DNA from: Crambe crambe
Lineage: Eukaryota; Porifera; Demospongiae; Poecilosclerida; Crambeidae
NCBI GenBank assembly: GCA_963924555.1
Contig: OZ004584.1
Coordinates: 6,819,001 to 6,883,000, forward strand
DNA length: 64,000 nt
Reading direction: 5' to 3'
Part shown: piece by piece, positions 1 to 64,000 of the stretch
Layout: the number at the start of each line of letters is the position of its first letter
How positions within the stretch are numbered: the stretch's first letter is position 1
Notes under the pieces: model-generated
The model's input: only the letters and a program-made list of their open reading frames with translations
Database searches by the model: none
Told to the model about the DNA's origin: nothing
Made by a program: the position numbers and the translations under genes

Positions 1-2305
1 TATCCAGTGGAGGGTGCACTGGTTTTAGCAATGAGTATGTACCATCAATTGCTGTGGGAAAATCTTGTGAGTGGTGCTGAAAATTACCATAATTATGAAT
101 AATATTATGATGATATCATTGAAATACTTAGTTACTTCGATAGTTGAATATGCTATGTTTGGGGAAGAAGTAGGTCCCACTAAAAGAGTATTGTGTTGGC
201 TCACTCAGTGTAGGATTACTGCACAAATTCTACAAAAGGAATAAACAAATAAAAAAATTAACAATCATCAAACAAAAAACAACTTTGTAAAGTATAACAT
301 GAATTACCACTTTTTTCATTTCTTTCCTGTGATGTGAGTAGTAGTAAAGTATGAATGCCAACATCACTATCACTATGCTCATCACAACAGCTATAAAAAA
401 GTGGAAAAAGAACATCTTTGTCTATGCTAGCTAGCTCTAATGATATAGCTACTGTTTAGCTGTAAATCATATGTACCTATTCCAACAGGAACTGCAATTG
501 CTACCACATCAAGAGACTCAGTACTGCTTGTTCCTAATAATAGTATAAAAAGAATGTGTTATTAATACCATTATAGCTGTAGGAATAAACCTGCATGAAT
601 TAACATGTACAAAGTACAGCGCAGTAAAACAATAATATTTATGTAGCTACAGTTAACCCAATGCTGTATATAGCTATTGGCTGATAGTAGCTAATTGCCC
701 ATATAAATTTTTGATTTTGAGAAGTTGATAAGATCAACTTTCAGTGTGAAACTATCAATAGCTATATGTATGTAATTGGATCATAACATCTGATAGCTTG
801 GTATAATAGCCTGTATAGCAAGCTAGACATCATGCAGACATTGCAATGCTCGCCCCATCAATCACTAGCTATGAGTTGAAGTCTTACACTTTCACTTTCA
901 CTAAAATCTATAATAAGTCCCTACTCACTTTCACTTGTGTATGTTTTCATTATCATAGTTGGGGGTGGGTGTGTAGTTGGGGTTGGGAGATACACCACTG
1001 TAAAATTACTTGAAATGTTTTCGTACTTCGTTTCAACATGAAGAACATAGTTTACAAGTAAGTATGAAATATTAGGACAGTTATCCGAACTCATGGTAGG
1101 ATTCTCATCATTGAGAATGAGATGTTCAATCCTGTTCAATGCATCAGTGAGATGTGCAGGAGAGCTGCAATGTGTACTACCATCTTCATACTGTATGTGA
1201 ACAGTCTGATTTTCAAAGCAGCTTGAAATCTGTGCAGAAATCACACACACATTCATTTTGGCCACTTCATATCAAAATTTAATTTTAGTTCCCTGGTCCA
1301 AACATTATGGAACTTAATTGATCTATAATGGTTGCTTTCACACATTAGTTGAACACATAAGTTATTATCTTTAGATAACAGTTTGTGAAATGGTGATCAA
1401 TTAATACTGGCTTCATAACATACAGCCATCATCAATCCAGAATCAGATAAGTGTACATCTGGACCATGAAGTCCAATGAAATGATCTACATCATTAAAGA
1501 TAGTTGTGATTAGCTACTATGAAAATTTATTGCTAACTGCTGGTTTAATAGTTACAAACTAACCATCATGAAATGCTGTATCTATTGGATCACTGGGAAC
1601 TCCTCGACCAACTACATTGACTGCTGTGATTATGAACTGATACTCCAGCACTGATCCAAGGACTGAGTTGCTGGTCAATAAAGTGTATTGAGGAGCTACA
1701 ATGGAGCATAGTCCAAGGTGGTGGAGTGGAGTCCTCTCTCCCTCAGATACATTGTACACCTCCACACAGAATGTCATGTCTGGGTCAGTGTCAGTGATAT
1801 CCAGGGAGAAGGGAGGTTGCCAAGTCAGGGTGATGGAGGAACAGTTGATGGAGATATTCACATCCTTGACCTCATCAAGCAGTCCTGTAAGTATCAAAAT
1901 TTTAATCATGACTAAGTGATGAGATAATAATTGCTTCTTTCCTTGTATCTGGATAAAGAATACTTCACCATAGAGTATTGTAGAATCACTTGTATTTAAG
2001 ACACTATGCCTTTCACATTGGACAATAGAGTTCTGAAATGTTTCAGAGCAGTTCAAATGCAGCATTCGGTGTTCAAATGTAGTGGTGATTCCAGATCCTT
2101 CCTTATTAATATCTGATGACATGTTATTCACTGTCCATCTGATTGCGTATACCTCTTGTAGTTTAAATTGACAATTGAATTCAGCCACTTGATGTAGGCC
2201 ACAAATCACCTGTGTCTGTAGCTGTGAAGGCAAGGAATTTGCTGTAGCTAATAATAATAATACCACTATCTTTCTTGTCATAGACATACTGAATTCTGTA
2301 GGCAA
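1..2305 (-). pseudogene. Unit A: Ig-FN3 receptor with tyrosine-motif tail, 3' end cut by window edge, one frameshift
   Basis: Exons on the minus strand: signal peptide + Ig-like 2305-1942 (starts possible at Met 2305, 2287 or 2281; the last, MTRKIVV, matches the paralogues best), FN3 1884-1564, linker 1485-1424, Cys-rich 1229-929, TM exons 533-477 and 390-308, tail exons about 212-136 and 76-<1. The Ig exon has the usual B-strand Cys (EFNC), Trp (IRWTVNN) and F-strand Cys (IVQCER) plus two extra Cys. The TM is followed by a basic stop-transfer (HHRKEMKK). The tail exon at 212-136 carries one extra base compared with D, N and S, so its YxxL/ITIM region shifts frame; the death domain would lie left of the window. 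It may be an inactive allele or a sequencing error. The family assignment is secure; loss of function is likely but rests on one base. Confidence 0.7.
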
Positions 2306-2382
2306 CAGTACTGAAATTAGTCAGTGACTGTATACTGTAGCAAAGCATACAATCACGATCACACAACAGCTTATTGCGAACG

Positions 2383-2445
2383 CGCTCATGCGTAGTTGGA
2401 ATACGGAGTCTAAAAGCTCGCAACCGGAAGTGACGTAATGGGCGC
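2383..2445 (-). promoter_or_regulatory. Candidate promoter of unit A with ETS/CRE-like composite site
   Basis: A small CpG-containing island lies 80-140 nt upstream of the unit A start codons in otherwise AT-rich DNA. ACCGGAAGTGACGTAA at 2423-2438 joins a perfect ETS core (CCGGAAGT) to a CRE-like TGACGTAA. The stretch GCGCTCATGCGT just downstream (about 2381-2392) resembles an NRF1 half-site. No TATA box is obvious. Assignment is by motif and position only. Confidence 0.45.
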
Positions 2446-2713
2446 AATTTTTATTCCTTAAAGAAGCAGGTGTGTTGGTGTGCTGGTTACTCTCCACTTA
2501 TCATGACTTCTGAAAACTTTTTATATGAAATTTTAACAACTTCTTGTGCATGCATTGATCAAACACAATTTCTGACTTCTTTGCTGCCATACTGTGTTAG
2601 TATACGTCAGCTGTTCACCAAATAGTTGAGTCTGTAGAAATATATCACATGAATCTAGGCTCAGGAAAGATCAAATGATAGACAATTATACAATAGGTTC
2701 AAGCATTATAGCC

Positions 2714-4431
2714 AACCTGGTTTTAGTTGAATAATTGATGTTGTGTTGTTCCATTGGGTGTGGCTATTTCAGTTGGTGTTGAAAGAGTGATCTCCCCAAT
2801 GTCTTCATAGGCATGGTCAGGCTACAAGTGCAGAGATTAACCTATTGCATCTAAGGAGGCTGCAGCTCTCTAGCTTGTAGCTACCTCATCATTTTTGATC
2901 ACAGCATATGCACTATTCTGATGTGTATTTATCTCAGTAGCTGATGGTGTGGGTAGATCATGCTGACTGGCTGGAAATTCAGTAGACCTCTGTTATATGA
3001 ACCAGGAACAACAGTAACAACAACAACAACAACAACAACAACAAACAAATGGCAAAAACTATAGCTTAAAACCATGCATTAGCTATGTTACATACCTTTC
3101 CTTTCCTCTTATAATGGAATCGAAGGCAGAAACATAATGATGCACTTGATAACAGCAGAATATAACCACTGTGATGCTCAATACTGGAACATTCATTATC
3201 AAGATAATACTTAAAGTGTAGCTCCAACTATGTATTATACCTATCATTGTTGTGATTATAGCATCTGTATTAGAAGGAATACTAGTAGAAGAGTCTATAA
3301 TAATAATAAAACCATGTTAAAAATGTTTTATACATCGCTATACATAGCTAGTGACTAACTTATTTGTGAGATCACCATATGAGTAGATCTGGAAATGTTT
3401 TCAATTGGGAAATACGTCACAATAAGACTATTGGATACAGTTCCACCATCAGTTTCCATATAAATAATGTAATTGTTTACAGATGCATCAAGACATCTGC
3501 TACAATTATGGATATTCTCTCCATTCAAAATGAGGAAATGTAACTGATTCAACTCAGGGGTTACTTGTGTACTGGGCAGCTGCAGTTTGTGTTATCATAG
3601 TAATCAAAGTGGAGAGTTAGTTCTTGGAAGCACACAGATATCAACTGCATAACATCAATAGAATATACAGAATACAAGCACCATTAGCTATTTTACCAAT
3701 GATATATTCAGCTCCAGTTCAAAATTGATCCAACTTGCTCCATACAGTTGTACAATGCCTAAAATTATTTAATCTAAAAGTAAAAATTAATGCTATTATT
3801 AAGTATTATCTATTACCATCATAAAATTCTACATTCCTTGGATCAATGAACTGATAGTGAAGCATCAGTCCAGAGTTGTTGGTAGGTATTGTGTAGTGAG
3901 GAGTCACAATGGAACATTGTCCAAGGTGGTGAAGTGGAGCTCTCTCTCCCTCAGATACATTGTACACCTCCACACAGAATGTCATGTCTGGGTCAGTGTT
4001 AGTGATGTCCAGGGAGAAGGGAGGCTGCCAAGTCAGGGTGATGGAGGAACAGTTGATGGCTAACTCTCTTGAAGTATCCTGAATAAATCACAATGATCAG
4101 ATTATAGCTATGCTTTCCTTGTATGTTAAGATTAAAGGGATTTCCATATGAACGAGTTGAGTTCGCCAAAAGAAACACACTGGACTTATGAATTGTTTTG
4201 TCCAGCACTGCAGTATAACACTTCTGCAGATCTATTTATCACATCTCCATCCACTCCATCTTTAATAGTGGCATTGTTGAGATACCAATCAGTAAATGCT
4301 TGAATAGTGGTGCATCTGAACTCAGCTGTTTCATTTAAACCACATACCACCTCTGAGGTAACTTGCCCTGAGATGAATCCAAACTGCAACAGAGAAATAG
4401 AGGCAATGATAACCACTCTACTTCTTGACAT
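2714..4431 (-). pseudogene. Unit B: broken Ig-FN3 receptor, no death domain exon
   Basis: Signal peptide + Ig 4431-4118 (MSRSRVVIIAS start), FN3 4078-3817, Cys-rich about 3644-3360, TM exons about 3296-3241 and 3190-3100, tail exons about 2993-2890 (contains SAYAVI, an ITIM fit) and about 2828-2714 (HAYEDI). Damage: an in-frame TAA after GQNNS in the Ig exon, a frameshift before its last strand, an FN3 entry frame that does not match the phase-1 acceptor, a 39-nt in-frame loss that removes VTAVNVVGRGAPS from FN3, and a deletion in the last tail exon. No DD exon is recognisable between 2480 and 2700, where O and P have one. Tail exons match O/P most closely. A pseudogene is the best reading. 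Confidence 0.8.
3014..3045. repeat. (CAA)n in the intron after the TM exon of unit B
   Basis: About ten CAA triplets. The same intron carries CAA/CAG expansions in O (39417-39519) and, as its complement, in P (50917-50960). Confidence 0.9.
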
Positions 4432-5332
4432 AGCTAGCAGCTAGTATTATATAGCTGCTGCAAGTATATTAGCTCTCTAGCTAAGATATAGTTTGGACAA
4501 CATTATGTGCATTGTTTACATTGTGAAATGAGCCCACCACACTATGAATTACATACGTAACTATGTAATGATAGCAGAGATGATTTTGGGGGAAAAGCCA
4601 ATTGATAAGCATGCACTGATGATGGTTCTGAGTAGCAACTAATTGTCTGATTTAATAATCATGAGCGTGAGAGTTATTGATATTGAAATTTAATGACCTG
4701 ATTAGAACTGTAGTGTGACTGATTAACTTTATGATTACAATGTGTTATGATGAGAATAAAAAATAAACAATGATTATAGCAACTATACGATGTGTATTGG
4801 GCTACAAGAGGTTACGAAGCTGAATTGGGAGTGACCATCAGTGTTCTTAGGTGCTGTGTGTGTGTGTGTGTGTGTAGGGGGGAGGTGGGGGTGGGAAGGA
4901 AGAGAGTGTCAATAAAGAAATGTCAATAAATCAATAAAGAAACTCTTGAAATGTAAAAACCATTAGCTATAGAGGAACCTCCAAAAAATGGACACACTTG
5001 GAGACCCAGCCTTTGGTTGATCCTTGTAGAGAGTTTGTGGTCAGTTTGTACATGTATAACAAGATTGTTTTTGTTGAGAGGTACGTATGTCCTTTTTTGG
5101 TGGTTCCACTGTTCCCAGTCCTATTTTTTTGTGGGGAACAAGGCATATAATTGGGAGATATTGTTGTATTCTTGAAAGAGGACACTTTAGGAGATCTCAA
5201 AAGTATTCGTATACTGGCAGCTATGGTGAGAGGCTACACTGTAACTTGCCAACCAGGGTCATAAATTGTCACACTTCTTGTCTCCTTCTTTTACACCAAC
5301 CTGTGTTAAAGATTCTCACCATGGTTGAGCCC
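4432..5332. other. Intergenic flank between units C and B, with (TG)n
   Basis: No gene is visible. A (TG)n tract lies at about 4855-4875, followed by a G-rich stretch. Most of the segment is repeated at about 25410-26150 in the same position relative to unit K, so it is the conserved 3' flank of short-tail units. Plus-strand open frames at 5087-5419 and 25875-26237 lie in this repeated flank and over the antisense of the terminal exon, and are not treated as genes. Confidence 0.6.
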
Positions 5333-8300
5333 TCAATGCTTCCTCCTCTCTTCTCCCAATGGAACCACATTGGAGTAAAATGTTGCATCAGGTCCAACTA
5401 CTTCAACTCTCGGAGTTAAAGGAGGAATCTCAGCATAAACTGGCTATTGAAACATAAAGAGAATGATAAATTCAATTATCATAGCTGTGTAGGTATTAGT
5501 CCATCATCACCTCTACTTTACCAACATCTTTAGTAATGGCATATGCACTGTTTTCCTGAACGCATATTTCTGGGTGATTTTGTCTATCTTGAGCAGTGGC
5601 CACCATTTCAGAAGATCTCTATAACGAATCATCAGAAAGTATGACTAACTTTGGCTTAAGATGATGTTATTTTTGTTGAGAAAGTATATAGCATTTGCAT
5701 GCATCCTTTCATCATGCCAATGGCAGCCATTTTGGTACACAATCCCCATAGAGCATAATACAAATTGTGCACCAAAATGGCCACCATTGGCATGCATAGT
5801 AAAAGGATACATTGTGAACACTCAGATCAACTGTAACTAGCTCCATTTGGAGCTAAAAATTGCTTTGAGTTCATCAGTAATTATAGCTAGCTAGCTCTTC
5901 TTGTAGCTATGGATACCTCTTCTCTTTGAGCATCCTTAAGCTTGATAACTGTGTACGCACTATTTTCATGAGTTCGTATCTCAAGGTTTATTACTTCACC
6001 AGATGATTTTTGGCCATGGTTCCTGCCTGTGGGAGTGTTGTAACATAGCATAAGTGAATCATCATGAATTTGAAAGTGCTATGTAGCTGTCACAATTTAT
6101 TGATCAACTGTCTAAGCTGTAGTGATATAAATGTAACTACCATTTTTCATGTGATGTAACCAATAGCAACAGCAAAATGTTGATAGCAGTAGAATGAATG
6201 CTAATATGGTCACCACTGCATGGAAATAATTATATGATATTCATGATAACAATAACAGTGACACGATTCTACCATAATATTTACCAATACCCACAGCAAT
6301 TATCACATTCAAATAGGAGGAATCTATAGAATAGAATATGACATACATTAGTCCATGGTAAGTTAATTACGATGACTAGTTATCAGAGCTACAGTTGCTT
6401 ACTGATTATAGTCGAAATGATCTTTTGTGTTGTCATATTAGTTGGGTTACTTTCACTTGGGAAGTACATCACAAGGATAACATTAGATAAACTTCCATCA
6501 TCAGTTTCCACATAAACAGTATAGTTGCTCACAGATGCATTGAAACATCTGCTACAGTTATTCTCATCATTGTTCAGAATGAGGTACTGCAACTGATTCA
6601 AACCAACTGAGCAGTTGCAATGAGTGTTATTGTCATAGTTAATGTGAACAGTTAATTCTTGGAAGCATACAGACGTCACCTGCAAGAGAATGAGTAGCTA
6701 GCATTAAACCCTTTTGACTAAGTTTTTTTTTTTTTAACATACCAAAGATATATTCAGCTCCACTTCTGAATTAAATTGTATTTGACCCACACTAAGGAAT
6801 ATCCCTGAATAAAATTAATCATCACAATAACAGTTAGTCACCTACATACATAATTATGTAGTACCCATTAGTTTCATTACCATCATAAAATTCTACATTC
6901 CTTGGATCACTAGGAGCCCCTCGACCTACTACATTCACTGCTGTGACAATGAACTGATAGTGAAGCATCAGTCCAGAGTTGTTGGTAGGTATTGTGTAGT
7001 GAGGAGTAACAATGGAGCATCGTCCAAGGTGGTGAAGTGGAGTCCTCTCTCCCTCCGATACATTGTACACCTCCACACAGAATGTCATGTCTGGATCAGT
7101 GTTAGTGATGTCCAGGGAGAAGGGAGGCTGCCACATCAGGATGATGGAGGAACAGTTGATGGAAGCATTCACTTCTCTCACTTTATCTAGTAGTCCTATA
7201 TGAATTAATCTACTATTACAGGACTAACATAATGATAAGTAATAGCTTTCCTTGAATGTGGACTGTAATTAAGTCACCATAAATGATACCAGAGCTTCAG
7301 GTGCGTAGCCAGGATTTTATCATAGGGGGTGCTAGCAAGAAATATCCGCGCGATTACGCTCGGAAAATTTTTATCCAGCCACGCCCACTTTCCCACTAAA
7401 CCGCGCCCACTAGATGCGACCTTTGAACTAATAGTAGCTAGCTATAGCGTTAGCAGAAGTTAGCAAGAGTAGTTTAAACAGTTTAGCTTAATTTGAGCTT
7501 GGTGGATCTGGGAGAAAATTATTAAGTAAGTACGTAGATCGTCTGTTAATAATTAGGTAGCTATTACACATCCGGTGCAGCTCAAAGGGGGTGCTCGAGC
7601 CCCCTGAGCCCCTCCCTGGCTACGCGCCTGGAGCTTATATTTGCTAAATCAAGTACCATACACTGAACTGTAACATTTTCATTCTCTTCTGTACAGTTCA
7701 TCTGAAATGCATCATTAACTTGATTGACACTGTCTCCCCAGTGAACATTTGTGAGGTATTCATATTGATGACTGTCCATTTTTCAAGTTGCAATGAAATT
7801 CAGCTATTTGATATAAACCACACACCACCTCTACATATTATAGCATATTCATTCAAAGAGTTGTACATAGTTACATTTTTATTGCTATACCAATACCTTT
7901 TCCTTCCCCTAACTCAATAAGTACTAGCATGAAAGCAAAATATCTTCCTACCATTACTATGAACTATTATTGAAGCTCAGAGATAGAAACAGTTTAGGAA
8001 ATGAAATATGAATGATGTAACCAACACTGAGCACAATAATTATTAGCTAGCTAGCTATACACCTTGTATTCGGATGTTGTACACATCACCAAGAACATCT
8101 GGTTCACTTGTATTGAAGATATGTTGTTTCTTGCACTGAATTGTAGAGCCTTCAAATGTCGGGGTACAGTTCAGATTAAGCATTTGATTTCCCATTGTTG
8201 TATAAACTCCTTCATTTATCCTTGAGCTATTGTTGATTGTCCATGCTATTGAATATACATCCAGTGGGTTGAAGTCCAAGGAACAGTTTAATATAACATG

Positions 8301-8486
8301 TTGATGCAGACCACAAATCACCAATGATGCTATCACCATAATAAGACCAGTAATTTTAGCTAATAGCTAGCTAGCAGCTAACTTCATTAGGTAGCTACTT
8401 GAACTATAAGCCATACCTTTACTGATGTCAACCACATTAATCAATATTAAAATGATTGCCAATAATATGGTGGCACATTCATCCAT
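5333..8486 (-). CDS. Unit C: Ig-FN3 receptor, short tail with ITIM/ITSM-type motifs, no death domain
   Basis: Exons: signal peptide 8486-8417 (MDECATILLAIIL..., phase 1), Ig 8329-8063, FN3 7195-6881, linker 6804-6743, Cys-rich 6679-6403, TM 6323-6285 and 6215-6141, tail 6026-5917, 5618-5511 and terminal 5443-5333 ending in TGA. Lengths sum to 1434 nt (477 aa). The Ig has LNC, W and QC core residues and a canonical CAAG|GT donor. The Cys-rich exon contains NNCSRC and many Asn-linked glycosylation sequons. Tail motifs: SAYTVI (ITIM consensus), SAYAIT (not a fit), PVYAEI (YxxI) and TFYSNV (TxYxxV, ITSM type). The tail stops before any DD. A second signal/Ig exon pair inside the first intron is ruined (7251-7954), so the working transcript should join 8063 directly to 7195, which the phases allow. 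Role as an inhibitory-type receptor is inference from motifs. Confidence 0.75.
7251..7954 (-). pseudogene. Alternative first-exon pair of unit C (signal peptide 2 + Ig 2), ruined
   Basis: A signal-peptide exon at 7954-7897 (MVGRYFAFMLVL...) is followed by an Ig-like exon 7830-7251. The Ig exon has lost about 28 nt near strand C, reads into TGA, and is split by a MITE at 7298-7630. The equivalent pair is open in unit M (32345-32722) and ruined in R (60116-60500). It shows the ancestral locus carried two signal/Ig modules in front of one FN3 exon. Confidence 0.75.
7298..7630. mobile_element. 333-bp MITE with CAGGYGCGTAGCCAGG termini
   Basis: Terminal inverted repeats CAGGTGCGTAGCCAGG (left) and CAGGCGCGTAGCCAGG (right, complement), flanked by a perfect 6-bp duplication GAGCTT at 7292-7297 and 7631-7636. 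The empty site is seen in M near 32385 and in R near 60158, so boundaries are exact. No coding capacity. The class II superfamily is not certain. Confidence 0.92.
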
Positions 8487-8671
8487 CAATAACCTCAGTA
8501 ATGATAGCTAGTAGCTATAGCTAACTACATCATTATCATAGCAAAACTATAGTGTGCTAGCTATATTTGGAGTTGCCACAACTGTTTGTATAAAATACAT
8601 GACTTGTCATCAAAACAAAAAAATATATACTAAACTACCTAACTAATAATAATTGCAAATGTCCTAGCTAG

Positions 8672-11600
8672 CTACACCAATTCTGATACTTGGGAATATT
8701 TTTTTGATAAAGTACATGCCAACTCATGCTCCTCTATATGACATAAAGCAGCAGGGATTTCTTTGAAGGGAGCTCTTCTCTTGAAGAAGTACTTCAAGGT
8801 CTCCTGCAAACATGCCTCATTGCTTTCATTGTTGGTGTAAATCTCATCCTCAAGATCCTCATCAATTCCTATCTTCAGTGCGAATTCACTCCACTTCCCG
8901 GCAATGGAATATAGATCATGAAACAAATCTTCTGCAGTCATGGGTGACTTTACTAAAAGTGTGAAGAAAGTCAACAGATATATTTTTCAGCCACTCCATA
9001 CTGAATCCAGTAACCTCGTAGCTAAATTTGGGTGCTACGTAAGACAGTTAAATCATTGAACATATGACTGATATTCTTTGTTGTTCACTGTAACAAAAAC
9101 ATGGGATTCTACTGCTTTGCAATCTTGGTAGCTATATATAAGGAGTGCTTGGGAAAAGGTACGTACAAGTTGTAAAAATCCTGCTAAAGTTTATAAATAG
9201 CTAGCTACTTAATAATCATGAAACCTAAAACTTTGAAACTGAAATTATTGATCTTAGTTCCATTTGAAGCAAAAATAATAGCTAATTGGATACCAATTAC
9301 ATCTCTAAAACTTATTTTCGCTCCCAATTGTATACAGTAGCTAAGGTCCTATAACACACCTGCTGGTTTTGGTTGTGCTTTCATCTCCTCTTTTTCCTTT
9401 GGTATTGATATTCCTGTGAATGGGACTATGTCTGAGTAAATGACGTCGTTCACTATTATGACACCAGCACTTGAATTAGGATCACTGGTATCTAACTGAG
9501 CATACTTGACCTGCAAAATTTAAAAGGATAGAGAGGTAGCTGATTTCAGATTGTGGGTACTAAATTTAATTATTTATTTAATTTAATTATTTATTAACTA
9601 AATAATTGTATGGCTAGCTATATCCAGTTTATTATTGTCGTTTTTGTTGTTGTTGTTGTTGTTGTTTGTAAATTTTATTATTATTGTGAAATTTTTGACT
9701 TGCAGGTACTAAAGTTGATGCCTCTCAAAATTCCCGAATATTAATACCTCTCTTTCATCTGGCATTGGTTTCTTATTTGGTAATGGTGCACTAGAAAATC
9801 TGATGTTCGCTACTTCATTATCAGCAGTTGAAGTAGATTCAGGATCATCAACTGGAGTGGATGAATCCTGCTAAAAAGATAATTATGTAATAGCTACTCC
9901 CATAATTTTTATGATTATTACATGTATCATACCTCATTACTGTGGACTTTGATGATCCGTTCTTCAACAGAAGAATCAGGACTACAATATGTAGAATTTC
10001 TTTTCAAAGTGAGCATTGACTCTTCTAGAGGCTGGTAATGTGAAAATTATGTGCAATCAAAAATTGAAGAAGTAGGGCTGCATACATGTGCATATAAGAT
10101 AAATCTTGTACCTTTCCATCGCTATCCAGTGGAGGGTGCACTGGTTTTAGCAATGAATATGTAGCATCAATTCCTGTTGGAAAATCTTGTGAGTGGTGCT
10201 GAATTTAGATCGATGAATTGAGTATGATGATATTAAGATAATTATCATCAAAATACTTAGTTACTTCGATGGTTGAATATGCTATGTCTGGGGAAGAAGT
10301 AGGTCCCACTAGAGAGTAATATGTTGGCTCACTCAGTGTAGGATTACTGCACAAATTCTACAAAAGGAAAAAATAACGAATAAAAAATCAATCATCAAAC
10401 AAAAAATAACTTTGTAAATACCGCTTTTTTCATTTCTTTCCTGTGATGTGAGTAGTAGTAAAGTATGAATGCCAACATCACTATCACAATGCTCATCACA
10501 ACAGCTATAAAAATGTGGAAAAATAACATCTATGCTAGTTAGCTAATAGCTGTAAATCATACCTATTCCAACAGGTACTGCAATTGCTACCACATCAAGA
10601 GAGTTGGTATACTCAGTACTGCTTGTTCCTACCACTAAAAGTAAAAAGAATGTGTCATTATTATTACCTGCAGGAATAAACCTGCATGAAGTTAACATGT
10701 AAAAAATACAGCGCAGTAATATTTATGTTCAGTTAACTCAATGCTGTGCTACTGGCTAATTGCCCAGATAAGTTTTTGACTTCGAGAAGTTGATAAGATC
10801 AATTTTCAGTGTGAAACGTACATAATGGGATCACATGATCATAACATCTGACAGTTTGGTATATAATAGTCTGACGTGTATAGCAACTAGACATCATGCA
10901 GCCATTGCAATGCAAATTGTTTATTATCACTATCTAATAGTCTTACACTTTCTCTAAAAGCTCTATAGTTAAGTCCCTACTCACTTTCACTTGTGTATGT
11001 GTTCATTGTCATTATAGTTGGGGGTGGGAGTGTAGTTGGGGGCGGGAATGTAGTTGGGGTTGGGAGATACACCACTGTAAAATTGCTTGAAATGGTTTCG
11101 TATTTCGTTTCAACATGAAGAACATAGTTTACAAATATGTATGAAATGTTGGGACAATTGCCTGAACCCATGGTAGGATCCTCATCATTGAGAATGAGAT
11201 ATTCAATCCTGTTCAATGCATCAGTGAGATGTGCAGGGGAGCTGCAATGTGTGTCATCTTCATACTCTATGTGAACTGTCAGCTCTTTGAAGCAGCTTGT
11301 TGATGACTGGATTATCTCAGCTGAAATCTGTGACAGTCAATGTAGCTAGCTAGAAATCTTAGATTGGCTAGATTTTAGCTCCCCATAAGATGAGTGGTCC
11401 AGCCATTAGCTATCACATTTTTAAGGTTAGCTATCTGAGTTTATTGAAACTCAAATGGTTGTTTTTACACAACACATGATAATTTCAGTTTGTGAATGGT
11501 AACCAATTTATACTAGTTACATAACATACAGCCATCATCACTCCTGAATCAGATAAGTGTACATCTGGATCATAAAGTCCAATGAAATGATCTACATCAT

Positions 11601-12356
11601 TGTGATTACTATGAGATGAGAATTTATTGGTTTAATGGTTACAAACTAACCATCATGAAACATTACATCTATAGGATCACTGGGAGCTCCTCGACCAACT
11701 ACATTCACTGCTGTGATTATGAACTGATACTCCAGCACTGATCCAAGGACTGAGTTGGTAGACAATATGTATTGAGGAGCTACGATGGAACATTGACCAA
11801 GATGGTGAAGTGGAGTCTTCTCTCCCTCAGATACATTGTACACCTCCACACAGAATGTCATGTCTGGGTCAGTGTTAGTGATGTCCAGGGAGAAGGGAGG
11901 CTGCCAAGTCAGGGTGATGAAGGAACAGATAATGGAAACATTCACTTCTTTCACTTCATCTAGCAGTCCTATAAGTATCAAAAGTTTAATAATGACTAAG
12001 TGATGAGATAATAGTTGCTACTTTCCTTGTATCTGGACAAAGAACACTTCACCATAGAGTACTGTGGGATCACTAACATTAAAGAGATTATGTCTTTCAC
12101 ATTGGACTACAGAGTTCAAAAATGTTTCAGTACAGTTCAAATGCAGCATTCGGTGTTCTTATGTAGTGGTGATTTGAGATCGTTCTTTAATAATATTGTT
12201 TAATGAGATATTATTGACTGTCCACATGATTGAATAATCACCTATAGGTTTAAACTGACAATTGAATTCAGCCACTTGATGTAGGCCACAAATCACTTGT
12301 GATGACATGGAACTTTCTGTAGCTAACAATAATAATATCACTACCTTTATTATCAT
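8672..12356 (-). pseudogene. Unit D: Ig-FN3-TM-ITIM/ITSM-death domain receptor with one nonsense codon
   Basis: Twelve exons: signal + Ig 12356-12026, FN3 11968-11651, linker 11591-11530, Cys-rich 11327-10985, TM 10634-10563 and 10504-10422, tail 10357-10265, 10198-10112, 10031-9933, 9870-9748, 9510-9360, DD 8952-8672. Lengths sum to 2043 nt (680 aa). Tail motifs: TYYSLV (ITSM fit), IAYSTI (ITIM fit), ATYSLL (YxxL), VKYAQL and VIYSDI (both ITIM fits). The DD shows the family core: KWSEFALKIGID, ACLQETL, and a closing LACTLSKKY helix. The only lesion I see is TAA in the Ig exon (TTT in unit K), which would stop translation before the F-strand Cys. It is otherwise the clearest example of the full architecture, and S is its near-identical duplicate. 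Confidence 0.75.
9159..9166. other. GTACGTAC, possible MITE excision footprint in unit D
   Basis: Unit N carries a 108-bp MITE flanked by GTAC duplications at the equivalent intron position (34041-34156). D (here) and S (61701-61708) have GTACGTAC with nothing between, as a precise excision leaving both target copies would give. A chance tandem is possible. Confidence 0.4.
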
Positions 12357-12429
12357 AGTGAATTAGCTACTGTAGGCAACTTGCTTTTATCGAAATTACC
12401 ATAGCCGCTATCTATGGTTCTTTAGCTAT

Positions 12430-12492
12430 AGCCCTGTGCGCGCTAATCCCCCGGCCCCCGGCGCGGGCGAATTATTATTATTATTATTATTT
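12430..12492 (-). promoter_or_regulatory. GC-rich promoter candidate of unit D with adjoining (ATT)n
   Basis: The stretch CCCCCGGCCCCCGGCGCGGG (about 12448-12467) lies about 90-110 nt upstream of the unit D start codon and contrasts with the AT-rich surroundings. It is followed by an (ATT)n run at about 12472-12492. Unlike K and N, no clear NRF1-like palindrome is present. Confidence 0.35.
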
Positions 12493-13168
12493 TTTATTTT
12501 AGAATATTTTATAGACTCTCCACTGACCTTTGAACCAAGTTGTGCGCATGCCCATGGCAATAGTTCGAGTTTGTGAAGCCAGAACCAAGACCCCTGAGCA
12601 AATGTATCATAGCAAGAGTGTATGAGAAATAATAAATAAGGTGCAGGAAAAGAATGAATAAACCTAGAGCAATAAAACTGACAGGAGAGAAACTGAAATT
12701 ATGTTGGGAGGATCTAGAACTACATGGCTATTCTCCTTGGTACTTGAGACCACTATTTCATGGAAATCTGTTCCTTCTCAATGTTTGTTAACATTACAGA
12801 AATAACTATCCCATATGCAGCACAGTCCATCAACTCAAATACAAGAAGTTGCTGAGAAGGGTCCCATGAACTTTCTGGCCATGAAAATTGTTCTTGAAGT
12901 CAGCTACATCAAGCAGAGGTCTGAACTTTGCTGAGAAGTGTATGTACTCATCCTCCTTGGTTTGTGTAGCTAGAGAACAAACGTAGGGATGCAACTCACA
13001 CATAACTCAGAGCTAGATTTGCTTACCTGAAACTTGGTCTGTACTTTATTGTATGTAGCTAGGCTCTAGTGGGTTGGATAATCATTCACAGTAGCTTTTG
13101 TTAAGTCTAGGTTAAGTCTCATTTCAGTGTTAAGTTTTGTTAAATCTCCACAGTAGTATAACAGCAGC
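12493..13168. other. Intergenic, nothing recognised
   Basis: No exon of the receptor family, RNA gene or terminal-repeat element is recognisable. This D upstream flank does not resemble those of K and N, although their first exons are nearly the same. Confidence 0.5.
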
Positions 13169-13246
13169 ATGCAGCAGCAACAACAACAACAGCAGCAGCA
13201 GCGACAACAACAACAACGACAACAACAACAACAACAACAACAACAA
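13169..13246. repeat. (CAA/CAG)n triplet tract
   Basis: Interrupted CAA and CAG triplets next to the TM exon of remnant X. Long low-complexity Leu- or Cys-rich frames read from the other strand are products of this tract, not genes. Confidence 0.9.
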
Positions 13247-13264
13247 TGATAACAATGACAACAA

Positions 13265-14041
13265 TGACAACAATAAAATCCTCTTCTTGTAATGGAACCA
13301 AAGGAAAAACATAATGATGGACTTGATAGTAGCAGAATAAGCATTGTGAGGCTCATTAGCTACTGGAATATTATTAATGTATGATTGTAGTACTATCAGT
13401 ATTGCATCTGAATTAGAAGGAATGATAGTAGAAGAGTCCAAAACAATCATGTTGTTTGTTTGTTTTTATAGCTAGCTAGTGGCTAACCTGTTTTCAATTG
13501 GGAAATATGTCACAATAAGACTATTGGATACAGTTCCATCATCAGTTTTCATATAAATAGTGTAATTGTTTACAGATCCATCAAGACATCTGCTACAGTC
13601 ATAGATACTCTCTCCATTCAAAATGAGAAAATGTTGCTGATTCAACTCAGGAGTTACTTGTACTGGGCAGCTGCAGTTTGTGCTATCAGTTAGCTCTTGG
13701 AAGCACAGATATCAGCTGCATAATAATTTAAACTAATAGCATTTAAGTATACAAAGTGGGGTCACTGAAATTAAAGAGATTATGTCTTTCACATTGAACT
13801 ACTGAGTTCTTAAATGTTCAGATGCAGTATTTGATTTTCAAGCGTAGTGGTGATTCCAGATTCACCTTTCTTAATGCCTGATGAGACGTTGACTGTCCAC
13901 GTACGTAATGATATAGCTAATAACCTATAGGTTTAAACTGACAATTGAATTCAGCCACTTGATGTAGGCCACAAATCACTTGCGATGGCATAGAATTTTC
14001 TGTAACTAATAATAGTAATACCACTATCTTTATCATCATAG
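13265..14041 (-). pseudogene. Unit X: remnant of a receptor gene (Ig, Cys-rich and TM exons only)
   Basis: From 14041 down: a signal/Ig exon close to those of D/K/N (MMIKIVVLLLLVTENSM start) with an in-frame TAG after PIGY, ending near 13750; a Cys-rich exon at about 13735-13490; a juxtamembrane exon about 13440-13385; and a TM exon about 13355-13270. FN3, linker, tail and DD exons are absent. The Cys-rich and TM parts resemble B/O rather than D. It looks like two partial copies joined by deletion. Confidence 0.75.
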
Positions 14042-14245
14042 TAAACTAGCTACTATAAGCAACTTGCTTTTAATGATACTGCAGCAAAGGCGATAAAAAT
14101 TATAAGCTACTCGCCTATGTCACGTGGCCGCGTGAGAGCGTGGGGGTGGGGCTGGGCCAGGTACTGTTATATGCATAATAATGGCTAGCTAACTAACACC
14201 ATACTGACTGTGTCTGGATGCATTATATTATTATTGGTCAGCTTA

Positions 14246-17200
14246 TTATATTGAGTACTTTGATTTCAAATTATCAGCCACTTTCATTTCACTGATGTTC
14301 TCTAGAGCTTCGATGATACCCTCCAGTTTGTTTCCAGGACGTTCGAAGTAAAACTCCAATGTGACTTCAAGGCATGTGACATTGCTTTCATTGTTGGTAT
14401 AAATTTCATCTTCAAGGTCTTCGTCAATTCCAATCTGTTTTGCAAACTCACTCCATTTGTCAGCAATGGGAACAAGATCTTCGATGACATCTGCAGCAGT
14501 TGAAGGCTTTGGTACAGTTTCTGTAATATTAAATATGAATGAGCATACATAGCTAATTTTTCATAAACATCTGCAGAGTATTCACCCTTCTTTGTAGTTC
14601 ATAAATAAAGAGTACTGTATAGCTATACCATTAATAATCATGCAAGACTGCAAAGCTCCTTATCTTCCTTTCTTCATTATGGTAGCAATGTATACTTGGC
14701 TAGCTACTATAGCCATTACTTTTAGCTTGCTTTGTTGGAATCTGTGGTGGCACATCAAGTTTCAACTTTGAGGGAACTACATCCGAGTAGACCACTTTTT
14801 CTGGTGCTATGATCCCAACAATCGGAGATGAACATGAGAGGTTTAGTTGAGCATATATTATATTCTATAGTATGAATCATTGAATTATCAATAATCAATA
14901 AGTCAATATTGCTATACCTCACTGCTCAAAGAATCTTTGGTTGTATGACAGACTTTTTCACTGCTAGGTGAAGCATGTGGTACAGGGTCCTCTTGAGTAT
15001 GCACACTCTGCAAATAAAAATAAAAAGCATAACTAACAATTCAGTCCCAAAGAGCTACGAGCTACATAAAGCCAAATATTATTGATAACCATGATTGTAA
15101 TAACAACAGTTTCAATGATACATTTGGCTAAAAAGCACTTTGCTTCGATCTCCAAGTTATAGGAGCTCTTTTGGTAACATAATCAAGTGGATCAGTGGGT
15201 AACTAAATGGACTATGTTGACTTCTGCAGTCACCAGCACCTTCTGCTTCATGAACTGGATCATATAGAATTTGCAGCTGTGGAAGGGTGGGCAATTTGAA
15301 TTTGCAAGTAGCTAGCTAGTTCATACAAATCAGCTATCATGAGAATTTGATAGCTGTGTACAGTCAGTAGCTACATAGCTAGTTAGGTCAGGCTGGGGGC
15401 ATCAGTTGGTTCAGTTAGCTGAATTTCACACTGTAGCTGATAGCTGTAGAGCTGTACCTCATTGCCAGTATTTTCATTGAGTACATCTGAGCTTGGAGTA
15501 TTGGGTCCTCTTGGTAAGATATCATCATACACTGAACATGAGGTCATACCACTTGATGCCTTCTCTTCAGGTGGATTCTACATAAAAGTATAGTTAAGTT
15601 TATAACTTAGCTAGCTATCATCATCATACCATGAAATCTGAGTATATATTGTCCTGTAATAAGAATAATATTTTCGTGAGTAGCTACATCACTGATGATC
15701 ACTAATACAATGTACCTCATGGTCGTCATGGAATCGTACTTGAGATTCGGCTACAGCATAAAGATACATAAGTCCATAACGATTAGCTAGTTATATAATA
15801 GTTGGCTATGTAATTTTACCATTATGTTCACTTCGTTTCTTTCTGTAGTAGTGGTAGAAACCACAGCAAGATAGGATTGTGAAGAGCATGCATACTGGTT
15901 GGGTGTAGCTATAGTAAAATGAAATAGCTATAGCCATTTTAACTCCTTACCTAAATATACAAATGCTGCAGCAACTGCTGAGACGTTGAGGTTCAGATGT
16001 ACTTCATCACGGTCTGTTCACAGACTCAGAATAATGAATGTTCAATTATAGGTGCCATGCATGTAGGTCATTATTATGGGCTGAGACATGACAGAAATTT
16101 GGGGGGACGGAGGCTCATTAATGCTGACAATTAAGAAGTTATATGACACATTGATTTTATCCATGGTCTATACTTTTTTATTGAGTGTTAGCTAGCTAAC
16201 TAAATTTAGATCTATTCCACACAATATGAGGACTAGCAGAAAGTGACATAATTAGGGATTTTTACCTGAAGTTGACGTAATGATTGCAGAGCAAATGCTA
16301 GTTGGTTCAAGTTGAGTCATATTTTCACATTTTACAGTTGGAATAACAAAGAGGTGATTGGACACGAGTCCATAGTCCATGTATTCAATGTATATGGTAT
16401 AATTTGTGGATGGAATAAGACAACCACAGTTGTCACTATGAAACTCAAATTCAGTGACATTTGTGTTATTTAGTGACCAGCAGCAATTAGTTTCATCATG
16501 ATATGTTCTGATATGTACAGTAACTCCTGAAGCCAGTGGGTAAGGAGAGGTCTCCTGTGCAAAGAAAGAATAGGGTTAGCCAATAATAATCACAGTTAAT
16601 CATGAAGGGATCTTCTGTGCATGCATTAAGAACAATAGCAACTATAAGAGTTGCTGTCAATTAGCTAGGCTATACTTAAAAAAAAAAAACAAAGCAGGAG
16701 ACATCTCTGATTTGGAATAACATGCCATGCAAAAATCGATTCCAGGTTCCACTGATGTTTGGGTTATCTGTGAGTCGCAGTTTGCTACATTAGAATAGGA
16801 TTATGAAATAGTTGTTATTCTAAATTCTCTTTTATAAGCACTCCCCAAGGAATCTCTAGCTATAGTTACTGTACTCCATTATCAATACTTGCAGCTAATG
16901 CATGGTATCAACAATAACCATTAGAACATACTGTAGCTACATTAATTCAGACACATCATGAGACCTATTATCGTTTTTTTTTGTTGGCTTAAAGAACTTA
17001 CTAATGATAGATTTACTGCAATATGAGAGTTGCAAATCTTGACTGTTGCATTGAGAAGATTTTTATTATTACCAAAACCTTGAATTGTTATTATACGTAG
17101 TAAACAAAGTATGCACCTCGTCTTTTATAACTCACAAGGAAGGAGTGTTGCATTTATGGGTGCACTAGGAGCTCCTAGACCAACTACATTTTTGGCTCTA

Positions 17201-17870
17201 ACGATGAACTGATACCGATTCAGGTCACTGATATTCATAGTGTACTGATGTGACTCAGTGCAGTGATCAGCAGAATCATTGAGTTGAATAGTCCCTCTCT
17301 TTCTGACTTCATATACATCCACGCAGAACGTCATATCTGGGTCAGTGTTGGTGATATCTAGGGAAAAGGGAGGTTGCCAAGTCAGGATGATGGACCAGGA
17401 GGTACAGTTGATGGAGACTTCTAAGTCTTCAACACTCCCTAGTAATCCTGTGTGGGATAATATAATTATGATTTACTAGCTAAACTTGTATACTTTCCTT
17501 GTATGCGAAGAGTATGTAAATCATCAAAAGAAGAAGATTCAGGTGAGGAGACAAGACTAGCTCTAACACACTGAACTAGTGAGTTATTCAGTGAAACACT
17601 GCAGTATAGTAATAGTAAAGGAGGTCTTGATGATGAGTTTGACCTGGCTCCTTCAACACTGATAGAGGAGACATTGTTGATTTTCCATTCAAAGCCATAA
17701 AAGCCTCTATGGTTCCCTGGTGGCGGTGGTGCTAAGAAACATCTGAATTCAATCGTTTGATTCAGACCACAGACAGCCTCATCACTTGAGAATGAGGTAA
17801 TTCGTCCTATGAGCTGAATCACCGCTGTAGCTAAAATAATGCTAAACTTCTTGCTACTACTTCCTGACAT
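14246..17870 (-). CDS. Unit F: Ig-FN3-TM-multi-ITIM-death domain receptor, intact
   Basis: Exons: signal + Ig 17870-17498 (start MSGSSSKKFSII, shared with O and P), FN3 17447-17136, linker 17078-17002, Cys-rich 16554-16266, TM 16013-15951 and 15894-15820, tail 15750-15716, a 24-nt microexon 15653-15630, 15577-15458, 15007-14918, 14864-14720, DD 14520-14246 with TAA. Sum 1878 nt (625 aa). Motifs: NIYSDF, SVYDDI (ITIM fit), IIYAQL and VVYSDV (ITIM fits). A further exon may start at 15276 (ILYDPV, ITIM fit) but I found no convincing donor. The DD contains KWSEFAKQIGID and CLEVTLEF and is open to its stop. The Cys-rich exon differs from D and C (TNCCW, DNCGCLI). With O, one of two complete DD genes in the window. 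Confidence 0.75.
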
Positions 17871-18142
17871 TGTTAAATGAACCATACTGCACATGTGCTA
17901 AAAGTAATGATCTTCATACCAGCTGAATAGAGTCTGAGTTTCTTTGCCCACAACCTGACTAATTATAATTATGGCAGTATCTATAACTGTTATGCACTTG
18001 ACTTACTTTAATTGTGGATAATTTCCCTTCAGAACGATAATTATTATAAACATGTTTATTCTTTGTGATAAAGGTCAAATGGTCAAATAGCTAATTATGG
18101 AAATAACTGAGTCAGGACATTGTACACACTGAAATTGAAAAT

Positions 18143-20066
18143 TTAATGGCAGTACTTTCTATGTAAATAATTTGCCACATCAAATTCTTCCATACTTTTC
18201 AAAGTCTTGATAATGTCAGCCAAGCTCTGAGAGCGAAGTAATTCAATGGTGACCTTTAGGCATGCTTTATTTTTATTAGTAGGGTCTCCAGTGAATTCAA
18301 GGACACTCCCCACGTCAATTCCCATTTTTCCAGCAAACTCCCTCCACTTGCAAGCAATAGGGGAAAGATCATGGAAGAACTCTCAGACTGGTGAGCTGTT
18401 ATGACAGTATAGCTAGCTAGCTGATAGCTAATAAAAATAGCTGGATTATCATTTTACCTTGTTTCCATTGGGAATCTTTAGGGATGACATTTAAGTAAAT
18501 TGCTTCGTTAGCTGATGGCATCCTAATTTTTGGTGTAATAATTCTTGAAAGCATATATGTATCACCTGGATACCCTTTAGCTAATTAATGAATTTGATTC
18601 AGTACCAAAGATATATTCAATTTGGAATTAAGTAGTTGTATGTGCCCTGCACTAAGAAGAATCCATGAATAATATCATCACAATAACAGCTACATAGTCA
18701 GCTATGTAGTTTTATGTAATATTTAGTTCACTCTTTTCTAGCTCTAAGTGTTTTAATGCACCTGCATGAGAATGATGCTATAATGCTTGAGGTGAATGTA
18801 ATGCACGAGCCGAAGGCGAGTGCATTAGCTACATCACCGAGAGCATTATAGCATCATTCGAGTGCACCATGCATTAAAACACATGGAGCTAGAATAGAGT
18901 GATCTAAACATTTTAGTGCTGATCACATGACTTGTGACCAATCAAATTCCAGTTGGTCCTTACACAACCCTAGCCCTAGTACCTAGCAAGCTCTGACATA
19001 CTTTGGTTCAGTAAGAATGCTCTAATTTAATGATATTAAAAAAAATAAACGAGGTAAATTCCTGAGGTTTTCCTGTTTGAAACCCAATGTAATAAGTGAA
19101 ATGCTAAAGTCTATAAAAGAAAATATTAAGACAGGTACTTACTGTAAGCACTATATAGGGACTGAGGCTGGAAGGTCGTAGTCCTAGTGGATCTTCCACT
19201 AGGCTCCTATGTACCTTCAGCACAGTTCCCCAAGTGTGCACTAAACATTTAGTGCACATAAAAGTGTGCTTTATGAGATTTAAAGTACACTTTTCAGAGG
19301 ATCTGATTGGTCACAAGTCATGTGACCAGCACTAATACCATCATAAAATTTCTACATTCCTTGGATCACTAGGAGCCCCTTGACCTACTACATTCACTGC
19401 TGTGACTATGAACTGATAGTGAAGCATCAGTCCAGAGTTGTTGGTAGGTATTGTGTAGTGAGGAGTCACAATGGAGCATCGTCCAAGGTGATGAAATGGA
19501 GTCCTCTCTCCCTCAGATATGTTGTATACCTCCACACAGAATGTCATGTCTGGGTCAGTGTTAGTGATAGGGAGAAGGGAGGCTGCCACATCATGATGAT
19601 GGAGGAACAGTTGGTGATAAAATTCACTTCCCCCACTTGATCTAATAGCCCTGTTAGTAGTAATAGGTAGCTAGCTTAAACAACAATAACAAATAAATAA
19701 TAACAACCACAACAACAAGAACTAAGAATGATGATAGCTAGCTATAACTAGACAGCTGCTTCCTTGTGTCTGAACATAGAAAAACATCACCAGGAACATC
19801 ATTAGATCAAGAACATGAAATCCTTCACACTGAACTGTGGAATTTTCTAATTCTTCAGTTCAGTTCAGATAGGGAATTTGACCATCTGGTGTTTTATCAC
19901 TTCCACTATATGTCATTATTGATGGTCCATATTATGTTGGTATCAGTCAGTTGTGTGAAGTCCAAGGAACATTCAAATTCAGCTCGTTGATGTAGACCAC
20001 AAGTTATCACTGACATACCCTGCACTGCTTCATAACTAAAAATGACCAGAAGATAGATCACAACAA
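18143..20066 (-). pseudogene. Unit H: receptor pseudogene with internal deletion and large insertion
   Basis: Signal/Ig remnant about 20066-19763 (shifted before the second half of the Ig, stop at GACATATAG region), FN3 19650-19339 (lacks 5 nt at the LDITNT strand), linker about 18680-18605, then directly a tail exon about 18547-18466 (AIYLNV) and the DD about 18389-18143. Cys-rich, TM and most tail exons are missing. The DD body is open (KWREFAGKMGID, ending RKYCH) but its phase-1 entry meets TGA. The linker-FN3 intron holds an insertion at 18730-19335. The 5' end abuts a poly-T run. Dead on several counts. Confidence 0.8.
18730..19335. mobile_element. Inserted segment with two nested inverted repeats in unit H
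   Basis: Two inverted-repeat pairs are visible: 18730-18901, whose ends pair from CACTCTTTTCTAGCTC outward and whose middle pairs at GATGCTATAATGCT, and an outer pair 18913-18950 with 19299-19334 built on CACATGACTTGTGACCAATC. It occupies an intron that is about 76 nt in unit C. No coding capacity. Probably non-autonomous DNA elements, one next to or inside another. Confidence 0.6.
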
Positions 20067-20071
20067 GTCTC

Positions 20072-20096
20072 TTTTTTTTTTTTTTTTTTTTTTTTT
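20072..20096. repeat. Poly-T run of 25
   Basis: Lies just 5' of the unit H signal-peptide remnant (minus-strand poly-A), where the start codon should be. A retrotransposed A-tail is possible but no element is recognisable next to it. Confidence 0.9.
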
Positions 20097-20691
20097 GATT
20101 AGCTCAGGAGTTCAATCAATCCTCCATGGCCAAGAGATTAGCTACATCTATAGATATTAGCCATACTGTATCAAAATGTAATTATTGACTGTGAAATTAG
20201 TGGTCCCCTGCAGTCATAGACCCCCAGACTGTGCATGAGAATGCATAGCAGATTAGCACTGGAGTCATGCTAGCTATTATGGGAATCTTCTTGCATATTA
20301 AATCTCTTAGGCCTAAGACAATCATTATGACTGTGTGGGTGTAATATTAATGAAAAATAACATTGTGTCACTAATAACATATAGACTACAGCTAGCTACC
20401 TATATAGTGTGCAGAGCAGTATGCATTAATTATAAAAAAGGAAAAAAAAGTGATTATGAAAGGATGATGTGGGCATGTGCACCCATAGCTAATTCATGAA
20501 TTCAGTCTTGCAATCAATTTCCTGCAGTAAAAAAGATTGTTCACTGATCAATTGAAGTTATTTAGGTGCTGGGAATTGGGGAAGAGGAGTGTCATAGAAA
20601 AAGCAAAAACTTACATATCAGGACACATTCTGTATCCTTGAAAGATGCCCATTAGCTAACTCCCACCAGTTAAAGATTCTCACCATGTGTG
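20097..20691. other. Conserved 3' flank of unit J
   Basis: No gene seen. Parts, for example around 20430-20600, recur downstream of M (about 30300-30540) and R (about 58050-58200), so this is the shared 3' flank of one subgroup of short-tail units. Confidence 0.55.
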
Positions 20692-22393
20692 TTATTGTTG
20701 AGCTCTCAATGCTTCCTCCTCTTTTCCCTCAAATGGAACCACATTTGGGTAAAATGTTGCATCAGGTCCAACTATTTTAACTCTCGGAGTTAAAGGAGGA
20801 ATCTCAGCATAAACTGGCTATAATAGATACATGAGAGACAACGTTCTAAGAAAGTTCAGTTAGCTAATAGTCACCATCACCTCTGCTTTATCAACATCTT
20901 TAGTGACGGCATATGCACTATTTTCTTGAATGTGTATTTCTGGGTCATTTAGTCTGTCTTTGGCAGTGGTTATCACTTCAGAAGATCTTTTAGGCTATTA
21001 AGGATAATGAATTCATCATGAAGTATGACACACTATTTAAAATGAACTTTTTTCTGGAATAGACCAAAAAGGAAGACAGTGATTGTTACTCTGAGGCTAT
21101 ACAGTTTCAATGTTCTTCATCAATAGTATAGCCATACCTCTTCTCTTTGAGCATCCTTAAGCTTGATAACTGTGTACGCACTGTTTTCATGAGTTCGTAT
21201 CTCAAGGTTTATTACTTCATCAGATGATTTCTGGCCATGGTTCCTGCCTACATGTTATAGAATTAATGTGAGAGTGTTATAACAGAATCCTCATGATAGT
21301 TATTATGAGAGAAACTATCAATTTATGGCAATCACTAACTGTCTAAAGAAGTATTATAATATGTAGTTACCACTTTTCACATGATGTAACCAATAGCAAC
21401 AGCAAAATGTTGATAGCAGTAGAATGATACTCATCACTGCATGGAGAGGTGACAAATTAATAACAGTGAGCAACAAGATTAAGTAATAATATTTACCAAC
21501 ACCCACAGATACTGCAATTACCACCTTGAAAGAAGAAGAGTCTACACATTATAGTGGTAAGTAAGTTGCAATAACTATATCATAGCATCATGGTATAACA
21601 GCTGCTTAGCTACCAACTGTTGAAAAGCTTTTTTGTGTTATCATATAATTAGTTGGGTTGCTTTCACTTGGAAAGTACATCACAAGAATAACATTAGATG
21701 AACTTCCACCATCAGTTTCCACATAAACAGTTAAGTGTAGTTGTTCACAGATGCATTGAAACATCTGCTACAGTTATTCTCATCATTGTTCAGAATGAGG
21801 TACTGTAACTGATTTAAGCCAACTGAGCAGTTGCAATGAGTGCTATTGTCATAGCTAATGTGAACAGTTAATTCTTGGAAGCATGCAGACGTCACCTGCA
21901 AGAGAATGAGTAGCTAGCATTTTAACTCTTTAGTTTTTAAACATATACCAAAGATATATTCAGCTCCAATTCTGAATTAAATTGTTGTTGTATTTGACCC
22001 GCACTAAGGAATATCCCTGAATAAAATTATAACAGTTAGTCACCTACATAATTATGTAGTACCCATTAGTTTCATTACCATCATAAAATTCTACATTCCT
22101 TGGATCACTAGGAGCCCCTTGACCTACTACATTCACTGCTGTGACTATGAACTGATAGTGAAGCATCAGTCCAGAGTTGTTGGTAGGTATTGTGTAGTGA
22201 AGAGTCACAATGGAGCATCGTCCAAGGTGGTGAAGTGGAGTCCTCTCTTTCTCAGATACATTGTACACCTCCATACAGAATGTCATGTCTGGGTCAGTGT
22301 TAGGGAGGTCCAGGGAGAAGGGAGGTTGCCAAGTCAGGGTGATGGAGGAACAATTAGTGGAGATGTTGACTTCCTTAACTGCATCTAATATCC
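20692..22393 (-). pseudogene. Unit J: short-tail receptor lacking its signal/Ig exon
   Basis: FN3 22393-22079 (open), linker 22016-21949, Cys-rich 21895-21614, TM exons about 21542-21500 and 21436-21375, tail exons about 21248-21140 (AYTVI), 20998-20880 and terminal from 20815 (PVYAEI, TFYPNV). The terminal exon has a frame change relative to C and runs on to TAA at 20692-20694. The Cys-rich exon has 5 extra bases that create TAA after NNYT. No signal peptide or Ig exon exists upstream; a fold-back element begins 14 nt beyond the FN3 acceptor. A 5'-truncated pseudogene. Confidence 0.75.
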
Positions 22394-22671
22394 CTATTAG
22401 AACAAGTGAATGCAAAAAATTTCTTCGAAATAAAAATGCGAAGAAGGGATGACCACAAATTTAGCACATAATAATTATTATAGCTATCATAACTGCAGCT
22501 TCATTATGAAAACCAAGTACTGCAGCATCGAAGCAGTATGGCCCAAAAATCTAGCTGGAATATGTATTATAACTGCATGCAAGAGAGTGAACTTAGTGAA
22601 GTGACCCTTACCCATCATCAAGTACAAGATACTATTCCTACTTCACTCCCATGATCAAGGGCCAAGGGAGT

Positions 22672-24934
22672 TGTAAAAGTATGAAGGAATGGAGTTACTC
22701 TTGATGAGCAAGTCTGGTTTGGGATCTTGTCATGATCCTTCGAGGTGGTTCCTCAGGTAACTGCGTAGGAGGATTTGGTGGCAATAGGTTGTGTGAAAAT
22801 TTTCCCAACTGATTTACCATTCCCATAAATCGACGGAGATCGGTGATGTTGTTTGGAGGTTTCATTTGAAGAACTGCTGTAGTTTTGGCGGGGTCTGCTT
22901 GTATACCACATTGGTCGATTAAATGACCCAAGAATTTGACTCTTGTTTCATTAAATTTGCATTTCTCTGCGTTGAGTGTGACACCCGCTGCTTCTAGGCG
23001 TTTCAACACTGCAATTAGCCTCTTATCATGCTCAGTCTGGTTTGATCCAAATATTAAAATATCATCCATCAAGCAGACAACTCCTGTTAGCCCCTCCAAA
23101 ATTCTTTTCATTCGTTTCTGGAAAAGCTCAGGGGCACTTGATATTCCGAAGGGAAGTTTGTTGAAGCAATATCGACCTGCTGGTGTTATGAATGTGGTGA
23201 GTAGTCGCGATTCTTCTGCCAATGGTATTTGCCAGAAGCCACTATTGGCATCCAACTTGCTGAATATTTTGGCCCCGGCTAAAAGAGCTAATGTCTCATC
23301 CACCTTAGGAATAGGATGGACTTCTCTCAGCACACTCTCGTTGAGGGGTTTTAAGTCCACACAGATACGAGCTCCATTGGGTTTGGGGACAACCACCATC
23401 CCTGCACACCATGGAGTGGGTTCATCCACCTTTGAGATGACACCCAGTTTCTCCATTTTGTCTAATTCTTCTTGGACTTTCTGACGTAATGGAATAGGAA
23501 CTCTTCTTGGTGTGTAAAGAGCATGTGGGGTCGCATTATCTTTCAATTTGATTGTGTAATCTTCACCAATTTTTCCAAGACCCTGGAATAGCTTCCCAAA
23601 TCTTCCTCGTACATCTACTCCATTGCAATAATTGGCCTCCATTATGTTCACAAGTTTTAGGGCAGTGATGGCCGGCAATCCCAGTAAGTTATTCCTTAAA
23701 CCTCGGACAACAAAGATTATTTGATGGGAAGAGGAATCTTTGTGAGTGAGTAGGGCTGAGAATTGGCCTATAACTTCCAGTGATTCTCGTGTTGGTCCAC
23801 TAAGAACTTTGGTTGTTTCTTGCAGGGTTATTTCAGGGAGAGTCTTGTAGGTTTCCTCCATAATTGCTGTAACCTCTGCCCCAGTATCCAGTTTGAAGTC
23901 TACAGCTGTATTCTTCATTTGGATCTTGCAGTGCCACGAGAACTTGTTTTCTGTGACAGCATCAACAATGTCAAGGTAAGCAGTGTCCATATTCATATTA
24001 GTGGCTGCTGCTTGTGTTTTTGAGAAACATCTGGCTCCAAAGTGACCTTTACGATTGCACTTATAGCAGGTTGCATTCATGGCAGGACATTTGTCTCCAG
24101 GCACATGTTTATCATGACCACATCTTGTACATTTTGATGTTCTAGCACGGGCTCCACCACCTCGGCCACTTTGACCTTTGTTGACCTCATCAATAGTGAT
24201 TGGGTCTTTCTTGCTGCCTTCTTGTAGAAAGGCCTGTTGTTCTGTTACCGCTTCCTTCTGTCTTATGGCTTTCTTGGCTTTTTCTAGAGTTAGAGTGGCA
24301 TCCATTTGTAGTTTTTCAGAGAGTGCCACATCTCTAATGCCTACCACTAAGCGGTCTCGCAACATTTCTTGTTTAAGGGTTCCATACTCGCAATTCTCAA
24401 TTAGTTCATAGAGTGTTGTAATGTATTGCTCAGAAGATTCACCCTCTCTCTGATCTCTGCAGTTGAATTTTGCCCTCTCATATATAGTATTTTTCCTAAC
24501 TTGGAAATAATCATCAAATTTCTCCATGACTGTATCATACATTTTCCGTCCCTCTGCTGTGATGTTTGTAGAGCTGAGGACAGCATCAGCTTCCTCTCCC
24601 ATACAGTATAGCAATGTACTGACTTGTCTGAGGTTGTCTTGGCTGGCTAAATTGGAGGCTTGTCGGTATTGTTCAAATCGCCTCTTCCATTTCGCCCAGT
24701 TGTCAGAATTTTTGAAGTCAAAGGGTTCTGGAGCAGGTAAGCGAAGTTCAGCCATCTATCCCACTTCTGACACCATGTAAAAGTATGAAATACTAATGGA
24801 CCAATCAGTTAACTCTCATCTATGAGCAGCTGCTCAATCACGAGACTCACATACAAAATGACATAACTATAGGATGATACAATGTCATGTATAATAACTA
24901 ATGGAAATACACAACTAAACATAATACTGTCACA
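22672..24934 (-). mobile_element. Internally deleted Ty3/Gypsy-type LTR element
   Basis: Flanked by a 5-bp duplication GGAGT at 22667-22671 and 24935-24939. The 5' LTR (minus strand) is 24776-24934 (159 bp, TG...CA). TGGTGTCAGAAGTGGGAT follows directly and looks like a primer-binding site. The 3' LTR is reduced to a stub of about 14-25 nt at 22672. The coding part runs gag, zinc knuckles, protease, reverse transcriptase, then jumps to the C-terminal tail, so RNase H and integrase are gone. It can only have moved with help, or was deleted after insertion. Confidence 0.85.
22695..24755 (-). CDS. gag-protease-reverse transcriptase polyprotein of the deleted LTR element (686 aa)
   Basis: Order: gag N-terminal region (residues 1-190, starting MAELRLPAPEPF), two Cys/His knuckles (CTRCGHDKHVPGDKC and CYKCNRKGHFGARC, about 210-245), an aspartic protease motif LDTGAEV (about 290), and reverse transcriptase (about 420-640) with KLDANSGFWQIPL, LPFGISSAPE and active-site LMDD in place of the usual Y/VxDD. 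The sequence then runs from GKFSHNLL into a proline-rich end (PPRRIMTRSQTR) typical of the polyprotein C-terminus. About 500 residues of RNase H/integrase are missing but the frame is kept. Start chosen as the first Met after the primer-binding site. Confidence 0.85.
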   Translation of the reverse strand: MAELRLPAPEPFDFKNSDNWAKWKRRFEQYRQASNLASQDNLRQVSTLLYCMGEEADAVLSSTNITAEGRKMYDTVMEKFDDYFQVRKNTIYERAKFNCRDQREGESSEQYITTLYELIENCEYGTLKQEMLRDRLVVGIRDVALSEKLQMDATLTLEKAKKAIRQKEAVTEQQAFLQEGSKKDPITIDEVNKGQSGRGGGARARTSKCTRCGHDKHVPGDKCPAMNATCYKCNRKGHFGARCFSKTQAAATNMNMDTAYLDIVDAVTENKFSWHCKIQMKNTAVDFKLDTGAEVTAIMEETYKTLPEITLQETTKVLSGPTRESLEVIGQFSALLTHKDSSSHQIIFVVRGLRNNLLGLPAITALKLVNIMEANYCNGVDVRGRFGKLFQGLGKIGEDYTIKLKDNATPHALYTPRRVPIPLRQKVQEELDKMEKLGVISKVDEPTPWCAGMVVVPKPNGARICVDLKPLNESVLREVHPIPKVDETLALLAGAKIFSKLDANSGFWQIPLAEESRLLTTFITPAGRYCFNKLPFGISSAPELFQKRMKRILEGLTGVVCLMDDILIFGSNQTEHDKRLIAVLKRLEAAGVTLNAEKCKFNETRVKFLGHLIDQCGIQADPAKTTAVLQMKPPNNITDLRRFMGMVNQLGKFSHNLLPPNPPTQLPEEPPRRIMTRSQTRLAHQE

Positions 24935-25177
24935 GGAGTGAAGTAGGAATAGTATCTCGTACTTGATGATGGGTAAGGGTCACTTCACTAAGTTTACTCT
25001 CTTGCATGCAGTTATAATACATATTCCAGCTAGATTTTTGGGCCATACTGCTTCGATGCTGCAGTACTTGGTTTTCATAATGAAGCTGCAGTTATAATAG
25101 CTATAATAATTATTATGTGCTAAATTTGTGGTCATCCCTACTTCACATTTTTATTTCGAAGAAATTTTTTGCATTCA

Positions 25178-25697
25178 TAAAGAAAAAGAACAAAAGTCAA
25201 TTTTAGAACTTGTTTTTTTCTTATGTTAGCGAATGAATTTTTGGCTTTTGAACATTCTCCTCTCTTCTTTGTAGATATAATAATTCATTGTAGCTTCTGA
25301 GAACCTGTAGAGTAAGGGTAGAAGAGAAAGAAGAGTTTTTACTTATACAGTCCTATGACCTTTGACCCGCCATCCCTATTTAGAGAGTGCTAGCGCACTC
25401 TCTGATATGTAATGATAGCACAGATGATTTTGGGGAAAAAGCTAATTGATAAGCATACACTGATGATGGCTCTGAGTAGCAGCTAATTTCCTGATTTAAT
25501 AATTATGAGTGTGAGAGTTATGTATTGATATTGAAATTTAATGACTGATTAGAACTTTTAGTGTGATGATTAACTTTATGATACAATGTGTTATGATGGG
25601 AATAAAAAACAAGCAATGATTATAGCAACTACAATGTGTATTGGGCTACAGGAGGTTACGAAGCTGAATTGGGAGTGACCATCAGTGTTCGTAGGTG

Positions 25698-25748
<51 letters not shown>

Positions 25749-26150
25749 GGGGGGGGGGGGGGAGGGGGGTGGGAAGGAAGAGAGTGTCAATAAAGAAATG
25801 TCAATAAGTCAATAAAGAAACTCTTGAAATGTAAAAACCATTAGCTATAGAGGAACCTCCAAAAATGGACACACTTGGGGACCCAGCCTTTTGTTGATCC
25901 TTGTAGAGAGGTTGTGGTCAGTTCGTACATGTATAACAAGATTGTTTTTGTTGAGAGGTATGTCCTTTTTTGTTCCCAGGCTGATTTTTTTGTGGGGAAC
26001 AAGGCATATAATTGGGAGATATTATTGCATTTTTTAAAGAGGACACTGAGGCTCCACTGTAACTTGCCAAAAAGGGTCATAAATTGTCACACTTCTTGTC
26101 TCCTTCTTTTATACCAACCTGTTTTAAAGATTCTCACCATGGTTGAGCCC
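25178..26150. other. Intergenic 3' flank of unit K
   Basis: No gene. From about 25410 it duplicates the segment 4550-5330 next to unit C. It contains the long (TG)n/G-run tract listed separately. Confidence 0.6.
25699..25773. repeat. (TG)n followed by poly-G
   Basis: About 24 TG units and then a run of more than 15 G with interruptions. It is potentially Z-DNA and quadruplex forming, and expanded relative to the paralogous tract at 4855-4880. Confidence 0.95.
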
Positions 26151-28343
26151 TCAATGCTTCCTCCTCTCTTCTCCCAATGGAACCACATTGGAGTAAATTG
26201 TTGCATCAGGTCCAACTATTTCAAGTCTCGGAGTTAAAGGAGGAATCTCAGCATAAACTGGCTATTGAAACATAAAGAGAATGATAAATTCAATTATCAT
26301 AGCTGTGTAGGTATTAGTCTATCATCACCTCTACTTTACCAACATCTTTAGTAATGGCATATGCACTGTTTTCCTGAATGTGTATTTCTGGGTGATTTTG
26401 TCTATCTTGAGCGGTGGCCACCATTTCAGAAGATCTCTATAATGAATCATCAGAAAGTATGACTAACTTTGGCTTAAGATGATGTTATTTTTGTTAAGAA
26501 AGTATGCATGCATCCTTTCATCATGCCAATGGCAGCCATTTTGGTAAGAGCATAATACAAATTGTGCACCAAAATGGCCTCTGTTGGGATGCATAGTAAA
26601 AGGATACATTGTAAACACTCAGATCAACTGTAACTAGCTCCATTTGGAGCTAAATGGAAAGAAAGTAAAAATTGCTTTGAGTTCATCAGTAATTATAGCT
26701 AGCTAGTTCTTCTTGTAGCTATGGATACCTCTTCTCTTTGAGGATCCTTAAGCTTGATAACTGTGTACGCACTGTTTTCATGAGTTCGTATCTCAAGGTT
26801 TATTACTTCACCAGATGATTTTTGGCTATGGTTCCTGCCTGTGGGAGTGTTGTAACATAGCATAAGTGAATCATCATGAATTTGAAAGTGCTATGTAGCT
26901 GTCATATTGATCAACTGTCTAAGCTGTAGTGATATAAATGTAGCTACCATTTTTCATGTGATGTAACCAATAGCAACAGCAAAATGTTGATAGCAGTAGA
27001 ATGAATGCTAATATGGTCACCACTGCATGGAAATATAACAATAACAGTGACACGATTCTACCATAATATTTACCAATACCCACAGCAATTATCACATTCA
27101 AATACTCAAAGGAGGAGGAATCTATAGAATAGTATATGATATACATTAGTATATGACATACATTAGTCTATGGTAAGTTAATTCTTACTGATTATAGTCG
27201 AAATGATCTTTTGTGTTGTCATATTAGTTGGGTTACTTTCACTTGGGAAGTACATCACAAGGATAACATTAGATAAATTTCCACCTTCAGTTTCCACATA
27301 AACAGTATAGTTGTTCACAGATGCATTGAAATATCTGCTACAGTTATTCTCACTGTTCAGAATGAAGTACTGCAACTGATTTAAACTAACTGAGCAGTTG
27401 CAATGAGTGTTATTGTCGTAAACAGTTAATTCTTGGAAGCATACAGATGTCACCTGCAAGAGAATGAGTAGCTAGCATTTTAACCCTTTAGATTAAAAAC
27501 ATACCAAAGATATATTCAGCTCCAATTCCGAATTAAGTCGTTGTTGTATTTGACCTGCACTAAGGAATATCCCTGAATAAAATTATAACAGTTAGTCACC
27601 TACATAATTATGTAGTACCCATTAGTTTCATTACCATCATAAAATTCTACATTCCTTGGATCACTAGGAGCCCCTCGACCTACTACATTCACTGCTGTGA
27701 TTATGAACTGATACTCTAACACTGATCCAAGGACTGAGTTGTTGGTAGGTAACGTGTAGTGAGGAGCTATGATGGAGCATTGTCCAAGATGGTGAAGTGG
27801 AATCTTCTCTCCCTCAGATACATTGTACACCTCCACACAGAATGTCATGTCTGGGTCAGTGTTAGTGATGTCCAGGGAGAAGGGAGGCTGCCAAGTCAGG
27901 GTGATGGAGGAACAGATAATGGAAAAATTGACATCTTTGACTTTATCAAGCAGTCCTATAAGTATCAAAAGTTTAATAATGACTAAGTGATGAGATAATA
28001 ATTGCTACTTTCCTTGTATCTGGACAAAGAACACTTCACCATAGAGTATTGTGGGGTCACTAACATTAAAGATATTATGTCTTTCACATTGGACTACAGA
28101 GTTCTGAAATGTTTCAGTACAGTTCAAATGCAGCATTCGGTGTTCAAATGTAGTGGTGATTCGAGATCGTTCTTCAATAATATTGTTTAATGAGATATTA
28201 TTGACTGTCCACATGATTGCATAATCACCTATAGGTTTGAACTGACAATTGAATTCAGCCACTTGATGTAGGCCACAAATCACTTGTGATGACATGGAAC
28301 TTTCTGTAGCTAACAATAATAATATCACTACCTTTATTATCAT
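26151..28343 (-). CDS. Unit K: Ig-FN3 receptor, short tail with ITIM/ITSM-type motifs, intact
   Basis: Exons: signal + Ig 28343-28013 (MIIKVVILLLL start), FN3 27955-27635, linker 27572-27505, Cys-rich 27453-27189, TM 27121-27074 and 27022-26948, tail 26838-26729, 26436-26329, terminal 26261-26151 with TGA. Sum 1437 nt (478 aa). Ig core: EFNC, IMWTVNN, VVQCER. The TM helix is followed by CCCYWLHHMKN. Motifs: SAYTVI (ITIM), PVYAEI (YxxI), TIYSNV (TxYxxV). The membrane-proximal NCSRC of its relatives reads NCSRY, losing one Cys. The head matches the DD-type units D and N, while the tail matches C/M/R, so K is a hybrid of the two classes. Confidence 0.8.
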
Positions 28344-28404
28344 AGTGAATTAGCTACTGTAGGCAACTTGCTTTTACCGAAATTAGTTAGTAGAGCAATA
28401 GTTC

Positions 28405-28445
28405 ATGCTCGCGCGTGCGCGTGCAACATTAATTGCTTATACGCG
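28405..28445 (-). promoter_or_regulatory. CpG-rich promoter candidate of unit K (NRF1-like)
   Basis: GCTCGCGCGTGCGCGTGCAA at about 28407-28426, 65-85 nt upstream of the start codon, contains overlapping NRF1-like GCGCGTGCGC. A comparable site stands upstream of N. No TATA box seen. Confidence 0.45.
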
Positions 28446-28469
28446 TGACATTCTGGATAGGTCCGTTTA

Positions 28470-29860
28470 AAGTGAAAACTCAACCGTGACTTCAAGATAT
28501 GCGACATTGCTTTTTTTCATTTTCAAGGTCTCTAGCTAATTTGCTTGCAAATTCACTCCGATGGGAACAATCTTACATCTGTATGCAGCAGTGAAAGGCT
28601 TTATGTAAAATAATCAAACATTTCCCCTTCATTAAGACTTAATAAAACCACTTACCTTCTTCTTCTTTAGTATCCCCTTCTTCTATAGCAATGTACTAGC
28701 TATAATTATAGCTTCAATTTTTAGATTGCTCTGTGGTGGCATTATAATAAACTTCGAAGGAACTATGTTGTAGCTATAGTACATTTGTGTATCACTTTGA
28801 GATGAACATGAGAGGTTTCTCTATAGATTAATCAATCATCATGAATAATAAGAGCTATACCTCACTACTCAAAAAATATAGCTGGGTGAAGCTTGTGGTT
28901 ACAGCTGGGTCATCTTGAGTATTATGCATACATGCATGCTCTGCAAGCTATGTAAGCCATTCCCCAAATAGCTACGTAGCTATGTAAAAAAGCAACCACG
29001 AGTGTACATAATAATAGTATGTTTCAACAAAATATTTCATGAAGCCTATTCAATCTCAAAGTCAAGACTCTTTCTGTATTGTAACAATAACAAAAACATC
29101 TTTCACCAATAGCTATAATATATATTATTTTGATGAAAATTAGCTAATTTGCTTCAATCTCCAAGCTATCCATCACTGGGTCAGGTGGATCAGTGGGTAT
29201 CTTGCATGGGTTTTGACTCTAATGCAAGGTGTAGAGAAATTGACAATATCTCATGAATCAGCTACAGTGACTAGGACCTATAGATCACCAGTTACCACCA
29301 ACAACAATAGCACCACACAGCAACAACAATAACAAGCAGAAAGATAAAGGCCATCTTTATAATTTTATAGCTACAGTATACAGATTATTATGATACTATA
29401 GTTTATTATGCCACTGCAAAGAAAATATCGTAGTATTATTATAATAAAGTTATGCATGTGACTGATCATTCAGGTTCCCAGAACATAGATAACAGTTGTT
29501 GGAGAGCCATGCATGCATGACCAACTCAGTTTGTTTTGTATTTCATGATTTAGTTTTCTATAGCAACAGCTAATCGTCCCAAATAGTAGCTATTACTAGA
29601 TAATAATAGCTACTGCAAAGATGTAGCTAGATTGTTTGTGTAGCTCTTTCTCCCATCCCTAAAGCAAATCATGGCTACATACATAGGATATTTCAAAGTG
29701 CAGTGAAAATATCCACGTTCAATTTCATCTTTCCACACAATCATTAAATTTTAGCTACACTAATTTGATTACAGGCAATAGTATAACAGTCGGCTTATGT
29801 AAACACACTGTCATTGTTAGTCACATGAAAGATATTTTCTTGATAAATAATTAATAGCTA
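28470..29860 (-). pseudogene. Decayed 3' end of a DD receptor unit upstream of K
   Basis: Weak remnants on the minus strand: a DD exon at about 28620-28475 (pieces matching DLVPIA, EFANKLA and the YLEVTVE region of F, with deletions), a tail exon at about 28830-28700 resembling the F exon with LSCSS and VPSK, another about 28930-28860 and, near 29855-29819, the last codons of an O-type DD (matching RKYLSCD). The block corresponds to 37326-38810 upstream of N. No open frame of useful length remains. Confidence 0.6.
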
Positions 29861-30591
29861 GCTAGCTTGTTTGTGAGATCACAGTACATATATCCATGCA
29901 TCCATAACTGTTTTCATTCATTCAACAATATTGGCGGGAAGTCGATCAGCCAATTCTCTTATATAATTAGCTGAAAAAGGTTTGGTAATACACTGTAGGA
30001 GCCACTCCCCCAAACGTCCTCCATTAGCTACTGCACTATAACCTGAAGCTGTAGGGATTCAATTTATTGGCTGGATATAGAACAATAGATTGATTCCATT
30101 TCCATCCTTCATCCCTACCCTTGTTTCCTTATTTTTTGAGCAATTAGCTAAAGGTCATCCCTAATTTGGAAACCTTCTTGCATATAAAATCTCTTAGGAA
30201 GACAATCATTTATGTGTGGGTGCAACATTAATGAAAGACAACATCGTGTCACTGATATACATACTAGCTAGCCTTATAGTGTGCAGAACTGTATAATTAT
30301 TAATTATAAAAAAGGTTTTAGAGACCGAAAAGAAGTGGATGACATTAAAATAATGTGGGTACCCACGAATTCGAAATGTCCAGTCTTGCAATTAATTTCC
30401 TGCAGTAAAAAATCATTACCTGATCAATTGAAGTTATAGTGATACTGTTTTCAGGTGCTGGGAAATGGGGGGAGGGGAGTGTCATAGAAAATGCAAAAAC
30501 TGCTTATTATATCAGGACACATTTCAAAGATGCCCATTAGATACGTAACTCCACCCGTTAAAGATTCTCACTGTGTGTTATTGTTGAGCTC
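29861..30591. other. Intergenic 3' flank of unit M
   Basis: No gene. From about 30290 it matches the flanks of J and R. The first 400 nt show no match to anything else I recognise. Confidence 0.5.
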
Positions 30592-33237
30592 TCAATGTTT
30601 CCTCCTAACCACATTTGAGTAAAATGTTGCTTCAGGTTCAATTATTTCAACTCTCGGAGTTAAAGGAGGAATCTCAGCATAAACTGGCTATAATAATGTA
30701 GATCTATACATGAGAGACAAAGTTCTAAGAAAGTTCAATTAGCTAATAGTCACCATCACCTCTACTTTACCAACATCTTTAGTGAGGGCATATGCACTAT
30801 TTTCTTGAACGTGTATTTCTGGGTCATTTTGTCTGTCTTTGGCAGTGGTTATCACTTCAGAAGATCTCTTAGGCTATTAGGATAATGAATTCATCATGAA
30901 ATATGACAACACTTTATTAAGATATGCTTAAAATGAACTTTTTTTCCTTTGGATCAAAAAGGAAGACAATAAAACCAGTGATTGTCGCTCTGAGGCTACA
31001 ATTTCAATGTTCTTCATCAATACCTCTTCTCTTTGAGCATCCTTAAGCTTGATAACTGTGTATGCACTGTTTTCATGAGTTTGTATCTCAGGGTTTATTA
31101 CTTCATCAGATGATTTCTGGCCGCTATGGTTCCTACCTACATGTTATAGAATTAACGTGAGAGAGAATCCTCATGATAGCTATTGTAAGAGAAACTATCA
31201 ATTTATGGCAATCACTAACTGTCTAAGGAAGTATTATAATAGTCACCACTTTTCACATGATGTAACCAATAGCAACAGCAAAATGTTGATAGCAGTAGAA
31301 TGAATACAAGCATGCTCATCACTGCATGGAAAGATAACAAATTAATAACAGTGAGCGACAAGATTTCACATAGCTACGTAATAATATTTACCAACACCCA
31401 CAGATACTGCAATTACCACATTCGAATGCTCGAAAGAAGAAGAGTCTACACATACGTGGTAAGCAATAACTAACATAGCATCATGGCACAACAGCTGCTT
31501 ACCAACTGTTGAAAACCTTTTTTGTGTTATCTTATTATTAGTTGGGTTGTTTTCACTTGGGAAGTACATCACAAGAATAACATTAGATAAACTTCCACCA
31601 TCAGTTTCCACATAAACAGTATAGTTGCTTACAGATGCATTGAAACATCTGCTACAGTTATTCTCATCACTGTTCAAAATGAGGTACTGTAACTGATTCG
31701 ATGTAACTTGTGCTGGGCAGCTGCAGTGTGTGTTGTCATCATTATAGTCAAAGTGAATAGTATATTCTTGAAAGCATACAGATGTTACCTGAAATATAAT
31801 GAATACACCATTTAAAATTACCATTAATTATCATGATCACATACCAAAGATATATTCAGCTCCAATTCAGAATCAAACAGTTGTTGTATTTCTCCCTCAG
31901 AAATGAATATTCCTGAATTAATTTAGTAATCATAATACCAGCTAGCAGTTATTGTAGTACCCATTAGTTTCATTACCATCATAAAATTCTACATTCCTTG
32001 GATCACTAGGAACCCCTCGACCTACTACATTCACTGCTGTGACTATGAACTGATAGTGAAGCATCAGTCCAGAGTTGTTGGTGGGTATTGTGTAGTGAGG
32101 AGTCGCAATGGAGCATTGTCCAAGGTGGTGAAGTGGAATCCTCTCTCCCTTGGATACATTGTACACATCCACACAAAACACCATGTCTGGGTCAGTGTTA
32201 GTGATGTCCAAGGAGAAGGGAGGCTGCCAAGTCACGGTGATGGAGGAACAGTTAATGGAAACATTCACTTCTCTCACTTTAGCAAGTAGTCCTGGAGGAA
32301 TAAATCTGCTATTAACAGATAGTGTAAATCATAAGTTAGCTTTCCTTGAATGCGGACTGTAATTAAGTCACCATAAATGATACCAGAGCTTATATTTGCT
32401 ATATCAAGTACCATACACTGAACTGTAACATTTTCATTTTGTTCTGTACAGTTTATCTGAAATTCTTTGAATAATGTTTGCTCTCCAGTTCTTATTTGTA
32501 AGGTATTATGGGTGACAGTCCATAGAATTGCAGGTAGAATTAGAGATGACGTATTCAAGTTGCAATGAAATTCAGCTATTTGATATAAATCACACACCAC
32601 TTCTACATACATAAGCACATTGAAGAGTTTGATTGCTGTGTATAAGCTATTAAAACAATACCTTTTCCTTCCCCTAACTTAATAAATACTAGCATAAGAG
32701 CAAAGAAGTATCTTCCTGCCATAACTATCGAAACTCAAAGATAGATGTAGCTCACTAGTTTAGAAAATAAATGTGAATGATGTAACTAAAATAATTATTA
32801 TTATAGCTACACCTTGTATTTGGATGTGGTATACATCTCCAAGAACATCTGGGTCACTTCGATTGAAGATATTTCGTTTTTTGCATTGAATTGTAGAGCC
32901 TTCAAATGTCTGAGTACAGTTCAGATTAAGCATCCGATTTCCAATAGTTGTATCAACTCCTTCAATTTGAGATGCTGAGACATTGTTGATCGTCCATTCT
33001 ATTGCATGTAGACCCAGTGGGATGAAGTCCAAGGTACAGTTTAATACAACATGTTGATGCAGACCACAAATCACCACCAATGATGCTATCACCATAATAA
33101 GACCAATAATTTTAGCTAATAGCTCTATAGTGGCTAACTTCATTATGTAGCTAGATACTTGAACTATAGGTCATACCTTTACTGACATTAATCAATATTA
33201 AAATGATTCCCAATAATATGGTGGCACAGTCATCCAT
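30592..33237 (-). CDS. Unit M: short-tail receptor with two usable signal/Ig modules
   Basis: Exons: signal 1 33237-33177 (MDDCATILLGIIL), Ig 1 33085-32813, signal 2 32722-32662 (MAGRYFFALMLVF), Ig 2 32602-32345, FN3 32291-31977, linker 31912-31845, Cys-rich 31788-31503, TM 31445-31392 and 31321-31247, tail 31136-31024, 30873-30760, terminal 30687-30592. All modules are phase 1 to phase 1. Signal 1 + Ig 1 + rest gives 484 aa, signal 2 + Ig 2 + rest gives 479 aa, and signal 1 + both Igs would give 570 aa; all stay in frame. Motifs: SAYTVI (ITIM), PVYAEI, TFYSNV (TxYxxV). Ig 1 ends in a canonical CAAG|GT donor, Ig 2 in CAAG|GA. Alternative promoters or exclusive exons are the simplest reading. 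Confidence 0.75.
32345..32722 (-). CDS. Second signal/Ig exon pair of unit M
   Basis: Signal exon 32722-32662 (20 codons + 1 nt) and Ig exon 32602-32345 (86 codons). The Ig shows CDLYQ, FHC, LWTV, INC and VQC, so the core Cys and Trp are in place. It is the only undamaged copy of this module in the window; the ones in C and R are ruined. Because it starts with its own Met and hydrophobic leader, it should have its own promoter between 32723 and 32812. Confidence 0.65.
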
Positions 33238-33839
33238 TAATAACCTCAGTAATGATGGCTAGTATAGCTAGCTACATCATGAAACTGTTTATCATAGCAA
33301 AACCATAGTGTGCTATATTTGGAGTTGCCAAAACTGTTTGTATAAAATACATGACTTATCATCAAAACAAAATTTAATTTTAGACACAACTGACTAATGT
33401 CCTAGCTAGCTACACCATGTACCAATTCTGATACTTAGGAATATTTTTTTGATAAAGTACACGCCAACTCAAGCTCCTCTATATGACATAAAGCAGCAGT
33501 GATTTCTTTGAAGAGAGCTCTTATCTTGAAGAAGTACTCCAAGGTCTCCTGCAAACATGCCTTATTGCTTTCATTGTTAGTGTAAATCTCATCCTCAAGA
33601 TCCTCATCAATTCCTATCTTCAGTGCAAACTCACTCCACTTCCCGGCAATGGAATATAGATCATGAAACAAATCTTCTGCAGTCACGGGTGGCTTTTCTA
33701 AAGGTGTGAAGAAAGTTAAAGATATTATTGCTAATATTAGTATTCAGCCACTCCAACCTTGGAGCTAAATTTTGGTGCTAAGATAGTTAAATAATTGAAT
33801 ACGTGACCGATATTTTGGGCAATTTGTTATTCACTGTAA

Positions 33840-33978
33840 GGTAAGACGGGGCAATTACGAGGGTGGGGTAATTCTATCATTTTATAATTTTTGTTTCTCG
33901 ACTAGGCCGACTGGAATATCACTATTTTTACAGTGTCGGAATTGCCCCCACCCTCGTAATTGCCCTGCCTAATTACCT
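33840..33978. mobile_element. 139-bp MITE in an intron of unit N
   Basis: Inverted ends built on GGGCAATTACGAGGGTGGGG, flanked by TAA on both sides. D and S have the empty site (CACTGTAA followed by the ACATGGG side), which fixes the boundaries. Confidence 0.85.
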
Positions 33979-34044
33979 TAATGAAAACATGGGATTTCAC
34001 TGCTCTGCAGTCTTGGTATGTAGGGAGTGCGTAGGAAAAGGTAC

Positions 34045-34152
34045 ACTGTAAAAACGAAAGTGTGTACTACACACTAAATTGTCACACTAAAAACAAAACA
34101 GTGTGTGTATTGGGACAAAATGGTGTGCAGTAAGCACTTTTGTTTTTACAGT
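34045..34152. mobile_element. 108-bp MITE with ACTGTAAAAAC termini
   Basis: ACTGTAAAAACGAAAGTG at the left pairs with CACTTTTGTTTTTACAGT at the right; flanked by GTAC on both sides. A related terminus (ACTGTAAAAACAAGTGTG) begins at about 53630. Confidence 0.85.
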
Positions 34153-35082
34153 GTACAAGTTGTTAAAATCCTGCTAAAGTTTATAAATAGCTAGCTACTT
34201 AATAAAAAAGTTAATCATGAAACCTAAAACTTTAAAACAGAGTTCACTTCCATTTGAAGCAAATATTTGGATACCAATTACATCTCTAAAACTTGTTTTT
34301 GCTCCAAAATACAATAGCTACGTAAGGTCCTATAACACACCTGCTGGTTTTGGTTGTGCTTTCATCTCCTCTTTTTCCTTTGGTATTAATTTTCCTGTGA
34401 ATGGGACTATGTCTGAGTAAATGACGTTGTTCACTATTATGACACCAGCACTTGAATTAGGATCACTGGTATCTAACTGAGCATATTGACCTGCAAAATT
34501 TAAAAGGATAGAGAGGTAGTTAATTTCAGCTATAAGGACTTAAGGACACTTTATTTGTGGGTACTAAATTTATGTGTCTGTATTTGGTGGGTAGCTCATG
34601 ATAAAAGATTCGTATGGCTATATCCAGTTTATGGTTCTTGTTTGTTGTGGTTTTTTGTTTGTTGTTGTTTTTTGTAAATTTTATTATTATTGTGAAATGC
34701 TTGACTTGCAGGTACTAAAGTTGATGCCTCTAGATATTAAGTACCTCTCTTTCATCTGGCATTGGTTTCTTATTTGGTAATAGTGCACTAGAAAATCTGA
34801 CGTTCGCTACTTCATTATCACTGTCAGCAGTTGAAGTTGATTCAGGATCATCAACTGGAGTGGATAAATCCTGCAAAGAAGAAAATTATCTAATAGCTAC
34901 TCGAATAATTTTTATGACATCATGCCTCATTACTGTGGACTTTCTACAGAAGAATCAGCACTACAGCATGTAGAATTTCTTTTCAAAATGAGCATCGACT
35001 CTTCTAGAGGCTAAATAATGTACGTATGTATACAGTCAAAAACTGAAGAGTTCAGCTAATGTATAGCTACACAATTATTATG

Positions 35083-35118
35083 GCTAGGGCTAGGGCTAGG
35101 GGGCTAGGGATAGGGCTA
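35083..35118. repeat. Short GGCTAG/TAGGGC tandem
   Basis: Five or so imperfect copies of TAGGGC in an intron of unit N. It resembles variant telomere repeat but is too short to be one; the D and S introns lack it. Confidence 0.7.
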
Positions 35119-35361
35119 AAGTCTTGTACCTTTCCCTTGCTATCCAGTGGAGGGTGCACTGATTTTAGCAATAAGTATGTACCATCAATTGCTGTGGGGA
35201 AATCTTGTGAGTGGTGCTGAATTTAGACAAAAATTATCATAATTATGAGTATGATTAAATAATTATCATTGAAATACTTAGTTACTTCGATGGCTGAATA
35301 TGCTATGTTTGGGGAAGAAGTAGGTCCCACTAATGAGTATTGTGTTGGCTCATTCAATGTA

Positions 35362-35524
35362 GGATTACTGCACAAATTCTATAGAAAAAAGCGGTAATTC
35401 ATGTTATATTTTGTTTGATGATTGATTGTTTATTTCCTTCTATAGAATTTGTGCAGTAATCCTAATAACACATTCTTTTCATACTACCACTACTGTATAA
35501 TAGTATGAAAAGAATGTGTTATTA
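35362..35524. repeat. Two tandem inverted repeats replacing the TM exons of unit N
   Basis: Pair 1: 35362-35386 with 35439-35463, an inverted copy of the 5' edge of the first tail exon. Pair 2: 35464-35486 with 35499-35524, on the sequence that lies just downstream of the first TM exon in A (541-566). Both TM exons, expected between, are absent. Consistent with template switching during repair. Confidence 0.85.
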
Positions 35525-37239
35525 ATACCATTATAGCTGTAGGAATAAACCTGCATGAAGTACAAAGTACAGTGCAGTAAATTATTTATGTAGCTACAGT
35601 TAACCCAATGCTGTACATATAGCTACTGGCTGATACGTAGTAGCTAATTGCCCAGATAAATGTTTGATTTCAAGAAGTTGATTAGATCAATTTTCAGTGT
35701 GAAACTATCAATATATGTACGTAATGGGATCATAACATCTGACAACTTGGTATAATAGCCTGTATAGCAAACTAGACATCATGCAGACATTGCAATGCTT
35801 GCCCATCACATCACTAGCTATGAGTTTAAGGTTACACTTTCACCTACTCACTTTCACTTGTGTATGTTTTCATTGTCATAGTTGGGGTCAGGAGTTTAGT
35901 TGGGGTTGGGAGATACACCACTGTAAAATTACTTGAAATATTTTTGTACTTTATTTCAACATGAAGAACATAGCTAGTTTACAAATATGTATGAAATGTT
36001 GGGACAATTGCCCGAACCCATGGTAGGATTCTCATCATTGAGAACGAGATATTCAATCCTGTTCAATGCATCAGTGAGATGTGCAGGAGAACTGCAATGT
36101 GTACTACCATCTTTATACTGTATGTAAACAGTCAGGTTTTCAAAGCAGCTTGAAATCTGTGACAGAAATCACACACACATTAATTTTGATCACTTTATAT
36201 CAAAATTTTTAGCTCCCCATAAAATGAGTGGTCCAAACATTATCATTTTAATTGGAACTCAATCTATAATGGTTGCTTTTACACATTAGTTGAACCTTTA
36301 GATAACAGTTTGTGAAATGGTAATCAATTTACAATACATAACATACAGCCATCATCAATCCAGAATCAGATAAGTGTACATCTGGATCATGAAGTCCAAT
36401 GAAATGATCTACATCATTAAAGATAGTTGTGATTTACTATGAAAATTTATTGCTAACTGCTAGTTTAATAGTTATACAAACTAACCATCATGAAACGTTA
36501 CATCTATTGGAGCACTGGGAGCTCCTCGACCAACTATATTGACTGCTGTGATTATGAACTGATACTCCAACACTGATTCAAGGACTGAGTTGCTGGTCAA
36601 TAAAGTGTATTGAGAAGCTACAATTGAGCATCGTCCAAGGTGGTGAAGTGGAGTCCTCTCTCCCTCAGATACATTGTACACCTCCACACAGAATATCATG
36701 TCTGGGTCAGTGTTAGTGATGTCCAGGGAGAAGGGAGGTTGCCAAGTCAGGGTGATGGAGGAACAGTTAATGGAAACATTCACATCTTTGACTTCATTAA
36801 GCAGTCCTATAAGTATCAAAAGTTTAATAATGACTAAGTATTGATACTTTCCTTGTATCTGGACAAAGAACACTTCACCATAGAGTGTGGGATCACTAAA
36901 GTTAAAGATATTATATCTTTCACATTGGACTACTGAGTTCTGAAATGTTTCAGTACAGTTCAAATGCAGCATTCAGTGTTCAAATGTGGCGGTGATTTGA
37001 GATCGTTCTTTCATATAGTTTAATGAGATATTATTGACTGTCCACATGATTGAATAGTCACCTATAGGTTTAAACTGACAATTGAATTCAGCCACTTGAT
37101 TTAGGCCACAAATCACTTGTGATGACATGGAATTTTCTGTAGCTAACAATAATAATATCATTACCTTTATTATCATAGTGAATTAGTTACTGTAGGCAAT
37201 TTACTTTTTACCAAATTAGTGAAGAGCAGTTCATCTATT

Positions 37240-37325
37240 TTTGTTCACGCCCGGCATGTGCAACAACATTTATCTAATTCTAATTAGAGAGCATAGCTAG
37301 CTGCTCGCGCGCATGCGTAGTTGAC
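37240..37325 (-). promoter_or_regulatory. CpG-rich promoter candidate of unit N (NRF1-like)
   Basis: GCTCGCGCGCATGCGTAG at about 37303-37320 fits the NRF1 consensus closely, about 130 nt upstream of the start codon. A second CpG cluster, CACGCCCGGCATGTGC, lies at about 37246-37261. Confidence 0.4.
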
Positions 37326-38766
37326 ATTGACTCTCTCCATGTTTCCAGGACATTTGAAATAATGGCTTCAAGATATATAGCATTGGTTTCACTATAAGTT
37401 TCATCTTCAAGGTCTCTAGCTAATTTATTTGCAAACTTACTCCATTGGGAACGAGATCTTCAGTAACATTTGCAGCAGTGAAAAGCTTTTTGTAAGAATA
37501 ATAATCACTGGTTTATCCACTATATTCAAATCCCTCCCCCTTCATTAAGAGTACCCCTTTTTAACCACAATTAAATCTTACCTTCTTCTTCTTCTTTAGG
37601 TTCTATAGCAATGTACTAGCTAGCTACAACTTTTAGATTGCTCTTTGGTGGCATATCAAGTTTAAAATTTGAGGGAACTAGCTCAGTAAGTTACATCTGT
37701 GTATCACTTTTCAATCCCAAAAATAATTGGAGATGAACACAAGAGGTTTCTCTATAGCTAGATGAATCAATCATCATGAGTAATAAGAGCTATACCTCAC
37801 TACTCAAAGAATATAGCTGGGTGAATTAAGCTTGTGGTTGCAGGTACGGGGTCATCTTGAGTATAAATGCACACTCTGCAAACTAAATAAAAGCATATTA
37901 TCCATTCCCAAAATGGCTAGCTATGTAAAAAAGCAACCATGAATGTACACAATAATAATTATGTTTCAACAAAACATTTCATGAATCTTATTCAATCTTC
38001 AAGTCAAAACTCTTTCAGTATTGTAACAATAACAAAAACAACACATTTTGGAAAAATAGTTAGCTCCAAGTTACTCATCACTGGGTCAGGTGGATCATGG
38101 GACTATTTTGACTTTAATATGCTCCCTATGCAAGGTGTAGAGAAATTGACGATATCTCATGAAGAATATAGCTACGTATGACTCAGATCTTAGAGCTACA
38201 GTGACTAGGACCTATAGATCACCAACTACAATAGTAACACACAGCAACAACAATAACAAATGAAAGATAATGTCCATCTTTATAATTATAATTATAGCTA
38301 CAGTATACAGATTATCTGATAGCTACTAGTTTATTTTTCAGTATATGCCACTGCAAAGAAAGTATCGTAGAGCATATGCATGTTTTATGTGTGCATGGCT
38401 ATTATTCAGGACTTGATCAATGATCATTCAGGTTCCCAGAACATACGTAGATAACAGTCATTGGAAAGCCATGCATGCATGACTAACTCATATATTTCAT
38501 GATTTTATTTTCTATATCAATAATCGTCCCAATTAATAGTAGCTATTGCTAGATAATAATAGCTACTGCAAACATCGATTGCTGTTTGTATAGCTCTTTC
38601 TCTCATCCCTAAAGCAAATCATGGCATAGTTATCTAAGGATTTTTCAAAGTGCAGTGAAAGCATCCACATTCAATATCACATAATCATTAAATTTTAGCT
38701 ACACTAATTTGATTACAGTATAACAGTCAGCTTTTGTATAATTTGTATGTATGTAAACAGTCATTG
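37326..38766 (-). pseudogene. Decayed DD-unit 3' end and O downstream flank
   Basis: Remnants of a DD exon (about 37480-37330) and F-like tail exons (about 37745-37600 and 37880-37795), followed by the 3' flank of O up to 38766. The block parallels 28470-29860. The flank part is repeated in inverted orientation downstream of P (51626-52056 and 53099-53627). Confidence 0.6.
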
Positions 38767-41969
<3,203 letters not shown>

Positions 41970-42072
41970 TATTAAAAAATGAACCATAGTTCAGCGAGCG
42001 AGCAGAGCGCCCTCAGGTCATATGACTCATTGAAATTCCCCCCGAGCAAATTTTTTTGTTTTTCTCTTGGAC

Positions 42073-43181
42073 CATAGATATAAGATGTTTACGGGATTGG
42101 AAACGGATCACGTGCTCTCGTTAGCAACTAACAACCGAGGCGCGTTGACAGCTGAATGACATAGCACTTTTGTCAAAGTTGCTGTTCTGACAAGATCCGT
42201 GAGGTAAGACTTATGCCAATGATACTATAATACACTAGGGCATAGATTTACTGTATGAAATAAATTTTAGCTCAGATTTTCAAGTTTATTCCTACAAATA
42301 CTACTGTGGTGGTTAATGGGACTGTAATCCCTCTCACGCTTGATGGAATCAATTGCTGTTGCCCATTTTCTGATCAAAAGGCATGTAAACTTTAGCTACA
42401 TGGAATAGTAATGTTAGTTTTTGTATTAGCTGATGTATATTGTCTCTAGCATTTGCAAGTGGTGTTAAAACTGTAATCCCTCTCCCAAGAAATAGATTAA
42501 CAATATTGAAACTGTATTAGTAATTTCAGGGAAAGGATAGAACAGTAAATGGAATTGGTGCATTTGTTTTCTATACAATAGTCATCCTATGGAGATGGCA
42601 AGCTTACTATATTTCCCCCCTAATATCCATAGGGTCCACAGGACAGCTAACTGAGCCGAATTCTTGAGGTGGATGGTGTCAAAATCCAACAGCCAAAAGC
42701 TGGAAATATTGCAATAATGCTGATGAGGGCGAACTGAGCAGAAACTGGCGGATAACTTTGGGGCAAAATTATCTAGCTATAATAATGATGAATTTATGTC
42801 TAATTTTAATACCAAAAGTCATTCTGGCCTTTCTTTCAAATCAATCACATAAAATTAATGTATAATGAGTAATGATAGGTACTCATAGTTATAATTACAA
42901 GGAAAAAAGTTATGAATAATTAATAACTTCCTTCCTCAGACTCTCCAACTTCAACTCTCTGACTCTTCACTTCTTCAATACCTTCCCCTTAGCTTGCTTG
43001 TACTATTCTGTGAGCTGTAGGGGCAGAACATCACTTTAACTGCCTTGAAAGGAGTGAATATTGATCTCCTTTCACGGCCATTAATATAATTAATGCTGCA
43101 TGCGCGTGCGCATCTGTCAACGCGCCTCGGTTGTGCAGTTCATTGGGCGTTTCCAATCCCGTAAAACCTCTTATATCTATG
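42073..43181. mobile_element. 1.1-kb TIR element, copy 1 (O-P spacer)
   Basis: Ends in CATAGATATAAG with inverted repeats of about 33 bp. The second copy is at 52057-53091, very similar throughout. No long open frame and no transposase motif, so non-autonomous. Flanks here (CTTGGAC / ATTGTAC) are only partly alike, so the target duplication is unclear. Together with 41990-42072 it fills most of the spacer between the divergent genes O and P. Confidence 0.8.
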
Positions 43182-43829
43182 ATTGTACAGTGGTTTTACT
43201 CAATCTTGCAAAAATTGGTCGTCAGGCGTCATCCGTATACGCATGCGCACTGCTTGAATTTCGAAATTGCGCTCAGATTTGGAAAAAACTTTAGAGAAGT
43301 AAGCTTTGAAGAGCTAGCTAGTGACTGTTCTAGTATAGTTAACTTAGCCCATCAAAAATGACTGTATTTCTGGGCAGAAGAAGGAATAAGGCCACGGCAT
43401 AGCTAATTAATAGTTTTCTTGTAGCTAGTACTTAGTTGGTTGTTGTTTTCGTAGCTAGTACTAGCTAGGTTGTTTCTGCATGTAACGAAGGTAATTAGCC
43501 TATTACACGCATGCGCATTAACACGGAGCACTAGCTATTTCAAACACTTACAGTAGCCCACTATTACAAAACGTAGCCCACTATTACAGATTAGCTATGA
43601 ATTTCATTAAAATAGCTGTAATCGTCTATGTAGATAGTTTACTGTATAAATGAAATACAATAAACTATTAGTCTGGTTATAGATACTGCCATGATTAGAT
43701 ATAGATGAATAGAACTTAATCATTCAAGAATAAGTACCAAAAAAGTTCGGTTGTGGACAAAGAAACTCCGGCTCTAGCTACGTAGCTAAACCATACAGAT
43801 CATCATACTTTTGGCACATGCGCTTAACA
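43182..43829. other. Spacer and 5' flank of unit P
   Basis: No gene. CpG-bearing NRF1-like palindromes occur at about 43237-43252 (TACGCATGCGCACTG) and 43508-43522 (CACGCATGCGCATTA), and one near 43092-43112 inside the adjacent element. Any of them could drive P or, in the other direction, O. Confidence 0.4.
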
Positions 43830-44867
43830 ATGTCAGGAAGTAGTAGCAAGAAGTTTAGCATCATTTTAGCTACGGCGGTGATTCAGCTCGTAGGACCAAC
43901 TACCTCATTCGCAAGTGATGAGGCTGTCTGCAGCCTGAATCAAACAATCGAATTCAGATGTCTCTTAGCACCAACACCACCAGAGAATCCTAGAGGCTTA
44001 TATGCCTTTGGATGGAGAATCAACAATGTCTCTTCTATCAATGTTCAAGGAGCCAGGACAAATCTATCATCAAGACCTGCTTTACTATTACTATACTGCA
44101 GTGCTTCACTGAATAACTCACTAGTTCAGTGTGTTAGAGCTAATTTTTTCTCCTCAACTTTTGGTGATTTGCATACTCTTCGCATACAAGGAAAGTAGCT
44201 ATACAAGTTTTAGTAGCTAAATCATGTTGTCATAATCATTGGATTTATATCCCGCACAGGATTACTAAGGAGTGTTGAAGACCTAGAGATCTCCATCAAC
44301 TGTACCTCCTGGTCCATCATCCTGACTTGGCAGCCTCCTTTTTCCCTGAATATCGCCAACACTGACCCAGACATTACCTTCTGTGTGGATATATATGAAA
44401 TCACAGAGGGAGGGACTATTCAACTTGAGGATTCTGCTGATCACTGCACTGAGTCACATCAGTATACTATGAATATCAGTGACCTGAATCAGTATCAGTT
44501 CATTGTTAGAGCCAGAAATGTAGTTGGTCTAGGAGCTCCTAGTGCACCCATAAATGCAACACTCCTTCCTTGTGAGTTATTTATTAAAGGATAAGGTGCA
44601 TAGCTACTTCGTTTGCTATAATATAATTCAAGGTTTTGATAACAACAAAAGTCTTCGAATTCTCAATGCAACAGTCAAGATTTGCAACTCTCATATTGAA
44701 GTAAATCTATCGCTAGTAAGCCAACGAAAATAAACAACTAGCTATAAAATATATGTATTGAAATTAATGTAACGTAGCTACCAACTAGCTACAGTAGTTC
44801 TAGCTAATGGTTATTATAGCTGGAAGTATTGACGATGCACTATTATGCATAGCTTGAGAGTCCTTGG

Positions 44868-45083
44868 TGTGATGTTCTCCAATAGTATCACAATGTTAAT
44901 TAGCAATAACTTCTTATTATTCAGCTGACAGTATAAACTATTGACAAAAATCAGATCAAACCAGCCAGCGACTGGAAGTGATACAGAGGTTAAATAAGCT
45001 AGAGCTAAGAGCTATAGCGCAATGCGCTAGCTGGACAAAACACAATACTGAGCATGCTCATAAATTGTTCCAAAGTTACCACA
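44868..45083 (-). repeat. 3' LTR of the Gypsy element
   Basis: 216 bp, begins TGTGATGTTCTCC and ends GTTACCACA on the plus strand; apparently identical to 49130-49345. Confidence 0.95.
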
Positions 45084-45112
45084 CTCCTCCCCACTAAGCA
45101 TACAAGTCACAC

Positions 45113-48100
45113 TCACTGGTACCGTTCAGGAGGGTGCCTAATTCGGGTAGGGTAACGTGGAGGTGGTGGTTCAGGGTTCTCCAACTCTATAGCAGTGGAG
45201 GATGAGGGTCGTGTGCCAGGGTCAGGAGGCTCAGCATGAGATCCTGAAGGGGTCGGTGGAGGATCACTGACAGGTACATCGACTTCTGGAGGTGGATCCT
45301 CTACATGTGGTTCATCAGGGAAATCCCCTGTAGTAGGTTCTGAAGAAGTGGGTAAGGGGTCTTCATCGTCAACAGCAACCTCTCTGTCAGAGCCACTCTG
45401 GACAGAGTTAGGCAACCCACGAAACTCTTTCAAGTGGTCCAGATGTCCCCGCCACATCTGATGATCAGCTGTTTCCACCAAATATGAAACAGGTCCCAGT
45501 CTCTCAACAACAATTGCTGGCACCCAGTCTTGTCCAGGACGAAAATTCCGAACCATGACACTCTGTCCTACAAGGAACTCTCGACATTGAGCTCTCCGGT
45601 CGTGAACAGCTTTCTGCTGTGCCTGCTTTTCCACAACACAGGCTTCCAGATTCGGACGAAGCAGATCAAGTCGAGTGCGAAGGGGACGATGAAGAAACAG
45701 CGAACAGGGGGAAACCCCAGTTGTTGCATGAGGCGAACTGCAATAGGTGAGTAAGTAGCTGAGCAATCTTTCGGAGAGTGATTTTCCACTATTAACACTG
45801 GCCTTGAGAGCCAACTTCACTGACTGCACAAACCGTTCCGCTAAGCCATTGGTGGCTGGGTGGTAGGGGGCACTCCTGATGTGTCTGATGCCATTCAGTT
45901 TCGAAAACAATGCAAATTCCTCAGACAGAAACTGTGGCCCATTGTCAGTGACCAGTTGCTCAGGCAATCCGAAAGTAGCGAACATCTTCCTGAGAACATC
46001 AATGGTTTTGGCAGCCGTTGTACTGTGCATGATCTCAACCTCCGGCCACTTTGAGTGGGCGTCAACAGCAACGAGCAGCATGACCCCTTGGAAGGGACCG
46101 GCAAAGTCAAGATGCACCCGCTGCCATGGTTTCGCAGGCCAGGACCATGGATACATTGGGGCCACGGCAGGTGCATGTTTCACGGCCTGACACGACTGAC
46201 AGCTCTTCACCAAGTCTTGGATTGACTTATCCAGACCCGGCCACCACAGGTATCCACGTGCAACGGCCTTCATCCGGCTGATGCCAGGGTGGTCTCTATG
46301 GAGTTCTTCTAACAGCTTCTGCTGAAGTTTCCCTGGAATAACTGTGCGTACTCCCCAGAGCACACAATCTTGTTCCACCGTGAATTCTTGTCTGTGTAAC
46401 CAGTAGGGGCGTAGTGACGCATCAAATTTCTTCGGCCATCCTCCCCTCGTAAAACGAAGGACTTTGCTCAGGATATTGTCTGTACGAGTAGCTGCTTGAA
46501 GTTGTTTCACTGTCACAGGTAAACTCTCTAACTGAGATATATTGAAGACAGATGGTTCTGACGAAGCACCTTCTCGAGTGACTTCCTGCAGCGGCAGGCG
46601 TGACAACCCATCAGCGTTGGCATGCTGACCAGTGGGACGGAACTCTATATGGTATGTATAGGCAGATAGTATCAGTGTCCAACGTTGTAGGCGAGCTGCA
46701 GCAAGGGTAGGGATACCCTGCTTTGGACCAAAGATGGTTGTAAGTGGCTTGTGGTCAGTTGTGAGAGTAAACTGTCTCCCATACAAATAGGCGTGGAACT
46801 TTTTAACACCAAAGACCAACGACAAGGCTTCTTTCTCCACCTGAGCATAATTACGCTCACTGCTTGACAGGGTTCGGGAAGCAAAAGCGATCGGGCGTTC
46901 TGAGCCATCCTCCATTACATGTGAGATCACTGCTCCCACTCCGTAAGCGGAGGCATCACCTGCAAGTTTAAGAGGAAGATTAGGATTATAGTGTATCAAA
47001 ACCTTGGAGGATGTCAAGGCTTCCTTGGCTTGGTTAAAGGCTTTCTGGCAACCCGAGGACCACTTCCATGGACAACCCTTGCACAACAGCTTGTGTAAGG
47101 GGTGGAGCAATGATGCCAAATTGGGTATAAACCGGCCATAATAGTTTAAAAGCCCCAAAAATGACCGCAACTCCTGCACATTCCGGGGTGGGGGTGCTTC
47201 TGCTATGGCACGGAGTTTGTCATTGGTGGCGTGCAACCCTTCTTGATCCACACGATGTCCGAGATATTCAACACTGGCTTCTAAAAATCGGCACTTGTCT
47301 CTTCGTAGCCGCACACCATGCTCCCTCAACCGACACAGCACCTCCTCAAGGTGGGCGAGGTGTTCCGCAGGGGTAGCACCTGTAATCAGGATATCATCAA
47401 GATAACAAGTCACCTTACCTAGGCCCTGCAACAGAGTGTCCATCATCTTTTGGAACACAGCGGGCGCTGAGGCAATTCCAAATGGCAGTCTGCGATACCG
47501 ATAGAGTCCTCGATGGGTATTGATGGTGACCAAATGTCGGGATTGCTCCTCAAGAACGAGTTGGTTATATGCATGGGACAAGTCCAGTGTGGTGAACTGT
47601 TGTCCCCCAGCGAGGGTGGCAAACAAGTCTTCCGGCTTGGGTAGGGGATACTGATCAACCTCTAACACGGGATTGACGGTAACTTTGTAATCCCCACAAA
47701 TTCTGACTTGGCCGTCCTTCTTAGGGACTGCCACGATTGGTGCCGCCCACTCACTGTGGTCAATCTTCTCGATGACTCCTTGTGCTTCGAGACGATCCAA
47801 TTCTTCTTCCACAGCACTTCTCAGAGCATAGGGCACGGGCCTAGCCCTACAAAACTTGGGTCGAGCTCCTGAGGACACAGATAGCTTTGCAGTGAAGGGT
47901 TGAATAGTTCCAAGATCATCTGCAAATACGTCTTTGTTCTTGTCCAGAACATCCTGCAAGGCCTGCTCACGAGATAGTGATCCAATAGATGCCCAATTAA
48001 GTGTGATATGCTTGAGCCAATTTCGACCGAGGAGAGCAGGTCCCTCACCTCGAACTATAGTCAGGTCTAGTTCCTGAGGCAACTGCTGTTCGTACTGCAC

Positions 48101-48805
48101 CAACACAGGATACGTCCCAATCACAGCCATGGCTTCTCCAGTATACGTACGTAGTACCATGTTGGACTTACATAACTTGGCCTTAGGAAACATCTTCCTA
48201 AACACTCCCTCAGGGAGGAGGGACACGGCAGCACCAGTGTCTAACTCCATGGTCAACGGCTTCCCTGAAATTCGAAGTTCAATTCGGATCGGGTGAGAAG
48301 AATTTCCTCCAATCGAGAAAGTTCCCAGATCCTCCGGTTCACTCTGAGTAGATTCGAGATAGCGGACATCATTGTGACCTCGACCAGCTGATTTCTTGCT
48401 CCGGCAAGTAGGGGCAATGTGGCCAACCTTGCCACATTTATGGCAAGTAGCTGATTTGAATTTACAGTCCTTGCCTTCATGGCCCTTCCTGCCACATCTA
48501 AAACAAGGCTTCCCTTTGACTTGGGCGGAGCCTTTCATAGTATTCGTGGTTGACAGCTGCAAAACTCCAGACATTGTGGTCGGACCTTGGCCTTTCAAGT
48601 TTCGGGCGTCTCTAGCAGCAGTCTCCTTAGCTTGAGCTTTCTCTACAGCCTTAGCCAGGGTCAGTCCTTCTTCAGCCAACAAGCTCTTCTGGGTTTGTTC
48701 CGACTTGAGCCCACAGACAAATTTATCTCGGAGCGCCTGGTCCAGAAAAGTGCCAAAATCACAGGTAATGGCGAGTCGTCGTAATTCTGCCACATAGTCT
48801 AGCAT
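45113..48805 (-). CDS. gag C-terminus-pol polyprotein of the Gypsy element (1230 aa)
   Basis: Gag C-terminus with two zinc knuckles (CFRCGRKGHEGKDC, CHKCGKVGHIAPTC, about residues 100-135), aspartic protease LDTGAAV (about 187), reverse transcriptase with LPFGIASAP and YLDD (about 330-510), RNase H (LAGDASAYGVGAV, TTDHKPL; about 610-720), integrase with the HHCC zinc finger (HRDHPG ... CQSCQ) and DDE residues in HLDFAGPF, VTDNGPQF and GLAERFVQ (about 860-1060), then a proline-rich C-terminus. The frame is uninterrupted. All pol activities look complete. Confidence 0.92.
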   Translation of the reverse strand: MLDYVAELRRLAITCDFGTFLDQALRDKFVCGLKSEQTQKSLLAEEGLTLAKAVEKAQAKETAARDARNLKGQGPTTMSGVLQLSTTNTMKGSAQVKGKPCFRCGRKGHEGKDCKFKSATCHKCGKVGHIAPTCRSKKSAGRGHNDVRYLESTQSEPEDLGTFSIGGNSSHPIRIELRISGKPLTMELDTGAAVSLLPEGVFRKMFPKAKLCKSNMVLRTYTGEAMAVIGTYPVLVQYEQQLPQELDLTIVRGEGPALLGRNWLKHITLNWASIGSLSREQALQDVLDKNKDVFADDLGTIQPFTAKLSVSSGARPKFCRARPVPYALRSAVEEELDRLEAQGVIEKIDHSEWAAPIVAVPKKDGQVRICGDYKVTVNPVLEVDQYPLPKPEDLFATLAGGQQFTTLDLSHAYNQLVLEEQSRHLVTINTHRGLYRYRRLPFGIASAPAVFQKMMDTLLQGLGKVTCYLDDILITGATPAEHLAHLEEVLCRLREHGVRLRRDKCRFLEASVEYLGHRVDQEGLHATNDKLRAIAEAPPPRNVQELRSFLGLLNYYGRFIPNLASLLHPLHKLLCKGCPWKWSSGCQKAFNQAKEALTSSKVLIHYNPNLPLKLAGDASAYGVGAVISHVMEDGSERPIAFASRTLSSSERNYAQVEKEALSLVFGVKKFHAYLYGRQFTLTTDHKPLTTIFGPKQGIPTLAAARLQRWTLILSAYTYHIEFRPTGQHANADGLSRLPLQEVTREGASSEPSVFNISQLESLPVTVKQLQAATRTDNILSKVLRFTRGGWPKKFDASLRPYWLHRQEFTVEQDCVLWGVRTVIPGKLQQKLLEELHRDHPGISRMKAVARGYLWWPGLDKSIQDLVKSCQSCQAVKHAPAVAPMYPWSWPAKPWQRVHLDFAGPFQGVMLLVAVDAHSKWPEVEIMHSTTAAKTIDVLRKMFATFGLPEQLVTDNGPQFLSEEFALFSKLNGIRHIRSAPYHPATNGLAERFVQSVKLALKASVNSGKSLSERLLSYLLTYCSSPHATTGVSPCSLFLHRPLRTRLDLLRPNLEACVVEKQAQQKAVHDRRAQCREFLVGQSVMVRNFRPGQDWVPAIVVERLGPVSYLVETADHQMWRGHLDHLKEFRGLPNSVQSGSDREVAVDDEDPLPTSSEPTTGDFPDEPHVEDPPPEVDVPVSDPPPTPSGSHAEPPDPGTRPSSSTAIELENPEPPPPRYPTRIRHPPERYQ

Positions 48806-49107
48806 AGTCTTTGGTAGAAACGAAAACGTTCGGCAATTATCAGGGGTTTGGGCTGGAAATGATCTGTCAGCACAGTCACAAGATCCGCGAAAGTCTTGTC
48901 CTGCGGTAAAGCTGGAGCTACAAGGCTTCTGATGATACCGTAGTTCTTGGTACCTATCTCTGTCAACAACACAGAAACCTTCTTGCCATCTCCGATGTCA
49001 TTTGCCGCAAAGTACAAAGACACTCTCTCCAGATAAGTGGAGATGTTCTCAGCTTCTGGGTCGAATGCCGTCAGCTGACCGTAGATCGGCACTCTTGTGT
49101 GAGCCAT
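48799..49107 (-). CDS. gag N-terminal fragment of the Gypsy element (102 aa)
   Basis: Starts MAHTRVPIYGQLTAFDP, 23 nt after the 5' LTR, and contains the gag-type stretch WxxYLERVSLYFAAND in variant form (ISTYLERVSLYF). It stops at FRFYQRLC. The next frame takes over with a 7-nt overlap at DYVAELRRLA. In related elements gag is continuous with about ten more residues here, so a small deletion with frameshift is likelier than programmed frameshifting. Confidence 0.8.
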   Translation of the reverse strand: MAHTRVPIYGQLTAFDPEAENISTYLERVSLYFAANDIGDGKKVSVLLTEIGTKNYGIIRSLVAPALPQDKTFADLVTVLTDHFQPKPLIIAERFRFYQRLC

Positions 49108-49129
49108 CAGATCCCGTCTCGTCGCCAGA

Positions 49130-49345
49130 TGTGATGTTCTCCAATAGTATCACAATGTTAATTAGCAATAACTTCTTATTATTCAGCTGACAGTATAAAC
49201 TATTGACAAAAATCAGATCAAACCAGCCAGCGACTGGAAGTGATACAGAGGTTAAATAAGCTAGAGCTAAGAGCTATAGCGCAATGCGCTAGCTGGACAA
49301 AACACAATACTGAGCATGCTCATAAATTGTTCCAAAGTTACCACA
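49130..49345 (-). repeat. 5' LTR of the Gypsy element
   Basis: 216 bp; should contain the element's promoter, read on the minus strand. Copy of 44868-45083. Confidence 0.95.
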
Positions 49346-50111
49346 CTTGGGGAAATAAATTATGCCTATAAAAGAGAATTTAGAATAACAACTGTTTATA
49401 ATCCTATTCTAATGTTGCAAACTGTGACTCAAAAAATAACCTAAACATCTAATTGTAGAGGCCATATGTTATTCTGAATTATAGAGACATCTTTTTTTTT
49501 TAAGTAATGTAGATTGATTTATTTTCTTGGTCTTGTTCAATAATAAAAATTAATCACATGACATTTAAATTTTAATACCTTGTACAAGTATTAGCTACAG
49601 GTAAGCTGTAACAATGAAAATAATTTAACATGTAAACATTTTACGTATATCTAACGAAAACTTCCCAGTTTATGGTATAGTCGTAACTGACAGCAACTCT
49701 TAATAGTTGCTATAATTATATTCATAGAAGATCCCTTTATGATTAACTGTGGCTATTATTAATAGCTAATCCTATTCTTTCTTTGCACAGGAGACCTCTC
49801 CTTACCCACTGGTCTCAGGAGTTACTGTACATGTCAGAGCATATCATAATGAAACTAATTGCTGCTGCTCACTAAATGACACAAATGTCAACGAATTTGA
49901 GTTTCACAGTGACAACTGTAGTTGTCTTATTCCATCCACAAATTATACCATATATGTAGATTGAATACATGGACTATGGACTCGTGTCCAATCACCTCTT
50001 TGTTATCCCAACTGAAAAATGTGAAAATATGACTCAACTTGAACCAACTAGCATTAGTTCTACAATTGTTACATCAACTTCAACTTCAGGTATATGACAT
50101 GTAGCTCTCTC

Positions 50112-50148
50112 TCCCCCACCCCCCCCCCCCCCCCCCCAAAAAAAAAAA
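50112..50148. repeat. Poly-C/poly-A tract in unit P
   Basis: The mirror counterpart of 40229-40275 in O, just after the Cys-rich exon. Confidence 0.95.
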
Positions 50149-50374
50149 TCCCTACATGTAATCAATATTATAGCTTTCTCCTAGTCCTCATTATTGTGTG
50201 CTATAGCTATAAAAATTTAGGAAATATTATTAACTAGCTAGCTCCCAATTAAGACCATGGATAAAATCAATGTGTCGTAATTGTCAGCATTTTTTAATGA
50301 GCCCCCATCCCCCCAAATTGTGGTGGTGTCTCAGTGATGCATGGCACCTATAGCTATAGGGCTAGGCAGCTGCT

Positions 50375-50600
50375 CAGTACAAGTAACCCCTGATTTGAAT
50401 CAGCAACATTTTCCTCATTTTAAATGCCACAAGTATCTACGTATAGCTAACTGTAGCAGATGTCTTTATGCATCTGTAAACAATTACACTATTAAATTTT
50501 ATATGAAAACTGATGGTGGGACTGTATCTTATTGTGACAGATTTTCCAATTGAAAACAGTTACAAATCTACTCATATGGTGATCTCACAAACAAGCTAGT
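50375..50600 (+). pseudogene. Decayed B-type Cys-rich exon inside a P intron
   Basis: Matches the relic at 39815-40020 in O. Fragments NCSRC, YASVNNYT and KTDGGTVSY are readable, then a stop. Not bounded by usable splice sites in the right phase. Confidence 0.65.
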
Positions 50601-51625
50601 CACTCAGCTAGCTATTATTATAGCTACATATAATTTTTTAACATGATTGTTTTGTAATTATTATAGACTCTTCTACTAGTATTCCTTCTAATACAGATGC
50701 TATAATTACAACAATGATAGGTACGTACGTATGATACATAGTTGGAGCTATATACACACTTTAAGTATATCTGAATGTTGCAGTATTGAGCATCACAGTG
50801 GTTATTCTGCTGCTATCAAGTGCATCATTATGTTTCTGCCTTTGGTTTCATTACAAGAGGAAAGGAAAGGTAGCTAATGGGTTGAATCTTTTTTCAATTA
50901 TAGTTTTTGCAGTATTTATTGTTGTTGTTGTTGTTGTTGCTGCTGCTGCTGCTGCTGCTGATACGCCTATAACAGAGGTCTACTGAATTTCCAGCCAGTC
51001 AGCATGATCTACCCGCACCATCAGCTACTGAGATAAATACACATCAGAATAGTGCATATGCTGTGATCAAAGATGATGAGGTAGCTACAAGCTAGGGAGT
51101 TGCAGCCTACAGCTAGATACAATTATTATTAAGCTAATTTCTGCACTTTTATAGCCTGACCATGCCTATGAAGACATTGGGGAGATCACTCTTTCAACAA
51201 TACCAACTGAAATAACTACACACAATGATGTATCCATGATTCCATTGGAGGAGAACACAACATCAATTATTCAACTGAAACCAGGTTGATAATGGCTATG
51301 CTGCTTGAAGCTATAGTGTAACTATCTATTAATTTTTACAGAAACTGATAAAAAAAGTGCAAAAATTTCTGTTGTTAACCTGATGAACGATCTTTCACCA
51401 ATTGCTCACAAGTGGAGGGAGTTTGCCACTAAATTAGGAATTGTTGCAGATAATATTCCTAAATTCACCAAGGATGACACTAATGAAGCATGCCTGGAAG
51501 CCACAGTAGAATTATTTTTCACCATTAACTCTCATAATTTGGCTGATATCACTGATACCTTGAATAACATGGAAGAATATGAAGTGGCTAATTATTTAAC
51601 CAGAAAATATCTTTCATGTGACTAA

Positions 51626-53627
51626 CAATGACATTGTTTACATACATACAAGCTGACTGTTATACCGTAAATAATAATTTTGTTTGTAATCAAATCTAAA
51701 ATTTAATGGTTGTGTGGAATGTCGATGCTTTCACTGCATTTGAAATAACTATGTACATAGCTGCCATGATTTGCTTTAGGGATGGGAGAAAGAGCTATAC
51801 AAACAGCATTCAGTCAACACCAATGTTTGCGGTAGTTATTATTATCTAGCAATAGCTACTAGCTATTTGGGATGATTATTGCTATAGAAAACTAAATCAT
51901 GAAATACAAAACAAGCAGAGTTGATTATGCATGCATGGTTTTTCAATAAAATTTATTTTTTGGGAACCTGAATGATCATTTGATCAAGTCCTGAATAATA
52001 GCCACACATAAACATGTATAATATTATGCTCTATGATACTTTCTTTGCAGTGCCATCATAGATATAAGATGTTTTACGGGATTGGAAACGGATCACGTGC
52101 TCTCGTTAGCACAGCTGAATGACATAGCACTTTTGTCAAAGTTGCTGTTCTGACAAGATCCGTGAGGTAAGACTTATGCCAATGATACTATAATACACTA
52201 GGGCATAGATTTACTGTATGAAATAAATTTAGCTCAGATTTTCAAGTTTATTCCTACAAATACTACTGTGGTGGTTAATGGGACTGTAATCCCTCTCACG
52301 CTTGATGGAATCAATTGCTGTTGCCCATTTTCTGATCAAAAGGCATGTAAACTTTAGCTACATGGAATAGTAATGTTAGTTTTTGTATTAGCTGATGTAT
52401 ATTGTCTCTAGCATTTGCAAGTGGTGTTAAAACTGTAATCCCTCTCCCAAGAAATAGATTAACAATATTGCAACTGTATTAGTAATTTCAGGGAAAGGAT
52501 AGAACAGTAAATGGAATTGGTGCATTTGTTTTCTATACAATAGTCATCCTATGGAGATGGTAAGCTTACTATATTTCCCCCCTAATATCCATAGGGTCCA
52601 CAGGACAGCTGACTGAGCCGAATTCTTGAGATGGATGGTGTCAAAATCCAACAGCCAAGTATTGCAATAATGCTGATGAGGGTGAACTGAGCAGAAACTG
52701 GCGGATAACTTCGGGGCAAAATTATCTAGCTATAATAATGATGAATTTATGTCTAATTTTAATACCAAAAGTCATTCTGGCCTTTCTTTCAAATCAATCA
52801 CATAATGAGTAATGATAGGTACTCATAGTTATAGCTAATTACAAGGAAAAAAGTTATGAATAATTAATAACTTCCTTCCTCAGACTCTCCAACTTCAACT
52901 CTCTGACTCTTCACTTCATTAGCTTACTTGTACTATTCTGTGAGCTGTAGGGGCAGAACGTCACTTTAACTGCCTTGAAAGGAGTGAATATTGATCTCCT
53001 TTCACGGCCATTAATATAATTAATGCTCAACGCGCCTCGGTTGTGCAGTTCATTGGACGTTTCCAATCCCGTAAAACCTCTTATATCTATGGTGCCATAT
53101 AATTATACTGAAAAATAAACTAGTAGCTATCAGAAAATCTGCATACTGTAGCTATATAGTTATAAAGATGAACATTATCTTTCATTTGTTATTGTTGTTG
53201 TGTGCTGCTATTGTTGTTGGTGGTCAACTGGTGATCTATAGGTCCTAGTCACTGTAGCTCTAAGATCTGAGTCATAGCTATATTTCTTCATGAGATATCG
53301 TCAATTTCTCTACACCTTGAATAGGGAGCATATTAAAGTCAAAATAGTCCCATGTCCCATGATCCACCTTGAGTAACTTGGAGCTAACTATTTTTCCAAA
53401 ATGTGTTGGTGAAAACATGTTTTGTTATTATTGTACAATATTGATTCAGAAAGAGTTTTGACTTGAAGATTGAATAAGCTTCATGAAATTTTTTATTGAA
53501 ACATTATTATTATTGTGTACATTCATGGTTGCTTTTTTATGTAGCTAGCTATTTCGGGAATGGATAATATGCTTTTATTTAGCTTGCAGAGTGTGCATGC
53601 ATACTCAAGATGACCCTGTACCTACAC
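51626..53627. other. Downstream flank of P, interrupted by TIR element copy 2
   Basis: 51626-52056 and 53099-53627 are the inverted copy of 38766 down to about 37850 next to O, so the inverted duplication extends about 1 kb past the DD exon. No gene is visible. The similarity stops at about 53628, where an unrelated segment begins with a MITE-like terminus. Confidence 0.65.
52057..53091. mobile_element. 1.0-kb TIR element, copy 2
   Basis: Perfect 7-bp target duplication GTGCCAT at 52050-52056 and 53092-53098. The empty site is visible in the O flank near 38350. Inverted ends of about 33 bp start CATAGATATAAG. It differs from copy 1 by a few short deletions. Same orientation as copy 1. Confidence 0.9.
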
Positions 53628-56383
53628 TGTAAAAACAAGTGTGTCATAATGACACCCATGTAATGTGTCACACGTGTGTCAAATGCTGCAACATGTGTCA
53701 AATCAGCACATTATGTCCTACACATGACACATCTAGATCAATTTGACACATAGGTACATGTTAACAGTCTAATCGCCAGCGTGCATCCGGTTGTATTTAC
53801 GCAATACAATTTCATTTACATGCTCATCACGCAGAATATACGGACACTAGGATACTAGGAAATTTTCATGACCTTGTATCTCTGGATTCTGTCAACATAA
53901 ATCAACAAGACTTGGGCGACAGTTTTAGGCCGGCACAGATGACCTTTAGTGTGAATTTGGTACACGTAGCTATTACCACTAGAGAGTTATCAAGCCATGT
54001 CTCAATTTCAAGTGTGTTGTTGGATTATAGGGCCATTTCCTGTAAACAAGTTATTTCATTTTGATACCAGGTACGTTCTATAGAGGAATACTTACTGCAT
54101 GTATAAATCCAACAATCATTTCTGTTCAAACATAATAACACAGTATAAATGACACCACATCTTTGCCACAAATAAATCACAATACACACTATAATGACTA
54201 CAGTCTTGACAGCTTTGTTTCTTGAATTTCTACTTCAGTGCCTGCAGTGATCAATGACAAGTAAAGTACATCAGAGTAAACGTGGCCCCTGCTACATTTG
54301 TGTCATAAGGAGAGCGTGCAGTATACACATTCAGAGAATATGGAACAAATGTTAATTTTGGATCCAATGTCAAGCTTGCTATAACCGAGTAGCAGGAAAT
54401 ATAAATTTTCACCCAGGACGAAGGCCTAAACCAGTAACTACTGGTATATTAAACTGCAATGCAAAACAGGGTCTACAGGCATACTAACATAGCCACACCT
54501 TCTAACAGGGAAATAACTGGCACTGTGAATAACACAGTAAACACACTTTCAAGGAACACTACATTCAGGTTTACAGTACCTTGCGACTTGCAAGCTCATA
54601 GGGAGTGAATGTGTATCAGATCCAACACAGAGAACAGTACTCTAAATATTGCCCATCACCCGACATATCAACCCTTATTTGAGCCAGATCAGTAATGAAC
54701 AGTCTACCCTATCAAAGTAGACATGAAAATTATTTGAGACAGATGAAAAATTCTAACTTGAGAATGATTCTAACACTGCTATGATTATATTACATACACT
54801 TATATATACAAACATGGGCCATTTGCTGTAAAATGTAAGTATCAACCTAAAGTATGGACATACATGTTAGAATACATACTGACTATATGTTTGTAGTAAG
54901 ATAACTTCTGTTCATCTCTCTGAAGGGCCCTTAAAAACCATCTAAACTTCCACGACTCTCAACCACCATGGCTATTCTATGCTAAAAAGAGTTACTGTAG
55001 CGGATGGTAAGGTAGAATAAGCCTATCACCATCTGTTGAGAACAAACCTACCACCTATAAGGTATCTAGTCTGATGAAAAGCCGAGCTCAAGAGATGTAC
55101 CTCAGCGGCCATTTTCTCAAAAATTATGACGTCATCATGTAATACAAAAAGTATTGTAAATGTATGTACGCTGGCGTGTAGACTGTTAAATGTTGCTACT
55201 GAGGTTTTCAGGTTGGTTGACACAAAATTTGCCAACAGTGCAGAATTAAATTCGTGCTCGCAAAATTTAAGAGCATTGCATTTATATGACAGTATTTTTG
55301 CTCGCTTGAATTTATCTTGCACATGCGCAAATTCTACTGGTGAACCAACCTCAGTACACCGATTTGCAGGTCGGTTGTCACAAAAAGGTCGTCAATTTAC
55401 ACGCATGCGTATTAAATTCTATTGGTTTTGAATTGAGATGAACACGCATGCGTGAAATTTGACGACCCTTTTTTGTGACAACCGACCTGCAAATCGGTGT
55501 AGCATGTGCTAAATCAGCACACATTATGTATGCTATACATGCGTTACCATGGCACCAATACCGAGCATGCTCAGTATTTGAGACTTTGCAGCTGCATTGG
55601 GATTTAGTGAATGGCCTAGGAAGACTCTGTTAACCAACCTCAGCTGTTTCATTATGTTTCTAGGGTGGAAAAGAAGTCAGAGAGGTAAGCTTTGGGCATA
55701 TTTTAGCTGCATGCTGGTGTCTAGCTAGCTAAATTTAGCTATGTGAATTAAAGCTTCCTGTTTCTTCAGGCAGCTGGTCATTATGGCCAACCACTACATG
55801 CAAGGTTTGGTTGGCCATCCTAACAAAGTCGAGTGGTCATTCTAACAAAGTTGTGTGGCCATAAAGCATTGTTCTGTCAAGTTAAATATGCCTAGAGTGT
55901 CTCTGTGTCAGTAACATGAATGTTCACTATAAATTGGTCCAAAAGGTCAAACACTATACCCCAACTATGTTATAGACTACATTATAGAACACCAAGTAGT
56001 TTGCTACTTAATAGACCTTTAATCAGTAAAGTAATCAGTAAGGCTTGCACTAGCAAGCATTCATTGCCTGTAAACTATTTCCACATGCAGGTTTCTACTA
56101 TGTGGTCAGGCCTTGAAGTAGTGGACATTGACTGGGTGAGTTAAGCATTGAGGTTGCTGAGTTGTGTTCGTAGATGTGAAATGTTAACTCACTTGAGTGG
56201 GGTTTAGTTTCCGTTGTTTGTTGACTTGATTTATTATATTTGCTGTGTACACTTACTGAGTGGCTACAAGATAGAGCCTTGTCATGGTGGTTTAGTATTT
56301 TACTGTAATGATGTTGTGGCGGCCTAGTATAGCTGACATAAGATCTTATATCTGATTGGCCAGTTAGAGTAAATAACCATCTA
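53628..56383. other. Unassigned segment between P and Q
   Basis: No receptor exon seen. It opens with ACTGTAAAAACAAGTGTG (about 53630), related to the ACTGTAAAAAC MITE of N, followed by repeated TGTGTCA/TGACAC motifs to about 53760. It contains the hairpin 55355-55501. Open frames of about 75-100 codons near 55026-55431 and 55920-56144 have no recognisable domain. It may be one large non-autonomous element or several. Confidence 0.4.
55355..55501. mobile_element. 147-bp hairpin MITE
   Basis: TACACCGATTTGCAGGTCGG at the left pairs with its complement ending at 55501; arms of about 60 bp meet around ACGCATGCGT palindromes. No coding capacity. Target duplication not clear. Confidence 0.75.
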
Positions 56384-56865
56384 TACTAGACAATTCAATT
56401 TTCTGACGCCTATATATATCTTGACAGCAGAAGATGCTCGGGACAAGCCTTTTCAACAAGCAGACTTCAGCTAGTCCTTGTGCTATTAAAGGCTGTGGAA
56501 CCAACTGCTTGCCTTTAACAACAATCGTGATGCAACAGCTAGTAAAGACACTGTTTAAGATTTCGGCATTTCTTTCAATTCCAAGACACCAATGAGCTTA
56601 CCTGTGTGCTAGATACTGTCCTCATAGTTCTACAATTCCTCAAACTTTGAGCCCCAGTAGCACAGGTTTAAATTTAGTTTATCTCAACACTTGCTGATTC
56701 AGAAGGGGTGTCCAGAAACTGAAAGAAATTCAGACAGAGTCTTTATCGAGCTGTTGCATTGTTGTTGGCAAGCAGCTCATTCTATAGCCTCTGATAGCAC
56801 AAGGACTGAACTCATAGAAAATGTTTGTCCTGAGCATCGTCATGGGGAAATTAAATTGTCTAGTA
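56384..56865. mobile_element. Fold-back element of about 480 bp
   Basis: Imperfect long inverted arms: TACTAGACAATT at the left edge pairs with AATTGTCTAGTA at the right, and pairing continues inward with gaps (for example TCCTTGTGCTAT / ATAGCACAAGGA type matches). It ends about 100 nt from the FN3 exon of Q, so its insertion may have accompanied the loss of the 3' half of Q. Confidence 0.75.
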
Positions 56866-56969
56866 CATTGTTGGTCACTTACTCACTTTAAATCTGAATC
56901 TAAAATCAATCATCACAATAACAGTTAGTCACCTATACATACATATGTAGTGCCCATTAGTTTCATTAC

Positions 56970-57780
56970 CATCATAAAATTCTACATTCCTTGGATCACT
57001 AGGAGCCCCTCGACCTACTACATTCACTGCTGTGACTATGAACTGATAGTGAAGCATCAGTCCAGAGTTGTTGGTAGGTATTGTGTAGTGAGGAGTCACA
57101 ATGGAGCATCGTCCAAGGTGGTGAAGTGGAGTCTTCTCTCCCTCAGATACATTGTACACCTCCACACAGAATGTCATGTCTGGGTTAGTGTTAGGGATGT
57201 CCAGGGAGAAGGGAGGCTGCCAAGTCAGGGTGATGGAGGAACAGTTAGTGGAGATGTTGACTTCCTTCACTGCATCTAATATCCCTATTAGATCAAAATA
57301 AAATAATAATAACAACAATGACATCATTCATCAGCAACACAATAACAATGACGATTACAACAACAGCAACAACAATAACAATAACAACAGCAGCAACAAT
57401 GTTGATGACAACAATGATGATAATAGCAACAAGGGTAACAATTTACTTTCCTTGTATCTGAACTTGGAAAACATCACCAACAACATTAGGTACACTTGGA
57501 TCAAGAACATTTATTTCTTCACACTGAACTGTGGAGTTATCTAATTCTTCAGTACAGTTCAGAGAGAGAATTCGACCATCTGGTGTTTTATCACTTCCAC
57601 TGTATATCTCATTATTGATGGTCCATATTATGTTGGCATCAGTCAGTTGTGTGGAGTCCAAGGAACATCAAATTCAGCTCGTTGATGTAGACCACATGTT
57701 ATCACTGACACACCCTGCACTGCTTCATCACTAAAAATGACCAGAAGATAGATCACTAGTATAGCTCTAGTATATCTCAT
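56970..57780 (-). pseudogene. Unit Q: 5' fragment of a receptor (signal/Ig and FN3 only)
   Basis: Signal + Ig 57780-57451 (MRYTRAILVIYLLVIF start, related to H) and FN3 57284-56970. One base is missing at AEFD compared with H (AEFEC), which removes the B-strand Cys and shifts the frame. FN3 is open and ends in a normal G|GT donor, but no linker, Cys-rich, TM or tail exon follows. A 57301-57432 stretch of imperfect AAC/AAT triplets fills the intron. Confidence 0.75.
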
Positions 57781-58354
57781 TCTCCTTGTATGCTAACACT
57801 ATAACTCAACCAACCAGCCACAGCCCAGAGTAGCTATACGATACTGTATTTTAATTTGTTGACCAGATCATGTGTGAGATACATGCATAGCTAATTAGTT
57901 TTGGAATCATGTTGCCATGGGGATCTTGCATAATGAATACAATCATAGTGCACATACATAGCTAGTGTTACATTACAAATAATTATTATGATAGCTATAT
58001 GATACTAAAAATATACATTATTAACCAGCTATAAAACAAAGACCAAGATTATAAAAGAATGACATCAAATGTTGGGATGAAAGCACCCATATTCATGAAT
58101 TCGAAATATCTATGCAATCTTGCAATCAATATCCTGCAGTACAAAATCATATTAGAAGTTTATATAGAAATAGTGTTTTCAGGTGCTGGGAATTGGGGGA
58201 AGAGATATTGATCACAGTGTTCCACAAAAAACAGCAAATCAGGACGCAAGTATTATCCTTAAAAGAGGAAAGAGGCCCATTGCATATGCCTCCCGGCCAC
58301 CTCTTTCTTCAGTACCTGTGTTAAAGATCCTCACCACATACTTTTCTCAAGCTC
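57781..58354. other. 3' flank of unit R
   Basis: No gene. About 58050-58200 matches the flanks of J and M. Confidence 0.5.
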
Positions 58355-61032
58355 TCAATGCTCTGGAACCACATTTGAGTAAAATGTTGCATCAGGTCCA
58401 ACTATTTCAACTCTTGGAGTTAAAGGAGGAATCTCGGCATAAACTGGCTATAATGTGGAAACATGAGAGACAATCAACATCAATAATTCATTTAACTAGC
58501 TAATAGTCACCATCACCTCTACTTTATCACTATCTTTAGTGATGGCATATGCACTGTTTTCTTGAACTTGTATTTTTGGGTCATTTTGTCTCTCTTGGGC
58601 AGTAGTTATCACTTCAGAAGATCTCTGCATGAGGATGATGAATTCATCATGAAGTATGACAACACTTTATTAAGATGGTCACTATAATTATTATTATAAC
58701 TTTTTTTCTGAATAGACCTTAAGGAAAAGGAAGACAATAAACTCAGTGATTGTTGCTCTGAGGCTCCAATTTCATAGAATAATAATGCTCTTAATCAGTC
58801 ATACCTCATCCTTAAGCTTGATAACTGTGTACGCACTGTTTTCATGAGTTCGTATCTCTGGGCTTATTACTTCATAAGAGGATTCCTGGCCATGGTTCCT
58901 GCCTATAATCACATAATAATATATTATAGAATTAAAGTAAGAGAATCCTCATGATAGCTATAATTGAGAGAAACTATTATTTATGGTAATCACTAACTAT
59001 CTAAGCAAGTATTATAATAGTTACCACTTTTCACATGATGTAACCAATAGCAACAGCAAAACGTTGATAGCAGTAGAATGAATGCAAGCATGCTCATCAC
59101 TGCATGGTAAGGTAACAAATTAATAGCAGTGAACGACAAGATTTTACAAACAACATAATATTTACCAACACCCACAGATACTGCAATTACCACATTCAAA
59201 TGCTCGGAAGAAGTAGAGTCTACACATGAATAGTAAGTGCAATAACTATCATAGCATCATAGCACAACAGCTGCTTACCAACTATTGAAAAGCTTTCTTG
59301 TGTTATCTTATTAGTTGGGTTGCTTTCACTTGGGAAATACATCACAAGAATAACATTAGATAAACTTCCACCATCAGTTTCCACATAAACAGTATAGTTG
59401 CTCACAGATGCATTGAAACATCTGCTACAGTTATTCTCACCACTGTTCAGAATGAGGTATTGCAACCGATTCAAGTCAGTGGTGACTTGTGCTGGGCAGC
59501 TGCAATGTGTGTTATCATCATCGTAGTCAAAGTGAATAATATATTCTTGAAAGCATACAGATGTTACCTAAATAGAACGAATATCATTATTAAAGGTATC
59601 AATAATCATGATCACATACCAAAGATATATTCAGCTCCAATTCTGAATTAAACAGTTGCTGTATTTCTCCCTCAAAAATGAATATTCCTGAATTAATTTA
59701 GCAATCATAATACCAGCTAGCAGCTATTGTAGTACCCATTAGTTTCATTACCATCATAAAATGTTAGATTCCTTGGATCACTAGGAGCCCCTCGACCTAC
59801 TATATTCACTGCTGTGACTATGAACTGAAAGTGAAGCATCAGTTCAGAGTTGTGTCTGAAGTTGTTGGTAAGTATTGTGTAGTGAGGAGTCACAATAGAG
59901 CATCGTCCAAGGTGAAGTGGAGTCCTCTCTCCCTCAGATACATTATACACCTCCACACAGAATGTCATATCTGGGTCAATATTAGGGATGTCCAGGGAGA
60001 AGGGAGGCTGCCACATCAGGGTGATGGAGGAGCAGTTAATGGAAACATTCACTTCTCTCACTTTATCAAGTAGTCCTATATGAATTAATCTGCTATTACA
60101 GGACTAACATAATTCCTTGAATGTGGACTGTAATTAAGTCACCATAAATGATACCAGAGCTTAAATTTGCTATATCAAGTACTGTACACTGAACTGTAAC
60201 ATTTTAATTCTCTTCTGTACAGTTCATCTGAAATGTATGATTAACTTGATTGACACTGTCTCCTCCAATGAACATTTATGAGGTATTCATATTGGTGACT
60301 GTCCATTTTATTGCAGGTAGAGCTAGAGATGACTTATCCAAGTTGCAATGAAATTCAGCTATTTGATATAAACCACACACCACTTCTAGCATATTCATTC
60401 AAAGAGTTGTACGTAGCTACATTTTTATTGCTATGCCAATACCTTTTCCTTCTCCTAACTCAATAAGTACTAGCATGAAAGCAAAATATCTTCCTACCAT
60501 TACTATGAACTATTATTGAAGCTCAGAGATAGAAACAGTTAGGAAATGAAATATGAATGATGTAACCGTATACTGAGCACAATGATCATTAGCTAGCTAG
60601 CTATACACCTTGTATTTGGATGTTGTACACATCTCCAAGAACATCTGGTTCACTTGTATTGAAGATATGTTGTTTCTTGCACTGAATTGTAGAGCCTTCA
60701 AATGTCTGAGTACAGTTCAGATTAAGTATTTGATTTCCCATTCTTGTATGAACTCCTTCATTCATCCTTGAGCTATTATTGATTGTCCATGCTATTGAAT
60801 ATACATCCAGTTGGTTGAAGTCCAAGGAACAGTTTAATATAACATGTTGATGCAGACCACAAATCACCAATGATGCTATCACCATAATAAGACCAGTAAT
60901 TTTAGCTAATAGCTAGCTAGCAGCTAACTTCATTAGGTAGCTACTTGAACTATAAGCCATACCTTTACTGATGTCAACCACATTAATCAATATTAAAATG
61001 ATTGCCAATAATATGGTGGCACAGTCATCCAT
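58355..61032 (-). CDS. Unit R: Ig-FN3 receptor, short tail with ITIM/ITSM-type motifs, intact
   Basis: Exons: signal 61032-60963 (MDDCATILLAIIL), Ig 60875-60609, FN3 60075-59752, linker 59687-59620, Cys-rich 59567-59279, TM 59219-59166 and 59099-59025, tail 58902-58805, 58624-58517, terminal 58447-58355 with TGA. Sum 1446 nt (481 aa). Motifs: SAYTVI (ITIM), SAYAIT (no fit), PVYAEI and TFYSNV. The Ig is nearly that of C. FN3 carries three extra codons in the loop after TNNF compared with C. The second signal/Ig pair in its first intron is ruined, so the Ig exon must splice straight to FN3. Direct duplicate of C. Confidence 0.78.
60116..60500 (-). pseudogene. Ruined second signal/Ig pair of unit R
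   Basis: Signal exon 60500-60443 is open; the Ig exon 60385-60116 has TAA after MNTS and another TAA at EEN. C has the same pair with other lesions (a deletion, a MITE), so the two copies decayed at least partly on their own after duplication. Confidence 0.75.
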
Positions 61033-61213
61033 CAATAACCTCAGTAATGATAGCTAGTAGCTATAGCTAACTACATCATTATCATAGCAAAACTATAGTG
61101 TGCTATATTTGGAGTTGCCACAACTGTTTGTATAAAATACATGACTTGTCATCAAAACAAAAATATATATACTAAACTACCTAACTAATAATGACTGCAA
61201 ATGTCCTAGCTAG

Positions 61214-63875
61214 CTACACCAATTCTGATACTTGGGAATATTTTTTTGATAAAGTGCATGCCAACTCATGCTCCTCTATATGACATAAAGCAGCAGTGAT
61301 TTCTTTGAAGGGAGCTCTTCTCTTGATGAAGTACTCCAAGGTCTCCTGCAAACATGCCTCATTGCTTTCATTGTTGGTGTAAATCTCATCCTCAAGATCC
61401 TCATCAATTCCTATCTTCAGTGCGAATTCACTCCACTTCCCGGCAATGGAATATAGATCATGAAACAAATCTTCTGCAGTCATGGGTGGCTTTACTAAAA
61501 GTGTGAAGAAAGTCAACAGATATAATTTTCAGCCACTCCATACTGAATCCAGTAACCTCGTAGCTAAATTTGGGTGCTACGTAAGACAGTTAAATCATTG
61601 AACATGTGACTGATATTCTTTGTTGTTCACTGTAATGAAAACATGGGATTCTACTGCTTTGCAATCTTGGTAGCTATATATAAGGAGTGCTTGGGAAAAG
61701 GTACGTACAAGTTGTAAAAATCCTGCTAAAGTTTATAAATAGCTAGCTACTTAGCTAATAACCATGAAACCTAAAACTTTGAAACTGAAATTATTGATCT
61801 TAGTTCCATTTGAAGCAAAAATAATAGCTAATTGGATACCAATTACATCTCTAAAACTTGTTTTTGCTCCCAATTGTATACAGTAGCTAAGGTCCTATAA
61901 CACACCTGCTGGTTTTGGTTGTGCTTTCATCTCCTCTTTTTCCTTTGGTATTAATATTCCTGTGAATGGGACTATGTCTGAGTAAATGACGTCGTTCACT
62001 ATTATGACACCAGCACTTGAATGAGGATCACTGGTATCTAACTGAGCATACTTGACCTGCAAAATTTAAAAGGATAGAGAGGTAGCTGATTTCAGATTGT
62101 GGGTACTAAATTTAATTATTTATTTAATTTAATTATTTATTAACTAAATAATTGTATGGCTAGCTATATCCAGTTTATTATTGTCGTTTTTGTTGTTGTT
62201 GTTGTTGTTTTTTGTAAATTTTATTATTATTGTGAAATTTTTGACTTGCAGGTACTAAAGTTGATGCCTCTCAAAATTCAGTACCTCTCTTTCATCTGGC
62301 ATTGGTTTCTTATTTGGTAATAGTGCACTAGAAAATCTGACGTTCGCTACTTCATTATCAGCAGTTGAAGTTGATTCAGGATCATCAACTGGAGTGGATA
62401 AATCCTGCAAAGAAGAAAATTATGTAATAGCTACTCCCATAATTTTTATGATTATTACATGTATCATACCTCATTACTGTGGACTTTGATGATCTGTTCT
62501 TCAACAGAAGAATCAGGACTACAACATGTAGAATTTCTTTTCAAAGTGAGCATTGACTCTTCTAGAGGCTGGTAATGTGAAAATAATGTGCGATCAAAAA
62601 TTGAAGAAGTAGGGCTGCATACATGTACGTATAAGATAAATCTTGTACCTTTCTCTTGCTATCCAGTGGAGGGTGCACTGGTTTTAGCAATGAATATGTA
62701 GCATCAATTCCTGTTGGAAAATCTTGTGAGTGGTGCTGCATTTAGATCGATGAATTGAGCATGATGATATTAAAATAATTATCGTCAAAATACTTAGTTA
62801 CTTCGATGATTGAATATGCTATGTCTGGGAAAGAAGTAGGTCCCACTAGAGAGTAATGTGTTGGCTCAATCAGTGTAGGATTACTGCACAAATTCTACAA
62901 AAGGATAAATAAAAAATCAATCATCAAACAAAAAACAACTTTGTAGCTAAGTACCGCTTTTTTCATTTCTTTCCTGTGATGTGAGTAGTAGTAAAGTATG
63001 AATGCCAACATCACTATCACAATGCTCATCACAACAGCTATAAAAGTGTGGAAAAATAACATCTATGCTAGCTAGCTAGCTAATAGCTGTAAACCATACC
63101 TATTCCAACAGGCACTGCAATTGCTACCACATCAAGAGAGTTGGTATACTCAGTACTGCTTGTTCCTACCACTAAAAGTAAAAAGAACGTGTCATTAATA
63201 TCATTATTATTACCTGCAGGAATAAACCTGCATGAAGTTAACATGTAAAAAATACAGCGCAGTAATATTTATGTTCAGTTAACTCAATGCTGTGCTACTG
63301 GCTAATTGCCCAGATAAGTTTTTGACTTCGAGAAGTTGATAAGATCAATTTTCAGTGTGAAACGTACATAATGGGATCACATGATCATAACATCTGACAG
63401 TTTGGTATATAATAGTCTGACGTGTATAGCAAACTAGACATCATTCCGCCATTGCAATGCAATTGATTGTTTATTATCACTATCTAATAGCCTTACACTT
63501 TCTCTAAAAGCTATAGTTAAGTCCCTACTCACTTTCACTTGTGTATGTGTTCATTGTCATTATAGTTGGGGGTGGGAGTGTAGTTGGGGGCGGGAATGTA
63601 GTTGGGGTTGGGAGATACACCACTGTAAAATTGCTTGAAATGTTTTCGTATTTCGTTTCAACATGAAGAACATAGTTTACAAATATGTATGAAATGTTGG
63701 GACAATTGCCTGAACCCATGGTAGGATCCTCATCATTGAGAATGAGATATTCAATCCTGTTCAATGCATCAGTGAGATGTGCAGGGGAGCTGCAATGTGT
63801 GTCATCTTCATACTCTATGTGAACTGTCAGCTCTTTGAAGCAGCTTGTTGATGACTGGATTATCTCAGCTGAAAT
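61214..63875 (-). CDS. Unit S: DD-type receptor, 5' part beyond the window
   Basis: Exons present: Cys-rich 63875-63533, TM 63171-63100 and 63037-62955, tail 62894-62802, 62735-62649, 62568-62470, 62404-62285, 62056-61906, DD 61494-61214. Linker, FN3 and signal/Ig exons lie to the right of 64000. All nine exons are open and in phase. Motifs: TYYSLV in the homologous exon of D corresponds here to TxYSLV, then IAYSTI-type, ATYSLL, VKYAQL and VIYSDI. The DD contains KWSEFALKIGID and LACTLSKKY. Near-identical to D across about 3 kb, without D's nonsense region in view. Confidence 0.8.
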
Positions 63876-64000
63876 CTGTGACAGTCAATGTAGCTAGCTA
63901 GAAATCTTAGATTGGCTAGATTTTAGCTCCCCATAAGATGAGTGGTCCAGCCATTAGCTATCACATTTTTAAGGTTAGCTATCTGAATTTATTGAAACTC

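Follow-up and report, generated by a model that had tools for sequence, protein, structure and literature searches.

What a demosponge does with a long tandem series of genes resembling immune receptors is the question raised by this locus. Sponges discriminate self from non-self. Working from the letters of the window alone (the whole 64,000-nucleotide stretch analysed here), the initial annotation described a tandem cluster of Ig-FN3 receptors from a basal animal, whose tails are of ITIM/ITSM type and come with or without a Death domain. That animal is the demosponge Crambe crambe, and the description is supported by the exon order in tblastn searches, by open gene models, by a fold model of the Ig exon and by the tail motifs. 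We consider it reasonably probable (about 0.6) that the locus is a large complex of tandemly arranged genes for type I transmembrane (TM) receptors, whose likeliest job is recognition, either of self and non-self (tissue fusion or rejection) or of microbes. We liken this role to that of Hydractinia Alr, Botryllus FcoR and mammalian paired ITIM receptors, and the array is a candidate for the self/non-self receptors of sponges.

The units follow one exon plan. When 18 exon templates were compared with the window by tblastn, we found 14 FN3 exons and a repeated order, Ig-(Ig2)-FN3-Cys-TM-tyrosine exons-(DD), in agreement with the shared plan proposed earlier. This plan consists of a signal peptide with Ig exon(s), FN3, a linker, a Cys-rich module, a split TM segment and tyrosine-motif exons, with or without a Death domain (DD); signal peptides and TM segments were assigned by eye. 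The earlier count of at least 16 units or fragments now stands at 17, pieces without FN3 included; the minus strand carries most of them, and a single unit is found on the plus strand. The array reaches far beyond the window, as 104 FN3-exon and 55 Death-domain-exon matches, broken copies counted, are spread across about 754 kb of one chromosome. A database search returned no homologue in any named organism, from a database that we suspect to be without sponges.

Three of the 17 units or fragments could be shown to be fully open in the window and one more across its edge; these open units have 9 to 12 exons each, with lengths divisible by three.

30592..33143, minus: K-type receptor, open, no DD; 10 exons, 1710 nt, 569 aa, one terminal stop; 33143-32813 (signal and Ig1), 32602-32345 (Ig2, GA donor), 32291-31977 (FN3), 31912-31845 (linker), 31788-31503 (Cys module), 31445-31392 and 31321-31247 (TM), tyrosine exons 31136-31024, 30873-30760 and 30687-30592
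26151..28343, minus: hybrid receptor, open, no DD; 9 exons, 1437 nt, 478 aa; Ig of C-type at 28343-28013 with a GA donor, followed by FN3 27955-27635; the K-type remainder has its linker at 27572-27505, Cys 27453-27189, TM 27121-27074 and 27022-26948, tyrosine exons 26838-26729, 26436-26329 and 26261-26151
14246..17885, minus: O-type receptor with Death domain, open; 12 exons, 1875 nt, 624 aa; 17885-17498 (signal and Ig, GA donor), 17447-17136 (FN3), 16784-16726 (linker, GC donor), 16554-16266 (Cys module), 16013-15951 and 15894-15820 (TM), tail 15750-15716, 15653-15630, 15577-15458, 15007-14918 and 14864-14720, Death domain 14520-14246
64904-61214, minus: C-type receptor with DD, whole gene open; 12 exons, 2040 nt, 679 aa; starts 0.9 kb beyond the window, first three exons outside
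61214..63875, minus: the nine 3' exons of this C-type gene in the window; Cys 63875-63533, TM 63171-63100 and 63037-62955, tail 62894-62802, 62735-62649, 62568-62470, 62404-62285 and 62056-61906, DD 61494-61214

The open O-type model requires a GC donor at the linker exon. An extra O-type exon near 15276 was left out because its inclusion broke the frame with every one of the three end points tried (15 stops). Ig, ITIM-type motifs and a Death domain in one polypeptide, as claimed earlier, are thus found in the open O-type (624 aa) and C-type (679 aa) models.

The tails of the open genes contain two to four ITIM/ITSM-type motifs each, among them SAYTVI (ITIM-type) and TFYSNV (ITSM-type) in the K-type receptor, SVYDDI, IIYAQL and VVYSDV in the O-type, and THYSLV (ITSM-type) with IAYSII, VKYAQL and VIYSDI (ITIM-type) in the C-type. 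Defined here as [VILST]xYxx[VIL], with T allowed at -2, ITIM-type motifs exceed the expectation from shuffles of six tails, the K-type tail having the weakest excess (p 0.0265); for the looser Yxx[VILM] pattern, the O tail was not significant in the shuffles (p 0.094). The Death domain of the O-type reached 28.0 bits as a single exon (Pfam cut-off 22.6) and 22.5, just under the cut-off, inside the full O protein. That of a fourth tail type (unit 38770..41990) scored 26.7 bits, above the cut-off, and C-type Death 17.2 and 16.9 bits, under it; the DD profile had no match among PDB sequences. An SHP protein (SH2-SH2-phosphatase) is the expected reader of ITIMs. On the minus strand of C18, two SH2 matches (6540796-6540942, covering the first 48 of 77 positions, and 6540260-6540487) lie in the same region as a phosphatase match (6539084-6539980), and these parts, if joined as we suppose, likely form one SHP gene.

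This architecture suggests how the receptors may work. The V-like Ig domain would bind a ligand on another cell or on a microbe, a Src-type kinase would phosphorylate the tail tyrosines, and the phosphotyrosines would recruit an SHP-like phosphatase through its tandem SH2 domains, so that the signal is inhibitory or tuning. Receptors with a Death domain might in addition build up an adaptor complex of the death or NF-kB type, and tolerance or attack would then depend on the balance between these two outputs.

One could assume instead that this is a family of microbe-sensing innate receptors, discriminating symbionts or pathogens by the same architecture and signalling with another ligand. Such a reading overlaps with our best explanation, whose ligand stays general, and taken on its own we find it rather unlikely. 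The copy number and shuffling would fit pathogen-driven birth and death, and Ig- and Death-domain genes of other sponges are described as shifting expression after microbial cues (PMC6208332). On the other hand, the sequence holds nothing that separates microbe sensing from allorecognition, and Botryllus ITIM-type Ig receptors and Hydractinia candidates are placed in histocompatibility loci (PMC12065747).

The AlphaFold2 model of an Ig exon is a V-type Ig fold, an Ig beta-sandwich with a C-W-C core. Pfam listed no Ig family in the K, hybrid and O proteins or in two single Ig exons, and Foldseek with the Ig model gave no match at E <= 0.001 (best 2.8e-3); we judge that the predicted fold outweighs the Pfam absence and places the domain in the Ig superfamily. 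The O-type FN3 scored 32.0 bits as a single exon and 28.4 in the full O protein (Pfam fn3 cut-off 25), while the K (17.4), C (20.6) and hybrid (20.7) FN3 were under the cut-off. The profile search suggested by the initial annotation was thus borne out for FN3 and Death in the O-type and Death in the fourth tail type, and failed for Ig, for FN3 of the K, C and hybrid types and for C-type Death. The Cys module is short and Cys/Asn-rich, and structure prediction gave it no confident fold.

Ig exons and tail types have been exchanged between units. The hybrid 26151..28343 demonstrates this recombination at the level of exon identity: its Ig is 0.84-0.97 identical to C-type and 0.53-0.64 to K-type, its Cys module 0.79-0.92 identical to K-type and 0.48-0.59 to C-type, and its FN3 is non-discriminating (0.88-0.90 and 0.86-0.89). 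Exon borders were projected by pairwise alignment, giving 36 models (17 K, 8 C and 11 O). The projection went wrong for the Ig exons of K units that have a single Ig, for the Y2 acceptor of several K units and for the tail wherever an O-like unit carries a different tail type, and misprojected rows were left out of both the broken and the open counts. In a hand-chosen sample of six of the eight C-type models (one carrying a nonsense codon) and nine of the 17 K-type models, dN/dS was 0.32 to 0.72 across exon groups, below 1 in every group; the models dropped beforehand were two frameshifted ones of C-type and eight of K-type, most of which were frameshifted or misprojected. These values therefore indicate purifying selection and no pervasive positive selection. 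The array had been called fast-evolving, which holds for duplication and module shuffling, but not for pervasive positive selection. As the latter is expected of many allodeterminants, the dN/dS of 0.43 for the C-type Ig exon counts against the recognition reading.

Purifying selection is also what one might expect if these were adhesion or tissue-organising receptors of the contactin/Dscam/LAR-like Ig-FN3 kind, bearing regulatory tyrosines, whose expansion had nothing to do with recognition; moreover, the FN3 profile is nearest to titin, Dscam, LAR-type phosphatase and contactins. We nevertheless find this improbable. Against it stand the roughly one hundred copies of the FN3 exon, the mixing of Ig and tail types and the presence of Death domains, since conserved adhesion genes are not usually so multiplied and mixed, and likewise the tails built around ITIM/ITSM-type motifs.

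Most of the remaining units bear stops, frameshifts or losses, so that broken copies, like the hybrid, had been correctly foreseen. That many units are broken counts against the recognition reading.

2..2281, minus: C-type unit, 5' part, running past the window edge; Ig 2281-1942, FN3 1884-1564, linker 1485-1424, Cys 1229-929, TM 539-477 and 390-308, tail from 229; frame lost at the first tyrosine exon through one additional base
2894..4428, minus: degenerate K-like unit; Ig, FN3 and Cys pieces, Y1
5336..8387, minus: K-type unit; signal-region stop, Ig2 broken, FN3 to Y3 kept
8672..12356, minus: C-type unit with DD; all 12 exons in frame, 2040 nt; one nonsense codon in the Ig exon
13490..14039, minus: fragment; Ig (with stops) and Cys module
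18152..20067, minus: degenerate unit; Ig pieces, FN3 in two frames, DD 18382-18152
20737..22394, minus: K-type 3' part, FN3 to Y3; Cys exon frameshifted; retroelement ORF immediately upstream; Ig exon not found by tblastn of the window
33410..37176, minus: C-type unit; Ig nonsense codon, Cys exon over two frames, DD exon open; TM exons not recovered
37343..37447, minus: Death-domain fragment (tblastn)
38770..41990, minus: O-like ectodomain with the fourth tail type; exon with NSAYAVI, exon with AYEDI, DD 39051-38770
43830..51625, plus: O-like unit split by an LTR retroelement; Ig, FN3, Cys module in two frames, TM, tyrosine exon, DD
56968..57762, minus: fragment; Ig pieces and FN3 (tblastn)
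58367..60933, minus: K-type unit, Ig1/Ig2/FN3/Cys/TM/Y1-Y3; signal-region stop, two stops in Ig2

Although the small number of units shown to be open and the retroelement insertions would suit a mostly relic, decaying tandem pseudogene array with few active genes, we hold this to be very improbable, as dN/dS stays below 1 throughout and four of the eight C-type models, over 276 kb of chromosome, are open over 12 exons, with exon length differences from the template that are all multiples of three. Three of these four (6602175, 6617770 and 6655821) have one projected non-consensus splice site, at a TM exon, which we take as a small misplacement; model 6883517 has AG acceptors and GT donors at every site except for GA after Ig.

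This GA was unforeseen; each of the four Ig template classes shows it, as does a copy that lies on a different chromosome. It replaces GT at 50 of 59 Ig-exon ends, 44 of which could be paired with a downstream FN3 exon (six remained unpaired).

32292..32344, minus: example of a GA-AG intron, last Ig exon to FN3; 53 nt, GAAAGC...CCAG

All 44 paired introns have A at +3, and A+4 and G+5 are conserved in 41 of them, with later positions varying; these are related copies, and hence the counts are not independent. Reading through the intron would be open in just 5 of 44. If a GT 27 nt upstream served as donor, 38 of 44 would stay in frame, at the cost of the last Ig strand, and the conservation of A+3, A+4 and G+5 would be left unexplained. 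A modified U1 is unsupported, because each of the three U1 snRNA genes found has a normal 5' end. A conserved GA-AG intron directly behind the last Ig exon is therefore probable as far as the alignments indicate, and presents a separate splicing puzzle.

A more specific version of the recognition reading, which we offer tentatively, is that the array might be the receptor side of sponge histocompatibility, with SHP tolerance and DD death signals on one chain and Ig exons swapped between tails, where the GA-AG intron may gate membrane receptor versus truncated Ig products. In any case, the mapped 754-kb array of ITIM-type V-like Ig receptors provides one chromosome interval to examine, at 6.58-7.34 Mb, for which a deposited alternate haplotype (GCA_963924525.1) is named in PMC12166358. 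If recognition is indeed its role, the ITIM-receptor logic of immune self-recognition would extend to a phylum near the animal root, and ITIM-type and Death-domain outputs would be united on one chain.

In searches of open-licence PubMed Central papers, no sponge ITIM or Ig-FN3-Death receptor family appears, and nothing there contradicts the earlier claim that no named family has the whole architecture. The sponge aggregation factor is described as tied to self/non-self (PMC8066720) and as an extracellular proteoglycan complex (PMC11999971). The Crambe units, in contrast, are predicted TM receptors. Sponge Ig-TIR receptors have an Ig ectodomain (PMC6208332). They resemble the Crambe proteins as sponge immune-type proteins with an Ig ectodomain, and differ in that Pfam listed no TIR in the K, O and hybrid proteins. 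In UNC5, a single chain carries an Ig ectodomain, one TM and, at the C-terminus, a Death domain, just as in the Crambe receptors with Death domains; UNC5 is not known to form a tandem array with ITIM tails, and its TSP1 and ZU5 domains were not listed by Pfam in the K, O and hybrid proteins. KIR, Siglec and SLAM (ITSM) receptors combine an Ig ectodomain, one TM and an SHP-read ITIM/ITSM tail. The Crambe receptors share this layout, but add FN3, the Cys module and Death-domain tails, none of which is known from mammalian ITIM receptors. LILRB is likewise described (PMC11999971) with an Ig ectodomain, one TM and an ITIM tail read by SHP phosphatases. Botryllus FcoR is a large linked multigene family with signal, variable-type Ig, TM and a long tail with canonical ITIMs (PMC12065747); it carries Sushi and C2 Ig domains, Sushi being placed between the V and C2 Ig. 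The Crambe array is similarly a linked multigene family with signal, V-type Ig, TM and ITIM-type tail; unlike FcoR, its proteins have FN3 and some a Death domain, and a Sushi domain was absent from the Pfam results for the K, O and hybrid proteins. Hydractinia Alr comprises 41 members, clustered Ig-superfamily receptors with ITIM/ITAM-type motifs on candidates (PMC12065747 and PMC11999971). Compared by description, both complexes are clusters of Ig-superfamily receptors with ITIM-type motifs. The Crambe array differs by its 104 FN3-exon matches, FN3 beside Ig and a Death domain in many tails, a domain that Alr is not known to have. By analogy, and as a likeness that implies no membership, the Crambe array would work like the Alr, FcoR and mammalian ITIM receptor complexes.

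Mapping of 18 exon templates to the window by tblastn revealed 17 receptor units or fragments, in line with the initial annotation, which had counted at least 16 sharing one exon plan. The exon order is repeated along the minus strand, with a single unit on the plus strand, and four types of tail can be distinguished, three of which we call K, C and O. The tails, the units open within the window and an example intron are as follows.

K tail: three tyrosine exons, Death domain (DD) absent
C tail: five tail exons and a DD
O tail: five tail exons and a DD
41990-38770, minus strand: fourth tail type, with an ITIM-type exon and a DD unlike that of the other tails
33143-30592, minus strand: fully open unit, K-type
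28343-26151, minus strand: fully open hybrid unit, C-type Ig and FN3 on a K-type tail
17885-14246, minus strand: fully open unit, O-type
32344-32292, minus strand: example of the GA-AG-type intron

Unit 64904-61214 is also open, across 12 exons, of which only the 3′ nine fall within the window. Apart from 41990-38770, which may or may not be open, the remaining units mostly bear stops, frameshifts, insertions or absent exons. In the plus-strand unit, the FN3 exon is separated from the Cys exon by a young-looking LTR retroelement with identical 218-nt direct repeats (44868-49347), which contains a 1294-codon ORF on the minus strand (45113-48997). Another retroelement-like ORF, of 686 codons (22695-24755, minus strand), lies upstream of a receptor unit devoid of the Ig exon.

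The window corresponds to C6:6819001-6883000, and we take C6 to be chromosome 4 (OZ004584.1). The genome searched amounts to 143.1 Mb in 119 contigs, both slightly below the figures given for C. crambe in the assembly paper, namely 143.20 Mb in 124 scaffolds; the paper also gives a 19.53-kb mitochondrial genome and states that haplotypic duplications were taken out and an alternate haplotype was deposited (PMC12166358). On contig C119 (19,532 nt), the COX1 match contains seven TGA codons. One ORF of this contig under code 4 was recognised as atp9, which we take to be a usual gene of demosponge mtDNA.

With the FN3 exon of a K unit as query, at least 150 genome matches were obtained, a lower bound given that 150 of 201 candidates were scored. 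The interval C6:6.586-7.340 Mb holds at least 104 of these (broken copies included, and two being halves of one exon), and the window accounts for 14. The DD exon gave 58 matches, of which 55 fall in that interval; one of the others is at C6:4.69 Mb and two are on C14. Within the 276 kb of the array that we read, window included, four of eight C-type models have a reading frame open over their whole length. Segments of 2.5 to 10.5 kb recur in the array at 83 to 99% identity, and we interpret them as the record of repeated segmental duplication.

Outside the array, a divergent copy at C10:3737110-3734638 (Ig 41%, FN3 51% identical) keeps the module order Ig, FN3, Cys-type. Two more FN3-exon clusters among the matches listed, C13:1635425-1904475 and C6:7719640-7855364, share about 34 to 43% identity with the query and possibly represent sister receptor arrays. 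Large clusters of Death-domain matches at C16:1254401-1465556 and C18:5248993-5589373 were not recovered with the window's DD exon as query.

Duplication and shuffling, and not pervasive positive selection, seem to be the source of diversity in the array, at least at the level of exon groups. Among 51 units tabulated, many without a full Ig exon, several Ig-exon clusters are combined with differing tails. Cluster a carries the C-type DD tail in eight units with an identified DD and a no-DD tail in one, the open hybrid of the window; the no-DD tail occurs with clusters a, b, c and e, and cluster d with three DD types. Measured per exon group and not site-wise, dN/dS was 0.32 to 0.72 for the C-type (six of eight) and 0.37 to 0.47 for the K-type from FN3 onwards (nine of 17). 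Divergence was highest in the C-type Ig exon (dS 0.28, dN 0.12), at a ratio of 0.43. These ratios argue that coding function is maintained.

A GA-AG intron is probable at the junctions between the last Ig exon and FN3, judging from the aligned exon ends. Where an Ig exon reached the template end (n=59), the next bases were GA in 50 cases and GT in nine; all nine belong to the IgK template class, and in seven an Ig2 exon comes next. For 44 of the 50 GA ends, pairing with a downstream FN3 exon was possible and gave introns of 40 to 252 nt which without exception end in AG, and 41 of these 44 have GAAAG at +1 to +5, which we take to be the usual donor consensus except for A at +2. The GA donor is kept in the C10 copy, whose Ig identity is 41%. 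An alternative GT exists upstream in 38 of the 44, and its use would remove the last Ig strand. Three U1 genes were found, all normal.

Each of the four open C-type proteins has four ITIM-type motifs, including one of the ITSM type; the O-type has three and the K-type two (T accepted at -2 of the consensus). When every tail was shuffled 2000 times, the observed count was reached in the C, O and K tails at frequencies of 0 to 0.001, 0.0025 and 0.0265, respectively; under the looser Yxx[VILM] pattern these were 0.0005 to 0.002, 0.094 and 0.0205. SH2 matches number 135 genome-wide. Since two SH2 stretches and then the best phosphatase match follow in order on one strand within 1.9 kb at C18:6540942-6539084, we read this putative gene as an SHP orthologue, the expected ITIM reader. 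An SH2 cluster at C5:1468041-1522148, where many matches are paired at about 0.4-0.5 kb, may be an expanded set of phosphotyrosine readers. Tyrosine-phosphatase matches form large clusters at C12:2514548-3217942 and C9:2619739-3405970.

The initial annotation knew no named family with the whole architecture, and our searches of open-licence papers likewise listed no such family for sponges. The sponge Ig receptors described in PMC6208332 comprise Ig-TIR genes as well as further genes with Ig domains, among them one that combines Ig and CARD domains; sponge self/non-self is linked to aggregation factors in PMC8066720. The receptors described here are of a known kind, tandem ITIM-type Ig receptors, but occur in a sponge and join FN3 and a Death domain on one chain.

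A varied outer domain, an ITIM/ITSM-type tail and a tandem arrangement that includes hybrids and dead copies make up the anatomy of paired or inhibitory immune receptors. What the sequence itself shows are the gene structures, the domains, the enrichment of motifs and the gene order of SH2 and phosphatase. If expressed, such receptors would bind a ligand and be phosphorylated on their tails, and would most likely act in fusion/rejection or in microbe sensing. The Death domain on the same chain suggests that, in some of them, recognition would also be coupled through DD signalling to a death or inflammatory pathway. The tail logic is the same as that of the Botryllus allorecognition receptors and of the candidate allorecognition receptors of Hydractinia, as these are described in PMC12065747.
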